Positions 1 through 64,000 of a stretch of DNA of 64,000 nucleotides are shown here, piece by piece. This DNA is from Aureimonas sp. AU12 (GTDB taxonomy: Bacteria; Pseudomonadota; Alphaproteobacteria; Rhizobiales; Rhizobiaceae). Below the pieces are notes generated by a model that was not told where the DNA came from, did no database searches, and saw only the letters and a list, made by a program, of their open reading frames with translations. Numbering within the stretch: position 1 is the stretch's first letter; each line of letters begins with the position of its first letter. Location of the stretch: the NCBI RefSeq assembly GCF_001463705.1, contig NZ_BBWH01000031.1, forward strand, positions 1 to 64,000, in the 5' to 3' direction. Made by a program: the position numbers and the translations under genes.

Positions 1-97
1 GGAGATCGACGATCTCGTCGGAAATCCGGTCGCACACCTTGTCAGGGTGGCCTTCGGAAACGCTCTCGGAGGTGAAGTGATAGTCGCTGCGTGCCAT
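1..97 (-). CDS. metK: S-adenosylmethionine synthetase, N-terminal fragment (window edge)
   Basis: Only the first 32 codons lie in the window. The peptide begins [20 protein letters not shown] and continues through [13 protein letters not shown], which is the universally conserved MetK start, including the SEGHPDK motif with its ATP-binding histidine. The enzyme makes S-adenosylmethionine from methionine and ATP in the cytosol. The ATG is at 95-97 on the minus strand and the rest of the gene runs off the left edge. It lies downstream of praR on the same strand, as in other Hyphomicrobiales. The intervening 190 bases show no riboswitch fold that I could recognise. Confidence 0.93.
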
Positions 98-255
98 CGC
101 CGTGGTCTCGTCCCGTCCCGCCACTCGGCGTCCGATGAGAGTGATGCCCGGTCCCACCGGTCCGGGCGCGGATCATGCGCGATCGCCCCTACGAGGCGAG
201 CGGGTCCGTTGGGGGTTAGGATGGGATGCCGCACCGCGCAAGAAGAAATTGCAGT

Positions 256-289
256 GCACGGGCCGGCTCCGGGCCTGAAGACCCCGTGC
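256..289 (-). terminator. hairpin just after praR, possible terminator
   Basis: An inverted repeat GCACGGG/CCCGTGC (256-262 and 283-289) with GC-rich pairing inside it begins two bases after the praR stop. On the minus strand it is followed by a T-rich stretch that is not a clean U run. It could terminate or attenuate transcription between praR and metK. The assignment is tentative. Confidence 0.35.
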
Positions 290-290
290 C

Positions 291-737
291 TCAGGCCTCC
301 TTGTCGACCGGGGCGTCCTTCAGGCCCTCGATTTCGGCATCGGCGAGGGAGCGTACGAGATCGACGATGCGCCGGCGCACCTTGGGGTCCTGGATCCGCG
401 TGAAAGCCCGATTGAGCTGGACGCTCTCGGCCGACGACATGAAATCCGTGACGTATTCGCTGGACGGCTCGTTGAAGCCCCCAGCCGTCCCCGGCGTCGC
501 CTCGGAAATGCCCTCGAAGAAGAACGACACGGGCACGCCCATGACCTCGCAGATCTTCTGCAGACGGCTGGCGCCGATCCGGTTCGTGCCCTTTTCGTAC
601 TTCTGGATCTGCTGGAAGGTGATGCCGAGATGCTCGCCAAGCTTTTCCTGGCTCATGCTGATCATGGTGCGGCGAAGACGGACCCTCGCCCCGACATGGA
701 TGTCGACGGGGTTCGGCTTCTTCTTGTTGTCGACCAT
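291..737 (-). CDS. praR: XRE-family transcriptional regulator, PraR/PhrR type
   Basis: This 148-residue protein has one Cro/C1-type helix-turn-helix at about residues 15-70 (RLRRTMISMSQEKLGEHLG, then ITFQQIQKYEKGTNRIGASR). An acidic tail ends in a conserved RRRIVDLVRSLADAE helix. Length, motif and position between lnt and metK match the PraR/PhrR regulators of rhizobia, which in those species control quorum sensing, biofilm formation and stress genes. The function here is inferred from family and synteny. The ATG at 735-737 is preceded by a weak purine-rich stretch. Confidence 0.8.
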   Translation of the reverse strand: MVDNKKKPNPVDIHVGARVRLRRTMISMSQEKLGEHLGITFQQIQKYEKGTNRIGASRLQKICEVMGVPVSFFFEGISEATPGTAGGFNEPSSEYVTDFMSSAESVQLNRAFTRIQDPKVRRRIVDLVRSLADAEIEGLKDAPVDKEA

Positions 738-888
738 TCGCTGCGTCCCGCCGCCCCGTCCCGGATCTGCGACACCCCTCGCGGCGGTGCCTCGATCGCG
801 AACACCATGCGAGCCTGCCCAAGGGCCGCACGCATGTCATCCTAATTCATTCAGACAAGTCGGTAGGCGGGCCCTTGAGGGACGTCAA

Positions 889-2589
889 TCAATCTCTGCG
901 CGAAAAGGATGCAGCAGCCGCACCCGAGGCGAGGATCGAAGCCAGAAGGAGGATGGCGAAGGGCAGGTTGCGGTATTGCGAGAAGAGGGTCGGAGCACCC
1001 GCCAGCGGCAGCGCGGCCTCGACGGTCCCGGTCTCGCCGAGGCGAAGGCCCGCCACCGGACGCCCCGCGCTGTCGGTCACGGCGGAGATGCCGGTGTTGG
1101 CCGCACGCACCAGCGGTAGGCCGAATGCGACGGCCGTGAGTTCGGCCTGCCGCAGGTGCTGATAGGGCCCCGGCGTCATCCCGTACCAGGCGTCGTTCGT
1201 GACGTTGAGGATGAATTCGGGGCGCTCATCGGCGGGCACGTCGATCTCGTCCTGGAAGATGATCTCGTAGCAGATCAGCGGCAGGAAGCGCGGGCCGCCC
1301 TCCCCGGCGCGCAAGGGCCGGCGCACGGCGCCGGGCGAGAAACCGCCGGGCAGTTCGGTCAACTGGGTGATCCCCCAGCTTTCGAGAAGCGGCTGGAACG
1401 GCAGATACTCGCCGAAGGGCACGAGATGCAGCTTGTCGCCGGCGGCCTCGACCGCCCCGTCCTCGCCGATCACGTAAAGCGAATTGTAGAAGCGCGGCTC
1501 GCCGCCGGAGGCCTCGACGCGCATGGCGCCGGCCAGCAGCGTGTCGTTCGGCGCCAGCGTCTCGGCCAGCCGGGCCACCGCATCCGGGCGCTCCGTCAGG
1601 ACGAAGGGGAAGGCGGATTCGGGCCAGACCACGAGGCGGCGTACGATCGGCTCCGGAGCGGGAACGGCATCCGGGGTCGCGGCCGGCTCCCCGGCCTCGG
1701 CCGCGTCGGGCGACACGTCGTCCTGCGGCACCACCTTGGGCGCGAACGTGCCGGACGGCGGGGCGCTGAGCGTCAGTAGGCGCGAGAAGATGCGCTCGGA
1801 TTCCGCCTCGTCCCACTTCTGCGACTGAAGGATATTGGGCTGCACGATGCTGAGGGCGATGCCCTGAACGCTGCCCTGCGGCGCGACCGCCAGACGCCAT
1901 GCCCCGTAGCCGACATGGGCGCATGCCAGCACGACGCCGAGCGCGAGGACGCCGGCGCGTCCGCGCCGGGCGCCGGCGACGATCGCCGGCAGCGCAAAGA
2001 CGAAGACGGCGCCCAGCGTCAGCCCGTGCAGGCCGACCGCGGCGAGCGAGCCCATGAGAAGCGGCACGAGCGCCACCATCGCGCCGATCTCGTTCCAGGA
2101 AAAGCCGGTGAAGAGGATGCCGCGCAGCCATTCGAAACCGGCGAAAGAGGCGGCAAGCGCCAGAATGCGCAGCGGGCCGTCGCTCCAGAGAAGGCGCGCG
2201 GCACTGGCTGCGAGGCCATGATAGACGGCGAGGATGGCCGGCAGGGCGAGGACGGCAAGCGGCAGGGCCCAGAGAAAGGCGTCGCCATCGACGAGCAACG
2301 CCGCGCCCAGCCACCAGAGGCCGCCGATGAAGTAGCCGAAGCCGAAGCACCAGCCGACCCGGAAGGCCGGTGCAAGGCGGCGGATCCAGCCATGTCCGGG
2401 ATCGCCGCTCGCCCCGTCGATCAGCCAGACGAGGAGCGGAAACGAGACGAAGCCGACGGCTGGCAGGTTGTACGGCGCGAGCGCGAAGGTCGCGAGGAGG
2501 CCGGCTCCGAAGGCGACGAGCGCGCGGCGCCAGCCCGCCAGAAGCATGATCCGTCCGGCCAGCCGCTCCAGTCCCATCGCTCGATCCAT
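889..2589 (-). CDS. lnt: apolipoprotein N-acyltransferase
   Basis: The protein (about 566 residues) transfers a third acyl chain to the N-terminal cysteine of lipoproteins in the inner membrane. Six or so hydrophobic segments fill residues 10-240, followed by a nitrilase-type domain. The catalytic triad is visible as Glu in WPESAFPF (about 324), Lys in DKLHLVPFGEY (about 386) and Cys in LICYEIIF (about 440). An Ala/Pro-rich insert of roughly 35 residues (about 277-313) precedes the catalytic Glu and is longer than I expect for the family. The ATG at 2587-2589 follows GGAGG with very short spacing; GTG at 2619 and ATG at 2577 are alternatives. It lies downstream of corC on the same strand, and lspA, the preceding step of lipoprotein maturation, is elsewhere in the window. 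Confidence 0.93.
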   Translation of the reverse strand: MDRAMGLERLAGRIMLLAGWRRALVAFGAGLLATFALAPYNLPAVGFVSFPLLVWLIDGASGDPGHGWIRRLAPAFRVGWCFGFGYFIGGLWWLGAALLVDGDAFLWALPLAVLALPAILAVYHGLAASAARLLWSDGPLRILALAASFAGFEWLRGILFTGFSWNEIGAMVALVPLLMGSLAAVGLHGLTLGAVFVFALPAIVAGARRGRAGVLALGVVLACAHVGYGAWRLAVAPQGSVQGIALSIVQPNILQSQKWDEAESERIFSRLLTLSAPPSGTFAPKVVPQDDVSPDAAEAGEPAATPDAVPAPEPIVRRLVVWPESAFPFVLTERPDAVARLAETLAPNDTLLAGAMRVEASGGEPRFYNSLYVIGEDGAVEAAGDKLHLVPFGEYLPFQPLLESWGITQLTELPGGFSPGAVRRPLRAGEGGPRFLPLICYEIIFQDEIDVPADERPEFILNVTNDAWYGMTPGPYQHLRQAELTAVAFGLPLVRAANTGISAVTDSAGRPVAGLRLGETGTVEAALPLAGAPTLFSQYRNLPFAILLLASILASGAAAASFSRRD

Positions 2590-2725
2590 CGCCTCCGTGC
2601 CGCGCTCCGCGCCGGGCACGGGCGCGCTCGCGCCCTGCCCGCGGGATCATCGGCCTGTTTAAGATCGCGAGCTTTCGCGAGGCCGGATCCCCCGGCAATC
2701 CGTCACCGAGAACGAAGTGCCGCCC

Positions 2726-3748
2726 TCAGCCCGGAAGCCGGCTCGCCGAGCCCTCGGGAAAGCGCACGATGCGCAGGCGTTTGACGCGGCGCGGATCGGC
2801 GTCGAGCACCTCGATCTCGAAGCCCGGCACGGCTTCGACCACCTCGCCCGTCTCGGGCACGCGGCCGAGCGCGTTGACCACGAGACCGCCGATCGTATCG
2901 GCCTCCTCCTCATGGATGCGCACGTCGAAATCCGCGCCGACGACCTCCTGCACCTCGTCGAGATCGGCTCTCGCATCGGCGTAGTAGACACCGTCTCCGG
3001 CCGAGGTGACGAGGATCTCCTCGTCGTCGTGCTCGTCCTCGATGTCGCCGACCACCATTTCGAGAATGTCCTCGAGCGAGACGAGGCCGTCGGTGCCGCC
3101 ATACTCGTCGATGACCAGCGCCATCTGGATATGGGTCGACTGCATGCGGGCCATCAGTTCGGCCGCGTGCATGGAGGGCGGCACGAAGAGGGTCTGGCGC
3201 AGCAGGCCGAGATCGGAAATCGTGTGGGTGAGATCGACGCGGCCGAGATCCAGCCCGGAGCGCACCGGCGCCTCCTCGCGCCCGTCCTCGTGGCCGAAGC
3301 AGAGGGCGGCGCGGGTGATGTGGCCCACCATGTCGCGGATGTGGACCATGCCGAGGAGATCGTCGAGCCCTTCGCCGTAGACCGGCATGCGGGAGTGACC
3401 GCTCTCCTCGAAACGCTCCATCAGCTCGGCGAGCGTCGCGGTGATCGAAATCGCCTCGATCTCGGTGCGCGGCACCATCACATCCTCGACGCGCACGTCG
3501 TGCAATTCGAGGATGTTGGTCAGCATCAGCCGCTCGTTGGCGGTGAAGCCGGTGCCCTCGCCGTCGAGCGCCTCGACGAACTCCTCGCGAAGCGAGGTCG
3601 GCACCCGCGGCTTCAGGAAGGCGACGAGGGACTCGAAGAAGCCGGGCTCCTCCGCCGTCGCGCGCCGACGACTTCGGGCATCCGCCGTGGTTTCGGAGGC
3701 GCCGCGCTCACCGAGCCCCGCCTCGTCGCCATTGCCGTTCATGCTCAT
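2726..3748 (-). CDS. corC: CorC/HlyC-type CBS-domain protein
   Basis: The 340-residue cytosolic protein has two CBS repeats (about residues 88-210, starting VEDVMVPRTEIEAI and including the TDGLVSLEDILEMVVGDI segment) and a C-terminal CorC_HlyC transporter-associated domain ending RVKRLRIVRFPE. It belongs to the small, membrane-free CorC class linked to magnesium/cobalt efflux in Enterobacteria; in alphaproteobacteria it is often annotated as a haemolysin-family protein without proof. Its ATG overlaps the ybeY stop by four bases (ATGA), which points to coupled translation with ybeY and phoH upstream. Confidence 0.88.
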   Translation of the reverse strand: MSMNGNGDEAGLGERGASETTADARSRRRATAEEPGFFESLVAFLKPRVPTSLREEFVEALDGEGTGFTANERLMLTNILELHDVRVEDVMVPRTEIEAISITATLAELMERFEESGHSRMPVYGEGLDDLLGMVHIRDMVGHITRAALCFGHEDGREEAPVRSGLDLGRVDLTHTISDLGLLRQTLFVPPSMHAAELMARMQSTHIQMALVIDEYGGTDGLVSLEDILEMVVGDIEDEHDDEEILVTSAGDGVYYADARADLDEVQEVVGADFDVRIHEEEADTIGGLVVNALGRVPETGEVVEAVPGFEIEVLDADPRRVKRLRIVRFPEGSASRLPG

Positions 3749-4335
3749 CGCGTCACCTGTTGCCGGTTGGGTTCTGAAAGGTCGTCGTCGTCATCGTCGT
3801 CTTCGTCGTCCGCATAGGGGTCGTCGATGCCGAGGCCTGCGAGGATCTCGATTTCGAGTGCCTCCATGGCGTCGGCCTCTTCGTCGCTCTCGTGGTCGTA
3901 ACCCAGAAGATGCAGCGTGCCATGAACGAGGAGATGACGGAAATGGTCGGCCGGGGCTTTGCCCTCGTCGCCGGCCTCGCGGGCGCAGGTCTCGCGCGCC
4001 AGGATGAGATCGCCGAGAAGCGGCCCCGGCCGGTCGCCCGGCCGCAGCGCCATCATCGGAAAGGACAGGATGTTCGTCGGCTTGTCCTTGCCGCGCCATT
4101 CGCGGTTGAGGACCTGGACGCCCGCATCGTCGGCAAGCGTCACCGAGACCTCGCTCGCGAGGCCAACGCCGAACCCGAGCCGGACGAGCACGCAGGAGAT
4201 CGCCTCGTGCACCAGCGGCGCGGGGTCGCTGCCGAGAAGCTGTGCCCAGCCCTCGTCCTCGACGCCGAGGAGGATGTCGAGGCCGGACGCGGCCTCGGCT
4301 GCCCTGCCCTCGAGACTAGATCGCCCGTCGCTCAT
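3745..4335 (-). CDS. ybeY: endoribonuclease YbeY (rRNA maturation factor)
   Basis: YbeY is a zinc endoribonuclease acting in 16S rRNA 3' maturation and ribosome quality control. The signature HGTLHLLGYDH (H-x3-H-x5-H) is intact near residue 136-146. The upstream RxxNRxWRxKDKPTNILSFP region is also present. At 196 residues it is longer than usual because the C-terminus carries an acidic tail with nine near-consecutive aspartates. The tail is encoded by a GTC/ATC trinucleotide run at about 3780-3812. The gene sits between phoH and corC, with a four-base overlap into corC. Confidence 0.93.
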   Translation of the reverse strand: MSDGRSSLEGRAAEAASGLDILLGVEDEGWAQLLGSDPAPLVHEAISCVLVRLGFGVGLASEVSVTLADDAGVQVLNREWRGKDKPTNILSFPMMALRPGDRPGPLLGDLILARETCAREAGDEGKAPADHFRHLLVHGTLHLLGYDHESDEEADAMEALEIEILAGLGIDDPYADDEDDDDDDDLSEPNRQQVTR

Positions 4336-4360
4336 CGCTTCGGGGCTCGCCGGTTCGCGC

Positions 4361-5404
4361 TCATGGCCGGCGGCTCACCGGCTTGGCGCGCTGATCGGTG
4401 GCGTCGGACTCGTAGGCCTCGACGATCGACTGCACGAGGCGGTGGCGCACCACGTCCTTGGCTTCGAAGCGCACCGAGACGATGCTGGAGACGCCTTCGA
4501 GCACGCGCAGCGCCTCGACGAGGCCGGACGTGTGGCCCGGCGGCAGATCGATCTGCGAGGGGTCGCCCGTCACCACCATGCGGGCGTTCTCGCCCAGGCG
4601 CGTCAGGAACATCTTCATCTGCATCGTCGTGGTGTTCTGCGCCTCGTCGAGAATGACGGCGGCGTTGGTCAGCGTGCGCCCGCGCATGAAGGCGAGCGGC
4701 GCGATCTCGATGGCGCCGGCGGCGATGGCCCGCTCCACCTTCTCGGCCGGCATCATGTCGTAGAGCGCGTCGTAGAGCGGGCGCAGATAGGGATCGACCT
4801 TATCCTTCATGTCGCCGGGCAGGAAGCCGAGCCGCTCGCCCGCCTCGACGGCGGGACGCGACAGGATAATGCGCTCGACCTGGCCGCGCTCGAGAAGCTG
4901 CGCGGCGTGGGCGACGGCGAGATAGGTCTTGCCGGTGCCGGCCGGGCCAACGCCGAAGACGAGCTCGGCGCGCTCCATGGCGCGCATATAGGCGTCCTGC
5001 GTCGGCGTGCGCGCATGGATCGTCTTCTTGCGCGTGGAGATGTGGGCGAGCGACATGCGCCCCTTCTTCTCCAGCGTCGGCAGCACGAGCTGATCGTCCT
5101 GCGCCACGGCCATGCGGATCGCGCCCTCGACGTCGGAGCGCTGAATCTCGTGACCGCCCTGCAGGCGCTCGTAGAGGATGTCGAGCGTGCGCCGCGCCTG
5201 TTCGGAGGCCGTCGGGTCGCCCCGCAATTCGACATTGTTGCCGCGCGCCCGCGCGTCGACATGCAGCTTCTGCTCGATGAGCGCGAGATGCTCGTCGAAC
5301 TGGCCGAACAGCGCACCGGCGAGCCGGTTGTCGTCGAAAGTCAGCACGATATGGGCCATGTCGGAGGCGCCGGAGGCTGGAGACATGCCGCGCACTGCCT
5401 TCAT
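4361..5404 (-). CDS. phoH: PhoH-family ATPase (YbeZ type)
   Basis: The 347-residue protein has an N-terminal KH-like segment (residues 16-90) and a PhoH P-loop ATPase domain. Walker A is GPAGTGKT at about 153-160 and Walker B is [10 protein letters not shown]. The family partners with YbeY in RNA metabolism, and the two genes are 25 bases apart here. The ATG at 5402-5404 overlaps the miaB stop (ATGA), so miaB, phoH, ybeY and corC look like one translationally coupled unit. Its biochemical substrate is not established by the sequence. Confidence 0.93.
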
Positions 5405-6846
5405 GCGATCTTCCTTGCAAGGGTCGCCGTCTCGAAGCGCACGGCGCGCGAACGGGGCGGGAGATTGTCTGACGGCTCGGCGCCGACGGCCATGAGAGAA
5501 TTGGGGCGCGTGTCGCCGATTCGCACCGTGACGATATCGCCCACCCGTCCGGCCGATGCCGGAATCACCACCGGCAGGAGGTAGGGCGAGCGGCCGATCA
5601 TCTGGTTGGCGTGACGGCCGGGCTTCTCGATGAGGACGTCGCTGTCCTGCCCGACGAAGCCCGACTGGAAGGCGACCTGTTGCTCGCGGATCAGAGCCTG
5701 CAGGCGCTCCAGCCGCTCGGTCTTCACCGCCTCCGCCACGTGCCCGTCCATCGAGGCGCCGGGCGTGCCGGGACGGGGCGAATATTTGAACGTGTAGGCG
5801 GCGGCGTAGCCGACCTCGCGCACGAGACGAAGCGTCGCCTCGAAATCGGCATCGCTCTCGCCGGGAAAGCCGACGATGAAGTCGCCCGACAGGGCGATGT
5901 CGGGCCGGGCCTGCCGGATGCGCGCGACGAGGCGGTGATAATCGGAGGCCTTATGGCGCCGGTTCATCGCCTTGAGGATCGCGTCCGAGCCCGACTGAAC
6001 GGGCAGGTGCAGGTAGGGCATGAGCGCGCGAAGGTCGCGATGCGCCTCGATGAGGTCGTCGCCCATGTCGCGCGGATGCGAGGTGGTGTAGCGCAGCCGG
6101 GCAAGGCCTGGAATTTCGGCGAGATCGCGCAAGAGCGAGCCGAGGCCGTGGCGCCGGCCTGCGTCGTCCGTGTGCTCCCAGGCGTTGACGTTCTGCCCGA
6201 GCAGCGTCACCTCGCGAACACCGGCAGCGGCCAGACGCCGCGCCTCGTCGAGGATCGCCGCGCGCGGCCGAGAGACCTCGGCGCCGCGTGTGTAGGGCAC
6301 GACGCAGAAGGTGCAGAACTTGTCGCAGCCCTCCTGCACGGTGAGGAAGGCGGTGACGCCGCGGGCGCGGATCTGGCGCTCGTTCGGGTTCGGCAGGTGC
6401 TCGAACTTGTCCTCCACCGCGTAATCGGTCTCGACCACACGCTCGCCCCTCGCCGCGCGCTTCAGGGCGTCGGGCAGGCGGTGATAGGTCTGCGGGCCGA
6501 TCACGAGATCGACGACGGGCGCGCGGGCGATGATCTCGGCGCCTTCCGCCTGCGCCACGCAGCCGGTGACACCGACCTGCATCGTGCGGCCCTTGGCGGC
6601 GTTCTCGGCCTTGAGCACGCGGATGCGGCCGAGCTCGGAATAGATCTTCTCGGCGGCCTTCTCGCGGATGTGGCAGGTGTTGAGGAGCACGAGGTCGGCG
6701 TCCTCGATCACGTCGGTCTCGCGGTAGCCGTCCCCCCGAAGCGCGTCGCTCATGCGCTGCGAATCGTAGACGTTCATCTGGCAGCCGTAGGTCTTGATGA
6801 AGACCTTGCGCTCCGCCGTGCCGTTGTCGTCCAAAGTCTCGCTCAT
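5401..6846 (-). CDS. miaB: tRNA-2-methylthio-N6-dimethylallyladenosine synthase
   Basis: This 481-residue radical-SAM methylthiotransferase converts i6A37 to ms2i6A37 in tRNAs reading UNN codons. The N-terminal MTTase domain has three cluster-binding cysteines ([30 protein letters not shown]). The radical-SAM motif CDKFCTFC follows in the centre, and a TRAM-like domain closes the C-terminus. The reading frame extends upstream to 7047, but homology begins at the ATG 6844-6846 (MSETLDDN), so that start is chosen. About 230 non-coding bases separate it from plsC. Confidence 0.95.
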
Positions 6847-7075
6847 GCATCCTTCGCGGGTGCCCGCCGGGCGGCTGTCGTCCGGCGCGGGGCGCATCGA
6901 CCGGGGCGACCCGGATCTCGTTCCATGAGGCCAAAGGGCACCCGGCGATCGGGTCCGCCAGCGCCTGCCTCGTCCTTCTATATCGACCCGGCACGCGGGC
7001 GACGCAAGCGACGTTTTGGCGAAGGCCCCGCCGCCCCGGCCCGCCAAGGGCGCGCAGGGCTCGAGAAACCGCCGC

Positions 7076-7879
7076 TCAGAGCGGGTGGCGAAGGCTGTGG
7101 CCGAGCATCGCGGCGCAGGCCGCCTCGCAGCGGCGCGCCACCGCCTTGCGGTCGCTCGACGCCTCGAAGCGGATGGGCTCGCCGAAGGCGATCTCGACGT
7201 CGACCGCGCCCTCGCGCAGGAAGCTCTTAAGATGCGGCATCAGCGTCACGTCGCCCGGCCAGGCGGCGAGCGGGCGGCCATAGCAGCCCATCGGCATGCC
7301 GTTGACGCGGGTATAGGCGATCGACACCGGCTGCACGAACACGGCCTCGACGCCCGAGCGCTTCAGCGAGGCCTGCGCCGCGCCGAAGAGCGCCGTCTTG
7401 AACGGCAGGACGCGGTTGCCGTCGGAGGTCGTGCCCTCGGCGAAGAGCACCATCGCATCGCCCGCCGCCAGACGCTCGCCGATCTCGTCGGCCTGCGCGG
7501 CCGTGCGCCCACGCGCCTCGCGCTCGACGAAGACGGTGCGCTGCAGGCGCGCCAGCAGGCCGAAGCCCGGCCAGTCGCGCACGTCGGACTTGGCGATGAA
7601 CGAGAGCGGCATCACCGAGCCCAGCGCCACGATGTCGGCCCAGGACTGGTGGTTGGCGGCCAGCAGCAGCGGGCGCCCCGCCGCCGGGCTGCCGCGCAGC
7701 GTCACGCGCAGGCCCACGGCCCGCAGCGCGATCCGGTGCCAGAGATGCGGCAGGCGCCGGGCGAGCGGCCAGTCGCGGCGCATCGACAGCGCCTGAAGCG
7801 GCCAGAGCACGAGCGTCATCATGACGAGCACGAGAGCGGCCCAGCCGATGCGCCCCATCGCCACCACGTCACGCCCCAT
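7076..7879 (-). CDS. plsC: 1-acyl-sn-glycerol-3-phosphate acyltransferase (PlsC/OlsA family)
   Basis: The protein acylates lysophosphatidate, or lyso-ornithine lipid in the OlsA subgroup, at the inner membrane. The HX4D motif is NHQSWAD, and the FAEGTTSDG substrate-binding motif follows. There is one N-terminal hydrophobic segment ([16 protein letters not shown]). The ATG at 7877-7879 gives 267 residues and no overlap with rimI; a TTG at 7930 would add 17 residues and overlap rimI by 14 bases. Because olsB is present at about 24.1-25.1 kb, an ornithine-lipid role is possible. The gene order rimI-plsC-miaB is syntenic with rhizobia except that no fur/mur gene lies between rimI and plsC. Confidence 0.87.
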
Positions 7880-7916
7880 GGGTGGAACGGAACCAGAGTT
7901 CGGGGTGGCCGGCGTC

Positions 7917-8441
7917 TCAGTCGGCGCCAAGGGTGCGCTTCAGGATGAGAGCGCTGGTGCGGCTGCCGTCGCGCGCGGCGTAATAGGCGGGTCTGCGACC
8001 GACCTCCTCAAAGCGCAGGCGGCGGTAGAGGGCGAGCGCCGGCGCGTTCGTCTCCTCGACCTCGAGGAAGAGCGAGGCGGCACGCTCGGCGTGGAGATAT
8101 TGCAGCACGTTGTCCATCAGCAGCCGGCCGATGCCCTTGCCGCGGGCCGTGCGGTCCACGACGATCGTCAGGATCTCGGCCTCGTCGACGGTGAGGCGTG
8201 CCAGCACCGCGCCGATGGGTTTTGCCTGCCCCTCGCGCCGCACGGCGAAGCCGAACGTGCCGCCCTGCGCCATCAGCGAGGCGAACTCGTCGCCCGACCA
8301 GGACTGCGCGAAGGCGTCGCTATGGAGCTCGGCGGCGTCGTCGAGATCGTCGATGCCGAGCGGCATCACCGTGAAGCCCGCCGGCGTCATCAGCCCGTCC
8401 CAGAAGGACAGCGTCCAGGCCAAAGGCAGATACCAGTACAT
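7917..8441 (-). CDS. rimI: ribosomal-protein-alanine N-acetyltransferase (GNAT)
   Basis: RimI acetylates the N-terminal alanine of ribosomal protein S18. The 174-residue protein has the GNAT fold with the acetyl-CoA loop RTARGKGIGRLLM and the following FLEVEETNAPALALYRRLGFEEVG-like segment (here LRFEEVGRR). The ATG at 8439-8441 is chosen because a GGGGGAGG Shine-Dalgarno lies nine or so bases upstream; the frame is open to 8495 and another ATG exists at 8390. It lies directly downstream of tsaB, its usual partner gene. Confidence 0.9.
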   Translation of the reverse strand: MYWYLPLAWTLSFWDGLMTPAGFTVMPLGIDDLDDAAELHSDAFAQSWSGDEFASLMAQGGTFGFAVRREGQAKPIGAVLARLTVDEAEILTIVVDRTARGKGIGRLLMDNVLQYLHAERAASLFLEVEETNAPALALYRRLRFEEVGRRPAYYAARDGSRTSALILKRTLGAD

Positions 8442-8538
8442 GTCTTCCACCTCCCCCGAGGACGGACCGGCTCGACGAGCCGGCACGGGTGACACTATCG
8501 CGCCCGTTCCTTAACCGGCGATGTCGGCGGGCGAAACC

Positions 8539-9261
8539 TCAGACCGGGCCGGCAGACGCCACCACGGCGCGAAGGCCGGCGGGAACTTGGTGCTTCGCGT
8601 CGGCACCGCGCAGGTAAAGCGGCAGCGGCAGCGCACCGGGTTCGCGCAGGCGCCCGATCCGTGCGATGGCCTCAATCGGGGCCGAGGTCTCGCCGTCATC
8701 CGCCATGATGAGGCTGCCGGGCAGAACGTTTGCCGCGATCACCGCGCCGGTGCCGACCACGCCGAGCCCGGCCGGATCGATCCCGAACGCGGCGCAGAAT
8801 TCCGGGAGGCGATCGGGCTTCATCGCTTCGGGCGGTGCCAGTTCCCGGCCGTCCGAGGCGAAGAGTGCGGCATAGACCTCGCCGCGCCGCGCATCATGGA
8901 CGGCCAGCACGGGCCGGCCGTCGCCGCGATGCGGCTCGGCCTGCGCCTCCAGCGTGGTGACGCCGACGCTGGGAATGCCCAGCGAGATCTCGAGACCGCG
9001 CGCCGTCGCCACCGCGACGCGAATGCCGGTGAACGAGCCCGGCCCGATGCCGATCGCCAGCTTGGTCAGATCGGACCACGTCGCCTCGGCCGATCGCAGC
9101 ACCGTCGCGATCACGTCCATCAGCAGTTCGGCATGGCCCTTGCCGATCAGCGGATCGGCCTTGGCGAGAAGCGCGCCGGTCGCCATGTCGAGGACTGCCG
9201 CAGAGCAGCGCTCGTTCGACGTGTCGATCGCCAGCAGCAGACCGCCCGGGTCCGTCACCAT
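8539..9261 (-). CDS. tsaB: tRNA threonylcarbamoyladenosine biosynthesis protein TsaB
   Basis: TsaB is the non-catalytic scaffold that pairs with TsaD for t6A37 formation in ANN-decoding tRNAs. The 240-residue protein has the ASKHA-type start LLLAIDTSNERCSAAV and the hallmark IGIGPGSFTGIRVAVATARGL split by a short linker (about residues 68-90). It starts ten bases after the nfuA stop and is followed by rimI. The TsaE ATPase of the same pathway is encoded at 50.4 kb as part of a fusion. Confidence 0.93.
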   Translation of the reverse strand: MVTDPGGLLLAIDTSNERCSAAVLDMATGALLAKADPLIGKGHAELLMDVIATVLRSAEATWSDLTKLAIGIGPGSFTGIRVAVATARGLEISLGIPSVGVTTLEAQAEPHRGDGRPVLAVHDARRGEVYAALFASDGRELAPPEAMKPDRLPEFCAAFGIDPAGLGVVGTGAVIAANVLPGSLIMADDGETSAPIEAIARIGRLREPGALPLPLYLRGADAKHQVPAGLRAVVASAGPV

Positions 9262-9271
9262 CGAGCCGGGC

Positions 9272-9853
9272 TCAGGCGGCCTCCATGGCTTCCACCGCCT
9301 CGACCTCCGGCACGAAGTGGCGCAGCAGGTTCTCGATCCCGTGCTTCAGGGTCGCGGTGGACGAGGGGCAGCCCGCGCAGGAGCCGCGCATGTTGAGAAA
9401 CACCACGCCGTCGCGGAAGCCGCGGAAGGTGATGTCGCCGCCGTCCTGCGCCACCGCCGGGCGAACGCGCGTCTCCAAGAGTTCCTTGATCGTGATGACG
9501 AGGCCCTCGTCGCCGGCGTCGAAGAACTCCTCGCCGGAATCCGACACCTCGGCGCCCGTGCCGGCATGGGCCGCCATCACCGGCTCGTTCGACAGAAAAT
9601 GCTCCATCAGGCCGGCGAGGATGGCGGGCTTCAGATGCTGCCACGCCGTCTCGTCCTTCGTCACGGTGACGAAGTCGTAGCCGAAGAAGACGGCGGTGAC
9701 GCCCTCGATCGCCATCAGCCGCGCCGCCAGCTTGGAGCGCGCCTCCGCGTCGGTCCGGTCGAGGAACTCGGCGGTGCCGTTTTCCAGGACCACGCGTCCG
9801 GGCAGGAACTTGAGGGTCTGCGGATTGGGTGTGGATTCGGTCTGGATGAACAT
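9272..9853 (-). CDS. nfuA: NifU/NfuA-family iron-sulfur scaffold protein
   Basis: The 193-residue protein has an N-terminal Nfu_N domain (MFIQTESTPNPQTLKFLPG) and a C-terminal NifU-like domain with the cluster-binding CAGC motif in NMRGSCAGCPSS. It carries and delivers Fe-S clusters to client enzymes; MiaB in the same run is one plausible client. A good Shine-Dalgarno (AAGGA, seven bases before the ATG) supports the start. It appears to be the first gene of the minus-strand run nfuA-tsaB-rimI, with a divergent acid phosphatase upstream. Confidence 0.93.
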   Translation of the reverse strand: MFIQTESTPNPQTLKFLPGRVVLENGTAEFLDRTDAEARSKLAARLMAIEGVTAVFFGYDFVTVTKDETAWQHLKPAILAGLMEHFLSNEPVMAAHAGTGAEVSDSGEEFFDAGDEGLVITIKELLETRVRPAVAQDGGDITFRGFRDGVVFLNMRGSCAGCPSSTATLKHGIENLLRHFVPEVEAVEAMEAA

Positions 9854-10014
9854 GGCGCGTCCTTAGGCGAAGGCGGCGGAAATCTTGTCCCTATCAGATA
9901 AGCGCCCGGCACCTGCGCCGCAAGCGAAGCAGCATGTCCGACAGGCCGACGCGCCTTGACGATCCGTCACCGCCTGCCCTTCATGGAGCCTTCCGACGAA
10001 GGAGACCGCCCGTC

Positions 10015-10893
10015 ATGACTCGCCTCCCGCGCTCCCTGGAACTCCGGGCTTCGCGCCTCGCCATCGCGCTGCTCACTGCGCTTGTCCCGATGGGCGCGCT
10101 GGCGCAGGACGCGCCCGCGCCGAACGACAATCTCAACGCCGTGCTCTGGGACCAGACATCGGTGGAGGCGCAGGCCGGCTTCGTCGGCGCCTTCGCGCTG
10201 GCGAGGATCCGCCTCGACGAGGCCCTCGCCGACACCGCGCGGACCGCCGCGCCGAAGGAGCAGACCGGCGACTTCGAGGATCTGCCCCCCGCCGTCGTGC
10301 TCGACGTCGACGACACGCTCCTCAACACCTCGCGCTATCAGGCCTGGGCGCTGAAGGCCGACAAGAGCTTTTCGGCGGAGACCTGGACGCAATACGTCAA
10401 GGCCAAGGTCGACACCGCCATTCCCGGCGCCGTCGACTTCACCCAATATGCGGCCTCGAAGGGCGTGAAGGTCTTCTACGTCACCAACCGTACGAAGGAG
10501 GAGGAGGCGCCGACCGTCGAGCTGATGACTGCGCTCGGCTTTGCCGGCGGCGGCAATGTCGACACGTTCCTCTCGGCCAAGGAGCAGCCGGACTGGACCT
10601 CCGCCAAAAGCACCCGCCGCTTCTTCATCGCCAAGGATTACCGCATCCTCATGCTCGTCGGCGACAATCTCGGCGACTTCACCGACAGCTACAAGGGCAC
10701 GCTCACGGAGCGCCAAGCCGCCTTCGACGAGGCCGCGCCGCACTGGGGCCGCGACTGGATCGCCATCGCCAACCCGACCTACGGCTCGTTCGAATCCTCG
10801 CCCTACAAGGGCGACTACAAGCTGCCCGCGGCCGAGCAGCGCCGGATGAAGATCGACGCGCTCGAAGCCTGGAGCGGCCCGTCCGCACCCTGA
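10015..10893 (+). CDS. exported HAD-family acid phosphatase, e(P4)/class B-like
   Basis: The 292-residue protein starts with a signal peptide (MTRLPRSLELRASRLAIALL, then hydrophobic TALVPMG, cleavage after ALA). There is no lipobox cysteine, unlike lipoprotein e(P4). The HAD nucleophile motif is VVLDVDDTLLNTS, motif II lies near KVFYVTNRTKEEE, and motif IV is MLVGDNLGDF. It probably dephosphorylates nucleotides or other phosphomonoesters in the periplasm. The ATG at 10015 follows AAGGAG; the frame is open from 9934. It is the only plus-strand gene in the left 23 kb and interrupts the usual uspA-nfuA neighbourhood. Confidence 0.85.
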   Translation: MTRLPRSLELRASRLAIALLTALVPMGALAQDAPAPNDNLNAVLWDQTSVEAQAGFVGAFALARIRLDEALADTARTAAPKEQTGDFEDLPPAVVLDVDDTLLNTSRYQAWALKADKSFSAETWTQYVKAKVDTAIPGAVDFTQYAASKGVKVFYVTNRTKEEEAPTVELMTALGFAGGGNVDTFLSAKEQPDWTSAKSTRRFFIAKDYRILMLVGDNLGDFTDSYKGTLTERQAAFDEAAPHWGRDWIAIANPTYGSFESSPYKGDYKLPAAEQRRMKIDALEAWSGPSAP

Positions 10894-10904
10894 GCCCGGT
10901 ATCG

Positions 10905-10925
10905 AGGGCCGGCCCCGCCGGCCCT
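10905..10925. terminator. convergent-gene hairpin between acid phosphatase and VOC genes
   Basis: A perfect nine-base-pair stem AGGGCCGGC/GCCGGCCCT with a three-base loop lies in the 34 bases between two convergent stop codons. There is no U run on either strand beyond TCTC. It probably protects or ends both transcripts. Confidence 0.55.
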
Positions 10926-10927
10926 TC

Positions 10928-11281
10928 TCAGCCCCGATGTGACAGGACGTTGACGATCACGCCCGTGGGATCGCGAAGATGGAAGCGGCGCACGCCCCAA
11001 GGCTCGTCCGTCAGCGGATAAACGATCTCGTCACCCGCCGCGCGTGCCGCCGCGTGGACCGCGTCGACGTCGTCCACTTCGATCGACAGGGCGGGAACCG
11101 GCGTTCCCGCGCCGCCCTCGCTGGCGAAGGCCAGTTGCACCGGCGCCGACGCCGCGTTGCCGAGCGACACGATCCATCCATGGTCCATCCGCACCGACAG
11201 GCCGAACAGGCGCTCGTAGAAGGCGCTCGCGGCGCGGGGATCGGGTACCGCCAGATTGGCGACGATCCGCAGCACGCTCAT
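10928..11281 (-). CDS. VOC-family (glyoxalase/bleomycin-resistance fold) protein
   Basis: This 117-residue single-domain protein has the paired beta-alpha-beta-beta-beta repeats of the vicinal oxygen chelate superfamily. It opens VLRIVANLAVPDPRAASAFY and ends RRFHLRDPTGVIVNVLSHRG. Substrate and metal use cannot be read from the sequence. The ATG at 11279-11281 follows GGGAGG and is preferred over the upstream in-frame start at 11302. It lies 28 bases downstream of uspA on the same strand. Confidence 0.8.
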   Translation of the reverse strand: MSVLRIVANLAVPDPRAASAFYERLFGLSVRMDHGWIVSLGNAASAPVQLAFASEGGAGTPVPALSIEVDDVDAVHAAARAAGDEIVYPLTDEPWGVRRFHLRDPTGVIVNVLSHRG

Positions 11282-11309
11282 GACCGCCTCCCTCACCTGC
11301 ACCGCGCCG

Positions 11310-11801
11310 TCAGCAGAGGCTCTCGATGTCCTCGTCGCTGAGCGTCGCCGGCACGATCGTCACCGGAATCGGGAAGGCCGAGCCCGAGCCCGCTACCGCC
11401 GAAACCAGAGGCCCCGGCCCTTCCGTCGAATCGCTCGCCGCCAGCACGAGAATGGCGATCTCGCGATCGGCCTCGATGAGCCCCCGGATCTCGTCCACCG
11501 TCTTGCCCTCGCGCACGATCGTCTCGGGCTCCAGCCCCACGTCCTGCCGGATCTCGTCCGTCACCCGCGACAGCCGCGTCTCCGCCAGCTCCGTCGCCTC
11601 GGCCCGCATGATCTTCTCGACCCCCAGCCAATGCTGGAAGTCCGCACCGTCGATGACATAGAGAAACACCGCCGCGCCGCCGCTCGCCTTCGCGCGCCGC
11701 GCCGCATAGGCGGCCGCACGCCCGCATTCGGGCGTCTCGTCGATCACCGCCAGAAATTTGCGACGCCCACCGGCCTCGCGTCCCAATCGCTTCGATACCA
11801 T
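11310..11801 (-). CDS. uspA: universal stress protein (UspA family)
   Basis: The 163-residue protein has the UspA fold start RKFLAVIDETPECGRAAAYAA. The central VREGKTVDEIRGLIEADREIAILVLAA segment (quoted in parts) matches the family, but the C-terminal ATP-binding G-x2-G-x9-G-S/T signature is not clear (SAVAGSGSAFPIPVTIVPA). It is a cytosolic stress protein of unknown exact role. Its place next to trpS and nfuA is typical of rhizobia. The upstream region contains an intergenic repeat element that separates it from trpS. Confidence 0.85.
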   Translation of the reverse strand: MVSKRLGREAGGRRKFLAVIDETPECGRAAAYAARRAKASGGAAVFLYVIDGADFQHWLGVEKIMRAEATELAETRLSRVTDEIRQDVGLEPETIVREGKTVDEIRGLIEADREIAILVLAASDSTEGPGPLVSAVAGSGSAFPIPVTIVPATLSDEDIESLC

Positions 11802-11844
11802 GGCCGGACCATGGCAGCGCCGGCCCGTGTCGGCAAGCGGGCGG

Positions 11845-12030
11845 CGGTGAGTTGCGGGGCTGCCGCCCCGGTCCCCTCCCGAGGGCTGACACCCCCGGAC
11901 CCCCGCTTTCTTTCGTCAGTCATCGGGGAGCGCCAGCGGCCCTCCCCGATGACTGAAACAACGGAAGGGGTTCCAAGGGCCTCAAGCCCTTGGAGGGGGT
12001 GCGGGGGCAGCGCCCCTGCATCACCCCCCG
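11845..12030. repeat. MITE-like multi-hairpin intergenic repeat, copy A
   Basis: The element fills the gap between trpS (stop at 12035) and uspA. In order it has a left hairpin GCGGGGCTGCCGCCCCG (11854-11870), a conserved GAGGGCTGAC block, a 41-base central hairpin (11916-11956, 14-bp outer stem), a CCAAGGGC/GCCCTTGG hairpin (11973-11993), and a right GGGGGCAGCGCCCC hairpin. Imperfect terminal inverted repeats (GGTGA...TCACC) bound it. Related copies lie at 13208-13428 and 52799-52981. Confidence 0.85.
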
Positions 12031-12034
12031 CCCG

Positions 12035-13120
12035 TCAGTTGTTGAGCAGGCCGACGATGGATTTGACGTCGGATAGGGTTTGCGAGGCGATGGCCCGGGC
12101 GCGCTCGGCGCCGTCGCGCAGGGTGCGGTCGATTTCGGCGGGGTCGGCGAGGATGCGGCGCATCTCGTCGGCGATGGGGCTCAGCTTCTCCACGGCGAGG
12201 TCGGCGAGGACGGGCTTGAACTCGGAGAAGGGACGGCCGCCGAACTCGGTGAGGATCTCGGCCTTGGTGCGGTCGGCGAGCGCGGCGTAGATGCCGACGA
12301 GATTGTCGGCCTCCGGACGTCCGGCAAGGCCCTTGGGCTCGGAGGGCAGCGAGGCGGGATCGGTCTTGGCCTTGCGGATCTTCTTCGAGATCGTGTCGGC
12401 ATCGTCGGTGAGGTTGATGCGCGAGAGATCGGAGGGGTCCGACTTCGACATCTTCTTCGAGCCGTCCTTCAGGCTCATGATGCGCGTCGCCGGGCCCTCG
12501 ATGAGAGGCTCGGTGAGCGGAAAGTAGCCCTGCGCCGTATCGTCGTCGCTTTCCCTGTCGCCAATCGAGGTCATGGGCACGCCGAGACCCTTGTCGTGGA
12601 TGCGGTCGGCGAAGTCATGGTTGAACTTGGCGGCGATGTCGCGCGTCAGCTCCAGATGCTGCTTCTGGTCTTCGCCCACCGGCACGAGCGTGGCGCGATA
12701 GGCGAGGATGTCGGCGGCCATCAGGCTGGGATAGGCGAGAAGGCCGAGCGAGGCGTTCTCGCGGTCCTTGCCGGCCTTGTCCTTGAACTGCGTCATGCGG
12801 TTCATCCAGCCGAGCCGGGCGATGCAGTTGAAGATCCAGGCGAGTTCCGCATGCTCGGGCACCCGGCTCTGGTTGAACAGGATGTGCTTCTTGGCGTCGA
12901 TCCCGCTCGCCAGAAACGCCGCCGTGACCTCGCGGATCTGCCGTTCGAGATCGGCCGGCTCCTGCCACACCGTGATGGCATGGAGATCCACCACGCAGAA
13001 CAGACAGGGATGGTCGGCCTGCAGGGCGACCCAGCGCCGGATCGCACCGAGATAGTTTCCCAGATGCAGGTTGCCGGTGGGCTGGACGCCGGAAAACACG
13101 AGCGGCTTGAAAGCGGTCAT
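12035..13120 (-). CDS. trpS: tryptophanyl-tRNA synthetase
   Basis: This class I synthetase charges tRNA-Trp. The 361-residue protein shows the HIGH equivalent in [14 protein letters not shown] (about residues 17-27) and the KMSKS motif in [12 protein letters not shown]. The ATG at 13118-13120 is set by the family start [16 protein letters not shown] and a GGAG ten bases upstream; the frame is open to 13201. It lies downstream of murJ on the same strand but is separated from it by repeat copy B. Confidence 0.97.
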
Positions 13121-13207
13121 CGAACGCGAACTCCAAAGGACGCCGGTTGGAAGGGCGTCGGTCAAGTCGCGCCTTATGGCCGAGCGTCGGCAGCCAGGCA
13201 AGCGCGG

Positions 13208-13428
13208 TGCGGGTGGGATGGCAGGGCTGCCGCCCCGAGCCCCGCCCGGGACAGAAGTCCCGGACCCTCCTTTTCATTTGTCAGTCTCGGGGGTGGGCCG
13301 AAGGCCCGTCCCCGAGACCGAAGCACGAGAGGGGTTCCAAGGGCCTCAGGCCGTCCGTTAGGACGGGCGAGACCGGTGGCTCGCCCTTGCGGGCGGGGGC
13401 GCGGGGGGCAGCGCCCCCGCATCTCACG
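13208..13428. repeat. MITE-like multi-hairpin intergenic repeat, copy B (with internal insertion)
   Basis: This copy has the same plan as copy A: left block GCAGGGCTGCCGCCCCG (13221-13237), central hairpin at 13284-13318 (GTCTCGGGG/CCCCGAGAC plus an inner GGGCC/GGCCC stem), and then the GGGGTTCCAAGGGCCTCAGG block. The CCAAGGG hairpin is broken by about 40 extra bases that carry their own stems (GTCC-GTTA-GGAC, and GGGCGAG/CTCGCCC). The right terminal segment CATCTCACG contains the murJ stop codon (13424-13426). Confidence 0.82.
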
Positions 13429-15031
13429 CCCGCGCCCGGCGGCGCGTCAGCTTGGCGACGAGGTTGCGGTCGGCGGCGCCGGTGAGGAAGGCGAGCGCGA
13501 AGTAGACGATCATCGCGGCGGCGACCATGAGAACGATGGCGCCGGCCTGTTCGGGCACGGAGGCCTGCGGGTCGAGGAAGGGCGCGAGGAGGCGCATCAT
13601 CGCGAGGAGCGCGGCGCCCATCGCGGCGGAGGAAAGGACGACGAGGGCGGAGCGCTTGAGGAGGGCGCGATCGACGTGCCAGAGACCCTGGCGGCGCAGG
13701 CCCTCGAAGAGAAGCCAGGCGTTGAGCCATCCGGCGAGCGTGGTGGCGAGGGCGATGCCGCGCTCGGCATAGTACCAGAAGAGCACGAGGCTAAGCAGCG
13801 TGTTGGCGCCGGCCGAGACCATGGTGATGATCATCGGGGTGCGGGTGTTCTCGCGGGCGAAGTAGCCGGGCGAGAACACCTTGATGAGCACGAAGGCGGG
13901 CAGGCCGAGGGCGTAGAGGCCGAGGACGGCGGCGACCTTGGCGGTGGTGGCGGGCTCGAAGGCGCCGCGCTCGTAGATGAGGCGGATGATCGGCTCGGGG
14001 ATGAGGAAGAGCGCCACGGCCGCGGGCACGGTCAGGAAGAGGGCGAATTCCAGCGAGCGGTTCTGGGTGTGCTGGGCCTCTTCCATGCGGCCGGCCTTGA
14101 GGGCGCGGGCAAGCTCGGGCAGCAGCACGACGCCGATGGCGACGCCGACCATGCCGAGCGGCAGCTGGTAGGGGCGGTCGGCATAGGTCAGGATCGACAC
14201 GGCACCGGGCTTGTAGGAAGCGATGGCCTGGCCGACGAAGAGGTTGATCTGGGTGATGCCGCCGATGAGGGCGGCGGGGCCGGCGAGCACGAGCAGGCGC
14301 TTGAGGCTCGGGGTCCAGCGGGGCCGGCGCAGCGCCACCGAGAAGCCGGCCATGCGCATGGCGATCGTGACGACAAGAAGCTGTCCGACGCCGGCAAAGA
14401 GCACGCCCCAGCTCATGAGGAAGCCGATGGTCTGCGGCGTCGAGCGCGCCCACCAGGCGTAGGAGAGGATGCCGATGAGGGCGAAGTTGAGGATCGTCGG
14501 CGCCACGGCGGCGGCGAAGAAGCGGCGGAAGGCGTTGAGGATCCCGGAGACCATCGCCATCATCGACATGCAGGCGAGATAGGGGAACATGATCCGCGAG
14601 AAGGCGACGGTGATGCCGAAGCGGTCCTCGCAGGAGAGCGCGTGACCCAGCGTCACGGGGTCGTCGATGCAGACGGCAAGGCCCGGCGCGATGATGGTGC
14701 GCACGAGCGCGGGCATGAAGATCATCGCCGCGACGGTGACGAGGGCCAACACCGTGAAGAGGGTGGAGAAAATCTCGGCGGCGAAGCGCCGGGCGCCCTC
14801 CTCGCCCTCGTCTTCCAGCGAGCGCGCGAAGAGGGGGATGAACGCGGCGTTGAAGGCGCCTTCGGCGAAGAGCCGTCGGAAGAGGTTGGGAAAGCGGAAG
14901 GCGAGGTTGAAGGCGTCGGCGACCGGGCCGATGCCCAGCGCCGAGGCCATCATCATCTCGCGCGTGAAGCCGAAGACGCGGCTGATGAGGGTCGCGCCGC
15001 CGACGGTGGCGAATTTCTTGAGAAGGCTCAA
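13424..15031 (-). CDS. murJ: lipid II flippase MurJ (MviN family)
   Basis: The 535-residue protein has about 14 membrane helices and flips lipid II across the inner membrane for peptidoglycan synthesis. The start LSLLKKFATVGGATLISRVF and the FAEGAFNAAFIPLF segment are diagnostic. No ATG fits; the start is a TTG at 15029-15031 that overlaps the glnD stop as TTGA, implying translational coupling. The frame stays open far upstream, antisense-free but through glnD, and that extension is not coding. The stop lies inside repeat copy B. Confidence 0.93.
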   Translation of the reverse strand: MSLLKKFATVGGATLISRVFGFTREMMMASALGIGPVADAFNLAFRFPNLFRRLFAEGAFNAAFIPLFARSLEDEGEEGARRFAAEIFSTLFTVLALVTVAAMIFMPALVRTIIAPGLAVCIDDPVTLGHALSCEDRFGITVAFSRIMFPYLACMSMMAMVSGILNAFRRFFAAAVAPTILNFALIGILSYAWWARSTPQTIGFLMSWGVLFAGVGQLLVVTIAMRMAGFSVALRRPRWTPSLKRLLVLAGPAALIGGITQINLFVGQAIASYKPGAVSILTYADRPYQLPLGMVGVAIGVVLLPELARALKAGRMEEAQHTQNRSLEFALFLTVPAAVALFLIPEPIIRLIYERGAFEPATTAKVAAVLGLYALGLPAFVLIKVFSPGYFARENTRTPMIITMVSAGANTLLSLVLFWYYAERGIALATTLAGWLNAWLLFEGLRRQGLWHVDRALLKRSALVVLSSAAMGAALLAMMRLLAPFLDPQASVPEQAGAIVLMVAAAMIVYFALAFLTGAADRNLVAKLTRRRARA

Positions 15032-17919
15032 CTGACGAATCCGAAGGCGACCGGCGAGGGCTTGGCGGAGGGAGAGGACACTTCGCCCTCGGGGCTGTCG
15101 AAGACCGAGAGGAGGCGGCGGCGGATGCGCTCGGACCGGCCCTCGCCGACGATCTTCATGTTGAGAAGATCGGTGACGTAGAACACGTCCACCACCTTCT
15201 CGCCATAGGTCGAGATGTGGGCCGAGCGGATATCGAGATTGAGGTCGGAGATCGCGCCGGTGAGGTCGGCGAGAAGGCCCGGCCGGTCGAGACCCTCGAC
15301 CTCGATGACGGTGAGCTGGTTCGACAGGCTGTTGTCGAGCTCGATGCGCGGGCGGAAGGCGAAGGAGGGCGAGACGCGGGGGCTGCGGCGGCGGGCCAGC
15401 ATGGCGGGCATCGCCTCCTTGCCGTTCATCAGCGCCTCGATGTTGCGGGCGATGCGATCGGCCCGGCGCATCTCGTCGTCGTCCTGCGTGAACTCGCGGT
15501 TGATCGTGACGATGTCGAGCGCGCGCCCGTCGGTCATCGTGAAGATCTGCGCGTCGGCGATGTTGGCGCCGGCCGCCGCGCAGCCGCCGGCGATGAGCGA
15601 GAGAAGGCGCGGATGGTCGGGCGCCAGGACCGTGATCTCGGTGATGCCGCGGAAGCGGTCGGTGCGGGCGGTGGTGGCGAAGCTGCGCCCCTCGAGCCCG
15701 GCATCGCGCACGAACTCGGCGTGGCGCACCTGCTCCTCGAGCGGCACGGTGAGGACGTAGTTCTGATAGTGCCCGTCGACGGCGGCGGTGCGCTCCCGCT
15801 CCGGCCAGGCGCCGAGATGGGCGGCGAGCTGGCGGCGGGCGAAGGCGGTGCGCTCGAGCCGCGAGGTCTCCGAGAAGCCGCCGGTCAGCACCAGCTCGGT
15901 TTCGGCATAGAGGGTGCGGATGAGCTGGCCCTTCCAGCCGTTCCAGACGCCGGGCCCCACCGCCCGGATGTCGCAGACGGTAACGATCATCAGGAGCTTC
16001 AGGCGGTCGAGGGTCTGCACCCGCTCGGCGAAGTCGCGGATCGTCTTGCGGTCGGTGAGGTCGCGCTGCTGCGCGGTCATCGACAGGACGAGGTGGTCGC
16101 GCACCAGCCAGGCGACGAGCGCGGTCTCGCGAGCATCGAGCCCGAGGCGCGGGCAGAGCTCGTAGGCGATGATCTCGCCGGCGATCGAATGGTCCTCCGG
16201 CCGGCCCTTGGCGATGTCGTGGAGGAGCAGCGCCACGTAGAGGGCGACGCGGTCCTTCACCGTGTGGACGATGGCGCTCGAAACGGGCAGCTCCTCGCCC
16301 GAGACGCCGCGCTCGAGGCGCGACATCTCGGCGACGGTGCGCAAGAGGTGCTCGTCCACCGTGTAGGAGTGATACATGTTGAACTGCATCATCGAGACGA
16401 TCTTGCCGAACTCGGGAATGAAGCGGCCGAGCACCCCGGCCTCGTTCATCCGGCGCAGGTGCAGCTCGGGATCGGTGCGGTCGGTGAGGACGTCGAGGAA
16501 GAGCGAGTTGGCTTCCGGATTGGCGCGAAGGTTGGCGTCGATCAGCCGGAGCGAACGGCGCACGAGCTTCAGCGCGTCCGGGTGATATTCGAGCTTGTGG
16601 ACGGCGGCGAGCTTGAAGATGCGCAGGATGTTGACGGGATCGCTGGCGAAGACGTGCCGGTCGGCGACCGTGATCCGGTCGTTGTCGACGAGGAAGGCGA
16701 GCGTGCCGGGGATCGAGCGGGCGCGCCGGCGCAGCGAGCGCACGAAGTTGCGCAGGCCCGGCGCATCCTTGGCCTTCTCCTCCTCCAGCGCCGCGCAGAA
16801 GATGCCGGTGAGGTCGCCGACATCCTTGGCGATCAGGAAGTAGTGCTTCATGAAGCGTTCGACGTCGGTCAGGCCGGGATGGGTGTTGTAGCCCAGCCGC
16901 GCGGCGATCTCGGGCTGGATGTCGAAGGAGAGGCGCTCCTCCGGCTTGCCCGTGAGAAAGTGCATGTGGCAGCGCACCGCCCAGAGGAAATCCTCGGCCT
17001 TCTCGAAGATCTTGCCCTCGCGGCGCGAGAAGACGCCCTTGGCGACGAGCGCCTCGCGCGTGTCGACACGGTAGTGGTCCTTGGCGATCCAGAACAGGGT
17101 GTGAAGGTCGCGCAGACCCCCCTTCCCTTCCTTGACGTTGGGCTCGACGAGATAGCGCGTGTCGCCGCTCTTGCGGTGGCGGGCGTCGCGCTCGGCGAGC
17201 TTGGCAGCGATGAACTCGCGGCCCGTCCCCTCCACGACCTCGGCCTCGAAGCGGGCGCCGAGTTCGTCGAACAGGGCCTTGTCGCCGCAGACGAGGCGCC
17301 GTTCGAGAATGGCGGTGCGGATGGTGAAGTCGGTCTCCGACAGGCGCACGCATTCCTCGACGGAGCGCGTGGCGTGGCCGACCTTCAGGCCGAGATCCCA
17401 GAGGAGATAGAGAAGATATTCGGCGACCTGCTCGCCGAGCGCGGTCTGCTTGTAGGGCAGGAGGAAGAGGAGATCGATGTCGGAGCCCGGCGCCAGCGTG
17501 CCGCGGCCGTAGCCGCCGACCGCCACGATGCTCATGCGCTCGCCCGACGAGAGATTGGGCGAGCCGAAGACGTGGTGGAGCGCGAAGTCGTAGACCGCCC
17601 GGATCAGCTCGTCCTGGAGATGCGAGATGCGCGCGGCGCAAGACAGGCCGCCGCCATCGGCAAACAGCATCTCCTGCGCGACGAGACGCCCGCGCGCATT
17701 CGTCTCCTTGAGCAGGGCCAGAACCTTCGAGCGCGCCTCGGCGTCGGCACCGGTGCCGACGTCCTCGGGCGAGCCGAGCGCGTCGAGCGAGGCCCGCAGG
17801 ACCGTGCCGTCCACGATCTCGCCGAGACGCAGTTCGTCGGGGCGATGGGCCTGTGCTTGTGCCGGCCGGCTCGCGGTCTTCGTCGTCGCCGCCGGGTGAG
17901 CCGTCATCGGGGCCGTCAT
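15028..17919 (-). CDS. glnD: PII uridylyltransferase / uridylyl-removing enzyme
   Basis: GlnD senses glutamine and modifies PII proteins, setting the nitrogen response. The 963-residue protein has the full domain order. The nucleotidyltransferase motif is GYGRGTLAPGSDIDLLFLLP (about residues 133-152). It is followed by the GlnD linker, an HD phosphohydrolase domain (LLLHDIAKGRPEDHS) and two ACT domains near the C-terminus (ITVLAPDHPRLLSLIAGG and VEGLDRPGLLADLTGAISDL). The ATG at 17917-17919 has AAGG seven bases upstream. It overlaps murJ by four bases. Confidence 0.97.
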   Translation of the reverse strand: MTAPMTAHPAATTKTASRPAQAQAHRPDELRLGEIVDGTVLRASLDALGSPEDVGTGADAEARSKVLALLKETNARGRLVAQEMLFADGGGLSCAARISHLQDELIRAVYDFALHHVFGSPNLSSGERMSIVAVGGYGRGTLAPGSDIDLLFLLPYKQTALGEQVAEYLLYLLWDLGLKVGHATRSVEECVRLSETDFTIRTAILERRLVCGDKALFDELGARFEAEVVEGTGREFIAAKLAERDARHRKSGDTRYLVEPNVKEGKGGLRDLHTLFWIAKDHYRVDTREALVAKGVFSRREGKIFEKAEDFLWAVRCHMHFLTGKPEERLSFDIQPEIAARLGYNTHPGLTDVERFMKHYFLIAKDVGDLTGIFCAALEEEKAKDAPGLRNFVRSLRRRARSIPGTLAFLVDNDRITVADRHVFASDPVNILRIFKLAAVHKLEYHPDALKLVRRSLRLIDANLRANPEANSLFLDVLTDRTDPELHLRRMNEAGVLGRFIPEFGKIVSMMQFNMYHSYTVDEHLLRTVAEMSRLERGVSGEELPVSSAIVHTVKDRVALYVALLLHDIAKGRPEDHSIAGEIIAYELCPRLGLDARETALVAWLVRDHLVLSMTAQQRDLTDRKTIRDFAERVQTLDRLKLLMIVTVCDIRAVGPGVWNGWKGQLIRTLYAETELVLTGGFSETSRLERTAFARRQLAAHLGAWPERERTAAVDGHYQNYVLTVPLEEQVRHAEFVRDAGLEGRSFATTARTDRFRGITEITVLAPDHPRLLSLIAGGCAAAGANIADAQIFTMTDGRALDIVTINREFTQDDDEMRRADRIARNIEALMNGKEAMPAMLARRRSPRVSPSFAFRPRIELDNSLSNQLTVIEVEGLDRPGLLADLTGAISDLNLDIRSAHISTYGEKVVDVFYVTDLLNMKIVGEGRSERIRRRLLSVFDSPEGEVSSPSAKPSPVAFGFVS

Positions 17920-18037
17920 GGCAATGCCTTCATGTCAGGGGCCTGCCGCTATAAAGCATTTCAGCCGCTGACAAAACGTTGCGATCCCGCCGGGCGCGCG
18001 AAGGCCCGGCGGGATCGCGCTCGCTAGGCGCGATGCG

Positions 18038-18883
18038 TCAGGCGCCGACGATCGTCCCGCCATTGGGATGCAGGACCTGTCCCGAGAAGTAGGAGGCGTC
18101 GTCGGAGGCGAGGAAGAGCAGCGCCGCCGCCACCTCGTTGGGCTGGCCCGCGCGCTTCATCGGCACCTGGCTGCCGAAATTGGCCACGGTCTCGGCGTCC
18201 ATCGTCATCGGGATGAAGGGCGTCCAGATCGGGCCGGGGGCGACGCCGTTGACGCGGATCTTCTTGTCCATGAGGTTGAGCGCCATCGAGCGGGTGAAGG
18301 CGGTGATGGCGCCTTTCGTCGAGGAATAGTCGATGAGCGTGTCGTTGCCCTTGTAGGAGTTGACCGAGGTCACGTTGACGATGGAGGCGCCCGGCTTCAG
18401 GTGGTCGAGCGCGGCCTGCGTCATGTAGAAATAGCCGTAGATGTTGGTCTCGAAGGTCTTGGCGAGCTGCTCTTCGGAGATCTCGCGAAGGTCCTCCTTC
18501 TCCTCTTGGTGGGCCGCATTGTTGACGAGGATGTCGAGCTTGCCGAACTCGGCCACGGCTTTCTCGACGGCCTCCCTGCAGAAGGCCTTGGAACGCACGT
18601 CGCCGCGGATCAGCAGCGCCTTGGCCCCTTCCTTCTCGACGAGCGCCTTCGTCTCTTCGGCATCGCGGTCCTCGTCAAGATACATGATCGCGACGTCGGC
18701 GCCTTCGCGCGCGAAGGACACGGCGGTGGCGCGACCGATGCCGGAATCGCCGCCGGTGATGATGGCGGTCTTGCCCTTCAACCGGCCGGAGCCGGGAAAG
18801 CGCGGCGCGTAGTCGGGCCGCGGATCCATCTCGTGCTCGAGGCCGGGATCGTTGTCCTGATGCTGGGGCGGAAAGTTGGTCAT
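18038..18883 (-). CDS. short-chain dehydrogenase/reductase, stress-type (YghA/GSP39-like)
   Basis: The 281-residue protein belongs to the SDR subgroup with an N-terminal proline/acidic extension (about residues 1-35). The cofactor motif is [10 protein letters not shown], the NNAA structural motif is present, and the active site has Ser in NVTSVNSYKG plus YSSTKGA (Tyr-x3-Lys). Substrate is unknown; relatives are general stress proteins. The start is preceded by GAGGG. It sits with the Nramp-like gene as an insertion between glnD and mutS, which are usually neighbours. Confidence 0.85.
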   Translation of the reverse strand: MTNFPPQHQDNDPGLEHEMDPRPDYAPRFPGSGRLKGKTAIITGGDSGIGRATAVSFAREGADVAIMYLDEDRDAEETKALVEKEGAKALLIRGDVRSKAFCREAVEKAVAEFGKLDILVNNAAHQEEKEDLREISEEQLAKTFETNIYGYFYMTQAALDHLKPGASIVNVTSVNSYKGNDTLIDYSSTKGAITAFTRSMALNLMDKKIRVNGVAPGPIWTPFIPMTMDAETVANFGSQVPMKRAGQPNEVAAALLFLASDDASYFSGQVLHPNGGTIVGA

Positions 18884-19026
18884 GTCGGCGGTTCCCTCAA
18901 AGTTCGCGGGGCGCGGCCCGAAGGCGGCGCGGTCGAACGGGGAAGCGCCGTGGCGGGCGGACGTTCCGCCCGGCGGCCTCGGCGAAACCGGTCTCGGCCA
19001 AGGATCGCGGCGTGCCGAACTCTCAT

Positions 19027-19067
19027 GGCGCTGAGCGGGCGACGGCGACCGCCGTCCGCTCAGCGCC
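19027..19067. terminator. long stem-loop after the Nramp-like gene
   Basis: A perfect 12-bp stem GGCGCTGAGCGG/CCGCTCAGCGCC (19027-19038 and 19056-19067) encloses an inner ACGGC/GCCGT stem. It lies 15 bases beyond the stop of the minus-strand transporter gene and upstream of the SDR gene. There is no U run, so it may be a 3'-end stabiliser or a Rho-region hairpin. Confidence 0.5.
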
Positions 19068-19081
19068 TGTCGGTGCTGGCG

Positions 19082-20524
19082 TCAGCCGGCGCCCCAGAGC
19101 TTGGGCAGCTGCTGGACGATCGTCAGGATCGAGAGGATGCCGAAGAGCAGGAAGGCCCAGACGAGCATGCCGACGCGGAACGCGCCCGGCCGGATCGCCG
19201 GCGCCAGAACCTTGCGGTTCAGGACGACGAGGAGGCCCGAATAGAGGAACATCATCAGGCCGCCGACGCAGGCCGAGATGACAAGGAGCACCAGCGGCTG
19301 CGTGACGCCCGCGAGGATCACGAGGATGCCGACGAGGACGAGACCCCAGACGAGCCCGAAGTAGAGGCGGCTCTCGTTATAGGATTTCAGGTAGGTCGTG
19401 CGCAGCACGTCGGCGGCGAGGCGGCTCGTATAATCGACGATGCCGGTGGCCGCGCCGAAGAGCGAGAAGGCGCCGATGAACCAGAACAGCGCACCGAACC
19501 AGCCGCCCACCCGTTCGCTCAGCACCTGTCCCTCGCGCTGGACGAAGGCGACGGAATTGGCGAGCCCCTCCTCGCCGAAGACCGTCGAATAGGCCAGGAG
19601 CGAGGTGAAGGTGATGGTGATGAAGGTGATGAGGACGAAGGTGAGCATCTGCTCCCAGTTGGCGAACCGCCACCAGCGGTGCCATTTCGCCATGTTCTCG
19701 GGCGTCGTCTCGAACACGTAGCCGGTCGAGGGCGCCGCTTCCGGCTGGCCGGTGAGCGCGCTGGTGATGCGCGGCACGTAGCTGCCCATGCCGAAGCCCT
19801 TGTCGCGGATCCAGTTGGACTGGCAGAGGTTCTGGCCGCCGCCGGCGCCCGCAAAGGCGAGCGCGCCCAAAAGCAGCGCGAAGCCGAGTTCCTCGACGGG
19901 GATGGACGCGGTGGTCGCGATCTGCGGCAGCGCCGCCCAGTCGTCGGCGGTGATGACGAAGATCGAGGCGATGACGATGAGGACGCCCACCGCCGCGATC
20001 TTCACGATCTGCAGGCGCTCCAGCATCACGTAGACGACGGGCGCCAACGTCAGGATGAGGCCGATCGCGGCGAGAAGGCCGATGGCGATCCAGCGCGGCT
20101 CGCCGCCGACGATGTAGGAGAGAAGCGTCGCCGAGCTCGTCGCCCAGCCCGGCCACAGGTTGGCGAAATAGGCGAGCATGGCGAAGACCAGGCCCCAATG
20201 GCGCCAGAAGCGGCTGAACCCGGTGAGCACGGTCTCGCCGGTGGCCAGCGTGTAGCGCTCGATCTCCATATTGAGGAAGAACTGCGTCATCACGCCGAGA
20301 AGCGCGGCCCAGACGAAGGCCATGCCGACCTGACTGGCGATGTAGGGATAGAGGATGAACTCGCCGGACGAGAGGCCGACGCCGGCCGCGACGAGGCCGG
20401 GGCCGATGAGACGGCGCATGTTCTTGGGCGCGGGCGGCAGCTCGCGCACCTCCGGCCGGCCGAGAACGTGGGTCGGGAAGAGGTCGGCAGCCGAGCCCCC
20501 TCTTGCGCTTTCTTGAATGGACAT
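19082..20524 (-). CDS. Nramp-related membrane transporter lacking the metal-site motifs
   Basis: The 480-residue protein has 11-12 predicted membrane helices and the Nramp-type start IGPGLVAAGVG. The metal ligands of true Nramp transporters are missing: the helix-1 DPGN motif is replaced by SSGE (GVGLSSGEF), and the helix-6 MPH motif by GGGQ (FAGAGGGQNLCQSNW). Transport of Mn/Fe is therefore doubtful, and the substrate is unknown. The start has an AAGGGGGG Shine-Dalgarno. It lies between mutS and the SDR gene on the same strand, with roughly 200 non-coding bases on either side. Confidence 0.8.
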   Translation of the reverse strand: MSIQESARGGSAADLFPTHVLGRPEVRELPPAPKNMRRLIGPGLVAAGVGLSSGEFILYPYIASQVGMAFVWAALLGVMTQFFLNMEIERYTLATGETVLTGFSRFWRHWGLVFAMLAYFANLWPGWATSSATLLSYIVGGEPRWIAIGLLAAIGLILTLAPVVYVMLERLQIVKIAAVGVLIVIASIFVITADDWAALPQIATTASIPVEELGFALLLGALAFAGAGGGQNLCQSNWIRDKGFGMGSYVPRITSALTGQPEAAPSTGYVFETTPENMAKWHRWWRFANWEQMLTFVLITFITITFTSLLAYSTVFGEEGLANSVAFVQREGQVLSERVGGWFGALFWFIGAFSLFGAATGIVDYTSRLAADVLRTTYLKSYNESRLYFGLVWGLVLVGILVILAGVTQPLVLLVISACVGGLMMFLYSGLLVVLNRKVLAPAIRPGAFRVGMLVWAFLLFGILSILTIVQQLPKLWGAG

Positions 20525-20725
20525 CGTCCCCCCTTGGATGCTTCGCCCCCGCTGTGATGCAACCCGGCCGCGTCGTCAATCGCGGCGGGCGGGCCACGGC
20601 CATGAAGCGGCGGCGTCGTCCCGTCTCTTCAGGAACGCCCCTCGCGGTCAAGCGTCGCGCCATCACGATCGGGTGCAGTCACCGACGAAAGATGGCGTGG
20701 TTCGGCTTGGGCACTCTGCCGGCCA

Positions 20726-23464
20726 TCAGCCCTTCGCGGTCAGCGCCTTGAGCCGGTAGAGCGCCTCCAGCGCCTCGCGCGGGCTCAGCGCATCGGGGTC
20801 GATCCCCGCCAGTTCCTCGATCGCGGCCGGTGCCTTCGGTGGTTCGGGAGCCCGCGCGTTGAGGGCGGCGAAGAGCGGCAGGTCGTCGATGAAGGCGGTG
20901 CGGCGTTCGCCCTGCTCGCTCTTTTCCAGTTGCGTCAACACCTGCCGCGCGCGCTCCACGACGGCCGGCGGCAGGCCGGCGAGCCGCGCCACCTGGATCC
21001 CGTAGGAGCGGTCGGCGACGCCCGCCGTCACCTCATGCAGGAAGATCACCTCGCCCTCCCACTCCTTCACCCGCACCGTGGCGTTGGACAGGCGCTTGAG
21101 GCGCGCGGCGAGCGCCGTCATCTCGTGGAAATGCGTGGCGAACAGCGCCCGGCAGCGGTTCACCTCGTGCAGGTGCTCGACGGCGGCAAACGCAATCGAC
21201 AGGCCGTCATAGGTCGCCGTGCCCCGCCCGATCTCGTCGAGCACCACGAGCGTGCGCTCGCTTGCCTGGTTGAGGATCGCGGCGGTCTCGACCATCTCGA
21301 CCATGAAGGTCGAGCGCCCCTCGGCGAGATCGTCGGAGGCCCCGACACGGCTGAACAGGCGATCGACGATGCCGATATGAGCCGAGGTCGCGGGCACGTA
21401 GGCGCCGATCTGCGCGAGCACGGCGATGAGCGCGTTCTGGCGCAGGAAGGTGGATTTGCCGCCCATGTTGGGCCCGGTCAGCAACCAGATGGCGCCGCCG
21501 CCCGTCTTCTTGCCGGAGCCCGCGGGCGGCGAGAGATCGCAGTCGTTGGCGACGAAGCTGGCGGTGGCCGAGGCCTTCAGCGCCGCCTCCACCACGGGAT
21601 GGCGGCCGCACTCGATGCGGAAGGCGAGACTGGCGTCGACGCTCGGGCAGCACCAGTCGGCGGCGACCGCGAGATCGGCGAGCGCCGACGACACGTCGAG
21701 GACGCCGATCGCGGCCGAAGCCCGCTGCAGCGCGTCGGTCGCCGCCAGCACCTCGGCCCGCAGCGCGTCGAACAGCTCCAGCTCCAGCCGCAGCGCCTGC
21801 GCCGCCGCCTCGCGGATGCGGGTCTCAAGACCCGCGAGCTCGATCGTCGAGAAGCGCATGGCGGAGGCCAGCGTCTGGCGATGGGTGAAGCCGCCGCCCT
21901 CGTCCTTCGGGATGGCCAGGAGCGCCGGCCCCTGCGCCTCCGGCACCTCGACGAAGTAGCCGAGGACGTTGTTGTGCCGGATCTTCAGCGAGCGCAGGCC
22001 GGTCTCGGCGGCGTAGCGCGCCTGCAGGTCGGCGACGACGCGGCGCGAGTGGTCGCGCAGCGCCCGTGCGGCGTCGAGAGCCTCCAGCGCGCCCTCGCGC
22101 ACGAAGCCGCCATCGCGCCGGTTCACCGGCAGCGTGTCGGCGAGCGTCTGGCCGAGACGCTCCATCAGTGCAACCGGCAGCGCCGCGAGATCATCGAGTG
22201 CGGCCCGGATCTCGGCCGGCAGGTCCGGCGCGGCGGCGAGATCGGCCATCTCGGCGGCGCGGTGCAGCGCCACGGCCAGCGCGCCGAGATCGCGCGGGCC
22301 GCCCCGGTCGAGCGAGAGGCGCGCGAGCGCGCGTTCGGTGTCGGGCAGGCCGCGCAGCGCCTCGCGCAAAGCGGCCCGAAGACCGGCCTCGGCGACGAAG
22401 AAGCCGACGCTCTCCTGCCGCGCGCGAATGGCGGCGGGGTCGGTCAGCGGAAAGGCGAGCCGGCCGGCGAGAAGCCGGGCGCCGGCGCCGGTGACGCAGC
22501 GGTCGATCGTCGCCAGCAGCGATCCCGCACGCTTGCCGGTGGTGGTGCGGCTGAGTTCGAGGCTGGCGCGCGTCGCGGGGTCGATGCGCATGAAGGAACC
22601 GGCCTCCACCCGCTCGGGCCGCGCCAGCGCCGGGCGTGCCTTCAACTGGGTGCGGCCGAGATAGGCGAGCAGCGCGGCGGCGGCGGCGAGTTCGCAGCGC
22701 CCGAAGGCGCCGAACCCCTCCAGCGTCGCCACCTCGTAGAAGCGGCAGAGGCGCTCGGTGGCGGTCGCCCCGTCGAAGAGCACGGCGGGCTCGAAGCGCA
22801 CGCGCCGGCCGAGGCGGGCAAAAAGGGGCGCGAAACGCTCGTCGCGCGACAGCGTGTCGGCGACCACGATCTCGGACGGCTCGACCGCCGCGATGTCGGC
22901 GCCGAGCGCCTCGATCGTCGAGGCGGCGACGCGGAATTGACCGGTGGAGAGGTCGGTCCAAGCGAGCGCCACCTCGCCCTCGCCGCCGCCGATGCGCGCC
23001 ATCGCCATCAGGTGGTTGGGCCGGCCGGGTTCGAGCAGCGTCTCCTCGGTGATGGTGCCCGGCGTCACCAGCCGCACCACGTCGCGCTTCACCACGGACT
23101 TGGCGCCGCGTTTCTTCGCCTCGGCGGGATCCTCGACCTGCTCGCAGACGGCGACGCGGAAGCCTTGAGCGATCAGCTTCTGCAGGTAGTCGTCGGCCGA
23201 GACCACGGGGACGCCCGCCATCGGGATGTCGTCGCCCAGATGCTTGCCGCGCTTGGTCAGCGTGATGCCGAGCGCCCGCGAGGCCTCCACCGCATCGTCG
23301 AAGAACAGCTCGTAGAAGTCGCCCATCCGGTAGAACAGCAGGCAGTCGGCATGCGCGGCCTTGATGGCGAGGAACTGCGCCATCATCGGCGTCGGGCCGG
23401 GATCGCCGGAGCCTTGGGGCTCGGCGGCGATGAGGGCGCGGTCGGGTCGCAGGATCTCCAGCAT
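20726..23464 (-). CDS. mutS: DNA mismatch repair protein MutS
   Basis: MutS recognises mismatches and starts repair. The 912-residue protein has the mismatch-binding Phe-x-Glu motif in [17 protein letters not shown] (about residues 42-58) and the ATPase Walker [16 protein letters not shown]. Walker B ([16 protein letters not shown]) and the ATHFHEM segment also follow in order. The ATG at 23462-23464 gives a family-typical length; internal Met residues near position 27 are alternatives. In related genomes it adjoins glnD; here two accessory genes intervene. Confidence 0.97.
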
Positions 23465-23757
23465 GGGGACTGGATTAGCTGAGATTGCCGGCCGGCGGAA
23501 CCGAAGCGGCGCCGGCGCCCGCGAACTCCCCAGGATTCACAGGGGACATGCCCGTGGCGCGGGACGCGCTGCCGTCACCGCGATGCCGGAAGAATCCGCC
23601 TCGTTCATCGCGGGTTCAACGGAGCCGGTGTAGAAGGGTTCAAGTGCGGTGCAGTATCCCGGCCTTCCATCATTTCGCCCAACGCCTATGATGTGAGAAG
23701 GCTTATCCCCACATAGACGGCTCGCCGCCACCAACCGGCGGCAAGCGAAGGACAATC

Positions 23758-24060
23758 ATGCGGACCATCGGCAAGACATCGCTCCTCAGGACGCTCACGG
23801 CAGGCGTGGTTCTGGCGCTGGCGTCCGTCACCGGCGCCCTCGCGCAGGGCACCGAAAGCGTCAACGTCTACCAGTATGCGGTGGACCATCCCGTTGCCGA
23901 CGTCAGCAACACGGGCGCGCCGAGTCTGGGCGCCTCCGTCCCGCAGACGATCGAGCTGGCGACGGTCGGCGAGAACAAGGTCTACGGCTACTTCTACTTC
24001 GAGGGCCGCCCGGTGATCGTCGACATGGCGACGCGCGCCGTGGTGCGCATCGACCAGTAG
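23758..24060 (+). CDS. small exported protein, DUF1236-like
   Basis: This 100-residue protein has a signal peptide (about residues 1-29, cleavage after ALA in TGALAQGTE). The mature domain of about 70 residues ends in KVYGYFYFEGRPVIVDMATR and then AVVRIDQ. That ending resembles the DUF1236 repeat found in many rhizobial periplasmic proteins. The function is unknown. AAGGA five bases before the ATG supports the start. It is isolated on the plus strand between mutS and olsB; the 293 bases before it hold no gene that I can support. Confidence 0.7.
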   Translation: MRTIGKTSLLRTLTAGVVLALASVTGALAQGTESVNVYQYAVDHPVADVSNTGAPSLGASVPQTIELATVGENKVYGYFYFEGRPVIVDMATRAVVRIDQ

Positions 24061-24129
24061 GCGTCGGAGAACCGCACCGCGCAACGGGAACCGGCTTCGG
24101 CTCCCGCTGCGCTGTGCGGCACGACTCCG

Positions 24130-25056
24130 TCAGGCCGCGGTGCGAGTCGCCTCGCCGCCGAAATGCGTGAGATAGCGCTGCTTGATGTTCTCGAAGGGCA
24201 GCACGATCAGCACGTCGGTCGTGTTGAACTGGCGGTCCACCACCGCGTCCTCGCCGACATAGCCGCCGAGCCGCAGGTACCCCTTCAGGAGCGGCGGCAG
24301 CGCGCCGAGCGCGCGCTTGGCGTCGAGGCACACGGCGTCGGCCGGCAACGGGACACGGCGCGACGGGACGGCCGCCACGCGCCAGGCCTCGGGTGCCGGC
24401 GCGTTGTCGCGCAGGAAGGCCAGCGGGCCGGCGAGCGCCGCCGAATCGGTGCCCGCCAGCGAGGCGCAGCCGAACAGGACGTCGATCCGGTGCTGGACGA
24501 CATAGGCGTAGATGCCCTGCCAGAGCAGCTCCACCGTGCGCTTGGAGCGGTAGTCCTTGAGGACGCAGGAGCGGCCGAGTTCCAGAAAGCGCTTGTCGGG
24601 ATGGCGCGCCACAAGCCCGTCGATCTCGAACTCCTGCGCCGTGTAGAAGCCGCCCGTGTGCAGCGCCTGCGACTGGCGCAGCAGCCGGTAGGTGCCGACG
24701 ATCTGCCCGGCGGTCTCGCCGCCGCGCGCCCGGTCGAGCACCAGGAGATGGTCGCAGTTTCGGTCGAAGGCATCGCGGTCGCGCCGCGTCACCTTCTGGA
24801 TCGGCGAAGCCTTGGCGCTCATCTCCTCGTAGAAGACGCGGTAGCGCAGCTCCTGCGCGGCGCGGATCTCGTCCTTGGAGCGCGCCAGCCGCACCTCGAG
24901 CGAGCCGATCTGCCCGAGGAGGGGCGCCTGCGGGTCGAGCGGCAGCGGCGGCCGCCGGTGCGACGAGGGCAGCATCGACTTCATCATGGTCCCGAACGGC
25001 TCTGCGATTCGCGCGACCTTGGCCGTGCGCGTCTCTATTCTGGCATAGGCACCCAT
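24130..25056 (-). CDS. olsB: L-ornithine N-alpha-acyltransferase (ornithine lipid synthesis)
   Basis: OlsB transfers a 3-hydroxyacyl chain to ornithine, giving lyso-ornithine lipid for OlsA. The 308-residue protein matches the OlsB/GNAT-hydrolase family from LEVRLARSKDEIRAAQELRY through the motif LGRSCVLKDYRSKRTVELLW. The ending LPFENIKQRYLTHFG is also characteristic. The ATG at 25054-25056 is chosen because GAGGAG precedes it by about seven bases; a GTG at 25071 is an alternative. The possible OlsA partner is the PlsC-family gene at 7.1 kb. Ornithine lipids are phosphate-free membrane lipids. Confidence 0.85.
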   Translation of the reverse strand: MGAYARIETRTAKVARIAEPFGTMMKSMLPSSHRRPPLPLDPQAPLLGQIGSLEVRLARSKDEIRAAQELRYRVFYEEMSAKASPIQKVTRRDRDAFDRNCDHLLVLDRARGGETAGQIVGTYRLLRQSQALHTGGFYTAQEFEIDGLVARHPDKRFLELGRSCVLKDYRSKRTVELLWQGIYAYVVQHRIDVLFGCASLAGTDSAALAGPLAFLRDNAPAPEAWRVAAVPSRRVPLPADAVCLDAKRALGALPPLLKGYLRLGGYVGEDAVVDRQFNTTDVLIVLPFENIKQRYLTHFGGEATRTAA

Positions 25057-25234
25057 GGCTCGTCTCCTCACCGCGCCTCCATGGCGGCGCTCGCCGGTTA
25101 GCGCCCCGGCGCGACAGGGTGATGACGCGGGGCGCAGCCCCGGTCGGCGGGCTTTCGTTCATGGCCCGCCATCAAGCCAAAAGCGTGGCGGATCACAGGC
25201 GCGTGAGCGCCGCGCCGCCGTTTTCACGGGATCC

Positions 25235-25723
25235 TCAAGAGGGCTCGGCGCCCTCGCGCTTGCGACGGCGACCGAGCAGGAACTCGTCGAGAAGGATCAG
25301 CGCCGCGCCCACGGTGATGAAGGCGTCCGCGAGGTTGAACACCGCGAAGCTCCAGACCGGCGTGTGGAACAGGATGTAATCGACGACGTAGCCGAGGCTG
25401 ACGCGGTCGATGAGGTTGCCGATGGCGCCCCCGACGATGATTGCGAAACCGAACTGGGTGAGCCGCCGGTCGGCCGGCGTGTTCCACCAGAGCCACAGCA
25501 CGAAGACGAGCACGAGCGCGGCGATGGCCGCGAGGCCGAGGCCGTCGAGCCCGTTCAGCATCGAGAAGGCGATGCCCTCGTTGCGCGCGTGGAAGATGGC
25601 GAGGAAGGGCAGGATCTCGATGGCGTCGCCGAGCCCCAGCCCCTCCACCACGAGACGCTTGACCAGCTGGTCGGCGGCCACCGCCAGCGCGACGACGGTG
25701 AAACCGGAGAGAATGCGCGACAT
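25235..25723 (-). CDS. lspA: lipoprotein signal peptidase (signal peptidase II)
   Basis: LspA cleaves the prolipoprotein signal peptide after lipidation. The 162-residue protein has four membrane helices and the two catalytic aspartates in GGAIGNLIDRV and FAVFNLADAFI. The ATG at 25721-25723 overlaps the stop of the upstream methyltransferase by one base; the longer frame to 25834 is that neighbour's territory. The tail is basic (GRRRKREG). It feeds the same pathway as lnt. Confidence 0.95.
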   Translation of the reverse strand: MSRILSGFTVVALAVAADQLVKRLVVEGLGLGDAIEILPFLAIFHARNEGIAFSMLNGLDGLGLAAIAALVLVFVLWLWWNTPADRRLTQFGFAIIVGGAIGNLIDRVSLGYVVDYILFHTPVWSFAVFNLADAFITVGAALILLDEFLLGRRRKREGAEPS

Positions 25724-26613
25724 CAGAGCGAAAGGCTCCCGCGACGCGCCTCGAAGATCATCAGCCCGGTGGCGACGGCGAGATTGAGACTGTCGGCCCG
25801 CCCGACCTGCGGAATGCGCACGAGCGTCTCGCACGCCGCCGCCAGCGGCTCGGAGAGGCCGGCCTGCTCGTTGCCCATCAGCAGCAGCGTCGGCTTCTTG
25901 CCGTAGGCGGGCGTGCGATAGTCGGTCTCGCCGCGCATGTGGGTTCCCACCACGAAACCGTTGAAACCGCGACGGAACTGCAGGAAGGCCGCCTCGTCCA
26001 TGCGCGCCACCGGCACTGAGAAGATCGAGCCCATCGTGGCGCGCACCGCCTCCAGCGAGAACGGATCGACGCTCTCGCCGACGAGCACCACGCCCTTGGC
26101 GCCGGCCGCATCGGCGGTGCGCAGGATGGTGCCGAGATTGCCGGGGTCGCGCACCCGGTCGAGCACCACGAGCAAGCCGTCACGCCCGAGCTCGATCTTG
26201 TCGGCGCGCACCGTCTTCTGGCGGAAGACGCCGATGGCGCTCTGCGGGTTGTCGCGCCGGGCGATGGCGGCCAGAACCTTGTCGCTGGCCTCCAGCACGT
26301 CGGCGCCGACCGAGATCGTGCGGGCCGCGGTCTTGGCCAGCAACTCGTTGTCGAGCTGCGAACGCGCCACGATCAGCGTCTCCAGCGTCCAGCCGGCGTC
26401 GAGCGCGTCGATGGCAAGTTTCAGCCCCTCGGCGAGAAACAGCCCGGTCTCCTCGCGATGCTTCTTCAGCGCGAGGTTGCGGATGTCCTTGACGATCGGA
26501 TTGGAGACGCTCGTCACCTCCTTGACGCGGCCGGGCGCCACGGTTTCGGGGCGGCGCGGCGTTGGCGTCGGGGCAGCGGGGCCCTCGCGGTCTCGGGTCA
26601 AGCGGACACCCAT
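25723..26613 (-). CDS. TrmH/SpoU-family RNA 2'-O-methyltransferase
   Basis: The 296-residue protein combines an N-terminal substrate-binding domain (VSNPIVKDIRNLALKKHREE) with a SPOUT catalytic domain. The conserved motifs are RDPGNLGTILRTADAAGAKG, LMGNEQAGLS and ADSLNLAVATGLMIFE. It methylates a ribose in tRNA or rRNA; the exact target cannot be told. The start is uncertain: ATG at 26611-26613 overlaps the upstream gene by 16 bases and has no strong Shine-Dalgarno. Confidence 0.88.
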   Translation of the reverse strand: MGVRLTRDREGPAAPTPTPRRPETVAPGRVKEVTSVSNPIVKDIRNLALKKHREETGLFLAEGLKLAIDALDAGWTLETLIVARSQLDNELLAKTAARTISVGADVLEASDKVLAAIARRDNPQSAIGVFRQKTVRADKIELGRDGLLVVLDRVRDPGNLGTILRTADAAGAKGVVLVGESVDPFSLEAVRATMGSIFSVPVARMDEAAFLQFRRGFNGFVVGTHMRGETDYRTPAYGKKPTLLLMGNEQAGLSEPLAAACETLVRIPQVGRADSLNLAVATGLMIFEARRGSLSL

Positions 26614-27776
26614 CTGGAAAAGAGCGACGTGGAAAGAAGGCGGGCATCCTCGCCCGCCTCGCGAATGACGAGTTCGCCCGATTCGATCCGCCCGCCCAAG
26701 CCCCGGCACTGCTCGCCCATCAGGGCGGCCAGCGAGTAGAAGGACGAGCGGATCGAATAGGCGGTGAGAACGAGCGCCAGCGGACGCTCGGACAGGAGCT
26801 GGCGCATCAGCGCCAGAAGATAGGGCAGGTCCTCGAAGATCTGCCAGACCTCGCCCTTCGGACCGCGGCCGAATTTCGGCGGGTCGAGAAGGATGATATC
26901 GTAGTGCGAGCCGCGCTTGGCCTCGCGCTCGGCATAGCGCACGGCGTCCTCGCAGATCCAGCGGATGGGCTTCTGCGACAGGCCGGCGATCTCGGCATTC
27001 TCGCGCGCCCAGGCGATGGCGCGCTTGGAGGCGTCGACATGCGTCACCTCGGCGCCGGCGCGCGCGGCGAGCAGCGAGGCAAGGCCCGTATAGCCGAAGA
27101 GGTTGAGGACGCGCACCGGCTTGGAGCCCGTGTCGAGCGCGGCCTCGATCGCATCGGTCATGAAGCGCCAGTGGACGGTCTGCTCCGGGAAGACGCCGAC
27201 ATGGCGGAACGAGGTGAAGCGGCCGAGATAGGGCAGCGCATCCTGGCGCATCGGCCAGGTCTCGCCGATCGCCTCGCTGGAAAAGCGCCAGCGCCCGGTG
27301 CCCTCCTCGTCGGTGTCCCCGGTGAAGACGGCGTCGGCCCCCTCCCAGTCGATGCCAGTGCGGCGCGGCCAGATCGCCTGGTTCTCGGGGCGACGGATGG
27401 TGAGCGGGCCGTAGCGCTCCAGCTTCTCGCCGTCGCCGGAATCGAGAAGCGCATAGTCCGCCGTGGGCTCGACGGTGAGCACCACGGGTGCGCGGAACTC
27501 CGGCCGTGCGCCCGCGGGCCAGATCACGGCGGGCCGGTCGCGCCGGCCCTCGCGCGCATGCTCCTCGGCGCTGAGCCGCACGGTGGGCTCCCCGTCCACG
27601 GCAAGCGGCCGGGCCGGCGCCGGGCGCGTGTCGGCCGCGCGCTTGGCGCCGGCCGGCGCGTCGCGTCCGGTCCGATCGGGGCCGGGCTTGCCGCGCACGG
27701 GGCGCTCGCCGCCCTTCGGGCGGGCGCGATCGGGCTCGCCTCGGCCCCCGCGCGTCTCGTTTCGGTTCTTCGTCAT
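26598..27776 (-). CDS. class I SAM-dependent methyltransferase, RlmI/RlmK-like
   Basis: The 392-residue protein begins with about 75 residues of low-complexity, Arg/Pro/Gly-rich sequence, probably disordered. A Rossmann methyltransferase domain follows, with SAM motif I VLNLFGYTGLASLLAARAGA and the catalytic motif DIILLDPPKFGRGPKGE. These resemble 23S rRNA cytosine-C5/guanine methyltransferases. The N-terminal PUA domain of RlmI is not evident. It is followed directly by the SpoU methyltransferase and lspA. Its start faces coxG across a 158-base divergent gap. Confidence 0.85.
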   Translation of the reverse strand: MTKNRNETRGGRGEPDRARPKGGERPVRGKPGPDRTGRDAPAGAKRAADTRPAPARPLAVDGEPTVRLSAEEHAREGRRDRPAVIWPAGARPEFRAPVVLTVEPTADYALLDSGDGEKLERYGPLTIRRPENQAIWPRRTGIDWEGADAVFTGDTDEEGTGRWRFSSEAIGETWPMRQDALPYLGRFTSFRHVGVFPEQTVHWRFMTDAIEAALDTGSKPVRVLNLFGYTGLASLLAARAGAEVTHVDASKRAIAWARENAEIAGLSQKPIRWICEDAVRYAEREAKRGSHYDIILLDPPKFGRGPKGEVWQIFEDLPYLLALMRQLLSERPLALVLTAYSIRSSFYSLAALMGEQCRGLGGRIESGELVIREAGEDARLLSTSLFSRWVSA

Positions 27777-27934
27777 GGACCGGCTCTTAGCGTATCGGAC
27801 GCCTCCGCCGCAAACGGCTTGGGGCCGCGCCGTCGCCCCGGCCCGCGCGCGCCTTGTGGAAGCGCGTGCGCGGGGTCATTCTGCGAGAGCCGAACGCGAA
27901 TGCCGACGGCCAAGGAAACGGGAGGAGACCGACG

Positions 27935-28405
27935 ATGGACCTGAAGGGCGAATACCGCCTCGCCGCGCCGCGCGAGACCGTGTGGGCGCTGCTCAACGAC
28001 CCGGCGGTCCTGCGCGACTGCATCCCCGGCTGCCAGAGCCTGGAGATGACCGATGGCAACCGGATGGCCGCGACGGTGGTCGCCAAGGTCGGCCCGGTGA
28101 AGGCGACCTTCACCGGCGAGGTGCGTCTGGAGAACATCAACGCTCCCGAGAGCTATTCGATCGTCGGCGAGGGCAAGGGCGGCATCGCGGGCTTCGCCTC
28201 CGGCGGCGCCGACGTGCATCTGACGGAAGACAGCGGCGAGACGGTGCTGACCTATTCGGTGGACGCCAAGGTCGGCGGCAAGATCGCGCAACTCGGCGGC
28301 CGCCTCGTCGACTCCACCGCCAAGAAGCTGGCCGGGCAGTTCTTCGACTGCTTCGCCGCCCGCTGCACGGCGGGCGAACCGGCCGCGGCGAACGCCGTCG
28401 CCTGA
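27935..28405 (+). CDS. coxG: CoxG-like SRPBCC carbon monoxide dehydrogenase subunit G family protein
   Basis: The 156-residue protein starts MDLKGEYRLAAPRETVWALL and carries the family segments LNDPAVLRDCIPGCQSLEM, VGPVKATFTGEV and KIAQLGGRLVDSTAKKLAGQ. In carboxydotrophs CoxG helps anchor or mature CO dehydrogenase. Here no coxMSL or xanthine-dehydrogenase-type gene is nearby, so the role is open. The ATG at 27935 follows GGGAGGAG; the frame is open from 27854. It lacks the C-terminal membrane anchor of longer CoxG proteins. Confidence 0.85.
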   Translation: MDLKGEYRLAAPRETVWALLNDPAVLRDCIPGCQSLEMTDGNRMAATVVAKVGPVKATFTGEVRLENINAPESYSIVGEGKGGIAGFASGGADVHLTEDSGETVLTYSVDAKVGGKIAQLGGRLVDSTAKKLAGQFFDCFAARCTAGEPAAANAVA

Positions 28406-28427
28406 CGACCCCGGCCCGATCGACACG

Positions 28428-28458
28428 AAAAAACCGGCGTCCTCGAAAGGTCCGCCGG
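28428..28458 (-). terminator. Rho-independent terminator of the sppA-ihfB-lapA run
   Basis: On the minus strand a CCGGCG/CGCCGG stem with an inner CCT-TTCG-AGG hairpin is followed by six T residues. It lies 38 bases past the lapA stop and between convergent genes (coxG and lapA). Confidence 0.8.
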
Positions 28459-28495
28459 CTCTGAGTCTGAAGAGTTGGTCCGAAACCCGAAGGCG

Positions 28496-28909
28496 TCAGG
28501 CGGCGACGGGCGGACCGGCCAACGCGCGAGCATTGTTCGAAACGGCGGGAAGCGCCGCCAGGGTCGCCTGCCGGGCGACGTCCTCGCGGTCGCGCTCCTC
28601 GCGAAGGCGACGCAGCCGCTCGTTCGACAGCTCGACCTCGTGCTTGAGGTTCTCGACCTCGCGGCGCCGGCGGGCCGACTTGGCGCGGTAGTGGCTCTGC
28701 GTCATCCAGGTGCCGACGCCGCCGAGCAGCAGGCCGAGGATGAGCGAGCCGATCAGGAGCACGAAGAGCGGCGCCTGGAAGGCGAGCTGCGGCAGGGTGC
28801 CGATCGGATCGAGCGAGACGCTGATCGCCTCGCGATTGGCGACACAGAACACCACGAGCACGATCGCGAGCGGCACCAGGATGATGAAGGAGAGGATCTT
28901 CGAGACCAT
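28496..28909 (-). CDS. lapA: LapA/DUF1049-domain membrane protein
   Basis: The 137-residue protein has two membrane helices (LSFIILVPLAIVLVVFCVAN and the LFVLLIGSLILGLLLGGV segment). A basic/coiled-coil cytoplasmic tail (about residues 72-115, RAKSARRRREVENLKHEVEL onward) follows, then an Ala/Pro end. The family includes LapA, which adjusts LPS synthesis in E. coli; in alphaproteobacteria its role is untested. It is the third gene after sppA and ihfB on the same strand, an arrangement shared with rhizobia. Confidence 0.82.
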   Translation of the reverse strand: MVSKILSFIILVPLAIVLVVFCVANREAISVSLDPIGTLPQLAFQAPLFVLLIGSLILGLLLGGVGTWMTQSHYRAKSARRRREVENLKHEVELSNERLRRLREERDREDVARQATLAALPAVSNNARALAGPPVAA

Positions 28910-29081
28910 CGGACTTTCCGCTCAAGCACGCCATTCGAACCGCGAGCCGGCGGCGATCCGGCGCGTGGACGCAGAGATAAACCGCAAACGCCCCGCGTCA
29001 ATCGCTTAAAACGTAGAGGCGTGAGCGCCGTCGGTCCGATCGAGGCGATCGGCGCCTTCGTGCGAGCGGGCGCCCGTCCCG

Positions 29082-29366
29082 TCAGGCCTCGTCGTTCAGC
29101 CGCTCGCGCAGTTCCTTGCCGGTCTTGAAGAAGGGCACCCACTTCTCCTCGACCTCCACCGATTCGCCGGTGCGCGGGTTGCGGCCGGCGCGGGGCGGAC
29201 GGTTCTTCACCGAGAAGGCGCCGAAGCCGCGCAGCTCGACGCGGTTGCCGTCGCACAGGGCCTGCGTGATCTCGTCGAAGATCGCGTTGACGATCGTCTC
29301 GACGTCGCGCTGGTAGAGATGCGGGTTGCGGCTGGCGATGATCTGGACGAGTTCGGACTTGATCAC
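29082..29366 (-). CDS. ihfB: integration host factor beta subunit
   Basis: IHF is a DNA-bending heterodimer used at sigma-54 promoters, in replication and in recombination. The 94-residue protein has the beta-type start [20 protein letters not shown] and the DNA-binding arm signature [21 protein letters not shown] including the intercalating proline. The alpha subunit gene is not in the window. It sits between sppA and lapA. IHF commonly assists RpoN-dependent promoters, and rpoN is about 4 kb away. Confidence 0.95.
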
Positions 29367-29476
29367 GGCAGGGTTTCCTCGGGCCTTCGGCGGAACTGTC
29401 GGCGAGCGAAGCCCCAGAGAGGGCCTATCAAACTCGTCATGATTTCAACAGGTTGCAGACCGCATCTCGGCACAAC

Positions 29477-30436
29477 TCATCGGGCGGGAGGCTGCCAGAG
29501 CGACACCATCCCGTCAAGGTGACCGGTGGCGCGCGACAGGGCCTGGCCGAGGTTTTCCGATTTCGGGTCGAGGCCGATCCACGAGAACACCGCGGCGCGC
29601 GCGCCGGTGAGGAAGCCGAAGCGCGAATCCTTCGATTTCGGCTCGCGATCGACGATTTCGAGGCCCTCCGGCACGCCGCGCTCCTCCTCGAACCAGCGGC
29701 GCACCTCGCGCTCGCCGCCGAGCGCGTCGACGAGGCGGTTGGCCAGCCCCTGCTCGCCGGTGAAGACGGAGCCGTCGGCGAGGATGCGAACCTGGTCCTC
29801 CGGCATCGCCCGGCGCTCCGAGACGAGCCGCACGAACCAGCCGAAGGAATTGTCGACGAGGCGGCCGATCATCTCGCGCGCGCCGGGCGCTGCGGGCTTG
29901 AAGGGCGAGGGTTCGGCCTTCAGCGGCGCCGACTTGACGGCCTCGACGTCGACGCCGATGCGCCCGAGCAGCACGGAAGCGTCGACATACTGGAAGATGA
30001 CGCCGATCGAGCCGACGATCGAGGAATTGTGCGCGACGATCCGGTCGGTGGCCATCGCCACCATGTAGCCGGCCGAGGCCGCGAGCGTGCCGACTTCGGC
30101 GGCCACGGGCTTCACGGCGGCAAGGTCGCGCACGGCGTTGAACAGCGTCTCGCCGCCCACCGTGGTGCCGCCGGGCGAATCGACCTTGACGATCACGGCC
30201 CGCACGCTGCGGTCGTCCTTCAGGTCATCGAGGAGTTCGAGCATGTCCTCGTCCTCGGTGATCAGGCCCTCGATGCTGACGCGGGCGATCCGCTCGCCGA
30301 GGCTCGCGCCCGGTCGCCAGCCGGAGGCGATAGCGAGGAGGATGGCGGCCAGCGCCAGACCGAGGATCGCGGCGATCCGCCAGAAGCCGAGCTTGCGGCG
30401 CAATCGCCGCCGATCGATGATGCCTTGTGCGTCCAT
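29477..30436 (-). CDS. sppA: signal peptide peptidase SppA, 36K type (S49 family)
   Basis: The 319-residue inner-membrane serine protease degrades cleaved signal peptides. One membrane anchor (AAILGLALAAILLAIASGW) precedes a single S49 domain. The nucleophile Ser is in EVGTLAASAGYMVAMATDRI, and the conserved segments VKVDSPGGT and SIVGSIGVIFQ are present. The ATG at 30434-30436 gives the expected short N-terminus; the frame runs on to 30949 but that part is antisense to lptC. The promoter region is shared with divergent lptC. Confidence 0.92.
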   Translation of the reverse strand: MDAQGIIDRRRLRRKLGFWRIAAILGLALAAILLAIASGWRPGASLGERIARVSIEGLITEDEDMLELLDDLKDDRSVRAVIVKVDSPGGTTVGGETLFNAVRDLAAVKPVAAEVGTLAASAGYMVAMATDRIVAHNSSIVGSIGVIFQYVDASVLLGRIGVDVEAVKSAPLKAEPSPFKPAAPGAREMIGRLVDNSFGWFVRLVSERRAMPEDQVRILADGSVFTGEQGLANRLVDALGGEREVRRWFEEERGVPEGLEIVDREPKSKDSRFGFLTGARAAVFSWIGLDPKSENLGQALSRATGHLDGMVSLWQPPAR

Positions 30437-30659
30437 GCGTCTCGCCCTGCCCCGGCCCCGTGCCAGCGGAAGACGCCCGTCGTCCGCACCCGAGCTGAGC
30501 GATACGATGCCCGTGCCGGCTTCACAAGCGGGAGCGCTGCGGCAACCAAGGGTCGATTTACCATGTAAAAACCTCATATCATGTATCATGAACACACGAC
30601 GTGATCCGCCGGCCGCCGGCCGCATCGAAGCGAGGACGGAAACGAGCTTGGAAGGCAGC

Positions 30660-31391
30660 ATGGGCGCACAGGGAACGAGGCGGCACGAGACCGATGGTAT
30701 CGCCGTCGGCGAGGCGCAGCGTTCGGGACGCTCGGAGCGCGAGTTCCTGCGCGCCGACCGGCATTCGCGCTGGGTGCGCCGCCTGAAGATCGGCCTGCCG
30801 GCCATCGCCACGGTGATCGTCGTGGGCGCACTGGCCGTGACCTGGCTGGCCCGCGCGCTGCCCGCCGACGTCGCCTTCGCCTCCACCAGCATCGTCGACG
30901 GGCGGCTGGTGATGCAGGATCCCCGCATGTCCGGCGTCGACGGCAACAACCGGCCCTATTCGATGGTCGCCGCCCGCGCGATCCAGGCGCTCGGCGGTTC
31001 CGGCATCGATCTCGAGGGCGTGCGCGCCAACCTGACGATCGGCGACGACACGACGGCCGAGCTGCAGGCGACGAAGGGCCGCTACGATACGCAGGGCAAC
31101 ATGCTGCGCCTCTACGACGACATCACCGTGGAAGCCTCCAACGGCGTGCGCATGACGCTGCGCAGCGCCGACGTGTCGCTCGCCGACGGTCAGATGACCG
31201 GCAGCGGTCCCGTGTCGATCACCACGCCGAGCCAGCGGCTCGAGGCCGGCAATCTCGTGGTCACGCAGAGCGGTCGCTCCCTGTCGTTCCGCGACCGGGT
31301 GAAGCTGACGCTCCTGCCCACTGCCAGTTCCGCATCCCCATCCTCCCCACTTCCGGGGGCCGAGCCCCCTTCGAGCGAGCCGAAACCATGA
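30660..31391 (+). CDS. lptC: LPS export ABC transporter periplasmic protein LptC
   Basis: LptC couples the LptB2FG transporter to the LptA bridge. The 243-residue protein has a short cytoplasmic N-terminus, one membrane helix (IGLPAIATVIVVGALAVTWL) and an LptC/YrbK beta-jellyroll. A proline/serine-rich tail follows. The ATG at 30660 is chosen because GGAAGG precedes it by four bases; the ATG at 30588 lacks a Shine-Dalgarno. The stop overlaps lptA (ATGA). An AT-rich patch with ATCATG direct repeats at 30570-30590 may hold the promoter. Confidence 0.88.
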   Translation: MGAQGTRRHETDGIAVGEAQRSGRSEREFLRADRHSRWVRRLKIGLPAIATVIVVGALAVTWLARALPADVAFASTSIVDGRLVMQDPRMSGVDGNNRPYSMVAARAIQALGGSGIDLEGVRANLTIGDDTTAELQATKGRYDTQGNMLRLYDDITVEASNGVRMTLRSADVSLADGQMTGSGPVSITTPSQRLEAGNLVVTQSGRSLSFRDRVKLTLLPTASSASPSSPLPGAEPPSSEPKP

Positions 31392-32008
31392 TCCCGACCC
31401 TTCGCACCGGCGCCGCGGCCTTCCTTCTGGCCGGTCTCGCCCTCACCGCGCCAGCGCTCGCCCAGCAGAGCCCGGGCTTCGGCAATTCCTTCGGCGGGCT
31501 GCAGGTCCAGGGCGACCAGCCGATCGCCATCGAATCGAACCAGCTCGACGTCGATGACGCCAACTCGCTCGCGACCTTCTCGGGCGATGTCAGCGTCCAG
31601 CAGGGCGAAACCTCGATGAACGCCGAGAAGCTGCTCGTCCATTACGTGCGCAAGCCCGAGGGCACCGCCGCGACGCCGAAGCCCGCCGCTGCCGCCGGCA
31701 GCAACATGCCCGGCGGCTCCAGCGACATCAGCCGCATCGAGGCCACCGGCAAGGTGACGATCAAGTCCGCCGACCAGGTCGCAACCGCCTCGAAGGCCGA
31801 TTTCGACATGGCGACGCAAGTCGCCGTGCTCTCGGGCGACGTCGTGCTCAGCCAGGGCCAGAACGTCGCGACCGGCTGCATCCTGCGCATCAAGATGGAC
31901 ACCGGCGTCGCGCGCCTGCAGAGCAAGGATTGCGGCGGCGCCTCGGGCGGCGGTGCGGGCGGGCGCGTTCGCATGCTGCTCTCGCCGGGCGCAGGCCAGC
32001 AGCCCTGA
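31388..32008 (+). CDS. lptA: LPS transport periplasmic protein LptA (OstA-like)
   Basis: The 206-residue protein has a signal peptide (cleavage after ALA in PALAQQSPG) and an OstA-like N-domain of repeated beta strands. These include QPIAIESNQLDVDDANSLAT, FSGDVSVQQGETSMNAEKL and VAVLSGDVVLSQGQNVATGC. It forms the periplasmic bridge that carries LPS to the outer membrane. A Pro/Ala/Gly-rich loop (about residues 95-115) interrupts the strands. Its start overlaps lptC by four bases and lptB follows. Confidence 0.92.
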   Translation: MIPTLRTGAAAFLLAGLALTAPALAQQSPGFGNSFGGLQVQGDQPIAIESNQLDVDDANSLATFSGDVSVQQGETSMNAEKLLVHYVRKPEGTAATPKPAAAAGSNMPGGSSDISRIEATGKVTIKSADQVATASKADFDMATQVAVLSGDVVLSQGQNVATGCILRIKMDTGVARLQSKDCGGASGGGAGGRVRMLLSPGAGQQP

Positions 32009-32081
32009 TTCCGGCACCGGCGCCGCACGGCCCGGTCTTTCCTCGAATGCCGCCGCGCCCGACATCAGCCTCGGAGTTCCG

Positions 32082-32978
32082 TTGACCCAATCGCCCGATC
32101 TCGGGGGCGCAGGCCGCCCCGTGCCGCCCGCCCGCCCGCAGGACACCTCGCGCTGGGACGCTCCCGCCAGCGATCCCGGTTCGCTGGCGATCGATCCGCG
32201 CTCCGGCGTTCCCGGGCTGGCGACGCCGGACGGCGCCGGCACGGTGCACCCGTCGGCCGGAACGCTCGTGGCGCGCGGCATCACCAAGACCTATCGCGGA
32301 CGGCGCGTGGTCGACAGCGTCGACGTCGCCGTACGCCGGGGCGAGGCCGTCGGCCTGCTCGGGCCGAACGGCGCGGGCAAGACCACCTGTTTCTACATGA
32401 TCACCGGCCTCGTGCCGGTGGATGGCGGGCGCATCGAGCTCGACGGCCACGACATCACCTCGGTGCCGATGTACCGGCGGGCGCGCCTCGGGATCGGCTA
32501 CCTGCCGCAGGAAGCCTCGATCTTTCGGGGCCTGTCGGTGGAAAACAACATCCGCGCCGTCCTCGAGATGGTGGAGCCCGACAAGGCCGAGCGCGAGCGC
32601 CAGCTTACGGCGCTGCTGGAGGAATTTCGCATCGCGCATCTGCGCAAGCAGCCCTCCACGGCGCTCTCGGGCGGCGAGCGGCGGCGCTGCGAGATCGCGC
32701 GCGCGCTCGCCTCGCGCCCAACCTTCATGCTCCTCGACGAGCCCTTCGCGGGCGTCGATCCGATCGCCGTCGCCGACATCCAGGAGCTGGTGCGCCACCT
32801 GACGCGGCGCGGCATCGGCGTCCTCATCACCGATCACAACGTGCGCGAGACGCTCGGCCTGATCGACCGCGCCTACATCATGCATGCCGGCGCGGTTCTG
32901 ACCCACGGCTCGCCGCAGGACATCGTTGAGGACGCCGACGTTCGCCGCATCTATCTCGGCGAGCAGTTCACCTACTGA
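32082..32978 (+). CDS. lptB: LPS export ABC transporter ATP-binding protein LptB
   Basis: The ABC ATPase powers LPS extraction from the inner membrane. Walker A is GPNGAGKTT, the Q-loop region is GYLPQEASIFRGLSVENN, the signature is LSGGERRRCEIARAL, Walker B is FMLLDEPFAG, and the H-switch is ITDHNVRETL. No ATG fits before the ABC domain outside lptA. A TTG at 32082 with GGAG five bases upstream gives 298 residues, including a Pro/Ala-rich N-terminal extension of about 60 residues. An ATG at 31953 inside lptA is the alternative. Confidence 0.93.
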   Translation: MTQSPDLGGAGRPVPPARPQDTSRWDAPASDPGSLAIDPRSGVPGLATPDGAGTVHPSAGTLVARGITKTYRGRRVVDSVDVAVRRGEAVGLLGPNGAGKTTCFYMITGLVPVDGGRIELDGHDITSVPMYRRARLGIGYLPQEASIFRGLSVENNIRAVLEMVEPDKAERERQLTALLEEFRIAHLRKQPSTALSGGERRRCEIARALASRPTFMLLDEPFAGVDPIAVADIQELVRHLTRRGIGVLITDHNVRETLGLIDRAYIMHAGAVLTHGSPQDIVEDADVRRIYLGEQFTY

Positions 32979-33027
32979 CGCTGCTTCCGAACCGTGCAGG
33001 ATGCCCGGCCCAGAGGTGAGGGCGGCC

Positions 33028-33056
33028 TTGACAAGCAAGTTCGGGACCAGTCTCCT
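33028..33056 (+). promoter_or_regulatory. possible sigma-70-type promoter for rpoN
   Basis: TTGACA at 33028-33033 is a consensus -35 box, followed after 17 bases by TCTCCT as a weak -10. It lies in the 175-base gap between lptB and rpoN. The -10 match is poor, so the call is tentative. Confidence 0.3.
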
Positions 33057-33153
33057 GAGTGGGCGGTGACAGGCATGAGGCCTCGCCGCCCCGCGAGGCG
33101 CCGGCATCGCCGACCCGCGGCCCGCAACGGCTGACAGGAGGCGAGACGATTTC

Positions 33154-34665
33154 ATGAATCTGTCGGTGAACCTCCAGATCCGTCAGAGCCAGCAGCTGGT
33201 GATGACGCCGCAGCTGCTGCAGTCGATCCGCCTTCTCCAGTTCCATCATGCAGAGTTGCAGGCCTTTCTCGAGCGCGAGGCCGAGGCCAACCCGATCATC
33301 GAGATCGCCGCCGGCGTCGAGGCGGGAGAGCCGGTCGGGCCAAGCGACCAAGATGCGCCCGCCCTCCCGCCGGGCGAGGCATCCGAAGCGCCGCTCACCG
33401 GCGCCAGCGCGGACGGCGCCGCCTTCGCGGACGGCAGCGACGACGGCATTGCCCCGCATGCCGACGATCCCGACGCCTTCCTGCCCGCCCTTCGCTCTCT
33501 GGGCGAGAGCGAGCGCTCCGGCGGCTTCGATGGGGCCGATCCGATCGAGACGGCCGGTTCCGGCCCGCACTCGCTGCATGCCCATGCACTCGCGGAAATA
33601 TCCGACGTCTTCGCCGATCCCACCGAACGACGGCTGGCGGAGGTCCTCTTCGCCGATCTCGACGCCGCCGGCTATCTCGGGCCCGGCACGGCCGAGCGCG
33701 CGCAAGCGCTGGGTCTTGCGCCGGACGCGACGGAGGCGCTGCTCGCGCGCCTGCAGGCGCAGGCCGAGCCCGCCGGCCTCTTCGCTCGCACGCTTGCCGA
33801 ATGCCTTGCCGTGCAACTGCGCCGGCAGAACCGCTTCGATCCCGTGATCGCCGCCGTTCTCGACCACCTGCCGCTTCTGGCGCGGCGCGACTTCGCCGCG
33901 CTGGCGCGGATCACCGGCGAGGACGAAGCCGGGCTGATGGAGATCCTCGGCGAGATCCGCCGCCTCGATCCGCGCCCCGGTGCGGGCCTGTCGCCCGGCG
34001 AGGCCGAGCCGGTGCTGCCCGACGTCGTGGTGCGCCCGGCCGCCGGGGGCGAAGGCTGGCAGGTCGATCTCAATGCCGACGCCTTCCCGCGCATTCTCGT
34101 CCACCAGCAGTATGCGCAGGAGGTGCTGCGCGGCGCCGCTTCGACGGAGGAGCGCTCCTTCCTCGCCCAGTGCCAGCAGAACGCCACCTGGCTCACCCGA
34201 TCGCTCGACCAGCGGGCCCGCACCATCCTCAAGGTCGCCGTCGAGATCGTCCGGCGCCAGGACCGGTTTCTCAGCGAAGGCGTCTCCGGGCTTCGGCCGA
34301 TGACGCTGATGGACGTCGCCGAGGCGATCGGCATGCACGAATCGACGGTCAGCCGCGTCACCGCCAACAAGTACGTGGCGACGCCCCGCGGCACGTTCGA
34401 GATGAAGTTCTTCTTCACCGTCTCGATCGCCTCCTCGGACGGGGGCGACGCCCACTCCGCCGAGAGCGTGAAGCTGCGCATCGGCCGGATGATCGCCGGT
34501 GAGCGACCCGGCGCGGTGCTCTCGGACGACGACATCGCCGCGGCTCTGAAATCCGACGGGATCGATCTCGCCCGCCGCACGGTCGCCAAGTATCGCGAGG
34601 CGCTCGGCCTCCCCTCCTCCGTCCAGCGCCGCCGCGAGATGAACGCCCGGCGCCTCGCCGGCTGA
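33154..34665 (+). CDS. rpoN: RNA polymerase sigma-54 factor
   Basis: RpoN directs transcription of nitrogen and other enhancer-dependent genes. The 503-residue protein has region I, rich in glutamine and leucine (MNLSVNLQIRQSQQLVMTPQ, LLQSIRLLQ). An acidic Ala/Asp region II (about residues 50-145), a core-binding domain and the HTH (MDVAEAIGMHESTVSRVTAN) come next. The RpoN box, here ARRTVAKYREALGLPSS, closes the protein. AGGAGG precedes the ATG. It follows lptB and is followed by hpf and ptsN, the standard arrangement. Confidence 0.97.
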   Translation: MNLSVNLQIRQSQQLVMTPQLLQSIRLLQFHHAELQAFLEREAEANPIIEIAAGVEAGEPVGPSDQDAPALPPGEASEAPLTGASADGAAFADGSDDGIAPHADDPDAFLPALRSLGESERSGGFDGADPIETAGSGPHSLHAHALAEISDVFADPTERRLAEVLFADLDAAGYLGPGTAERAQALGLAPDATEALLARLQAQAEPAGLFARTLAECLAVQLRRQNRFDPVIAAVLDHLPLLARRDFAALARITGEDEAGLMEILGEIRRLDPRPGAGLSPGEAEPVLPDVVVRPAAGGEGWQVDLNADAFPRILVHQQYAQEVLRGAASTEERSFLAQCQQNATWLTRSLDQRARTILKVAVEIVRRQDRFLSEGVSGLRPMTLMDVAEAIGMHESTVSRVTANKYVATPRGTFEMKFFFTVSIASSDGGDAHSAESVKLRIGRMIAGERPGAVLSDDDIAAALKSDGIDLARRTVAKYREALGLPSSVQRRREMNARRLAG

Positions 34666-34892
34666 GCTCGGCGCAACCACGACTGGCGCCCGCCCGCCCC
34701 GCACACGCGACCCCCGGCTTTTTCGCGCCCGGCACCTTCGAAGACTATCGCGGGGCGCCGATATGGTCTCGAATGAAAGCCTTCGGCAGCCGGAACGAAA
34801 AGCCGGGCGCAAGCCTTCGATAAGACGGCACCGGCCCTCAGCGCTCGATCCGTCGCTCGGGACGGCCGCCGGACGATTGGAAGGAGAAACGA

Positions 34893-35468
34893 ATGGGACT
34901 TCGTGTATCGGGCCGTCACATGGATGTCGGCGAGGCTTTCCGCTCACGCATCGAGGAGCGCCTCGACGAGCAGGTCACCAAGTATTTCGACGGCAACTTC
35001 TCCGGTGCGGTCGTGCTCTCGCGGGAGGCCTCCCGCTACACCACCGACTGCACGCTGCATCTCGACAGCGGCGTCTATTTCCAGGCGGCGGGTGAATCCC
35101 ACGATCCCGAATCCAGCTTCATCGAGGCGATGGAGAAGATCGAGAAGCGCCTGCGCCGCTACAAGCGGCGGCTGAAGGATCACAAGGCCAACGCCAACAC
35201 CTCGCGCGAGGTGGCCTACACCGTCATGAGTCCGGTGCCCGACGAGGCGGAAGACGTGGCCGAGGACTTCGCTCCGGCCGTGATCGCCGAGACCTCGCTG
35301 ATCGTCGGCACGATGAGCGTCGCCAACGCGGTGATGGAACTCGACCGCCGCGACAGCCCCGTCGTGGTCTTCAAGAACGGCGCCAGCGACGAGATCAACA
35401 TCGTCTATCGCCGCGGCGATGGAAACGTCGGCTGGATCGACCCCTCGACATTGCGCGCCAAGGTCTGA
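34893..35468 (+). CDS. hpf: ribosome hibernation-promoting factor, long form
   Basis: Long HPF dimerises 70S ribosomes to inactive 100S particles in stationary phase. The 191-residue protein has the N-terminal HPF/YfiA domain (MGLRVSGRHMDVGEAFRSRI through KRLRRYKRRLKDHK). A linker and the C-terminal dimerisation domain (MSVANAVMELDRRDSPVVVF then NIVYRRGDGNVGWIDP) follow. GGAAGGAG lies six or so bases before the ATG. It lies between rpoN and ptsN as in other proteobacteria. Confidence 0.95.
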   Translation: MGLRVSGRHMDVGEAFRSRIEERLDEQVTKYFDGNFSGAVVLSREASRYTTDCTLHLDSGVYFQAAGESHDPESSFIEAMEKIEKRLRRYKRRLKDHKANANTSREVAYTVMSPVPDEAEDVAEDFAPAVIAETSLIVGTMSVANAVMELDRRDSPVVVFKNGASDEINIVYRRGDGNVGWIDPSTLRAKV

Positions 35469-35493
35469 TACGCGGCGCCCTACAACGAGAAGA

Positions 35494-35515
35494 GTGGCCG
35501 TCGCCAGACGGCCAC
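35494..35515. terminator. perfect hairpin between hpf and ptsN
   Basis: GTGGCCGTC-GCCA-GACGGCCAC forms a perfect nine-base-pair stem with a four-base loop, 26 bases after the hpf stop. No U run follows on the plus strand. It may attenuate read-through into ptsN or stabilise the hpf 3' end. Confidence 0.5.
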
Positions 35516-35618
35516 CCGTCCCGGTGGTAACGGGACCTGAAAGAACGGGCCGGCCTGCAGCGTCGAGGGCGGACCGTCCCCCGTGCTGGCCGGTGCGAAG
35601 GCGAAGGGCAGTCTGACC

Positions 35619-36077
35619 TTGCATCTATCCGAACTCATCGAAGAGGGTGCGATCCTCCCCGCGCTTCGATCGCATTCCAAGAAGCAGATCCTTCAGGACC
35701 TCAGCGAGCGCGCCGGGCAGATGACCGGGCTCGAAGGCCGCGAGATCTTCGAGACCGTGCTGGCACGTGAGCGCCTCGGCTCCACCGGCATCGGCAACGG
35801 CATCGCCATTCCCCACGGCAAGCTGGCCACGCTGCCGCGCATTCGCGGGGTGTTCGGACGTCTGGTGAAGCCTGTGGATTTCGAGGCGCTCGACGATCAG
35901 CCCGTCGACCTCGTCTTCCTTCTCATCGCCCCCGAGACGGCGGGCGCGGACCATTTGAAGGCGCTGTCGAAGATCGCGCGGATGCTGCGCCATCCCCAGA
36001 CGGTGCGGGACCTGCGGGCGTCCCGTGATGCCGCCTCCATCCATCACCTGATGACGCAGACCCCGCCGGCGGGCTGA
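35619..36077 (+). CDS. ptsN: PTS IIA-like nitrogen regulatory protein PtsN
   Basis: PtsN is the terminal phosphoacceptor of the nitrogen PTS and controls potassium, carbon and nitrogen functions by phosphorylation state. The active histidine lies in STGIGNGIAIPHGKLATLPR (about residue 66). There is no suitable ATG. A TTG at 35619 gives 152 residues and aligns with the family start (HLSELIEEGAILPAL); a GTG at 35583 would add 12 residues. The companions HPr, EIIA-Man and HprK are at 44.5-46 kb; EI-Ntr (PtsP) is not in the window. Confidence 0.92.
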   Translation: MHLSELIEEGAILPALRSHSKKQILQDLSERAGQMTGLEGREIFETVLARERLGSTGIGNGIAIPHGKLATLPRIRGVFGRLVKPVDFEALDDQPVDLVFLLIAPETAGADHLKALSKIARMLRHPQTVRDLRASRDAASIHHLMTQTPPAG

Positions 36078-36111
36078 CCGGAGCGCTCGAACCCGCTCGG
36101 GCCGGCGCACG

Positions 36112-36146
36112 AAAAAGCCGGACATCTGGCGAACCAGATCCCCGGC
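36112..36146 (-). terminator. Rho-independent terminator of hsp20-DUF1150
   Basis: On the minus strand the structure is GCCGG, a two-base internal loop, ATCTGG, a TTCG tetraloop, CCAGAT, a two-base internal loop and CCGGC, followed by TTTTTC. It lies about 90 bases beyond the DUF1150 stop and 35 bases past the convergent ptsN stop. Confidence 0.85.
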
Positions 36147-36235
36147 CAATCATCGTACACTTCATCGTGAGAGCAACCGCGACGATCGATCGAGCCGAGG
36201 GGTCTCATGCTCGACCTTGCCGACCCGTTCGCGTC

Positions 36236-36508
36236 TCAGTGAAGGCTCACCGTCATCAGTTCGTTCTCGGTGGCGCTCGCCAGAATGGAGCCGCGGTCGT
36301 CGGAAACCGCGAGTGGCGTGCCGTCGGCGGAGAAGAGAGCCCAGAGCTTCAGGCCCGGACGGATAGACTGGGCGGACGGGAACCGGGCACGGATATCGTC
36401 GGACGACATGCGCCTGAGATAGGCCAGATGCCCTTCGCCGATGGCGGCCAGATCGACCTGCTTGACGTCGCTCGGGGACTGGGGACCGAACGGCTGGAAC
36501 TGTGTCAT
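36236..36508 (-). CDS. DUF1150 family small protein
   Basis: The 90-residue cytosolic protein carries the DUF1150 features QVDLAAIGEGHLAYLRRMSS and GLKLWALFSADGTPLAVSDD, then a final ENELMTVSLH. The function is unknown. In many alphaproteobacteria the family sits immediately downstream of an hsp20 gene, as here with a 44-base gap, so it is probably co-expressed with the heat-shock protein. AAGGAG lies close upstream of the ATG. Confidence 0.85.
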   Translation of the reverse strand: MTQFQPFGPQSPSDVKQVDLAAIGEGHLAYLRRMSSDDIRARFPSAQSIRPGLKLWALFSADGTPLAVSDDRGSILASATENELMTVSLH

Positions 36509-36552
36509 GAACGTCTCCTTCTAAGGCAAACGGGAGAGCGGAGCCGGAAGTT

Positions 36553-36984
36553 TCAATCCTCGACTGCGATCTCGATCTTTTTCACCACGCGCTCGGGCTC
36601 GGGCTTGGCGAGATCGACCATCAGAAGGCCGTTCTTGAGCTGAGCCCCGAGGATCCGCATGCCGTCGGCAAACAGAAAGCTCTTCTGGAACTGGCGCGAT
36701 GCGATGCCGCGATGGAGAAACTCCCGGTCGCCGCGGTCGGTCTGCGAGCCGCGGATGGTGAGCTGGTTCTCCTCGGTCGTGATCTCGAGGTCCTCGGGTC
36801 GAAACCCGGCGACCGCGAGCGTGATGCGGATGGCGGTTCCCCTCACCCCGGCGGTTTCCGCCGCGATGCGCTCGATATTGTAGGGGGGGTAGCCGTCGGC
36901 GCCCTTCCCCAGGCGTTCGAGCGTCTTCTCCACCCCGTCGAACCCGAGGAGCAGGGGGTTGGAAAATGGCGCAATCCGGTTCAT
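36553..36984 (-). CDS. ibpA: Hsp20/alpha-crystallin family small heat-shock protein
   Basis: The 143-residue chaperone holds unfolding proteins for later refolding. The start is MNRIAPFSNPLLLGFDGVEK and the alpha-crystallin domain spans about residues 33-130, including YPPYNIERI, ITLAVAGFRPEDLEITTEEN and the conserved GL in LKNGLLMVDL. The type is class A IbpA-like. Its Shine-Dalgarno is buried in a hairpin of ROSE type, and a heat-shock-like promoter lies upstream, so two layers of heat control are likely. Confidence 0.93.
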   Translation of the reverse strand: MNRIAPFSNPLLLGFDGVEKTLERLGKGADGYPPYNIERIAAETAGVRGTAIRITLAVAGFRPEDLEITTEENQLTIRGSQTDRGDREFLHRGIASRQFQKSFLFADGMRILGAQLKNGLLMVDLAKPEPERVVKKIEIAVED

Positions 36985-37014
36985 CGCACGGCAAGTCCTT
37001 GTTTCAAGCGACTT
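36985..37014 (-). promoter_or_regulatory. ROSE-type RNA thermometer hairpin upstream of hsp20
   Basis: In the minus-strand leader AAGTC-G-CTTG pairs with CAAG-GACTT around an AAA loop (36993-37014). The Shine-Dalgarno AAGGA (36996-37000) lies in the 3' arm, and its AGGA core pairs with UCGCU, leaving a single G unpaired (complement of 37009). This is exactly the U(U/C)GCU:AGGA arrangement with bulged G that defines ROSE thermometers of rhizobial small heat-shock genes. The start codon is 11 bases downstream of the Shine-Dalgarno. Melting at high temperature would free the ribosome site. Confidence 0.75.
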
Positions 37015-37062
37015 ATCGAATGCAGGCCCAAGACATCGGCACCCGCTCTCGACTGACCTTCG

Positions 37063-37090
37063 ATATGGCGTCGGATCGCCTCGGGTTCAA
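37063..37090 (-). promoter_or_regulatory. heat-shock (RpoH-like) promoter for hsp20
   Basis: On the minus strand TTGAAC (37085-37090) and CCATAT (37063-37068) are separated by 16 bases. They resemble the alphaproteobacterial RpoH -35 CTTGAA and -10 CCATAT-type boxes. The expected start would be near 37056, giving a leader of about 70 bases that includes the ROSE hairpin. Confidence 0.5.
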
Positions 37091-37169
37091 TGCGGGGCGA
37101 TCCCACTCGACCATGAAGAACCCGAAAGCTTGACGGAGGGCTAACGGCCTGCGCCGCACCCGCAAAGGC

Positions 37170-37658
37170 TCAGGACGAGACCGGCCCTGGTGCGAAACGC
37201 ATCGCCACGCCGTTGATGCAATGGCGCTTGCCGGTGGGCTGGGGGCCATCGTCGAAGACGTGGCCGAGATGGCCGCCGCAGGTCGCGCAGTGGACCTCGG
37301 TGCGGGCGTAGACGAGGACATGGTCGGTCTTGGTGGCGACGCCCCCGTCCACCGCCTGCCAGAAGCTCGGCCAGCCCGTGCCGGAATCGAACTTGGTGGC
37401 GGAGGAGTAGACCGGCGTGTCGCAGCCGGCGCAGTGGAAGAGGCCGGAGCCCTCGATATGGTTGAGCGGGCTGGAGAAGGGGCGCTCCGTCGCCTCCTGG
37501 CGCAGCACCGCGTAGGCGTCGGGGTCGAGCTTGGCCTTCCACGCGGCGTCGCTCATCGACACCGGGAAGGTCTCGGCGACCGCGGTGCCGCGCGTGGACC
37601 AGAAGCCGAGGCCCGCGACCGCTGCGGCGCCCCCCACGAGAAACTGACGTCGACGCAT
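37170..37658 (-). CDS. msrB: peptide-methionine (R)-S-oxide reductase MsrB with Tat signal
   Basis: MsrB reduces methionine-R-sulfoxide in proteins. The 162-residue protein has both zinc-binding CxxC pairs (FHCAGC, VHCATCGGHLGHVFDDG) and the catalytic Cys in KRHCINGVAMRF. The N-terminus MRRRQFLVGGAAAVAG is a twin-arginine-type signal followed by a cleavable hydrophobic stretch (AVA before ETFPV), so the enzyme should act in the periplasm. It lies just upstream of the heat-shock genes on the same strand; no MsrA is adjacent. Confidence 0.93.
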   Translation of the reverse strand: MRRRQFLVGGAAAVAGLGFWSTRGTAVAETFPVSMSDAAWKAKLDPDAYAVLRQEATERPFSSPLNHIEGSGLFHCAGCDTPVYSSATKFDSGTGWPSFWQAVDGGVATKTDHVLVYARTEVHCATCGGHLGHVFDDGPQPTGKRHCINGVAMRFAPGPVSS

Positions 37659-37865
37659 GGAAGGTCTCCTGTCGAATGGGTTGAGTCGGACGATGGCACC
37701 CCGCCGGGCATCTGAGGCGTCGGCCTGCCGGCGACCGGAACCGGGCCGCTGTAATCCGCGGTGCCGAAACTGAAAACGGCGTCCCTGTCGCCCAATGTGG
37801 GAGACGGGACGCCGAATGTCATCCGCGGCGCCGGAGAGGCGCCGCGGGCGATCGTCGCAGATGGA

Positions 37866-38429
37866 TCAGGGCATCAGCACGGTGTCGATGACGTGCACCA
37901 CACCGTTGGACTGCATCACGTCGGCCTGCGTCACCGTGGCGACACCGCCCTTGGCGTCGGTCACGGTGAGCTTGTCGCCCTTCATGGCTAGCGTCAGCTC
38001 TTCGCCCTCGACGGTCTTGACCACGTGCTTGCCGCCATCATCCTTGATCATCTTCATCGCGGCTTCCGACGTCGCGGCAGCCGGGACCACGTGATAGGTC
38101 AGGATCTTGGTCAGCATCGCCTTGTTCTCGGGCTTGACCAGCGTGTCGACCGTGCCGGCCGGCAGCTTCTCGAAGGCCGCGTTCGTCGGCGCGAAGACCG
38201 TGAACGGACCCTTGCCGCCCAGCGTCTCGACGAGGCCGGCGGCCTTCACCGCGGCGACGAGCGTCGTCAGGTTGGACGCGTTCGGGGCGTTCTCGGCGAT
38301 GGTCTTGTTGGCATACATCGGCGCGCCGCCGACTTCGACGGACTTGGCGGTCTGCGCAAAGGCTGCGCCCGAGATCGAGCCGGCGAGGACAGTGGCGATC
38401 GCCGCATGGCGGATGAGAGACTGGATCAT
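37866..38429 (-). CDS. exported fasciclin (FAS1) domain protein
   Basis: The 187-residue protein has a signal peptide (cleavage after AFA in SGAAFAQTAK) and one FAS1 domain. The hallmarks are GPFTVFAPTNAAFEKLPAGT and, near the C-terminus, the segment SNGVVHVIDTVLMP. FAS1 proteins are secreted adhesion-like modules; rhizobial Nex18-type relatives have been linked to symbiosis, but the role here is unknown. The ATG at 38427-38429 fits the signal peptide; the frame extends to 38837 without support. Confidence 0.88.
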   Translation of the reverse strand: MIQSLIRHAAIATVLAGSISGAAFAQTAKSVEVGGAPMYANKTIAENAPNASNLTTLVAAVKAAGLVETLGGKGPFTVFAPTNAAFEKLPAGTVDTLVKPENKAMLTKILTYHVVPAAATSEAAMKMIKDDGGKHVVKTVEGEELTLAMKGDKLTVTDAKGGVATVTQADVMQSNGVVHVIDTVLMP

Positions 38430-38676
38430 GTCGCGTTCCCTTGAAAGGTTCGCCTTCCGTTTCTCGAAAGGTGAACGAGATACGAAGACAGCCACCGAAA
38501 AGGTGCATCGCTCGGGATCACGGATGCGTTTTTTCCGGGCAGTCGGCCTGGATCCGAGGCCGATCGGGTCGGGATGACGTTCTAACCCGTTGAGATCGCG
38601 TGACGTCTGAACCCGTAATGCCACTTCGTCGCAGCCGCAGGACGCCAGCGCAGGCGGCAGGCGGCGGATCGGCGCG

Positions 38677-39120
38677 TCAGTCGTCGACGCGTCCGCGCAT
38701 GCGCTTGGTGTCGGAGCGGCCCTTCTTGGCTTCCAGGCGGCGCTCCACCGAGCCGCGCGTCGGCCGCGTCTTCTTGCGCGGCGGCGGCGGGGGCACCAGT
38801 GCCTGACGCACCAGCGCCACGAGGCGCTCGCGGGCATCCTCGCGGTTGCGCTCCTGCGTGCGATGGCGCGAGGCCTCGAGCAGGATCTCGCCCTCCTTCG
38901 TCGCCCGCGAGCCCGCGAGCTTCAGAAGGCGCGCCTTCACGTCGTCCGACAGCACGATCGAGGCGCCCGCGCGAAACCGCAGCTGGACGGCGGTGGAGAC
39001 CTTGTTGACGTTCTGCCCGCCGGGACCGGCCGAGCGGATGAACGCCTCCTCGATCTCGTCGTCGGGAATGCGCACGCGGGCACTGACGAAGAGCCCCTTC
39101 TCGGACCTGTGCTCATCCAT
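38677..39120 (-). CDS. arfB: alternative ribosome-rescue peptidyl-tRNA hydrolase ArfB
   Basis: ArfB releases peptides from stalled, non-stop ribosomes. The 147-residue protein has the class I release-factor core with RSAGPGGQNVNKVSTAVQLR, which contains the catalytic GGQ, and the basic C-terminal tail (RKKTRPTRGSVERRLEAKKG) that enters the mRNA channel. The ATG at 39118-39120 (MDEHRSEKG) is set by homology; the frame runs to 39342 across the pckA terminator. It lies downstream of pckA on the same strand. Confidence 0.93.
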   Translation of the reverse strand: MDEHRSEKGLFVSARVRIPDDEIEEAFIRSAGPGGQNVNKVSTAVQLRFRAGASIVLSDDVKARLLKLAGSRATKEGEILLEASRHRTQERNREDARERLVALVRQALVPPPPPRKKTRPTRGSVERRLEAKKGRSDTKRMRGRVDD

Positions 39121-39191
39121 GGCTTCCGGCCTTCGCGGAGGATCGCTGCGGGGACGGGGCAGACGCCCGCCTTGCGTCCCCGCACGAGCCA

Positions 39192-39236
39192 CAAAAGAAA
39201 AAGGCCCGCAACCCCGCCGAGGGGATCGCAGGCCTT
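39192..39236 (-). terminator. Rho-independent terminator of pckA
   Basis: On the minus strand an AAGGCC/GGCCTT stem with inner GC and CCCC/GGGG pairs is followed by TTTTTCTTTT. It lies about 50 bases after the pckA stop and before arfB. Confidence 0.85.
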
Positions 39237-39286
39237 GTGCTCCTCCCAGAGCAAGGGTCGGCCCGGCGCGGAGCCGGGCCTGATCG

Positions 39287-40897
<1,611 letters not shown>

Positions 40898-41243
40898 GAC
40901 GTCTCTCCTTCCGGGAGGGCCGAAGCAACGCGGCCGGTGGATCGATGAAATACGATGGAGATCGGCGTCACGCAACTGCCCCATTACGGTAAATCATCAG
41001 TCAAAACAGTCATTTAATCGGTTTAGACTGGCCTGATACCGGTCTAAATCGGTTCAACTCGGTCTTTTGAGGACTTGGCGCACGCAAAATATTTCGCTGC
41101 AGCGCACCGCCGGCCGCGAGGAGCGACATCGCGCGGGCACGGCACCTTTGCGCCGCCCGCGCGTTTGACCCCATCGGAACCTTGCAGGGTGGCGGCGAAC
41201 GCGGGCCCGCAAGGCGACAAACGATCCAGGAAAAGGGCAACCC
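40898..41243. other. divergent intergenic region between pckA and the general stress gene
   Basis: This 346-base stretch has no gene. Its centre (40945-41090) is clearly AT-richer than the surrounding DNA and holds the palindromic operator candidate at 41016-41054, so it probably carries the promoters of pckA and, to the right, of the pyridoxamine-oxidase-like gene. The right part (41100-41240) is GC-rich and shows nothing recognisable. Confidence 0.6.
41016..41054. promoter_or_regulatory. palindromic operator candidate upstream of pckA
   Basis: TTTAGAC (41022-41028) and GTCTAAA (41042-41048) form an inverted repeat with a 13-base spacer. It is flanked by two direct copies of AATCGGTT (41016-41023 and 41047-41054), and a further TCGGTCT follows at about 41059. 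The site lies about 125 bases upstream of the pckA start. ChvI or another pckA regulator could bind it; no match to a known consensus is claimed. Confidence 0.45.
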
Positions 41244-41723
41244 ATGGCCGAACACGCGACCGAGAAGTTCTGGGATATGATAAAGGGTTTCGACACCTGC
41301 ATGGTGACGACCCGCGACGGCGAAACGTTGCGTGCTCGCCCGATGGCGCCCCGCCTCTCGAAGGAGCGCGGCGAGATCCTCTTCATCACCGAGAAGACCT
41401 CCCACAAGGTGGGCGAGGTCGCCGGCGACGATCAGGTGGCCTGCACCTTCACCAAGCATGGCGAGTATGTCGCCCTGTCGGGCACCGCCAGCGTGACGCA
41501 GGATCGCGCCCGCATCGACGAGATCTGGGACGCCGAGATGGAAGCCTGGATGCCGCAGGGCAAGGACGGCCCGAACGTAGCCGTCCTCGTCATCAAGCCT
41601 TCGCAGGCCGAGATCTGGGACGTGAAGACCAACAAGATCACGCAGGCCTACGAATTCGCCAAGGCTTATCTCGGCGACAAGGACCGGCCCGACACCACCG
41701 AGCACGTCAAGGTTCAGCTCTGA
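41244..41723 (+). CDS. pyridoxamine 5'-phosphate oxidase-like general stress protein
   Basis: The 159-residue protein has the split-barrel flavin-binding fold of the general stress protein 26 family. The start is EKFWDMIKGFDTCMVTTRDG, followed by RARPMAPRL and ILFITEKTSHKVGEV. Related proteins bind FMN, FAD or F420; the reaction here is unknown. AGGAAAAGGG precedes the ATG. Its position between pckA and chvI is unusual, since these two are direct divergent neighbours in the rhizobia that I recall. A GGGCGGC/GCCGCCC hairpin (41728-41745) follows the stop. Confidence 0.85.
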   Translation: MAEHATEKFWDMIKGFDTCMVTTRDGETLRARPMAPRLSKERGEILFITEKTSHKVGEVAGDDQVACTFTKHGEYVALSGTASVTQDRARIDEIWDAEMEAWMPQGKDGPNVAVLVIKPSQAEIWDVKTNKITQAYEFAKAYLGDKDRPDTTEHVKVQL

Positions 41724-41761
41724 TCGAGGGCGGCTCCAGCCGCCCCCCTGTCTGCCACCGC

Positions 41762-41802
41762 CCGAACGGGGTCAAAAGGAAAGCGCTTTCGGCCCCGTTC
41801 GG
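41762..41802 (+). repeat. long stem-loop upstream of chvI
   Basis: CCGAACGGGG (41762-41771) pairs perfectly with CCCCGTTCGG (41793-41802), and the loop contains the self-complementary GAAAGCGCTTTC. No U run follows. It may be a terminator of the upstream gene or part of the chvI leader. Several AAATGC direct repeats follow at 41815-41850. Confidence 0.5.
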
Positions 41803-41963
41803 CAAAAACTTTGCAAATGCGTGCGAAATGCCACATTCTCTTGGGAATGCATCATCGCACGAGTCGTGACCACGGCCGGATCGCTCAGCGCGAGACGGTA
41901 GTGGCCCCGTCGTCGGTGGCATCTCGTAGCGGACACGCGCGAGCGAACGTGGAGTGAATGGGC

Positions 41964-42665
41964 ATGCCGACGATTGCGCTGGTGGACGACGACAGGAACA
42001 TTCTGACGTCCGTCTCGATCGCGCTCGAGAACGAGGGATACCGGGTCGAGACCTACACGGACGGCGCTTCCGCGCTCGAAGGACTCTCGGCGCGCCCTCC
42101 GCATTTGGCGATCTTCGACATCAAGATGCCGCGCATGGACGGCATGGAGCTGCTGCGACGGCTGCGTCAGAAGTCCGACCTGCCCGTGATCTTCCTCACC
42201 TCGAAGGACGAGGAGATCGACGAGCTCTTCGGCCTCAAGATGGGCGCCGACGACTATATCCGGAAGCCGTTCTCGCAGCGTCTGCTGGTGGAGCGCGTGC
42301 GCGCCATCCTGCGCCGCGGCGCCCCGCGCGAGGCCGGTGCCAAGAGCGGCCCCTCGCCCGAATCCTCGCTCGAGCGCGGCCAGCTCGTGATGGACCAGGA
42401 GCGCCACACCTGCACTTGGATGGGCCAGCCGGTGACGCTCACCGTCACCGAGTTCCTCATCCTGCATTCGCTGGCGCAGCGGCCGGGGGTGGTGAAGAGC
42501 CGCGACGCGCTGATGGACGCCGCTTATGACGAGCAGGTCTATGTCGACGACCGCACGATCGACAGCCACATCAAGCGGCTGCGCAAGAAGTTCAAAGCGA
42601 TCGACGACGACTTCGACATGATCGAGACCCTCTACGGCGTGGGCTACCGCTTCCGGGAGATCTGA
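41964..42665 (+). CDS. chvI: two-component response regulator ChvI
   Basis: ChvI is the OmpR-type partner of ChvG and, together with ExoR in relatives, governs acid, host and exopolysaccharide responses. The 233-residue protein has a receiver domain starting [20 protein letters not shown] with the phospho-Asp in [13 protein letters not shown] winged-helix DNA-binding domain ends [13 protein letters not shown]. The second ATG at 41964 is preferred because GGAG lies nine bases upstream; the first, at 41958, is only three bases from it. chvG follows after 23 bases. Confidence 0.95.
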
Positions 42666-42688
42666 CGAGGAGGGAGCCGGGCAGGACC

Positions 42689-44506
42689 TTGCTGACCACC
42701 CCCGATCACGCTGGCGACAAGACGGTCGAGGCTGCGTCCACTGCGCGCAGCCGGGCGATGCGCGTTCGCGCGCGCTGGCGCCGCGTGCCCTTCATCCGGC
42801 GCTCGCTCTTCCGGCTGCGCTGGGTGCTCGGCCATTCCATCTTCTCCTCGCTGACGCGGCGCATCGTCTTTCTCAACCTCGTCGCGCTCATCGTCCTCGT
42901 GTCCGGCATCCTCTATCTCAACCAGTTCCGCGCCGGGCTGATCGACGCGCGCGTCGAAAGCCTGCTGACGCAGGGCGAGATCATCGCCAGCGCCATCGCC
43001 TCCTCGGCCACGGTCGAGACCAACTCGATCACGCTCGATCCCGAGCGGCTCTTGGAAATGCAGGCGGGCGCGACCCTGCAGCCCAATTCCGACAGCTCCG
43101 AAAGCCTCGACTTTCCGATCAATCCCGAACGCGTCGCCCCGCTGCTGCGCCGACTGATCTCGCCGACGCGCACCCGCGCCCGCCTCTACGACCGCGACGC
43201 CAACCTCATCCTCGACTCGCGCCATCTCTATTCGCGCGGCCAGATCCTGCGCTACAGCCTGCCGCCGGTGGAACAGGACGAGGAGGGCGCGCTCGCCTGG
43301 CTGCAGCGGCAGGCAACGAGCCTCTTCGGCCATGGCGGGTTGCCGGTCTACCGCGAGACGCCCGGCGGCTCCGGCGCCACCTATCCGGAGGTGATGAGCG
43401 CGCTGACCGGCGGCCCCGCCACCGTGGTGCGCTCCACCGAGAACGGCGAACTCATCGTCTCCGTCGCGGTGCCGATCCAGCGCTTCCGCGCGGTGCTCGG
43501 CGTGCTCCTCCTGTCGACGCAAGGCGGCGACATCGACAAGATCGTCCAGGCCGAGCGCATGGCGATCGTGCGCACCTTCGCAGTGGCAGCGCTCGTCACC
43601 GTGGTCCTGTCGATGCTGCTCGCCTCCACCATCGCAACGCCCCTGCGGCGTCTGGCGGCCGCGGCGATCCGCGTGCGGCGCGGCGTCAATGCGCGCGAGG
43701 AGATCCCAGATTTCGGCGACCGCGCCGACGAGGTCGGCAACCTCGCCTCCGCCATCCGCGACATGACGAACGCGCTCTACGCGCGCATGGACGCGATCGA
43801 GAGCTTCGCCGCCGATGTCAGCCACGAGTTGAAGAATCCGTTGACCTCGCTGCGCTCGGCCGTCGAGACCCTGCCGCTCGCCCGCAACGAAGCCTCGCGC
43901 GAGCGCCTTCTCGAGATCATCCAGCACGACGTGCGCCGTCTCGACCGATTGATCACCGACATTTCCGACGCCTCGCGCCTCGATGCGGAACTCGCCCGCG
44001 AGGTCGCCGGTCGCGTCGATCTCGCCGGTCTCGTCGGCTCGGTGGTGGACGGGGCGCGCGCGCATCTGAAGCCCGGCCGCGATACCGTCATCGATCTGGC
44101 GATCGCCCCGCCCCCCGCGGGCAAGACCTACAAGGTGTCGGGCCACGACCTGCGCCTCAGCCAGGTCTTCACCAACCTCATCGACAATGCCCGCTCCTTC
44201 GTGCCGGAAGCGGGCGGGCGCATCACGGTGCGCCTCAAGCGCCAGAACCGGCGCGTCGTCGTGACCGTCGAGGACAACGGGCCGGGCATCCAGGCCGAGA
44301 AGATCGACCGCATCTTCGAGCGCTTCTACACCGACCGGCCGGCCGCCGAGGCGTTCGGCCAGAATTCCGGCCTCGGCCTGTCGATCTCGCGCCAGATCGT
44401 CGAGGCTCATGGCGGCGACATCCAGGCCGAGAACATGACGGACCCCGCCGATCCCGCACGTCTCGTCGGCGCCCGCTTCACCGTCTCGCTGCCGGCCGAG
44501 GAATGA
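42689..44506 (+). CDS. chvG: sensor histidine kinase ChvG
   Basis: The 605-residue inner-membrane kinase has helix 1 (FLNLVALIVLVSGILYLNQF, about residues 60-79) and a large periplasmic sensor. Helix 2 (FAVAALVTVVLSMLLASTIA), a HAMP domain and the H-box AADVSHELKNPLTSLRSAVE with the phospho-His follow. The HATPase motifs are NLIDNARSF, VEDNGPGIQ and GLGLSISRQ. The start is uncertain: TTG at 42689 is used here, and an ATG at 42758 would remove 23 residues. The stop overlaps hprK (ATGA), tying the sensor to the PTS genes. Confidence 0.94.
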   Translation: MLTTPDHAGDKTVEAASTARSRAMRVRARWRRVPFIRRSLFRLRWVLGHSIFSSLTRRIVFLNLVALIVLVSGILYLNQFRAGLIDARVESLLTQGEIIASAIASSATVETNSITLDPERLLEMQAGATLQPNSDSSESLDFPINPERVAPLLRRLISPTRTRARLYDRDANLILDSRHLYSRGQILRYSLPPVEQDEEGALAWLQRQATSLFGHGGLPVYRETPGGSGATYPEVMSALTGGPATVVRSTENGELIVSVAVPIQRFRAVLGVLLLSTQGGDIDKIVQAERMAIVRTFAVAALVTVVLSMLLASTIATPLRRLAAAAIRVRRGVNAREEIPDFGDRADEVGNLASAIRDMTNALYARMDAIESFAADVSHELKNPLTSLRSAVETLPLARNEASRERLLEIIQHDVRRLDRLITDISDASRLDAELAREVAGRVDLAGLVGSVVDGARAHLKPGRDTVIDLAIAPPPAGKTYKVSGHDLRLSQVFTNLIDNARSFVPEAGGRITVRLKRQNRRVVVTVEDNGPGIQAEKIDRIFERFYTDRPAAEAFGQNSGLGLSISRQIVEAHGGDIQAENMTDPADPARLVGARFTVSLPAEE

Positions 44507-44982
44507 GCGGCGAGAGCTATATCCACGCCACCGCCGTCATGATCTCGGGATCCGGCCTCCTGATCCGCGGCCTTTCGGGCAGCGGCAAGTCGTCGCTCGC
44601 CCTCTCGCTCCTCCAGCGCGCCACGGCGCTCGGCTGGCCGGCGCACCTCGTTGCCGACGATCAGGTTATGGTGCGTCTCGCAGGCGATGACGGCGTCTCG
44701 CTCCATGCGCCCGAGACGATCGCGGGCCTCATCGAACTGCGCGGCATCGGGCTCCTGCGCCTGCCCTACGCGCCGATGGTCCGGCTTGATCTCGTGATCG
44801 ACCTCGTGGAGCGCGAAACGATCGAGCGGCTGCCCGATCCCACGACAGCCGAGATCCTCGGCCGGTGCGTGCGCCGCGTCACCATGCCGAGCCGCGACCC
44901 CGCCTTCGGCGCCGATCTCGTCCTGACCCTTCTGGCACCGGAGGCCGTCATGGTGCCGACAGGCCCGGAACGGAGGTCTTGA
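44503..44982 (+). CDS. hprK: HPr kinase/phosphorylase, short alphaproteobacterial form
   Basis: HprK phosphorylates HPr on a serine and so switches the PTS. The 159-residue protein lacks the N-terminal domain of the Gram-positive enzyme and keeps only the P-loop kinase domain. Walker A is GLSGSGKSSLAL (about residues 23-34), with VADDQVMV and the RGIGLLRLPYAP segment downstream. It overlaps chvG by four bases. The EIIA-Man and HPr genes follow after a 219-base gap that has no gene. Confidence 0.9.
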   Translation: MSGESYIHATAVMISGSGLLIRGLSGSGKSSLALSLLQRATALGWPAHLVADDQVMVRLAGDDGVSLHAPETIAGLIELRGIGLLRLPYAPMVRLDLVIDLVERETIERLPDPTTAEILGRCVRRVTMPSRDPAFGADLVLTLLAPEAVMVPTGPERRS

Positions 44983-45201
44983 TGCGCTGCGTCAGGACGA
45001 GGCAGTTGCAGCGCACAAATTCGGCACGCGTCCTGCGGGAACCCTCACACCTCTCGAAGGCGTGATCGGTTTGCCAAGCCCAGAAACCCCGCAATCTGGA
45101 ATAATTCTTGGGCGCTGTGTCCCGGCTCGCCTTGCGAGGCCATGGCAGCAGGCGCACAATCCTCTGCCCACGAGAGCGGCGAATCCCGGAGCGGACGACG
45201 A

Positions 45202-45603
45202 ATGATTGGACTGGTGCTGGTAACCCACGGCCAGCTGGCACGCGAGTTCAAGCTCGCAGTCGAGCATGTCGTCGGCCCCCAGGAGGCGTTCGAGACCATC
45301 TGCATCGGGGCCGACGACGACATGGAGCAGCGCCGCCTCGACATCGTCCAGGCCGTGCGCGACGCCGACCGCGGCAAGGGCGTCATCATCCTCACCGACA
45401 TGTTCGGCGGTACCCCCTCGAACCTCGCCATCTCGGTGATGGACGAGGGCGAGATCGACGTTCTCGCCGGCGTCAACCTACCGATGCTGATCAAGCTCGC
45501 CAGCGTGCGCGGCGAACGACCGATGGACGTGGCGCTCGTCCAGGCGCAGGACGCCGGGCGAAAATACATCGCGGTCGCCAGCCGCATCCTTTCCGGCAAG
45601 TAG
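45202..45603 (+). CDS. ptsA: PTS EIIA component, mannose (EIIA-Man) family
   Basis: The 133-residue protein receives phosphate from HPr on the histidine in LVLVTHGQLAREF (His9). Other family segments are TDMFGGTPSNLAIS and VLAGVNLPMLIKLAS. No sugar EIIB/EIIC genes are nearby, so it is a regulatory EIIA as in other alphaproteobacteria. The ATG at 45202 (MIGLVLVTHG) has GGAG about 11 bases upstream; the frame is open from 45142. The symbol follows common alphaproteobacterial usage and varies between genomes. Confidence 0.9.
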   Translation: MIGLVLVTHGQLAREFKLAVEHVVGPQEAFETICIGADDDMEQRRLDIVQAVRDADRGKGVIILTDMFGGTPSNLAISVMDEGEIDVLAGVNLPMLIKLASVRGERPMDVALVQAQDAGRKYIAVASRILSGK

Positions 45604-45669
45604 CGGATCCCCGATCATGACGGCGCGGCGCCCCCGGACACGACAGAAACCCTTCAGCGGATCGCCAGC

Positions 45670-45996
45670 ATGAGCCGAGCCACCGCCCACCAGTTCGAGG
45701 TCGAACGCGCCGTGACCCAAGCGACCTCCGCGAGCCGGACGCTGACGATCGTCAACCGCAAGGGCCTGCATGCCCGCGCCTCCGCCAAGTTCGTGCAGGT
45801 CGTCGAGACCTTCGCCGCCGAGATCACCATCTCGCGCGACGGCATGACCGTCGGCGGCCAGTCGATCATGGGCCTGATGATGCTCGCTGCCGGCCAGGGC
45901 ACCACGATCGACGTGATGGCCGAAGGCTCTGATGCGGTCGAAGCGGTGGATGCGATCGCGGTGCTGGTCGCCGACCGGTTCGGCGAGGACTGCTGA
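45670..45996 (+). CDS. ptsH: phosphocarrier protein HPr
   Basis: HPr passes phosphate from EI-Ntr to the EIIA proteins. The active His is in RKGLHARASAKF (about residue 34) and the regulatory Ser for HprK in GGQSIMGLMMLAA (about residue 65). At 108 residues it is about 20 longer than usual at the N-terminus. The ATG at 45670 has a poor Shine-Dalgarno, and a GTG at 45712 would give the usual length, so the start is open. It ends the chvI-chvG-hprK-EIIA-HPr series. Confidence 0.92.
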   Translation: MSRATAHQFEVERAVTQATSASRTLTIVNRKGLHARASAKFVQVVETFAAEITISRDGMTVGGQSIMGLMMLAAGQGTTIDVMAEGSDAVEAVDAIAVLVADRFGEDC

Positions 45997-46139
45997 GGCG
46001 GGCTTGCGAGTTGCGCTTGGGTGAGCCGATCAGCCGACGTTGGCGGCCTTGAGCGCGAATTCGCAGGGCGAACTCACCGGGAATCGGGCGCTTGCGGGTG
46101 GGAGGCGAATGCGCGCGGCGAATTCCCCGATATAACCGC

Positions 46140-46155
46140 ATAAGGATTTCCTTAT
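46140..46155. promoter_or_regulatory. palindromic operator upstream of ahcY (SahR/SamR-like)
   Basis: ATAAGGA-TT-TCCTTAT is a perfect palindrome about 105 bases upstream of the ahcY start, in the AT-richest part of the 264-base gap after HPr. Its shape resembles operators of ArsR-type, S-adenosylhomocysteine-responsive regulators (SahR/SamR) that control ahcY and met genes in proteobacteria. The identification is from memory of the motif type, not a database match. Confidence 0.5.
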
Positions 46156-46260
46156 ATCATTTTTGGCGTTCTCCTGTTAGGTCTGCCGCAGCATTTCGGC
46201 CGCGGACCAGGCGACGCTCGCAGGCGCGCCTCTCCCGGCCCACGAGCAGGAGAGCGCAGC

Positions 46261-47661
46261 ATGACGGCCACCGCCGACTACATCGTCAAGGATCTCTCGC
46301 TGGCCGACTGGGGCCGCAAGGAACTCGACATCGCCGAGACCGAGATGCCGGGTCTCATGGCGTGCCGCGAGGAGTTCGGTCGCGACCAGCCCCTGAAGGG
46401 CGCGCGCATCACCGGCTCGCTGCACATGACCATCCAGACCGCGGTGCTGATCGAAACGCTGCAGGCGCTCGGCGCCGAGGTCCGGTGGGCCTCCTGCAAC
46501 ATCTTCTCAACGCAGGACCACGCCGCCGCCGCGATCGCCGCCACCGGCACGCCCGTCTTCGCCGTGAAGGGCGAGACGCTCGAGGAATACTGGGACTACA
46601 GCGACCGCATCTTCCAGTGGCCGGACGGCCAGCCCTCGAACATGATCCTCGACGACGGCGGCGACGCCACGATGTACATCCTGCTCGGCGCCCGCGCCGA
46701 AGCCGGCGAGGACGTCCTGTCCAATCCCGGCTCCGAGGAAGAGGAGATCCTCTTCGCGCAGATCAAGAAGCGCATGGCCGCCAGCCCCGGCTTCTTCGCT
46801 CGCCAGCGCGACGCCATCAAGGGCGTCACGGAAGAGACCACGACCGGTGTCAACCGCCTCTACCAGTTACAGAAGAAGGGTCTCCTCCCCTTCCCCGCGA
46901 TCAACGTCAACGACAGTGTCACCAAGTCGAAGTTCGACAACAAGTACGGCTGCAAGGAGTCGCTGGTCGACGGCATCCGCCGCGCCACCGACGTGATGAT
47001 GGCCGGCAAGGTCGCCGTGGTCTGCGGCTATGGCGACGTCGGCAAGGGCTCGGCGGCCTCGCTCGTCGGCGCCGGCGCCCGCGTCAAGGTGACGGAGGTC
47101 GATCCGATCTGCGCGCTTCAGGCGGCGATGGACGGGTTCGAGGTCGTGACGCTCGAGGACGCCGCGCCGACGGCCGACATCGTCATCACCACGACCGGGA
47201 ACAAGGATGTGGTGACGCTCGACACGATGCGCGTCCTCAAGGACATGGCGATCGTCGGCAATATCGGCCATTTCGACAACGAGATTCAGGTCGCGGCCCT
47301 GAAGAACCTCAAGTGGACGAACATCAAGCCGCAGGTCGACATGATCACCTTCCCGGACGGCAAGCGTATGCTGCTCCTGTCGGAAGGGCGCCTGCTCAAC
47401 CTCGGCAACGCCACCGGCCACCCGTCCTTCGTTATGTCGGCCTCCTTCACCAACCAGACGCTGGCGCAGATCGAGCTTTTCACGAAGAGCGAGAAATACG
47501 GCAACGAGGTCTACGTGCTGCCTAAGCACCTCGACGAGAAGGTCGCCCGCCTGCATCTCGACAAGCTCGGCGCCAAGCTTTCCACGCTCTCCGACGAACA
47601 GGCCGCCTATATCGGCGTCACGCCGAGCGGGCCGTTCAAGGCCGAGCACTACCGCTACTGA
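46261..47661 (+). CDS. ahcY: adenosylhomocysteinase
   Basis: AhcY hydrolyses S-adenosylhomocysteine to homocysteine and adenosine, relieving product inhibition of methyltransferases. The 466-residue protein has [36 protein letters not shown], the NAD-binding loop [20 protein letters not shown], and the C-terminal lysine/tyrosine end FKAEHYRY. The ATG is preceded by GCAGGAGAGCGC. A strong terminator follows 50 bases after the stop. Confidence 0.98.
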
Positions 47662-47711
47662 TGCGTGTCGTTTCAGGAGGCCGGTGACGGCCTCCGGCGA
47701 CAAAGACCCGG

Positions 47712-47749
47712 ATGCGCCGATGGCAAGCCCTCGGCGCATTTTCTTTTTT
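47712..47749 (+). terminator. Rho-independent terminator of ahcY
   Basis: ATGCGCCGA (47712-47720) pairs with TCGGCGCAT (47731-47739) around a ten-base loop and is followed by TTTCTTTTTT. A second hairpin, GGAGGCC/GGCCTCC (47676-47695), lies immediately after the stop codon. Confidence 0.92.
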
Positions 47750-47889
47750 CCCCACTGTGCCGTTCCAGCGCTTTGCGGAAAGTTATCCACCGTTTAGATT
47801 TGCCGAATCGACGGGCTGTTGGGGAACGGCCCGTCGAGTTTGGGGACATCTGTCTTTTCTCGACAGGCGGCGGAGAAGGACGGGGGACG

Positions 47890-50442
47890 ATGGAACGCGA
47901 ATCACCACACAGGACGGGCCGAATGGTCCGGTCGTCGCGCGCGCGTGACTGCGCGCGCAGATTGTGTGCGGGAACCTCGTCGCTCGCGTCGGCTGCCGGC
48001 GCGGCCGGCGCTCTTCTCCTCGTCACCCCGCCGCAGGCGCTCGCCCAGGGCATGGCGGCGCCGATGGCGCCCGAGACCATCCTCAACCTCGCCCTCGTCG
48101 GCCTGACGCTCGGCGCCGCGATGCTCGCCGCCGTCTGGCTCATCCGCCAGCAGGCCGCCACCGCCGAGGACAACAAGCGCCTGCGCGCCGATCTCGCCGA
48201 CGCCCTCAACGAGACCGAGCGGCGCGGCAGCCTCCTCTCCGACGAAGGCCAGCGCCTCGTGATCTTCACCGGCGCCGGGGCGCCCGACATCGTCGGATCG
48301 CTGCCCAAGGACCTCGGCTGTCCGGCGGACGCGGCCGGCTTCCTCGCCTTTTCCGGCTGGATGGAACCCGGCGAAGCGGGCGAAGTGGAGCGCGCGGTGG
48401 CGCAGCTGCGCACCCGCGCCGAGCCCTTCCGCCTCGAGATCGAGCGGCCCGACGGCCGCGTCCTCGAAATCGCCGGGCGCACCGTGGGTGCGCTGGCGAC
48501 GGTGCGCTTCACGCCGCTCGTGGGCGTGCGCGAGGAGCTCGCGGCCCTGCGGCTGGAGCAGGACCGCGCCAACGGCATGATCGAAACGATGCAGGCGCTG
48601 TTCGACGCCGCGCCGATGCCGATGTGGCTGCGCGACGAGGGCAAGCGCCTCGTCTGGGTCAACACCGCCTATGCCCGCTCGGTCGATGCGCCCGGCGTCA
48701 CCTCGGCGGTGGACCGGCAGATCGAGTTCCTCAACGAGCAGGACCGAGCGCTCATCGCCGCGCAGACCGCCCGCACCGGTCGCTTCGCCGACAAGCTGAG
48801 CGCTGTGGTCGAGGCCGACCGGCGCAACTTCCACGTGGTGGACGCCGCAGGCCCCTTCGGCTCGGCGGGCCTTGCCGTCGATATTTCCGAGACCGAGGCC
48901 GTGCGGCTGGAGCTGAAGGAGACCGTGCGCTCGCAGTCCGAGACGCTCGATCACCTGACCACCGCCATCGCCCGCTTCGACGAGAAGACGCAGCTCACCT
49001 ACAACAACGCCGCCTTCGCCAAGCTCTTCGACCTCGCCACCACCTATCTCGACACGGCGCCCGACCACATCGAGATCCTCGATCAGCTGCGCTCGCGCGG
49101 CATCCTGCCCGACGACCGGCCGCTGCGCGACATCAAGGCCGAGATTCTCGCCGCGCATCGCGCCACCCAGCCGACCGACGCGATCTGGCACCTGACGGAT
49201 GGGCGCACGCTGCGCGTCTTCACCAGCCCCGAGCCGCAGGGCGGCGCGACCTGGGTCTTCGAGGACCTGACCGAGAAGCTGCAACTGGAATCGCGGCTGA
49301 ACGCGCTCGTGCGCCTGCAGGGCGAGACACTCGACTTCCTGCGCGAGGGCGTCGCCGTGTTCGGCCAGGACGGGCGCCTGCGCCTGTCGAACCCGATCTT
49401 CTCCGAACTCTGGGGGCTCTCGGACGAGTTCCTCGCCGCCAAGCCCCATATCCGCGCCTTCGGCGCCACCGCGGGCGTCTCGATCCGCCCCGCCGGGATC
49501 GAGGGCGTCTCCGACACCACGTGGTCGACCTTCATCCAGGCCGTCACCGCCTTCGACGAATCCTCGCGCGAGGCGTCGAGCGGCGAGTTCGAGCTGTCGA
49601 ACGGCCGCGTCCACGCCTACGGCATCGTGCCCCTGCCGAACGGGCAGACGATGCTGACCTTCACCGACATTTCCGACGCGCGCGCCGCCGAGCGGATGCT
49701 GCGCGAGCGCAACGAGGCACTGGAGAACGCCGACCGGCTGAAGAGCGACTTCGTCCAGCATGTGAACTACGAACTGCGCTCGCCGCTGACGAACATCATC
49801 GGCTTCTCGGCCCTCCTGCGCTCGCCGGAGACCGGGCCGCTCACCGAGCGCCAGTCGGAATATCTCGACTATATCGGCACCTCGACCTCCTCGCTCCTGA
49901 CCATCGTCAACGACATTCTGGATCTGGCCACCGTCGATGCCGGGATCATGGATCTCGACCTCAGCGACGTCGACATCGCCGGCACCGTCGAGCATGCCGC
50001 CGATGCGGTGCGCGACCGGCTGCGCGCCAACGAGATCCGCCTCGAGGTCGACATCGCGGCCGCCGGCGGCTCGACCTTCCGGGCCGACGGCCACCGCGTC
50101 ACCCAGATCCTGTTCAACCTCCTGTCGAACGCCGCCAATTTCGCGCCCGCCGGTTCCACCGTCCGGCTGCGCGTCGCACGCCGCAACGGCGAGGTCGCCT
50201 TCAGCGTCGCCGACGAGGGTCCGGGCATCGCGCAGGCCGACGTCGCGCGCCTCTTCGAGCGCTTCGAGGCCAATCCCGCGGGCGGGCGCCAGAGCGGCGC
50301 CGGCCTCGGCCTCTCGATCGTCAAGAGCTTCGTCGAGCTGCATGGCGGACGCGTCGAGATCGGCGCCGGGCCGAGCGGCGGCACCGTCGTGACCTGCCGC
50401 TTCCCGGCTCCGTCCGAAGAAAAGGATCTGGCCGCCGAATGA
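47890..50442 (+). CDS. divL: DivL-type cell-cycle sensor kinase with tyrosine in the H-box
   Basis: The 850-residue protein has two hydrophobic N-terminal segments (SAAGAAGALLLVTPPQALAQ and the NLALVGLTLGAAMLAAVWLI helix). Several PAS-like modules (about residues 210-600), a HisKA-like helix and an HATPase domain (NLLSNAANF, VADEGPGIA, GLGLSIVKSF) follow. The H-box reads FVQHVNYELRSPLTNI, so Tyr627 occupies the position of the phospho-His. That substitution is the hallmark of DivL, which in Caulobacter acts with DivK and CckA to set CtrA activity. The location between ahcY and tsaE agrees with rhizobial divL. The ATG at 47890 follows a purine-rich GGGGGACG. Confidence 0.82.
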   Translation: MERESPHRTGRMVRSSRARDCARRLCAGTSSLASAAGAAGALLLVTPPQALAQGMAAPMAPETILNLALVGLTLGAAMLAAVWLIRQQAATAEDNKRLRADLADALNETERRGSLLSDEGQRLVIFTGAGAPDIVGSLPKDLGCPADAAGFLAFSGWMEPGEAGEVERAVAQLRTRAEPFRLEIERPDGRVLEIAGRTVGALATVRFTPLVGVREELAALRLEQDRANGMIETMQALFDAAPMPMWLRDEGKRLVWVNTAYARSVDAPGVTSAVDRQIEFLNEQDRALIAAQTARTGRFADKLSAVVEADRRNFHVVDAAGPFGSAGLAVDISETEAVRLELKETVRSQSETLDHLTTAIARFDEKTQLTYNNAAFAKLFDLATTYLDTAPDHIEILDQLRSRGILPDDRPLRDIKAEILAAHRATQPTDAIWHLTDGRTLRVFTSPEPQGGATWVFEDLTEKLQLESRLNALVRLQGETLDFLREGVAVFGQDGRLRLSNPIFSELWGLSDEFLAAKPHIRAFGATAGVSIRPAGIEGVSDTTWSTFIQAVTAFDESSREASSGEFELSNGRVHAYGIVPLPNGQTMLTFTDISDARAAERMLRERNEALENADRLKSDFVQHVNYELRSPLTNIIGFSALLRSPETGPLTERQSEYLDYIGTSTSSLLTIVNDILDLATVDAGIMDLDLSDVDIAGTVEHAADAVRDRLRANEIRLEVDIAAAGGSTFRADGHRVTQILFNLLSNAANFAPAGSTVRLRVARRNGEVAFSVADEGPGIAQADVARLFERFEANPAGGRQSGAGLGLSIVKSFVELHGGRVEIGAGPSGGTVVTCRFPAPSEEKDLAAE

Positions 50443-52001
50443 GCGTTCCGCCGAGCGCCGCCGACCTCGACACGGGCGAGCGCATCTTCGCCGTCGACCT
50501 GCCGGACGATGCCGCCACCGGGCGGCTCGCCGCCGACCTCGCGCTCGTCTTGGGCCTCGGCGACGTCGTGGCGCTGTCGGGCGAACTCGGCGCCGGCAAG
50601 ACGACCTTCGCGCGCGCCTTCCTGCGGGCGCTCGCCGGCGACCCGGCGCTGGACGTGCCCTCGCCCACCTACACGCTCGTGCAGATCTACGAGACCCGCC
50701 CGAAGACCACGCATTTCGATCTCTACCGGATCGGCGACGAGGCGGAGCTCTTCGAACTCGGCTTCGACGAGGCGGCCGAGACCGGCATCGTTCTGTGCGA
50801 ATGGCCCGAGCGCGCCGCCCACGCCCTCGATCTCGCCAACATCCATCTCACCCTGCGCGACGGGGCCGGCGGGGGCCGCGTCGCCGAGATCCGCTGCGCC
50901 GCCGAGGCCGCGCGCCGCGTCGGCCGCACGCTGCAGATCCGGCGCTTCCTCACCGATGCCGGCCATCCGCTCGCCGCCCGCGCGCCGTTTCCCGGCGACG
51001 CCTCGGCCCGGCGCTACGAGAGCGTGCGAACGCCGGGCGGCCACACGCTCGTGCTGATGGATGCCCCCCGCCTGCCGCCGGGAAAGCCGGTGAAGGACGG
51101 CCTGCCCTATACGCGCATCGCCCATATCGCCGAGGACGTGCGCCCCTTCGTGGCGATCGCCGCGACGCTCGACGCGCGCGGCCTGACGGTGCCGGCGATC
51201 CATTCGTCCGATCTCGACGCCGGCCTCGTGGTGATGAGCGATCTCGGCAGCGAGGGTGTCCTCGACGCGCAGGGCCGCCCGATGCCGGAGCGCTACGAAG
51301 CGGCGGCGCGGGCGCTCGCCGCCCTCCACGTCGAGCCCTTCGATCCCCGGATCGAGGCCGGCGCCGGCCTCGTCCACGTCGTTCCCTCCTTCGATCACGG
51401 CGCGATGGCGATCGAGGTCGGCCTCTTCCTGCAATGGTACTGGCCCCACCGCCATCACCGCCCCGCCGACACGGCGGAGGAGGACGCCTTCGCGGGCGTC
51501 TGGCGCGACCTCTTCCAGGATCTCGATCTCGCCGAGCGCAACCTTCTCCTGCGCGACGTCCACTCGCCGAACCTGCTCTGGCAGCCCGGCGAGAGCGGCG
51601 CGCGCCGCATCGGCTTCCTCGACTTCCAGGACGCGATGATCGGGCCCACCGCCTACGATCTCGCCTCGCTGGCGCAGGACGCGCGCGTCGACGTTCCCGC
51701 CGAGCTCGAGGCCCGCCTCGTCGCAGCCTATATCTCTGCCCGCCGCGCGCAGGACCCGGCCTTCGACGCCTTCGCCTTCGAGCGTGCCTACGCGATCATG
51801 GCCGCGCAGCGCGCCACCAAGATCCTCGGCATCTTCGTGCGCCTCATGGCGCGCGACGGAAAACCGCAATACCTGCGTCACATTCCTCGGATTAAGACCT
51901 ACCTCAACCGCACGCTCGACCATCCCGCGCTCGAAGCACTCGCCGCGCTCTACCGGGACTGGGACATCCTCGCCGACGACCCCGAGCCGCCCCGCCCCTG
52001 A
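50439..52001 (+). CDS. tsaE: TsaE ATPase fused to an AmgK-like sugar kinase
   Basis: The 520-residue protein is a two-domain fusion. Residues 1-160 are TsaE (Walker A SGELGAGKTTFARAF, SPTYTLVQIYE, HFDLYRIGD), the ATPase of t6A37 synthesis. Residues 170-515 are an aminoglycoside-phosphotransferase-fold kinase with HSPNLLW and the metal site GFLDFQDAMIGPTAYDLASL. The kinase half resembles AmgK, the anomeric MurNAc/GlcNAc kinase, and the next gene resembles MurU, which uses the AmgK product. The ATG overlaps the divL stop by four bases. Confidence 0.9.
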   Translation: MSVPPSAADLDTGERIFAVDLPDDAATGRLAADLALVLGLGDVVALSGELGAGKTTFARAFLRALAGDPALDVPSPTYTLVQIYETRPKTTHFDLYRIGDEAELFELGFDEAAETGIVLCEWPERAAHALDLANIHLTLRDGAGGGRVAEIRCAAEAARRVGRTLQIRRFLTDAGHPLAARAPFPGDASARRYESVRTPGGHTLVLMDAPRLPPGKPVKDGLPYTRIAHIAEDVRPFVAIAATLDARGLTVPAIHSSDLDAGLVVMSDLGSEGVLDAQGRPMPERYEAAARALAALHVEPFDPRIEAGAGLVHVVPSFDHGAMAIEVGLFLQWYWPHRHHRPADTAEEDAFAGVWRDLFQDLDLAERNLLLRDVHSPNLLWQPGESGARRIGFLDFQDAMIGPTAYDLASLAQDARVDVPAELEARLVAAYISARRAQDPAFDAFAFERAYAIMAAQRATKILGIFVRLMARDGKPQYLRHIPRIKTYLNRTLDHPALEALAALYRDWDILADDPEPPRP

Positions 52002-52021
52002 ACCGCCGGATCCCAAGCCTC

Positions 52022-52792
52022 GTGACATCGCGTATCCCGACCGCCCGCGCCCGCCGGACCCCGAAGCCCAGGACCGCGATGATCCTCGCCGCCGGCCTCG
52101 GCAAGCGCATGCGTCCGATCACCTCGACCATCCCGAAACCCCTCGTCGAGGTCCACGGCAAGGCGCTGATCGACTACAGCCTCGACGCGCTGGCCCGCAA
52201 CGGCGTCGAGCGCGTCGTCGTCAACGTCCACTACATGGCCGACCTCATGCGCGCGCATCTGCGCAAGCGCCGCGACATGGAGGTTCTCGTCTCCGACGAA
52301 ACCGACCAGCTCCTGGAGTCGGGCGGCGGCATCGTGCGCGCCCTGCCCCTCATCGGCGACGATCCCTTCTACCTGATCAATTCCGACACGTTCTGGATCG
52401 ACGGCTACCGCGACAATCTCGATCTCATGGCCGACCTCTGGAATCCCTCCGAGGCCGACATGCTCCTGCTCATCGCCGAGATGCGCCAGTCCACCGGCTA
52501 CGAGGGACGTGGCGACTTCACCATGGACCGCGACGGCCGTCTCCAGCGCGTGGCCGAACGTGACATGAGCCCCTTCATCTACGCCGGCGCCGGCATCCTC
52601 AGCCCCGACATCTTCCGCGGCCTGCCCGAGGAAACCTTCTCCCTCAACCGCGTCTTTGACACCGCCATCGAGGCCGAACGCCTCTTCGGCGTGCGCCTCG
52701 ACGGTCTCTGGCTCACCGTCGGCACCCCGAAGGCCGTCAAGGATGCCGACGCCGCCTTCCTCGCCAGCGCGACACGCGTGCAATACGCCTGA
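52022..52792 (+). CDS. murU: nucleotidyltransferase, MurU-like (MurNAc-1-phosphate uridylyltransferase)
   Basis: The 256-residue protein has the sugar-nucleotide pyrophosphorylase signature MILAAGLGKRMRPITSTIPK, PLVEVHGKALID, the metal-binding NSDTFWIDG and a C-terminal WLTVGTPKAVKDAD. With the AmgK-like kinase domain encoded just upstream it would form the MurNAc salvage route from cell-wall turnover to UDP-MurNAc; this pairing is inferred from context. The start is a GTG at 52022, with ATG 52079 as alternative. Repeat copy C begins seven bases after the stop. Confidence 0.87.
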   Translation: MTSRIPTARARRTPKPRTAMILAAGLGKRMRPITSTIPKPLVEVHGKALIDYSLDALARNGVERVVVNVHYMADLMRAHLRKRRDMEVLVSDETDQLLESGGGIVRALPLIGDDPFYLINSDTFWIDGYRDNLDLMADLWNPSEADMLLLIAEMRQSTGYEGRGDFTMDRDGRLQRVAERDMSPFIYAGAGILSPDIFRGLPEETFSLNRVFDTAIEAERLFGVRLDGLWLTVGTPKAVKDADAAFLASATRVQYA

Positions 52793-52798
52793 GGCGAC

Positions 52799-52981
52799 GG
52801 GTGGCATGGCGGGGCTGCCGCCCCGATCCCCGCCCGAGGGCTGACACCCCGGACCCCCGCTTCGTTTTGATCGTTGATCGGGGCGGGCCGACGGCCCGCC
52901 CCGATCAACGATGGAAGTGATGGGGTTCCAAGGGCCTCAGGCCCTTGGCGGGGTGTAGGGGCAGCGCCCCACATGCCACCC
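52799..52981. repeat. MITE-like multi-hairpin intergenic repeat, copy C (best preserved)
   Basis: Perfect ten-base terminal inverted repeats GGGTGGCATG (52799-52808) and CATGCCACCC (52972-52981) bound 183 bases. Inside are the left GGGGCTGCCGCCCC hairpin, a GAGGGCTGACACCCCGGACC block and a perfect 19-bp central hairpin (52871-52911, three-base loop). A CCAAGGGCC/GGCCCTTGG hairpin (52928-52948) and GGGGCAGCGCCCC complete it. It starts seven bases after murU and ends 49 bases before addB. Confidence 0.9.
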
Positions 52982-53030
52982 ACCACCTTGGCCTTTGTGC
53001 CGCGCGGCCGCGCTCGCTAGAGTGGCGGCG

Positions 53031-56000
53031 ATGCGATCGAATGTGTTTTCCATTTCGCCGGGCCTGCCCTTTCTTCGAACGCTGGCGCGGGGGGTGCTGG
53101 AGCGCCGGTTCCTGCCTGAGCACGAATTCGCGGCCGACCCGCTGGCGCTGGCGGGGCTGACGATCCTGGTGCCGACGCGGCGCGCGGCGCGCGCGCTCGG
53201 CACCGAGTTCACGGGGCTTCTGGGTGGACGGGCGGCGATCCTGCCGGCGATCCGCACGCTGGGCGACGCCGACGAGGCCGCGCTATTTCCGGGGCCGGGG
53301 GCGGGTCTGGTGCCGGAGATGGACGCGCTGGAGCGCCGGCTGCTGCTGGCGCGGCTGGTTCGCTTCTGGAAGGAGGAGCTGAACCGGGCGTCGCTGCGCA
53401 TCCTGACGGGCGAAGAGATCGTGCTGCCGGCGTCGGCGGCGGATGCGCTGTATCTGTCGGAGGACCTGGCGGCGTTTCTCGACGAGGCGACGACGGACGA
53501 GGCCGGGCTGGTGGGTCTCGCCGGATTGGCGCCGGACCGGCTCGCGGAATGGTGGCAGCTCACCTTGCGCTTCCTGGCGATCCTGTCGGAGCAGTGGCCG
53601 GCAATCCTCGCGGAGCGCGGGCTGGAGGATGCGGCGACGCTGCGGGTGCGCTGGTTCGATGCGGAGGCCGAGCGGCTGGCGACGCGGGGGTCGCCGGGGC
53701 CGATCCTCGTGGCGGGCACCACGGCGACGGCGCCCTCGACGCTGCGCTTCCTGCGGGCGGTCGCGAACCTGCCGAACGGAGCGCTGGTGCTGCCGGGGGT
53801 GGACTGCCATCTCGACGCCGCCAGCTTCGACGCCATCGACCGGGCAAAGTCGATCGCCGCGCCCGGTCATCCGCAATACGGCATGCGGCGCATCCTGGAA
53901 GGCTTGCTGATCGACCGCCAGTCGGTGACGTCGATCACGCCGGGCGAAGGCGAGACGCTTCTGGCGCGCGAGCGGTTTTTGTCGGACGCGCTGCGCCCGG
54001 CCGAGACCACCGACCTCTGGCAGGATGCGGGCGAGCGGCACGGCGAGGAGGCGATCGACGGACTTGAGTTGATCGAGGCGGCGGACGAGCGCGAGGAGGC
54101 GCTGGCGATCACCGTTGCGATCCGCGACGCCTTGAGCGATCCCGCCGCCACCGTGGCGCTGACGACGCCGGACCGCAATCTGGCGCGCCGCGTCGTCGCC
54201 GAGCTCGAGCGCTTCGGCATCCTCGCCAACGATTCCGCCGGCCGTCCGCTCGCCAACACCGCGCCGGGCACGCTGACGCAGCTGGCGCTGCAGGTGGCGC
54301 TGGAGCCGGGCGACCCGGTGGCGATCCTGTCGCTCCTGAAGCACCCGCTGCTGCGGCTCGGCTTCACGGCGCCCGAAGCGCGCGATGCCGCCCGCACGAT
54401 CGAGCTCGTGGCGCTGCGGGGCGGCACCGGCATCGCCGACGGCGCGGCGCTGGGGGCGCTGTTTCGCAGCGCGCGCGCGGCGTCGGAGGCGGAGGGCGCG
54501 CGCACGGTGCGCCCCGTCCGACTGCTCGGCCAGGCCGAGCGCGACCATGCGCAGGAGGCCGCCACCCGGCTGGAGGCGGCCTTGAGGCCGCTGACGGACC
54601 TTCGCGGCGACGGCGCGCAGGAAGTGGCCGGTTTCGCGGTCTGCCTCACCCGTGTTCTCGAAGCCTTGGCCCGCGACGACGACGACCGCCCGACCGCTCT
54701 CTATGCCGAGGAAGCGGGCACCGCGCTGCGCGACGCGCTGGCGAAACTCGTCGCCGCGCCCGAGACGGGTTTTGCCTTCCTGCCGGCGGAGCTGCCGGAT
54801 GTCGTGCGGGCGCTGATGGCGGGCGAGACGGTCAGCCCGCGCGGCGGCCTGTCGCGGCGGGTCTTCGTCTGGGGCGCGCTCGAAGCGCGCTTGCAGAGCG
54901 TCGACGTGATGATCCTCGGCGGGTTGAACGAGGGCACATGGCCGCGCGCCGCTCGCTCGGATGCGTTCCTGTCGCGCATCATGCGCTCGGAGATCGCGCT
55001 CGACCCGCCGGAGCGCCGCATCGGGCTGGCCGCCCACGATCTCTGGATGGCGATGGGCTCACGCCGCGTGGTGATGGCGCGCTCGCACCGCGCGGGCGGC
55101 GCCCCGGCGATCCCCTCGCGCTGGCTGCAGCGCATCCTGACGCTCGCCGGACCGTCGGGCACGGCGCAGATGCGCGGCCTCGGCGAGACCTATCTCGCCC
55201 ATGCCCGCAACCTCGACGAGGCGCCCGACGAGGCGCCGGTGCCCCGGCCCGAGCCCCGCCCGCCGGTGGAGGCGCGCCCGCGCGCAACTTCGGTTACCGA
55301 GGTCGAGACCTGGGTGCGCGACCCCTATGCCGTCTATGCCCGCCGCATCCTCAAGCTCGACCCGCTGCCCGAAATGCTGCGCGCGCCGGGTGCGGCCGAG
55401 CGCGGCAATCTATACCACGCCATCCTCCACCGCTTCGTCGCGGAAGGGGTCGACCCCGCCGCCACCGAGGCCGAGACGCAGCTTCTGGCGATCGCCCGCG
55501 AGGAGTTCGCCAGGCTGGCGCTGCCGGCCGAGGTCGAGGCGGTCTGGTGGCCGCGCATGGAGACGCTGGCGCGCAACATGATCGAATGGGAGCGCGAGCG
55601 CACGCCGAGGATCGCCGAGCGCTTCACCGAGGCGGAGGGGACGGTCGAGTTCCCCGATCTCGACATGCGCCTTCGCGGCTATGCCGACCGGATCGACCGG
55701 ATGACGAACGGGGCGATCGAGATCGTCGACTACAAGACCGGCACCAGCCCGTCGGTGAAGCAGGCGCGCACGCTGCTGAGCCCCCAGCTGCCGCTGGAGG
55801 CGGCGATGGTGCGGCTCGGCGGGTTCGAGGCGGTGGCGCCCAACGCGCCCATCGGCGATCTCCTCTACGTTCGGCTGCGCGAGCGTGAGTTCTACGAGGA
55901 GCGCCTCGCCCATTCCGGCGGGCGGTCGGGCGAGCCGGTGAGCGCCGAGGATCTGGCGAGCGAGGCGTTGGCGCGCTTTCGCGCGCTCGCCGCGCAATAC

Positions 56001-56138
56001 CGCCAGCCGGACAAGGGCTACCTGTCGCGCGCCCGACCCTTCGTCGCCGGGGATTTCTCGGGGGCCTACGACCATCTCGCCCGTGCCCGCGAATGGGCGG
56101 TCGCGGCAACCGGCGAAGACGAGGGAGCCCCGGAATGA
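53031..56138 (+). CDS. addB: double-strand break repair protein AddB
   Basis: AddB is the second nuclease/scaffold subunit of the AddAB helicase-nuclease that processes DNA ends for RecA. The 1035-residue protein has an inactive-helicase-like body (LTILVPTRRAARALGTEF; ADEREEALAITVAIRDAL) and a C-terminal RecB-type nuclease domain with the IEIVDYKTGTSP motif. I see no spaced cysteine set for the iron-sulfur cluster known in Bacillus AddB. The ATG at 53031 gives the family start; the Shine-Dalgarno is weak. addA overlaps its end. Confidence 0.94.
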   Translation: MRSNVFSISPGLPFLRTLARGVLERRFLPEHEFAADPLALAGLTILVPTRRAARALGTEFTGLLGGRAAILPAIRTLGDADEAALFPGPGAGLVPEMDALERRLLLARLVRFWKEELNRASLRILTGEEIVLPASAADALYLSEDLAAFLDEATTDEAGLVGLAGLAPDRLAEWWQLTLRFLAILSEQWPAILAERGLEDAATLRVRWFDAEAERLATRGSPGPILVAGTTATAPSTLRFLRAVANLPNGALVLPGVDCHLDAASFDAIDRAKSIAAPGHPQYGMRRILEGLLIDRQSVTSITPGEGETLLARERFLSDALRPAETTDLWQDAGERHGEEAIDGLELIEAADEREEALAITVAIRDALSDPAATVALTTPDRNLARRVVAELERFGILANDSAGRPLANTAPGTLTQLALQVALEPGDPVAILSLLKHPLLRLGFTAPEARDAARTIELVALRGGTGIADGAALGALFRSARAASEAEGARTVRPVRLLGQAERDHAQEAATRLEAALRPLTDLRGDGAQEVAGFAVCLTRVLEALARDDDDRPTALYAEEAGTALRDALAKLVAAPETGFAFLPAELPDVVRALMAGETVSPRGGLSRRVFVWGALEARLQSVDVMILGGLNEGTWPRAARSDAFLSRIMRSEIALDPPERRIGLAAHDLWMAMGSRRVVMARSHRAGGAPAIPSRWLQRILTLAGPSGTAQMRGLGETYLAHARNLDEAPDEAPVPRPEPRPPVEARPRATSVTEVETWVRDPYAVYARRILKLDPLPEMLRAPGAAERGNLYHAILHRFVAEGVDPAATEAETQLLAIAREEFARLALPAEVEAVWWPRMETLARNMIEWERERTPRIAERFTEAEGTVEFPDLDMRLRGYADRIDRMTNGAIEIVDYKTGTSPSVKQARTLLSPQLPLEAAMVRLGGFEAVAPNAPIGDLLYVRLREREFYEERLAHSGGRSGEPVSAEDLASEALARFRALAAQYRQPDKGYLSRARPFVAGDFSGAYDHLARAREWAVAATGEDEGAPE

Positions 56139-59100
56139 ATGTCATCCCGCCGCACGCGCTGGCGCTGGGCACCGACGAGGCGCAACGCATCGCCTCGGAC
56201 CCGACGCGCTCGGTCTTCGTCGCCGCCAATGCCGGCTCGGGCAAGACGCATGTGCTGACGGAGCGCGTCGTGCGCCTGCTCCTGTCGGATGCCGATCCCT
56301 CGAAGATCCTCTGCCTCACCTACACCAAGGCCGCCGCCGCCGAGATGCAGACCCGCGTCTTCAAGCGCCTTGCCGCCTGGACCACGATGGCGGACGCGGA
56401 CCTCGCCAAGGCGCTACGCGATCTCGAGCGGGCCGAGCCATCGCCCGATCGCATCCGAAAGGCCCGCCGCCTCTTCGCCCGCGCGCTGGAGACGCCGGGT
56501 GGCCTGAAGATCCAGACGATCCATGCCTTCTGCGAGGCGATCCTCCATCAGTTTCCGCTCGAGGCCAACATTCCCGGCCATTTCGAGGTGATGGACGACA
56601 GCGCCAGTTCGCTGCTTCTCGCGGAAGCGCGGCGCATGCTGATCTCCGGTGCGGTGCCGGATCCCGCCGATCCGGAGGCTGCGACGCTGGCGGAGGCCTT
56701 CGCTGAGGCCTTGATGCTCGCCGGCGAATGGGGGCTCGACGCGCTTATCGCCGAGATCGTCGCCAAGCGCGATCGCCTGCGCCGTCATCTCGATGCGGTC
56801 GGCGGGCTGGAGGGCGCCGAAGATCATCTGCGGCGTGCGCTCGGGCTTCGCGCGGACGCCAGCGAGGAGACGATCCTCGCCGGCGCGATCGACCCGCCCG
56901 GGCTGGAGGAGGACTTCCGCGAACGGCTGGCGGAGGCAGCCAGTCGTTCGACGAAGGCGACCGACAATAAGCTCGCCGCCAAGCTCCTCGCCTTCGAGAG
57001 CGCGGAGCGGCCGGCCACCCGCTTCGGGGCCCTGAAGGCGATCCTCCTCAAGGCCGATGGCGGGCGCTACAAGCCGGGCAGCATCGCCACGAAAGCGGTG
57101 GCGGACGGGTTCGAGGACCTCAGTGAGCGGCTGGAGATGGCCGCCGACTTCGTCGACGAGGCCAATGAGCGCCTCGCGACGCTGCGTCTCTACCGCGCCA
57201 GCCGTGCCGCGCTGGTGATCGCCGAGCGGCTGGAAGCCGACTATCAGGCGCTGAAGCGCCGGCGCGGGCAACTCGATTTCGAGGACCTGATCGTGCGCAC
57301 CGCCGATCTTCTCCTGCGCTCGGAGGCCTCGGCCTGGGTGCATTTCAAGCTCGATCAGGGCATCGACCACGTGCTCGTCGACGAGGCGCAGGACACCAGC
57401 CCGCGGCAATGGCAGGTGGTGCGCCAGCTCGTGGAGGAATTCTTCGCCGGCGGCGCGGCGCGCCCGCGTCCGCGCACGGTCTTCGCGGTGGGCGACGAGA
57501 AGCAGTCGATCTACTCGTTCCAAGGCGCCTCGCCGGCCATGTTCTCGGGTGAACGCGCCGGCATGGAGCGGCTGGCGGCGGCCGCCGGCCTGCCCTTCTC
57601 ACGCGTCGAGCTGCACCAGTCCTTTCGCTCGGTGGCCGACGTCCTCGACGCCGTCGACCGCGTCTTCACCGAACCTGCCGACCGGCGCGGCCTCACCTTC
57701 GGTGACGAGAAGCCCGTGCATGTCTCGGCGCGGGCCGGCGAGCCCGGTCTCATCGAGGTCTGGCCGGTGCTGGTGCCGGCGGCGACCGCGGCGAGCGACG
57801 ACTGGCTGGCGCCGATCGATCACCAGCCGCAGTCCTCGCCCGCCAACCGCCTCGCCCGGCGCATCGCCGCGCAGATCAAGGCGTGGATCGGCCAGCCGAT
57901 CCGGGTGAAGGGCGTGGAGCGCCCGCTCGGAGCCGGCGACATGCTGATCCTCGTGCGCAAGCGTTCGGGCTTCGTCGCGGCGATGGGCGCGGCGTTGCGC
58001 GAGGCCGGCATCAAGGTGGCCGGCGCCGACCGGCTGGTGATCACCGACCATATCGCGGTGCAGGACCTGATGGCGCTCGGGCGCACCGTCGCCAACAGCG
58101 AAGACGAGCTTTCGCTCGCCGCCGTCCTGAAGAGCCCGCTCTTCGGCTTCAGCGACGACGAACTGATGGCGCTCGCTCTCTCGCGCGCCACCGAGACCCG
58201 CCCCGAGCCGCTCTATCTGGCGCTCCGTCTCGTGGCGCGGGCCGGCGGCGACCGGCGGCTGCCGGACTTCCTCGGCGACGAGGCCCGCCGCATCCTGCAC
58301 GAAAAGGCGCTGCTCGCCTTCGCGCGGCTGGAAGAGCTGCGCCGGCGCGCCGGCTTCGAGACCGTCTTCACCTTCTTCGCCCGGCTGCTCGGCCCCGAAG
58401 GCGGCCGCCGCCGGCTGGTGGCGCGGCTCGGGCGCGACGCGGGCGACGTGGTGGACGCCTTTCTCGATCTGGCGCTTGCCGAGGAAGAGGCCGGGCGCGG
58501 CGGGCTCGACGCCTTTCTCGCCGACCTTGCCGCCTCGCCGCCGACGATCAAGCGCGAGATGGAGCACGGGCGCGGCGAAGTCCGCATCATGACCACCCAC
58601 GCCTCGAAGGGGCTGGAGGCGCCGGTGGTCTTCCTTGTCGATCCCGGCTCCGCGCCGTTCAGCCACGCCCACGGCGCCAAGCTGATCGAGTGGACGGACA
58701 TGCCGGGCCTCGTGCCGGACACCCCGCCGGGCTTCCTCTGGTGCCCGGAGACGAGTCTCCGCAACGAAGTCGTGGTGGGCCTTCGCGAGATCGAGCGCGC
58801 CCGCGCCGAGGACGAGTATCGCCGGCTGCTCTATGTCGGGCTGACGCGCGCCGCCGACCGGCTGGTGGTCTGCGGCCTCGCCGGAACGCGCGGTCCCGAC
58901 GAAGCCTCCTGGCTGCAGCGCGTGCAGGCCGCGCTCGGCCCGGCCGCCAGCGAGATCCGCGACCGCGAGACGGACGAACTCCTGGCGCTCCGCCTCGGCA
59001 CCGATCCGTCGCGTGACAAGCTGGCGGCCACCCTGCCGGATGCTTTGCCGGCTTATCGCGCGATCGATCTGTCACCGCTCCCGGCCGAACCGCTGCCGCC

Positions 59101-59773
59101 GCGCCCGCTGTCGCCGTCCTCGGCGGGCGGGGCGCATCGGATCGAGGCGCTGGGCGACGCCGAGCCGTTGCCACGCCCGACCGGCGACGCGGCCTCGCCG
59201 GTGCTGGGCGCATCGACCAAGCCCGGTCCGGCCCTGCGCCGGGGCTTGCTCGTCCACCGCCTGCTGCAGGTTTTGCCGGATCTCCCCGCAAAGGACCGGG
59301 CAGCGGCGGCGCAAGACTACCTCGCAGCGCTCGGCGACTTTCTCACTGTCGCCGAGCGTGAGCGGGTGATCGCACAGGTCCTCACCATCCTCGATGCCCC
59401 CGCCTTCGCGCCCTTCTTCGCACCGGGCAGCCGCGCGGAAGTGGCGATCTCCGGCCGGATCGCGCTCGCCGGCCATCCCTATCTTGTCACCGGCACGATC
59501 GACCGTCTGGCGGCGGGCGAGGCCACGGTGCGGATCCTCGACTACAAGACCAACCGGCCGCCGCCGCTGACGCTGGACGAGGTGCCCGAGCCCTATCTCC
59601 TGCAGCTCTCGCTCTACCGCGAGCTGGTGCGCCCGCTCTATCCCGGCCGCGAGGTCGCAGCGGCGCTGCTCTTCACCGAAGGGCCGCACCTGATCGAGGT
59701 GCCGGCCGCCCGCCTCGACGCCGCATTGGTGGCGCGCGAGGCCCGAGCCGCGTCGGGCCAGGGCACGGCTTGA
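56135..59773 (+). CDS. addA: double-strand break repair helicase AddA
   Basis: This 1212-residue UvrD-type helicase and nuclease is the motor of AddAB. Walker A is VAANAGSGKTHVLTERVVRL and motif Ia is CLTYTKAAAAEMQTR. Walker B is VLVDEAQDTSPRQW, the downstream helicase motif is MTTHASKGLEAPVVF, and the C-terminal nuclease motif is RILDYKTNRPPP. The ATG at 56135 overlaps the addB stop (ATGA) and is preferred to an upstream in-frame start at 56093. Thioredoxin follows, as in rhizobia. Confidence 0.96.
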   Translation: MNVIPPHALALGTDEAQRIASDPTRSVFVAANAGSGKTHVLTERVVRLLLSDADPSKILCLTYTKAAAAEMQTRVFKRLAAWTTMADADLAKALRDLERAEPSPDRIRKARRLFARALETPGGLKIQTIHAFCEAILHQFPLEANIPGHFEVMDDSASSLLLAEARRMLISGAVPDPADPEAATLAEAFAEALMLAGEWGLDALIAEIVAKRDRLRRHLDAVGGLEGAEDHLRRALGLRADASEETILAGAIDPPGLEEDFRERLAEAASRSTKATDNKLAAKLLAFESAERPATRFGALKAILLKADGGRYKPGSIATKAVADGFEDLSERLEMAADFVDEANERLATLRLYRASRAALVIAERLEADYQALKRRRGQLDFEDLIVRTADLLLRSEASAWVHFKLDQGIDHVLVDEAQDTSPRQWQVVRQLVEEFFAGGAARPRPRTVFAVGDEKQSIYSFQGASPAMFSGERAGMERLAAAAGLPFSRVELHQSFRSVADVLDAVDRVFTEPADRRGLTFGDEKPVHVSARAGEPGLIEVWPVLVPAATAASDDWLAPIDHQPQSSPANRLARRIAAQIKAWIGQPIRVKGVERPLGAGDMLILVRKRSGFVAAMGAALREAGIKVAGADRLVITDHIAVQDLMALGRTVANSEDELSLAAVLKSPLFGFSDDELMALALSRATETRPEPLYLALRLVARAGGDRRLPDFLGDEARRILHEKALLAFARLEELRRRAGFETVFTFFARLLGPEGGRRRLVARLGRDAGDVVDAFLDLALAEEEAGRGGLDAFLADLAASPPTIKREMEHGRGEVRIMTTHASKGLEAPVVFLVDPGSAPFSHAHGAKLIEWTDMPGLVPDTPPGFLWCPETSLRNEVVVGLREIERARAEDEYRRLLYVGLTRAADRLVVCGLAGTRGPDEASWLQRVQAALGPAASEIRDRETDELLALRLGTDPSRDKLAATLPDALPAYRAIDLSPLPAEPLPPRPLSPSSAGGAHRIEALGDAEPLPRPTGDAASPVLGASTKPGPALRRGLLVHRLLQVLPDLPAKDRAAAAQDYLAALGDFLTVAERERVIAQVLTILDAPAFAPFFAPGSRAEVAISGRIALAGHPYLVTGTIDRLAAGEATVRILDYKTNRPPPLTLDEVPEPYLLQLSLYRELVRPLYPGREVAAALLFTEGPHLIEVPAARLDAALVAREARAASGQGTA

Positions 59774-59903
59774 AGACGAGCGCCCTGCCATCTACCTATG
59801 AGCGGACGTCCGGTGCCGGCGATCGCCGTCGGCAGCCGAATCGACAACAGGACCCCCAGAGCCGAGGCGCCACGCGCCGAGCGGCTCGCGAACGGAGCCA
59901 ACC

Positions 59904-60227
59904 ATGGCCACGAAGAAGACCGACAACAGCAATTTCCAGGCCGACGTGCTCGAGGCTTCGAAGCCCGTCGTCGTCGATTTCTGGGCGGAATGGTGCGGCC
60001 CCTGCAAGATGATCGCTCCGAGCCTCGAGGAAATCTCGGAAGAGATGGCCGGCATCGACGTGGTGAAGGTCAATATCGACGAGAACCCGGATCTCGCCGC
60101 CAAGTTCGGCGTCCGCTCGATCCCGACGCTGATGCTCTTCAAGGACGGCGAGCAGGCCTCCGTCCAGGTCGGCGCCGCCCCGAAGTCGAAGCTCGTCGCC
60201 TGGATCAACTCCAACGTCGCAGCCTGA
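59904..60227 (+). CDS. trxA: thioredoxin
   Basis: The 107-residue protein has the WCGPC active site at residues 30-34 and the cis-proline in [13 protein letters not shown]. It reduces cytosolic disulfides and could supply electrons for MsrB-type enzymes via membrane relays. It lies 130 bases after addA and is closed by a strong terminator. Confidence 0.97.
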
Positions 60228-60249
60228 CGGCTTCGACGATTGAATGAAG

Positions 60250-60283
60250 AAAGCCCGCGACGAGCGATCGTCGCGGGCTTTTT
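60250..60283 (+). terminator. Rho-independent terminator of trxA
   Basis: A perfect 14-bp stem (60250-60263 with 60268-60281) around a GCGA loop runs into TTTTT. It begins 23 bases after the trxA stop. Confidence 0.95.
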
Positions 60284-60732
60284 CCTGAGCGAATGGTGGT
60301 TGGGCGGGGCGGGATTGTCGGAGCGTGCCTTTGGTGGGGCGTCTGCCAACGGAGCTCGGGCCGGTTGATGGGCCCGACGGCTCAGGCCCGTTGATCCGCA
60401 GTTCGCCGGCAAGGCAGCTGCCCCGGCGTCGAAGGATCGTCGGCTCCCACTCCGATCCCTTTCCATCTCGTCATCCCGGACTTGATCCGGGATCCATGCC
60501 CAAGCGTTTCCAGGTCTTCCACCGGCCAGGACAAGCGTACCCCGAACGGCGGTGACGAGCGACGCGGCATGGATCCCGGCTCGGGGGCCGGGATGACGAA
60601 ACTGAAAGGGTGGCGCCTGGAGGGGCGGCGCTCCACCGAACGCCGCGTTGGCAGGCCGCATGGCCGCATCGGTCCGCTCTAGCCGGTAGCCCCCGGCGGC
60701 CTGCGCGCTTCATAGCGCAGCCAGCCCGCACC
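60284..60732. other. gene-free stretch between trxA and folC
   Basis: These 449 bases hold no convincing reading frame. The left part (60284-60460) shows only short GGGCC/GGCCC-type inverted repeats. The right part contains the REP-type palindromic repeat at 60463-60603. The genes on either side converge, so no promoter is expected. Confidence 0.7.
60463..60603. repeat. alphaproteobacterial REP-type palindromic repeat
   Basis: The left arm CTCGTCATCCCGGACTTGAT, continuing CCGGGATCCATGCC, ends near 60500. The right arm GGCATGGATCCCGGCTCGGG, continuing GGCCGGGATGACGAA, spans 60566-60600. The arms are inverted copies of the widespread CGTCATCCCGGACTTGATCC-type repeat of alphaproteobacterial genomes. 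Between them is a spacer of about 65 bases without coding signal. It lies in the convergent trxA-folC gap. Confidence 0.88.
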
Positions 60733-62082
60733 TCAGCGCGGCGCCAGGCGGCTGTCGCGCAGCACCTCGCCTGCCAGATACAGCGAGCCGCAGACGAGGA
60801 AGCGGGGTGCGGGCGTGGAGCGCCAGCCCGTCGAAACCAGCCGGATCGCCTGCGCCACGCTCTCGCAGGGCTCGGCGTCGAGACCGGCTTGCGAGGCGGC
60901 GTCGGCGAGGTCGTCGGGGCTCATGCCGGAATCGGAGGAGAGGATCGGCACCGCGAAGACGTGCCGCGCCATGCCCGCGAAGGCCTCGAAGAAGCCCACG
61001 GGCTCCTTCGTCGTCAACATGCCCGCGATCAGGAAGAGCGGCCGCTGGACGCGGTCCTCCATGTCGGCAAGCGTCTCGGCGATGACGACACCGGCGCCGG
61101 GATTGTGCCCGCCGTCAAGCCAGAGTTCGGAACCCTCCACCGCCAGATCGAAGAGCGGGCCGGAGGTGATGCGCTGCAGGCGGCCCGGCCACTCCACCTG
61201 GAGGACGCCGCGCTCGATCGCGGCCGGCGCGGGGTCGAAGCCTCCGGTGCGCAGCGCCGCGATGGCGGTGGCGGCATTGCCGATCTGGTGGCGCCCGGGA
61301 AGCCGGGGCATGGGCAGGTCGAGCAGCCCGCGCTCGTCCTGATAGACGAGCCGGCCGCGCTCGGTGAAGGCGAAGAAGTCCTCGCCGTAGACCATCGTCC
61401 TTTTGCGCGTGCGCTCGGCCTGCCGCTTGAGAACGTCGAGCGCGGCGGGCTCGGATTGTGGTCCGATCACCACGGGCACGCCCGGCTTGAAGATGCCGGC
61501 CTTCTCGGCGGCGACGAGTTCCACCCGGTCGCCGAGATAGGCCTGATGATCGAGGGAGATCGCGGTGACGACGCTGACCGCCGGCTGCTCGATGACGTTG
61601 GTGGCGTCGAACCGACCGCCGAGGCCGACTTCGAGGAGCACCGCGTCGGCGGGCTGTTCGGAAAACAGGAGAAAGGTCACGGCCGTCAGCAGCTCGAAGA
61701 CGGTGATCGCCTCCTCGCCATTGGCGTCCGCGACGCGCCGCATCGCCTCCGCCAGCATCGCATCGGAGACGAGGCGACCGGGCCCGCCTGCGGGGTCGGC
61801 AAGGCGATAGCGCTCGTGCCAGTCGACGAGATGGGGCGAGGTGTGGACATGGACGCCGCGGCCCATGGCCTCGAGGATCGCGCGCGAAAAGGCGATCGTG
61901 GAGCCCTTGCCGTTGGTGCCGGCGACGTGGATCGTCGGGGGCATCTTCGTCTGCGGCTCGCCGAGGCTCGTCAGCAGGCGCCGGATCCGGTCGAGCTTCA
62001 GGTCGAAGCCCTTCGGGTGGCGGGCGAGGAGCTTGCCGATCTCGGCATCGGCAAGGCTGGTTGGCGCGGTCACGGGCGGCAA
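60733..62082 (-). CDS. folC: folylpolyglutamate synthase / dihydrofolate synthase
   Basis: FolC adds glutamate to dihydropteroate and folates. The 449-residue Mur-ligase-family protein has HVAGTNGKGSTIAFSRAILE (P-loop), TSPHLVDWHERYRL, LEVGLGGRFDATNVI and the C-terminal-domain LWLDGGHNPGAGV. The start is a TTG at 62082 or a GTG at 62073; neither has a clear Shine-Dalgarno. It lies 24 bases after accD on the same strand, the common accD-folC pairing. Confidence 0.95.
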   Translation of the reverse strand: MPPVTAPTSLADAEIGKLLARHPKGFDLKLDRIRRLLTSLGEPQTKMPPTIHVAGTNGKGSTIAFSRAILEAMGRGVHVHTSPHLVDWHERYRLADPAGGPGRLVSDAMLAEAMRRVADANGEEAITVFELLTAVTFLLFSEQPADAVLLEVGLGGRFDATNVIEQPAVSVVTAISLDHQAYLGDRVELVAAEKAGIFKPGVPVVIGPQSEPAALDVLKRQAERTRKRTMVYGEDFFAFTERGRLVYQDERGLLDLPMPRLPGRHQIGNAATAIAALRTGGFDPAPAAIERGVLQVEWPGRLQRITSGPLFDLAVEGSELWLDGGHNPGAGVVIAETLADMEDRVQRPLFLIAGMLTTKEPVGFFEAFAGMARHVFAVPILSSDSGMSPDDLADAASQAGLDAEPCESVAQAIRLVSTGWRSTPAPRFLVCGSLYLAGEVLRDSRLAPR

Positions 62083-62106
62083 GCTTTCGCGGAGGGAAGC
62101 CGAGGC

Positions 62107-63021
62107 TCAGGCCGCCTCGGCTTCGCTTTCGTCGGTGATGAGGCCGGCGGGCTCTACCGCGGCAATGTCGCTCTTCGTCAGCACCTTGAGGAGACGGGCG
62201 ATCGTCTCCTTCAGCTCGTGCCGGTGCACGACCATGTCCACCATGCCGTGCTCCATCAGGTATTCGGAGCGCTGGAAGCCCTCGGGCAGCTTCTCGCGAA
62301 TGGTCTGCTCGATGACGCGCGGGCCGGCGAAGCCGATGAGCGCGCCGGGTTCGGCGATGTGGACGTCGCCGAGCATGGCGTAGGAGGCGGTGACGCCGCC
62401 GGTGGTCGGATTGGTCAGGACGACGATGTAGGGAAGTCCGGCATCCTTCACCATCTCAACCGCCACAGTGGTGCGCGGCAGCTGCATGAGCGAGAGGATG
62501 CCCTCCTGCATGCGCGCGCCGCCCGAAGAGGCGAAGAGCACGAGCGGGCGCTTGCGGTCCACCGCCGTCTCGGCGGCGGTGACGATGGCCTCGCCCGCCG
62601 CCATGCCGAGCGAGCCGCCCATGAAGGAGAAGTCCTGCACCGCCGCGACGATCGGCAGGCGCTCGATCTCGCCGCAGGCCACGAGCACGGAATCCTCCAT
62701 GCCGGTCTTGGCGCGCGAATCCTTCAGCCGGTCGACATAGCGGCGCTCGTCTCGGAACTTCAGGGGATCGACGGGCACCTTGTCGAGTTCGATCTCCTCG
62801 AAGACGCCGTTGTCGAGGAACGTCGTCAACCGGTCGCGCGCGCCGATGCGCATGTGGAAGTTCGACGAGGGAATGACGAACTGGTTGGCCTCGAGGTCCT
62901 TGTGGAACACCATCTCGCCCGTCTCCGGGCACTTGATCCAGAGGTTCTCCGGCACCTCGCGCGGCTGCTGGCCGAGAAGCGAGGAGATCTTCGGACGGAC
63001 GTAGTTGGTGATCCAGTTCAT
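62107..63021 (-). CDS. accD: acetyl-CoA carboxylase carboxyltransferase subunit beta
   Basis: AccD with AccA transfers carboxyl from biotin to acetyl-CoA, the first step of fatty acid synthesis. The 304-residue protein has the crotonase-fold carboxyltransferase motifs [32 protein letters not shown] and [20 protein letters not shown]. The N-terminal zinc ribbon is degenerate: only the first cysteine ([10 protein letters not shown]) remains, and the second pair is replaced by [10 protein letters not shown] recall the same loss in rhizobial AccD. The ATG at 63019-63021 ([11 protein letters not shown]) fits. Confidence 0.96.
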
Positions 63022-63115
63022 GGCGGAGCGGTCCTTCACGGCCAAATCGGACGGGAGCCCCGCGCGCCGGTCGGCGTCGGCGGGGCCACCTTGAGGAAAA
63101 CAGATGGCGGCGCGC

Positions 63116-63943
63116 TCAGGCCGCCGCAAGCTTGATGCGCGACAGGCCGCCGGCGATCTCGCGCACCAGCGCCGAGACCGCCTCGACCTGTGCCTCTCGG
63201 CCGCCCTCGTGCGCGCCCTCGATGGCGGCGACGAGCGCCGAGCCGACGACGACGCCATCGGCATGGCGGCCGATCGCCTCGGCCTGCTCGGCCGTGCGCA
63301 CGCCGAAGCCGACGCAGACCGGCAGCGCGGTCTGGCTTTTGATGCGCGCCACGGCGGCCGAAACGAGCGAGGCATCGGGCGCGGCGGAGCCGGTGATGCC
63401 GTTGATCGACACGTAGTAGACGAAGCCCGACGTGTTGCGCAGCACGACGGGTAAGCGCTTCTCGTCGGTGGTGGGGGTGGCGAGACGGATGAAGTTGAGC
63501 CCGCCCTCGATCGCCGGCAGGCAGAGCTCGCCGTCCATTTCGGGCGGCAGGTCGACGACGATCAGCCCGTCGACGCCCGCCTGCTTCGCATCGGCCACGA
63601 ATCGCTCGACCCCGTAGATGAAGACCGGGTTGAAGTAGCCCATGAGGATCACCGGCGTCGCCGCGTCGTCCTCGCGAAAGCGGCGGACGGTGTCGAGCGT
63701 CTTGCCCAGCGTGTGTCCGCTGGTCAGCGCCCGCAGGCCGGCGCGCTGGATCGCCGGGCCGTCGGCCATCGGATCGGAGAAGGGCATGCCGAGTTCGATC
63801 AGGTCGGCGCCGGCCGCCGGCAGCGCCTTCATCACGGCGAGCGCGGTCTCGGTGTCGGGATCGCCCGCCATCACGAAGGTCACGAGCGCCGGGCGCCCCT
63901 CGCGCTTCAGCGCCTCGAACCGCGTCTCGATGCGTGTGGTCAT
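63116..63943 (-). CDS. trpA: tryptophan synthase alpha subunit
   Basis: TrpA cleaves indole-3-glycerol phosphate to indole for TrpB. The 275-residue TIM-barrel protein has the catalytic Glu and Asp in [20 protein letters not shown] and [13 protein letters not shown], plus the phosphate-binding [12 protein letters not shown] and GVVVGSALV. The order trpA-accD-folC is standard. trpB is expected just beyond the right edge; the last 57 bases of the window do not show its stop clearly. Confidence 0.97.
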
Positions 63944-64000
63944 GGGGTCGGCCTTCGGCTGCGAAAAGGAAGGGGCCTTGCCGGCCGCGTCCGCGGTTTG

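Follow-up and report, generated by a model that had tools for sequence, protein, structure and literature searches.

Introduction

The RIME elements of Rhizobium and the ABC elements of Sinorhizobium are repeat families that were considered for comparison with the repeat described here. The CIR of Caulobacter are alphaproteobacterial intergenic repeats of ~110 bp, with long inverted repeats that form two arms and with GANTC sites (PMC2229807, PMC10969869). REP/BIME and the GTAG/CGTC REPs are palindromic, extragenic sequences 20-40 bp long; those of the GTAG class are associated with RAYT transposases (PMC3733652). YPAL/RU-2 and bacterial MITEs are a further group for comparison; YPAL measures 168 bp and duplicates its target, and its targets span or adjoin dyads (PMC2229807). 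Two further systems concern inversion in place. In plastid introns, the 5- and 9-bp loops of stem-loops invert in what is described as a flip-flop (PMC6342102), and template switching between inverted arms is described as homogenising the arms and inverting the spacer between them (PMC8604942, PMC8794818). Searches of open-licence papers turned up no account of such elements in Aureimonas, nor of a dispersed repeat family in bacteria whose members invert in place.

Results

Anatomy of the element

The window (the whole stretch of DNA analysed, 64,000 nucleotides of an Aureimonas genome, G000) contains three copies, A, B and C, of a repeat of ~170 bases. The element is a row of five hairpins, H1-H5, set inside complementary outer arms that are specific to each copy. 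In the family orientation, H1 is CGGGGCtgccGCCCCG; H2 comes in two types, GAGGGC..CCC or GGGAA..TTCCC, and is followed by the pyrimidine tract CTTCTTTT; H3 is the central hairpin, with ~19 pairs and a variable sequence; H4 is CCAAGGGCCTcaGGCCCTTGG in most copies of G000 and of Aureimonas pseudogalii (G011, best match on NZ_JACIEK010000002.1), and often CCAGGGGAAATcATTTCCCCTGG elsewhere; H5 is GGGGCagcGCCCC and variants. An extra right-arm module of ~36 nt is present in four copies (B, L012, L014 and L018).

Copy A (core 11851-12020, plus strand, family orientation plus) has two minus-strand neighbours, trpS, whose 3' end is at 12035, and a Usp-family gene at 11310-11786, and occupies the spacer that separates them. 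Its H1, CGGGGCTGCCGCCCCG, lies at 11855-11870, its central variable hairpin H3 at 11915-11957, its H4, CCAAGGGCCTCAAGCCCTTGGA, at 11973-11994, and its H5, GGGGCAGCGCCCC, at 12004-12016, all on the plus strand. Copy B (core 13218-13421, plus strand, including the extra module) lies between the stop codon of murJ (13424-13426, minus strand) and the start of trpS (13120), with H3 at 13284-13318, the module at approximately 13353-13398 (limits drawn by eye) and H5 at 13405-13417, all on the plus strand. Copy C spans 52799-52981 on the plus strand (core 52806-52974), including a perfect ten-base outer inverted repeat with arms GGGTGGCATG (52799-52808) and CATGCCACCC (52972-52981); H1 is at 52810-52825, H3 at 52866-52916, H4, CCAAGGGCCTCAGGCCCTTGG, at 52928-52948 and H5 at 52958-52970, also plus. 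It is flanked by the stop codon of a murU-like gene (52790-52792) and by addB at 53043. All three copies are located between tandem genes, C in gene orientation and A and B reversed.

The first-pass annotation of the window had recognised one plan common to the three copies and the perfect ten-base inverted repeat of copy C, and both observations hold. Copy B, which it placed at 13208-13428, is real, though the end at 13428 overruns the murJ stop codon. Of the three adjacent genes that it named, trpS and murJ stand; the third is only murU-like, with MurU NCBIfam scores below the cut-offs.

Copy number and distribution

A search of G000, the genome of the window, with copy C yielded 19 full copies; besides these there were weak short matches and a single partial place (L020). 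The supposed three-copy family thus has further members in the genome, and the placement of its copies is non-random. The 185-kb contig of the window contains seven of the 19, a clustering figure that is biased because the contig was picked through the finding itself. A model search gave at least 38 matches in G000, which fits 19 places on two strands, since the element is near-palindromic and is matched on both.

Among the matches listed in the model search, 14 of 21 Aureimonas genomes carry the family. In wider scans, which were samples run with stricter filters, matches were found in 3 of 151 genomes of the taxonomic family, one of them (G121) from another genus, and in 4 of 289 genomes of the class, namely G000 and three weak ones (49-57 bits). 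Two full-length copies (L339 and L341) are present in G121, and over 227 aa one of the flanks in G121 shares 99% identity with one in G007, which suggests recent transfer. Among the matches listed, many places in Roseomonas, Pararoseomonas and relatives (L027-L140) contain the H4 module GGGGTTCCAAGGGCCTNNNGCCCTTGG. The model matched 98 times in 80 of 114 fetched loci, with at most 62 bits outside Aureimonas among the matches listed; the L027-L140 loci inspected carry another kind of element, whose hairpins follow a similar plan but are ordered differently.

Copies were also seen towards dnaA: in G011, 8 of 15 are on the dnaA contig (G011:C2), and in G013 all eight (G013:C1) are within 1.25 Mb of dnaA (p = 0.04); the proximity figures for contigs C31 and C2 carry selection bias.

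The set analysed below comprises 106 copies: 19 from G000, 14 of the 15 from G011, and the rest from fetched loci of 12 other genomes. Four of these genomes (G015, G016, G018 and G020) contributed two copies each, and each has more model matches.

Placement relative to genes

Gene ends were taken from our own gene calling. All 106 copies fall outside the called genes, in spacers that are tandem for 56 of them, convergent for 31 and divergent for 19. A total of 118 gene 3' ends face an element, and 115 of them are within 29 nt of it or overlap it (median 13 nt). When copies were grouped into the 36 sites defined below, 20 sites were tandem, 11 convergent and 5 divergent, while 524 background spacers on two contigs were divided into 372, 75 and 77, respectively. 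At 18 of the 20 tandem sites the element is nearer to the upstream 3' end (p = 0.0004). Placement at gene ends in both orientations relative to the gene, noted in the first-pass annotation for three copies, is thus confirmed and extended across the family. The 56 tandem copies were oriented 20 in the same and 36 in the opposite direction to the genes, and there is therefore no bias towards the orientation in which H2 is followed by the T tract.

The five divergent sites have no 3' end facing the element. At two of them the element was observed ~40 nt upstream of a riboswitch (L009, 1216-1453, cobalamin; L010, 1389-1467, SAM_alpha). tRNA or other RNA genes were considered as the reason for divergent sites and rejected: among the loci scanned, a cobalamin or SAM riboswitch is present at L009 and L010, and at L212 and L170, which correspond to them in G011, but the element lies upstream of it.

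The element does not coincide with a known RNA feature in the sequences searched. A scan of copies A-C for a canonical intrinsic terminator (a GC-rich hairpin directly followed by a T run) revealed none, and identity with such terminators was rejected for these copies. Rfam gave no hit above the gathering threshold in the 64-kb window, and in 20 element loci it detected tRNAs and two families of riboswitch, none of them within an element.

Folding, covariation and mismatch types

Copy C folds with z-scores of -10 and -13 on its two strands. A fold into a single long stem has lower free energy for single copies, yet it was not adopted as the plan of the element; the five-hairpin plan was preferred because, in the alignments, H2, H4 and H5 keep self-pairing when the opposite arm is unchanged.

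Covariation is commonly taken as strong evidence of RNA function. In an alignment of 28 copies from the genus, in which 95.8% of stem cells are paired, 189 base-pair cells were double-changed, compared to 50.3 +/- 5.8 in shuffled alignments, and 15 copies from G000 gave 59 versus 15.5 +/- 3.3; both figures refer to a structure drawn from the very alignments tested, and orthologous copies are not independent. The count of further pair types was less decisive, the observed value being reached by 19 of 500 shuffles in the G000 set and by 33 of 500 in the genus set. H1 hardly varies and therefore lends no covariation support. In 100 of the 106 copies the central stem averages 18.4 Watson-Crick pairs out of 19; the other six, which had no centre with at least 13 pairs, were dropped, and taking the best-pairing centre favours high counts. 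Beyond H1 and H5, the outer arms pair within each copy and differ between copies: the mean duplex energy was -27.4 kcal/mol versus -21.6 +/- 0.4 kcal/mol for permuted arms, a value reached by none of 2000 permutations (100 of 106 copies, six being dropped).

The type of the remaining mismatches was then considered. When tandem copies were read on the upstream gene's strand, their H2, H3 and H4 stems contained 29 G-T and 32 A-C mismatches, whereas a small control, the acceptor stems of 15 different tRNAs present in the fetched loci, contained 9 and 1, respectively; the transcribed strand of the element is inferred in this comparison. If pairing were selected in RNA, G-U should be favoured; no such preference was seen, which points to upkeep of the element at the DNA level.

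These data bear on the possibility that the element is a functional bidirectional terminator, a role also raised in the first-pass annotation, or a stabiliser of mRNA 3' ends, kept by selection on RNA structure. Placement past stop codons agrees with it, as do the share of convergent sites (11 of 36, versus 75 of 524 background spacers), the strong covariation and the pyrimidine tract after H2, and orientation would not matter, since strong hairpins arise from either strand. However, the transcribed strand shows no surplus of G-U over A-C, copies A-C contain no canonical terminator, tandem copies run 20 one way and 36 the other, some copies are decayed (see below), and five sites are divergent. 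We consider this explanation unlikely, while granting it an appreciable share of the probability.

Shared sites and inversion in place

By matching both flanks, the 106 copies were assigned to 36 sites, 26 of which are common to several genomes and 10 of which were found in one genome, the latter count covering the 106 copies analysed. At 15 of the 26 shared sites, the element lies in opposite orientations in different genome assemblies, while the flanks run the same way. Orientation parity produced no conflicts among 216 links. A minimum of 23 inversions is needed on the trpS+murU tree, several nodes of which are weakly supported. Between the contig of the window and A. pseudogalii, copies B and C are inverted and copy A is not; among four more copies on this contig, one is inverted, one is not, E is without a counterpart and G could not be aligned on both sides. 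Such inversions are invisible from one window alone, and comparison between genomes is needed to see them.

In some inverted pairs the elements are nearly as similar as their surroundings: identity is 0.93 for the element and 0.95 for the flanks in L258/L278, and 0.94 for both in L256/L276. These near-identical inverted pairs suggest that a resident copy flipped. At another common site (L260/L282), element identity is 0.81, flank identity is 0.96 and the stem types differ; since many same-site pairs differ in stem type, replacement also occurs. One site, L019, keeps a single orientation in all 8 of its genomes and is the only site shared by at least four genomes whose orientation is fixed; no other site shared that widely has outer arms as weak. 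As a predictor of inversion, outer-arm strength was rejected, for there was no difference between inverted sites and the others (mean -27.0 versus -27.8).

Sites A, B, C and L262 were read by eye in up to 21 genomes, and site E in one. After trpS (site A), 20 genomes are readable and 9 of them have a full element, in one orientation or the other; in G014 a single hairpin is left, and the contig of G006 ends there. Downstream of murJ (site B, 20 readable genomes), only G000 and G011 have the element, in opposite orientations; in many other genomes trpS has a different neighbour, G015 runs into a contig end and G018 is without the element. After the murU-like gene (site C), 7 of 21 genomes have a full element, several copies look decayed and G005 has none. 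The absent alleles, when compared as empty sites, were diverged or decayed. Several copies look decayed, which indicates that the element can be dispensed with at those places.

Relative to G009, G012 has lost H2 and H3 at the L262 site and has gained a perfect palindrome with 22-bp arms. The palindrome is built from H4 and its neighbour copied inward; its left arm matches the right arm inverted, rather than what G009 has at this place. Judged from the sequences, this would be the footprint expected of an intrastrand template switch; it is the only clear case found.

Sharing of stem types within genomes

The outer 13 nt of an arm were identical in 12 of 454 pairs of copies from the same genome and different sites, in 5 of 194 pairs from the same site, and in 15 of 4302 pairs that differed in both genome and site. 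Arms are thus seldom shared even at one site, although the central stem is almost fully paired. Four copies at four sites of G017, and three copies of G019, have identical arms. Identity of the whole element was less telling: 0.80 within genomes, 0.79 at shared sites and 0.76 otherwise (the last value from half of the copies). Stem types common within genomes are what homologous gene conversion between dispersed copies, in either orientation and with no template switching, would produce. As the whole explanation, conversion does not readily account for outer arms that are self-complementary and yet differ per copy, nor for the collapsed palindrome of G012, and we regard it as very improbable.

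Tests of membership in known classes

MITE ends, unlike the outer arms of this element, are not known to differ in sequence from copy to copy. The first-pass annotation called the element MITE-like. Terminal inverted repeats, a MITE trait, are indeed present, perfect over 10 bp in copy C and with arms self-complementary on average. The rest of the likeness found little support. No target-site duplication was detected: direct repeats in the 15-nt flanks scored 2.89 versus 2.93 +/- 0.07 in permuted flanks (98 of 106 copies, eight being dropped, with element ends uncertain by a few bases). A transposase of the Y1_Tnp (RAYT) type was found in none of the 21 genus genomes, while the same search was positive in 5 of 14 control genomes, and identity with REP/RAYT systems was rejected on this ground. 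Most of the analysed sites, 26 of 36, are shared between genomes. A non-autonomous, MITE-like element that inserts by stop codons or into existing terminator hairpins and re-inserts at hot spots either way would be multi-copy and absent from called genes, as observed. The 10 sites found in one genome (among the copies analysed) and the replacement of stem types at shared sites also agree with it, and the outer arms could be target dyads, as with the reported YPAL targets (PMC2229807). Nevertheless, the lack of both a duplication and a Y1 transposase, together with the inverted pairs that suggest flipping of resident copies, makes this explanation improbable.

GANTC occurs in 17 of 106 copies, at 0.090 per 100 bp versus 0.087 and 0.099 on two contigs, and identity with CIR was ruled out by this absence of enrichment. 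SbcD was not detected above the curated family cut-off in any of 21 genus genomes, all of which have a weaker partial match; because just 8 of the 14 controls reach it, this does not prove that SbcD is absent. With no genus genome passing there is no contrast between carriers and non-carriers, and a link between SbcD and the element was rejected. A lack of SbcD may allow long palindromes to persist.

Discussion

We give slightly better than even credence to the following explanation: the copies are palindromic islands, specific to the lineage and conserved in site, which are flipped and rewritten by template switching, together with conversion, and which serve as transcript boundaries. Copies would be inherited at fixed sites between transcription units, usually just past a stop codon. 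A template switch at the replication fork would copy one arm onto the other, restoring pairing after mutation, and would also invert the stretch that the outer arms enclose; stem types would spread by conversion among the copies of one genome. The role would most likely be that of an orientation-independent transcript boundary (a 3'-end barrier or a terminator), and flipping would be harmless to it because the element is nearly symmetric.

The family itself, its placement, the shared sites, the inversions, the paired rewriting of stems and the homogenisation within genomes are observed. Since both described products of template switching are seen, it appears to be the most economical agent, and since stem types are shared within genomes, conversion between copies would be needed too. 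Against template switching, the inversions reported in the cases cited involve a few bases, while ~170 bp would flip here (PMC8604942, PMC8794818), and conversion in either orientation or repeated insertion at a hot spot also gives flips. The boundary role, proposed from placement, is weakened by the lack of a canonical terminator in copies A-C and by decayed copies, which suggest that the role can be lost.

More tentatively, with confidence a little short of even, we propose a broader notion of heritable palindromic islands in bacterial chromosomes, whose position is kept across much of a genus while sequence and orientation are not, with template switching during replication as their upkeep, so that they would act as self-correcting, freely invertible boundaries between transcription units. 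The combination of strong covariation with mismatch types that point to correction of the DNA makes the family a test of how far template switching mimics selection on RNA, and its 26 shared loci are places where bacterial inversions can be counted. It also advises caution: comparative data are needed before such repeats are classed as MITEs or RNA families.

Among described repeats, CIR are likewise alphaproteobacterial, intergenic and built on inverted repeats, but the GANTC sites and two arms reported for them (PMC2229807, PMC10969869) contrast with the five hairpins and unenriched GANTC found here. REPs are similarly palindromic and extragenic, and are reported mostly from tandem and convergent spacers downstream of coding regions (PMC3733652); the present element is far longer than their 20-40 bp, at ~170 bp, and Y1_Tnp was found in 0 of 21 genomes. 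YPAL comes close in length and is also palindromic, intergenic and not A+T-rich, but its reported target duplication (PMC2229807) has no counterpart here, and most analysed sites are shared. The behaviour of the element resembles that of the plastid flip-flop, in which a segment between inverted repeats flips in place, homoplastically, while the flanks stay (PMC6342102); unlike the small plastid loops, the segment here is ~170 bp long with five hairpins, is inverted at 15 of 26 shared bacterial sites and undergoes paired rewriting of its stems. As in the reported template-switch cases (PMC8604942, PMC8794818), the arms change yet stay paired and the segment between them is inverted; those cases concern a few bases in yeast genes or RNA loops, whereas in Aureimonas the same two changes are seen in dispersed bacterial repeats.
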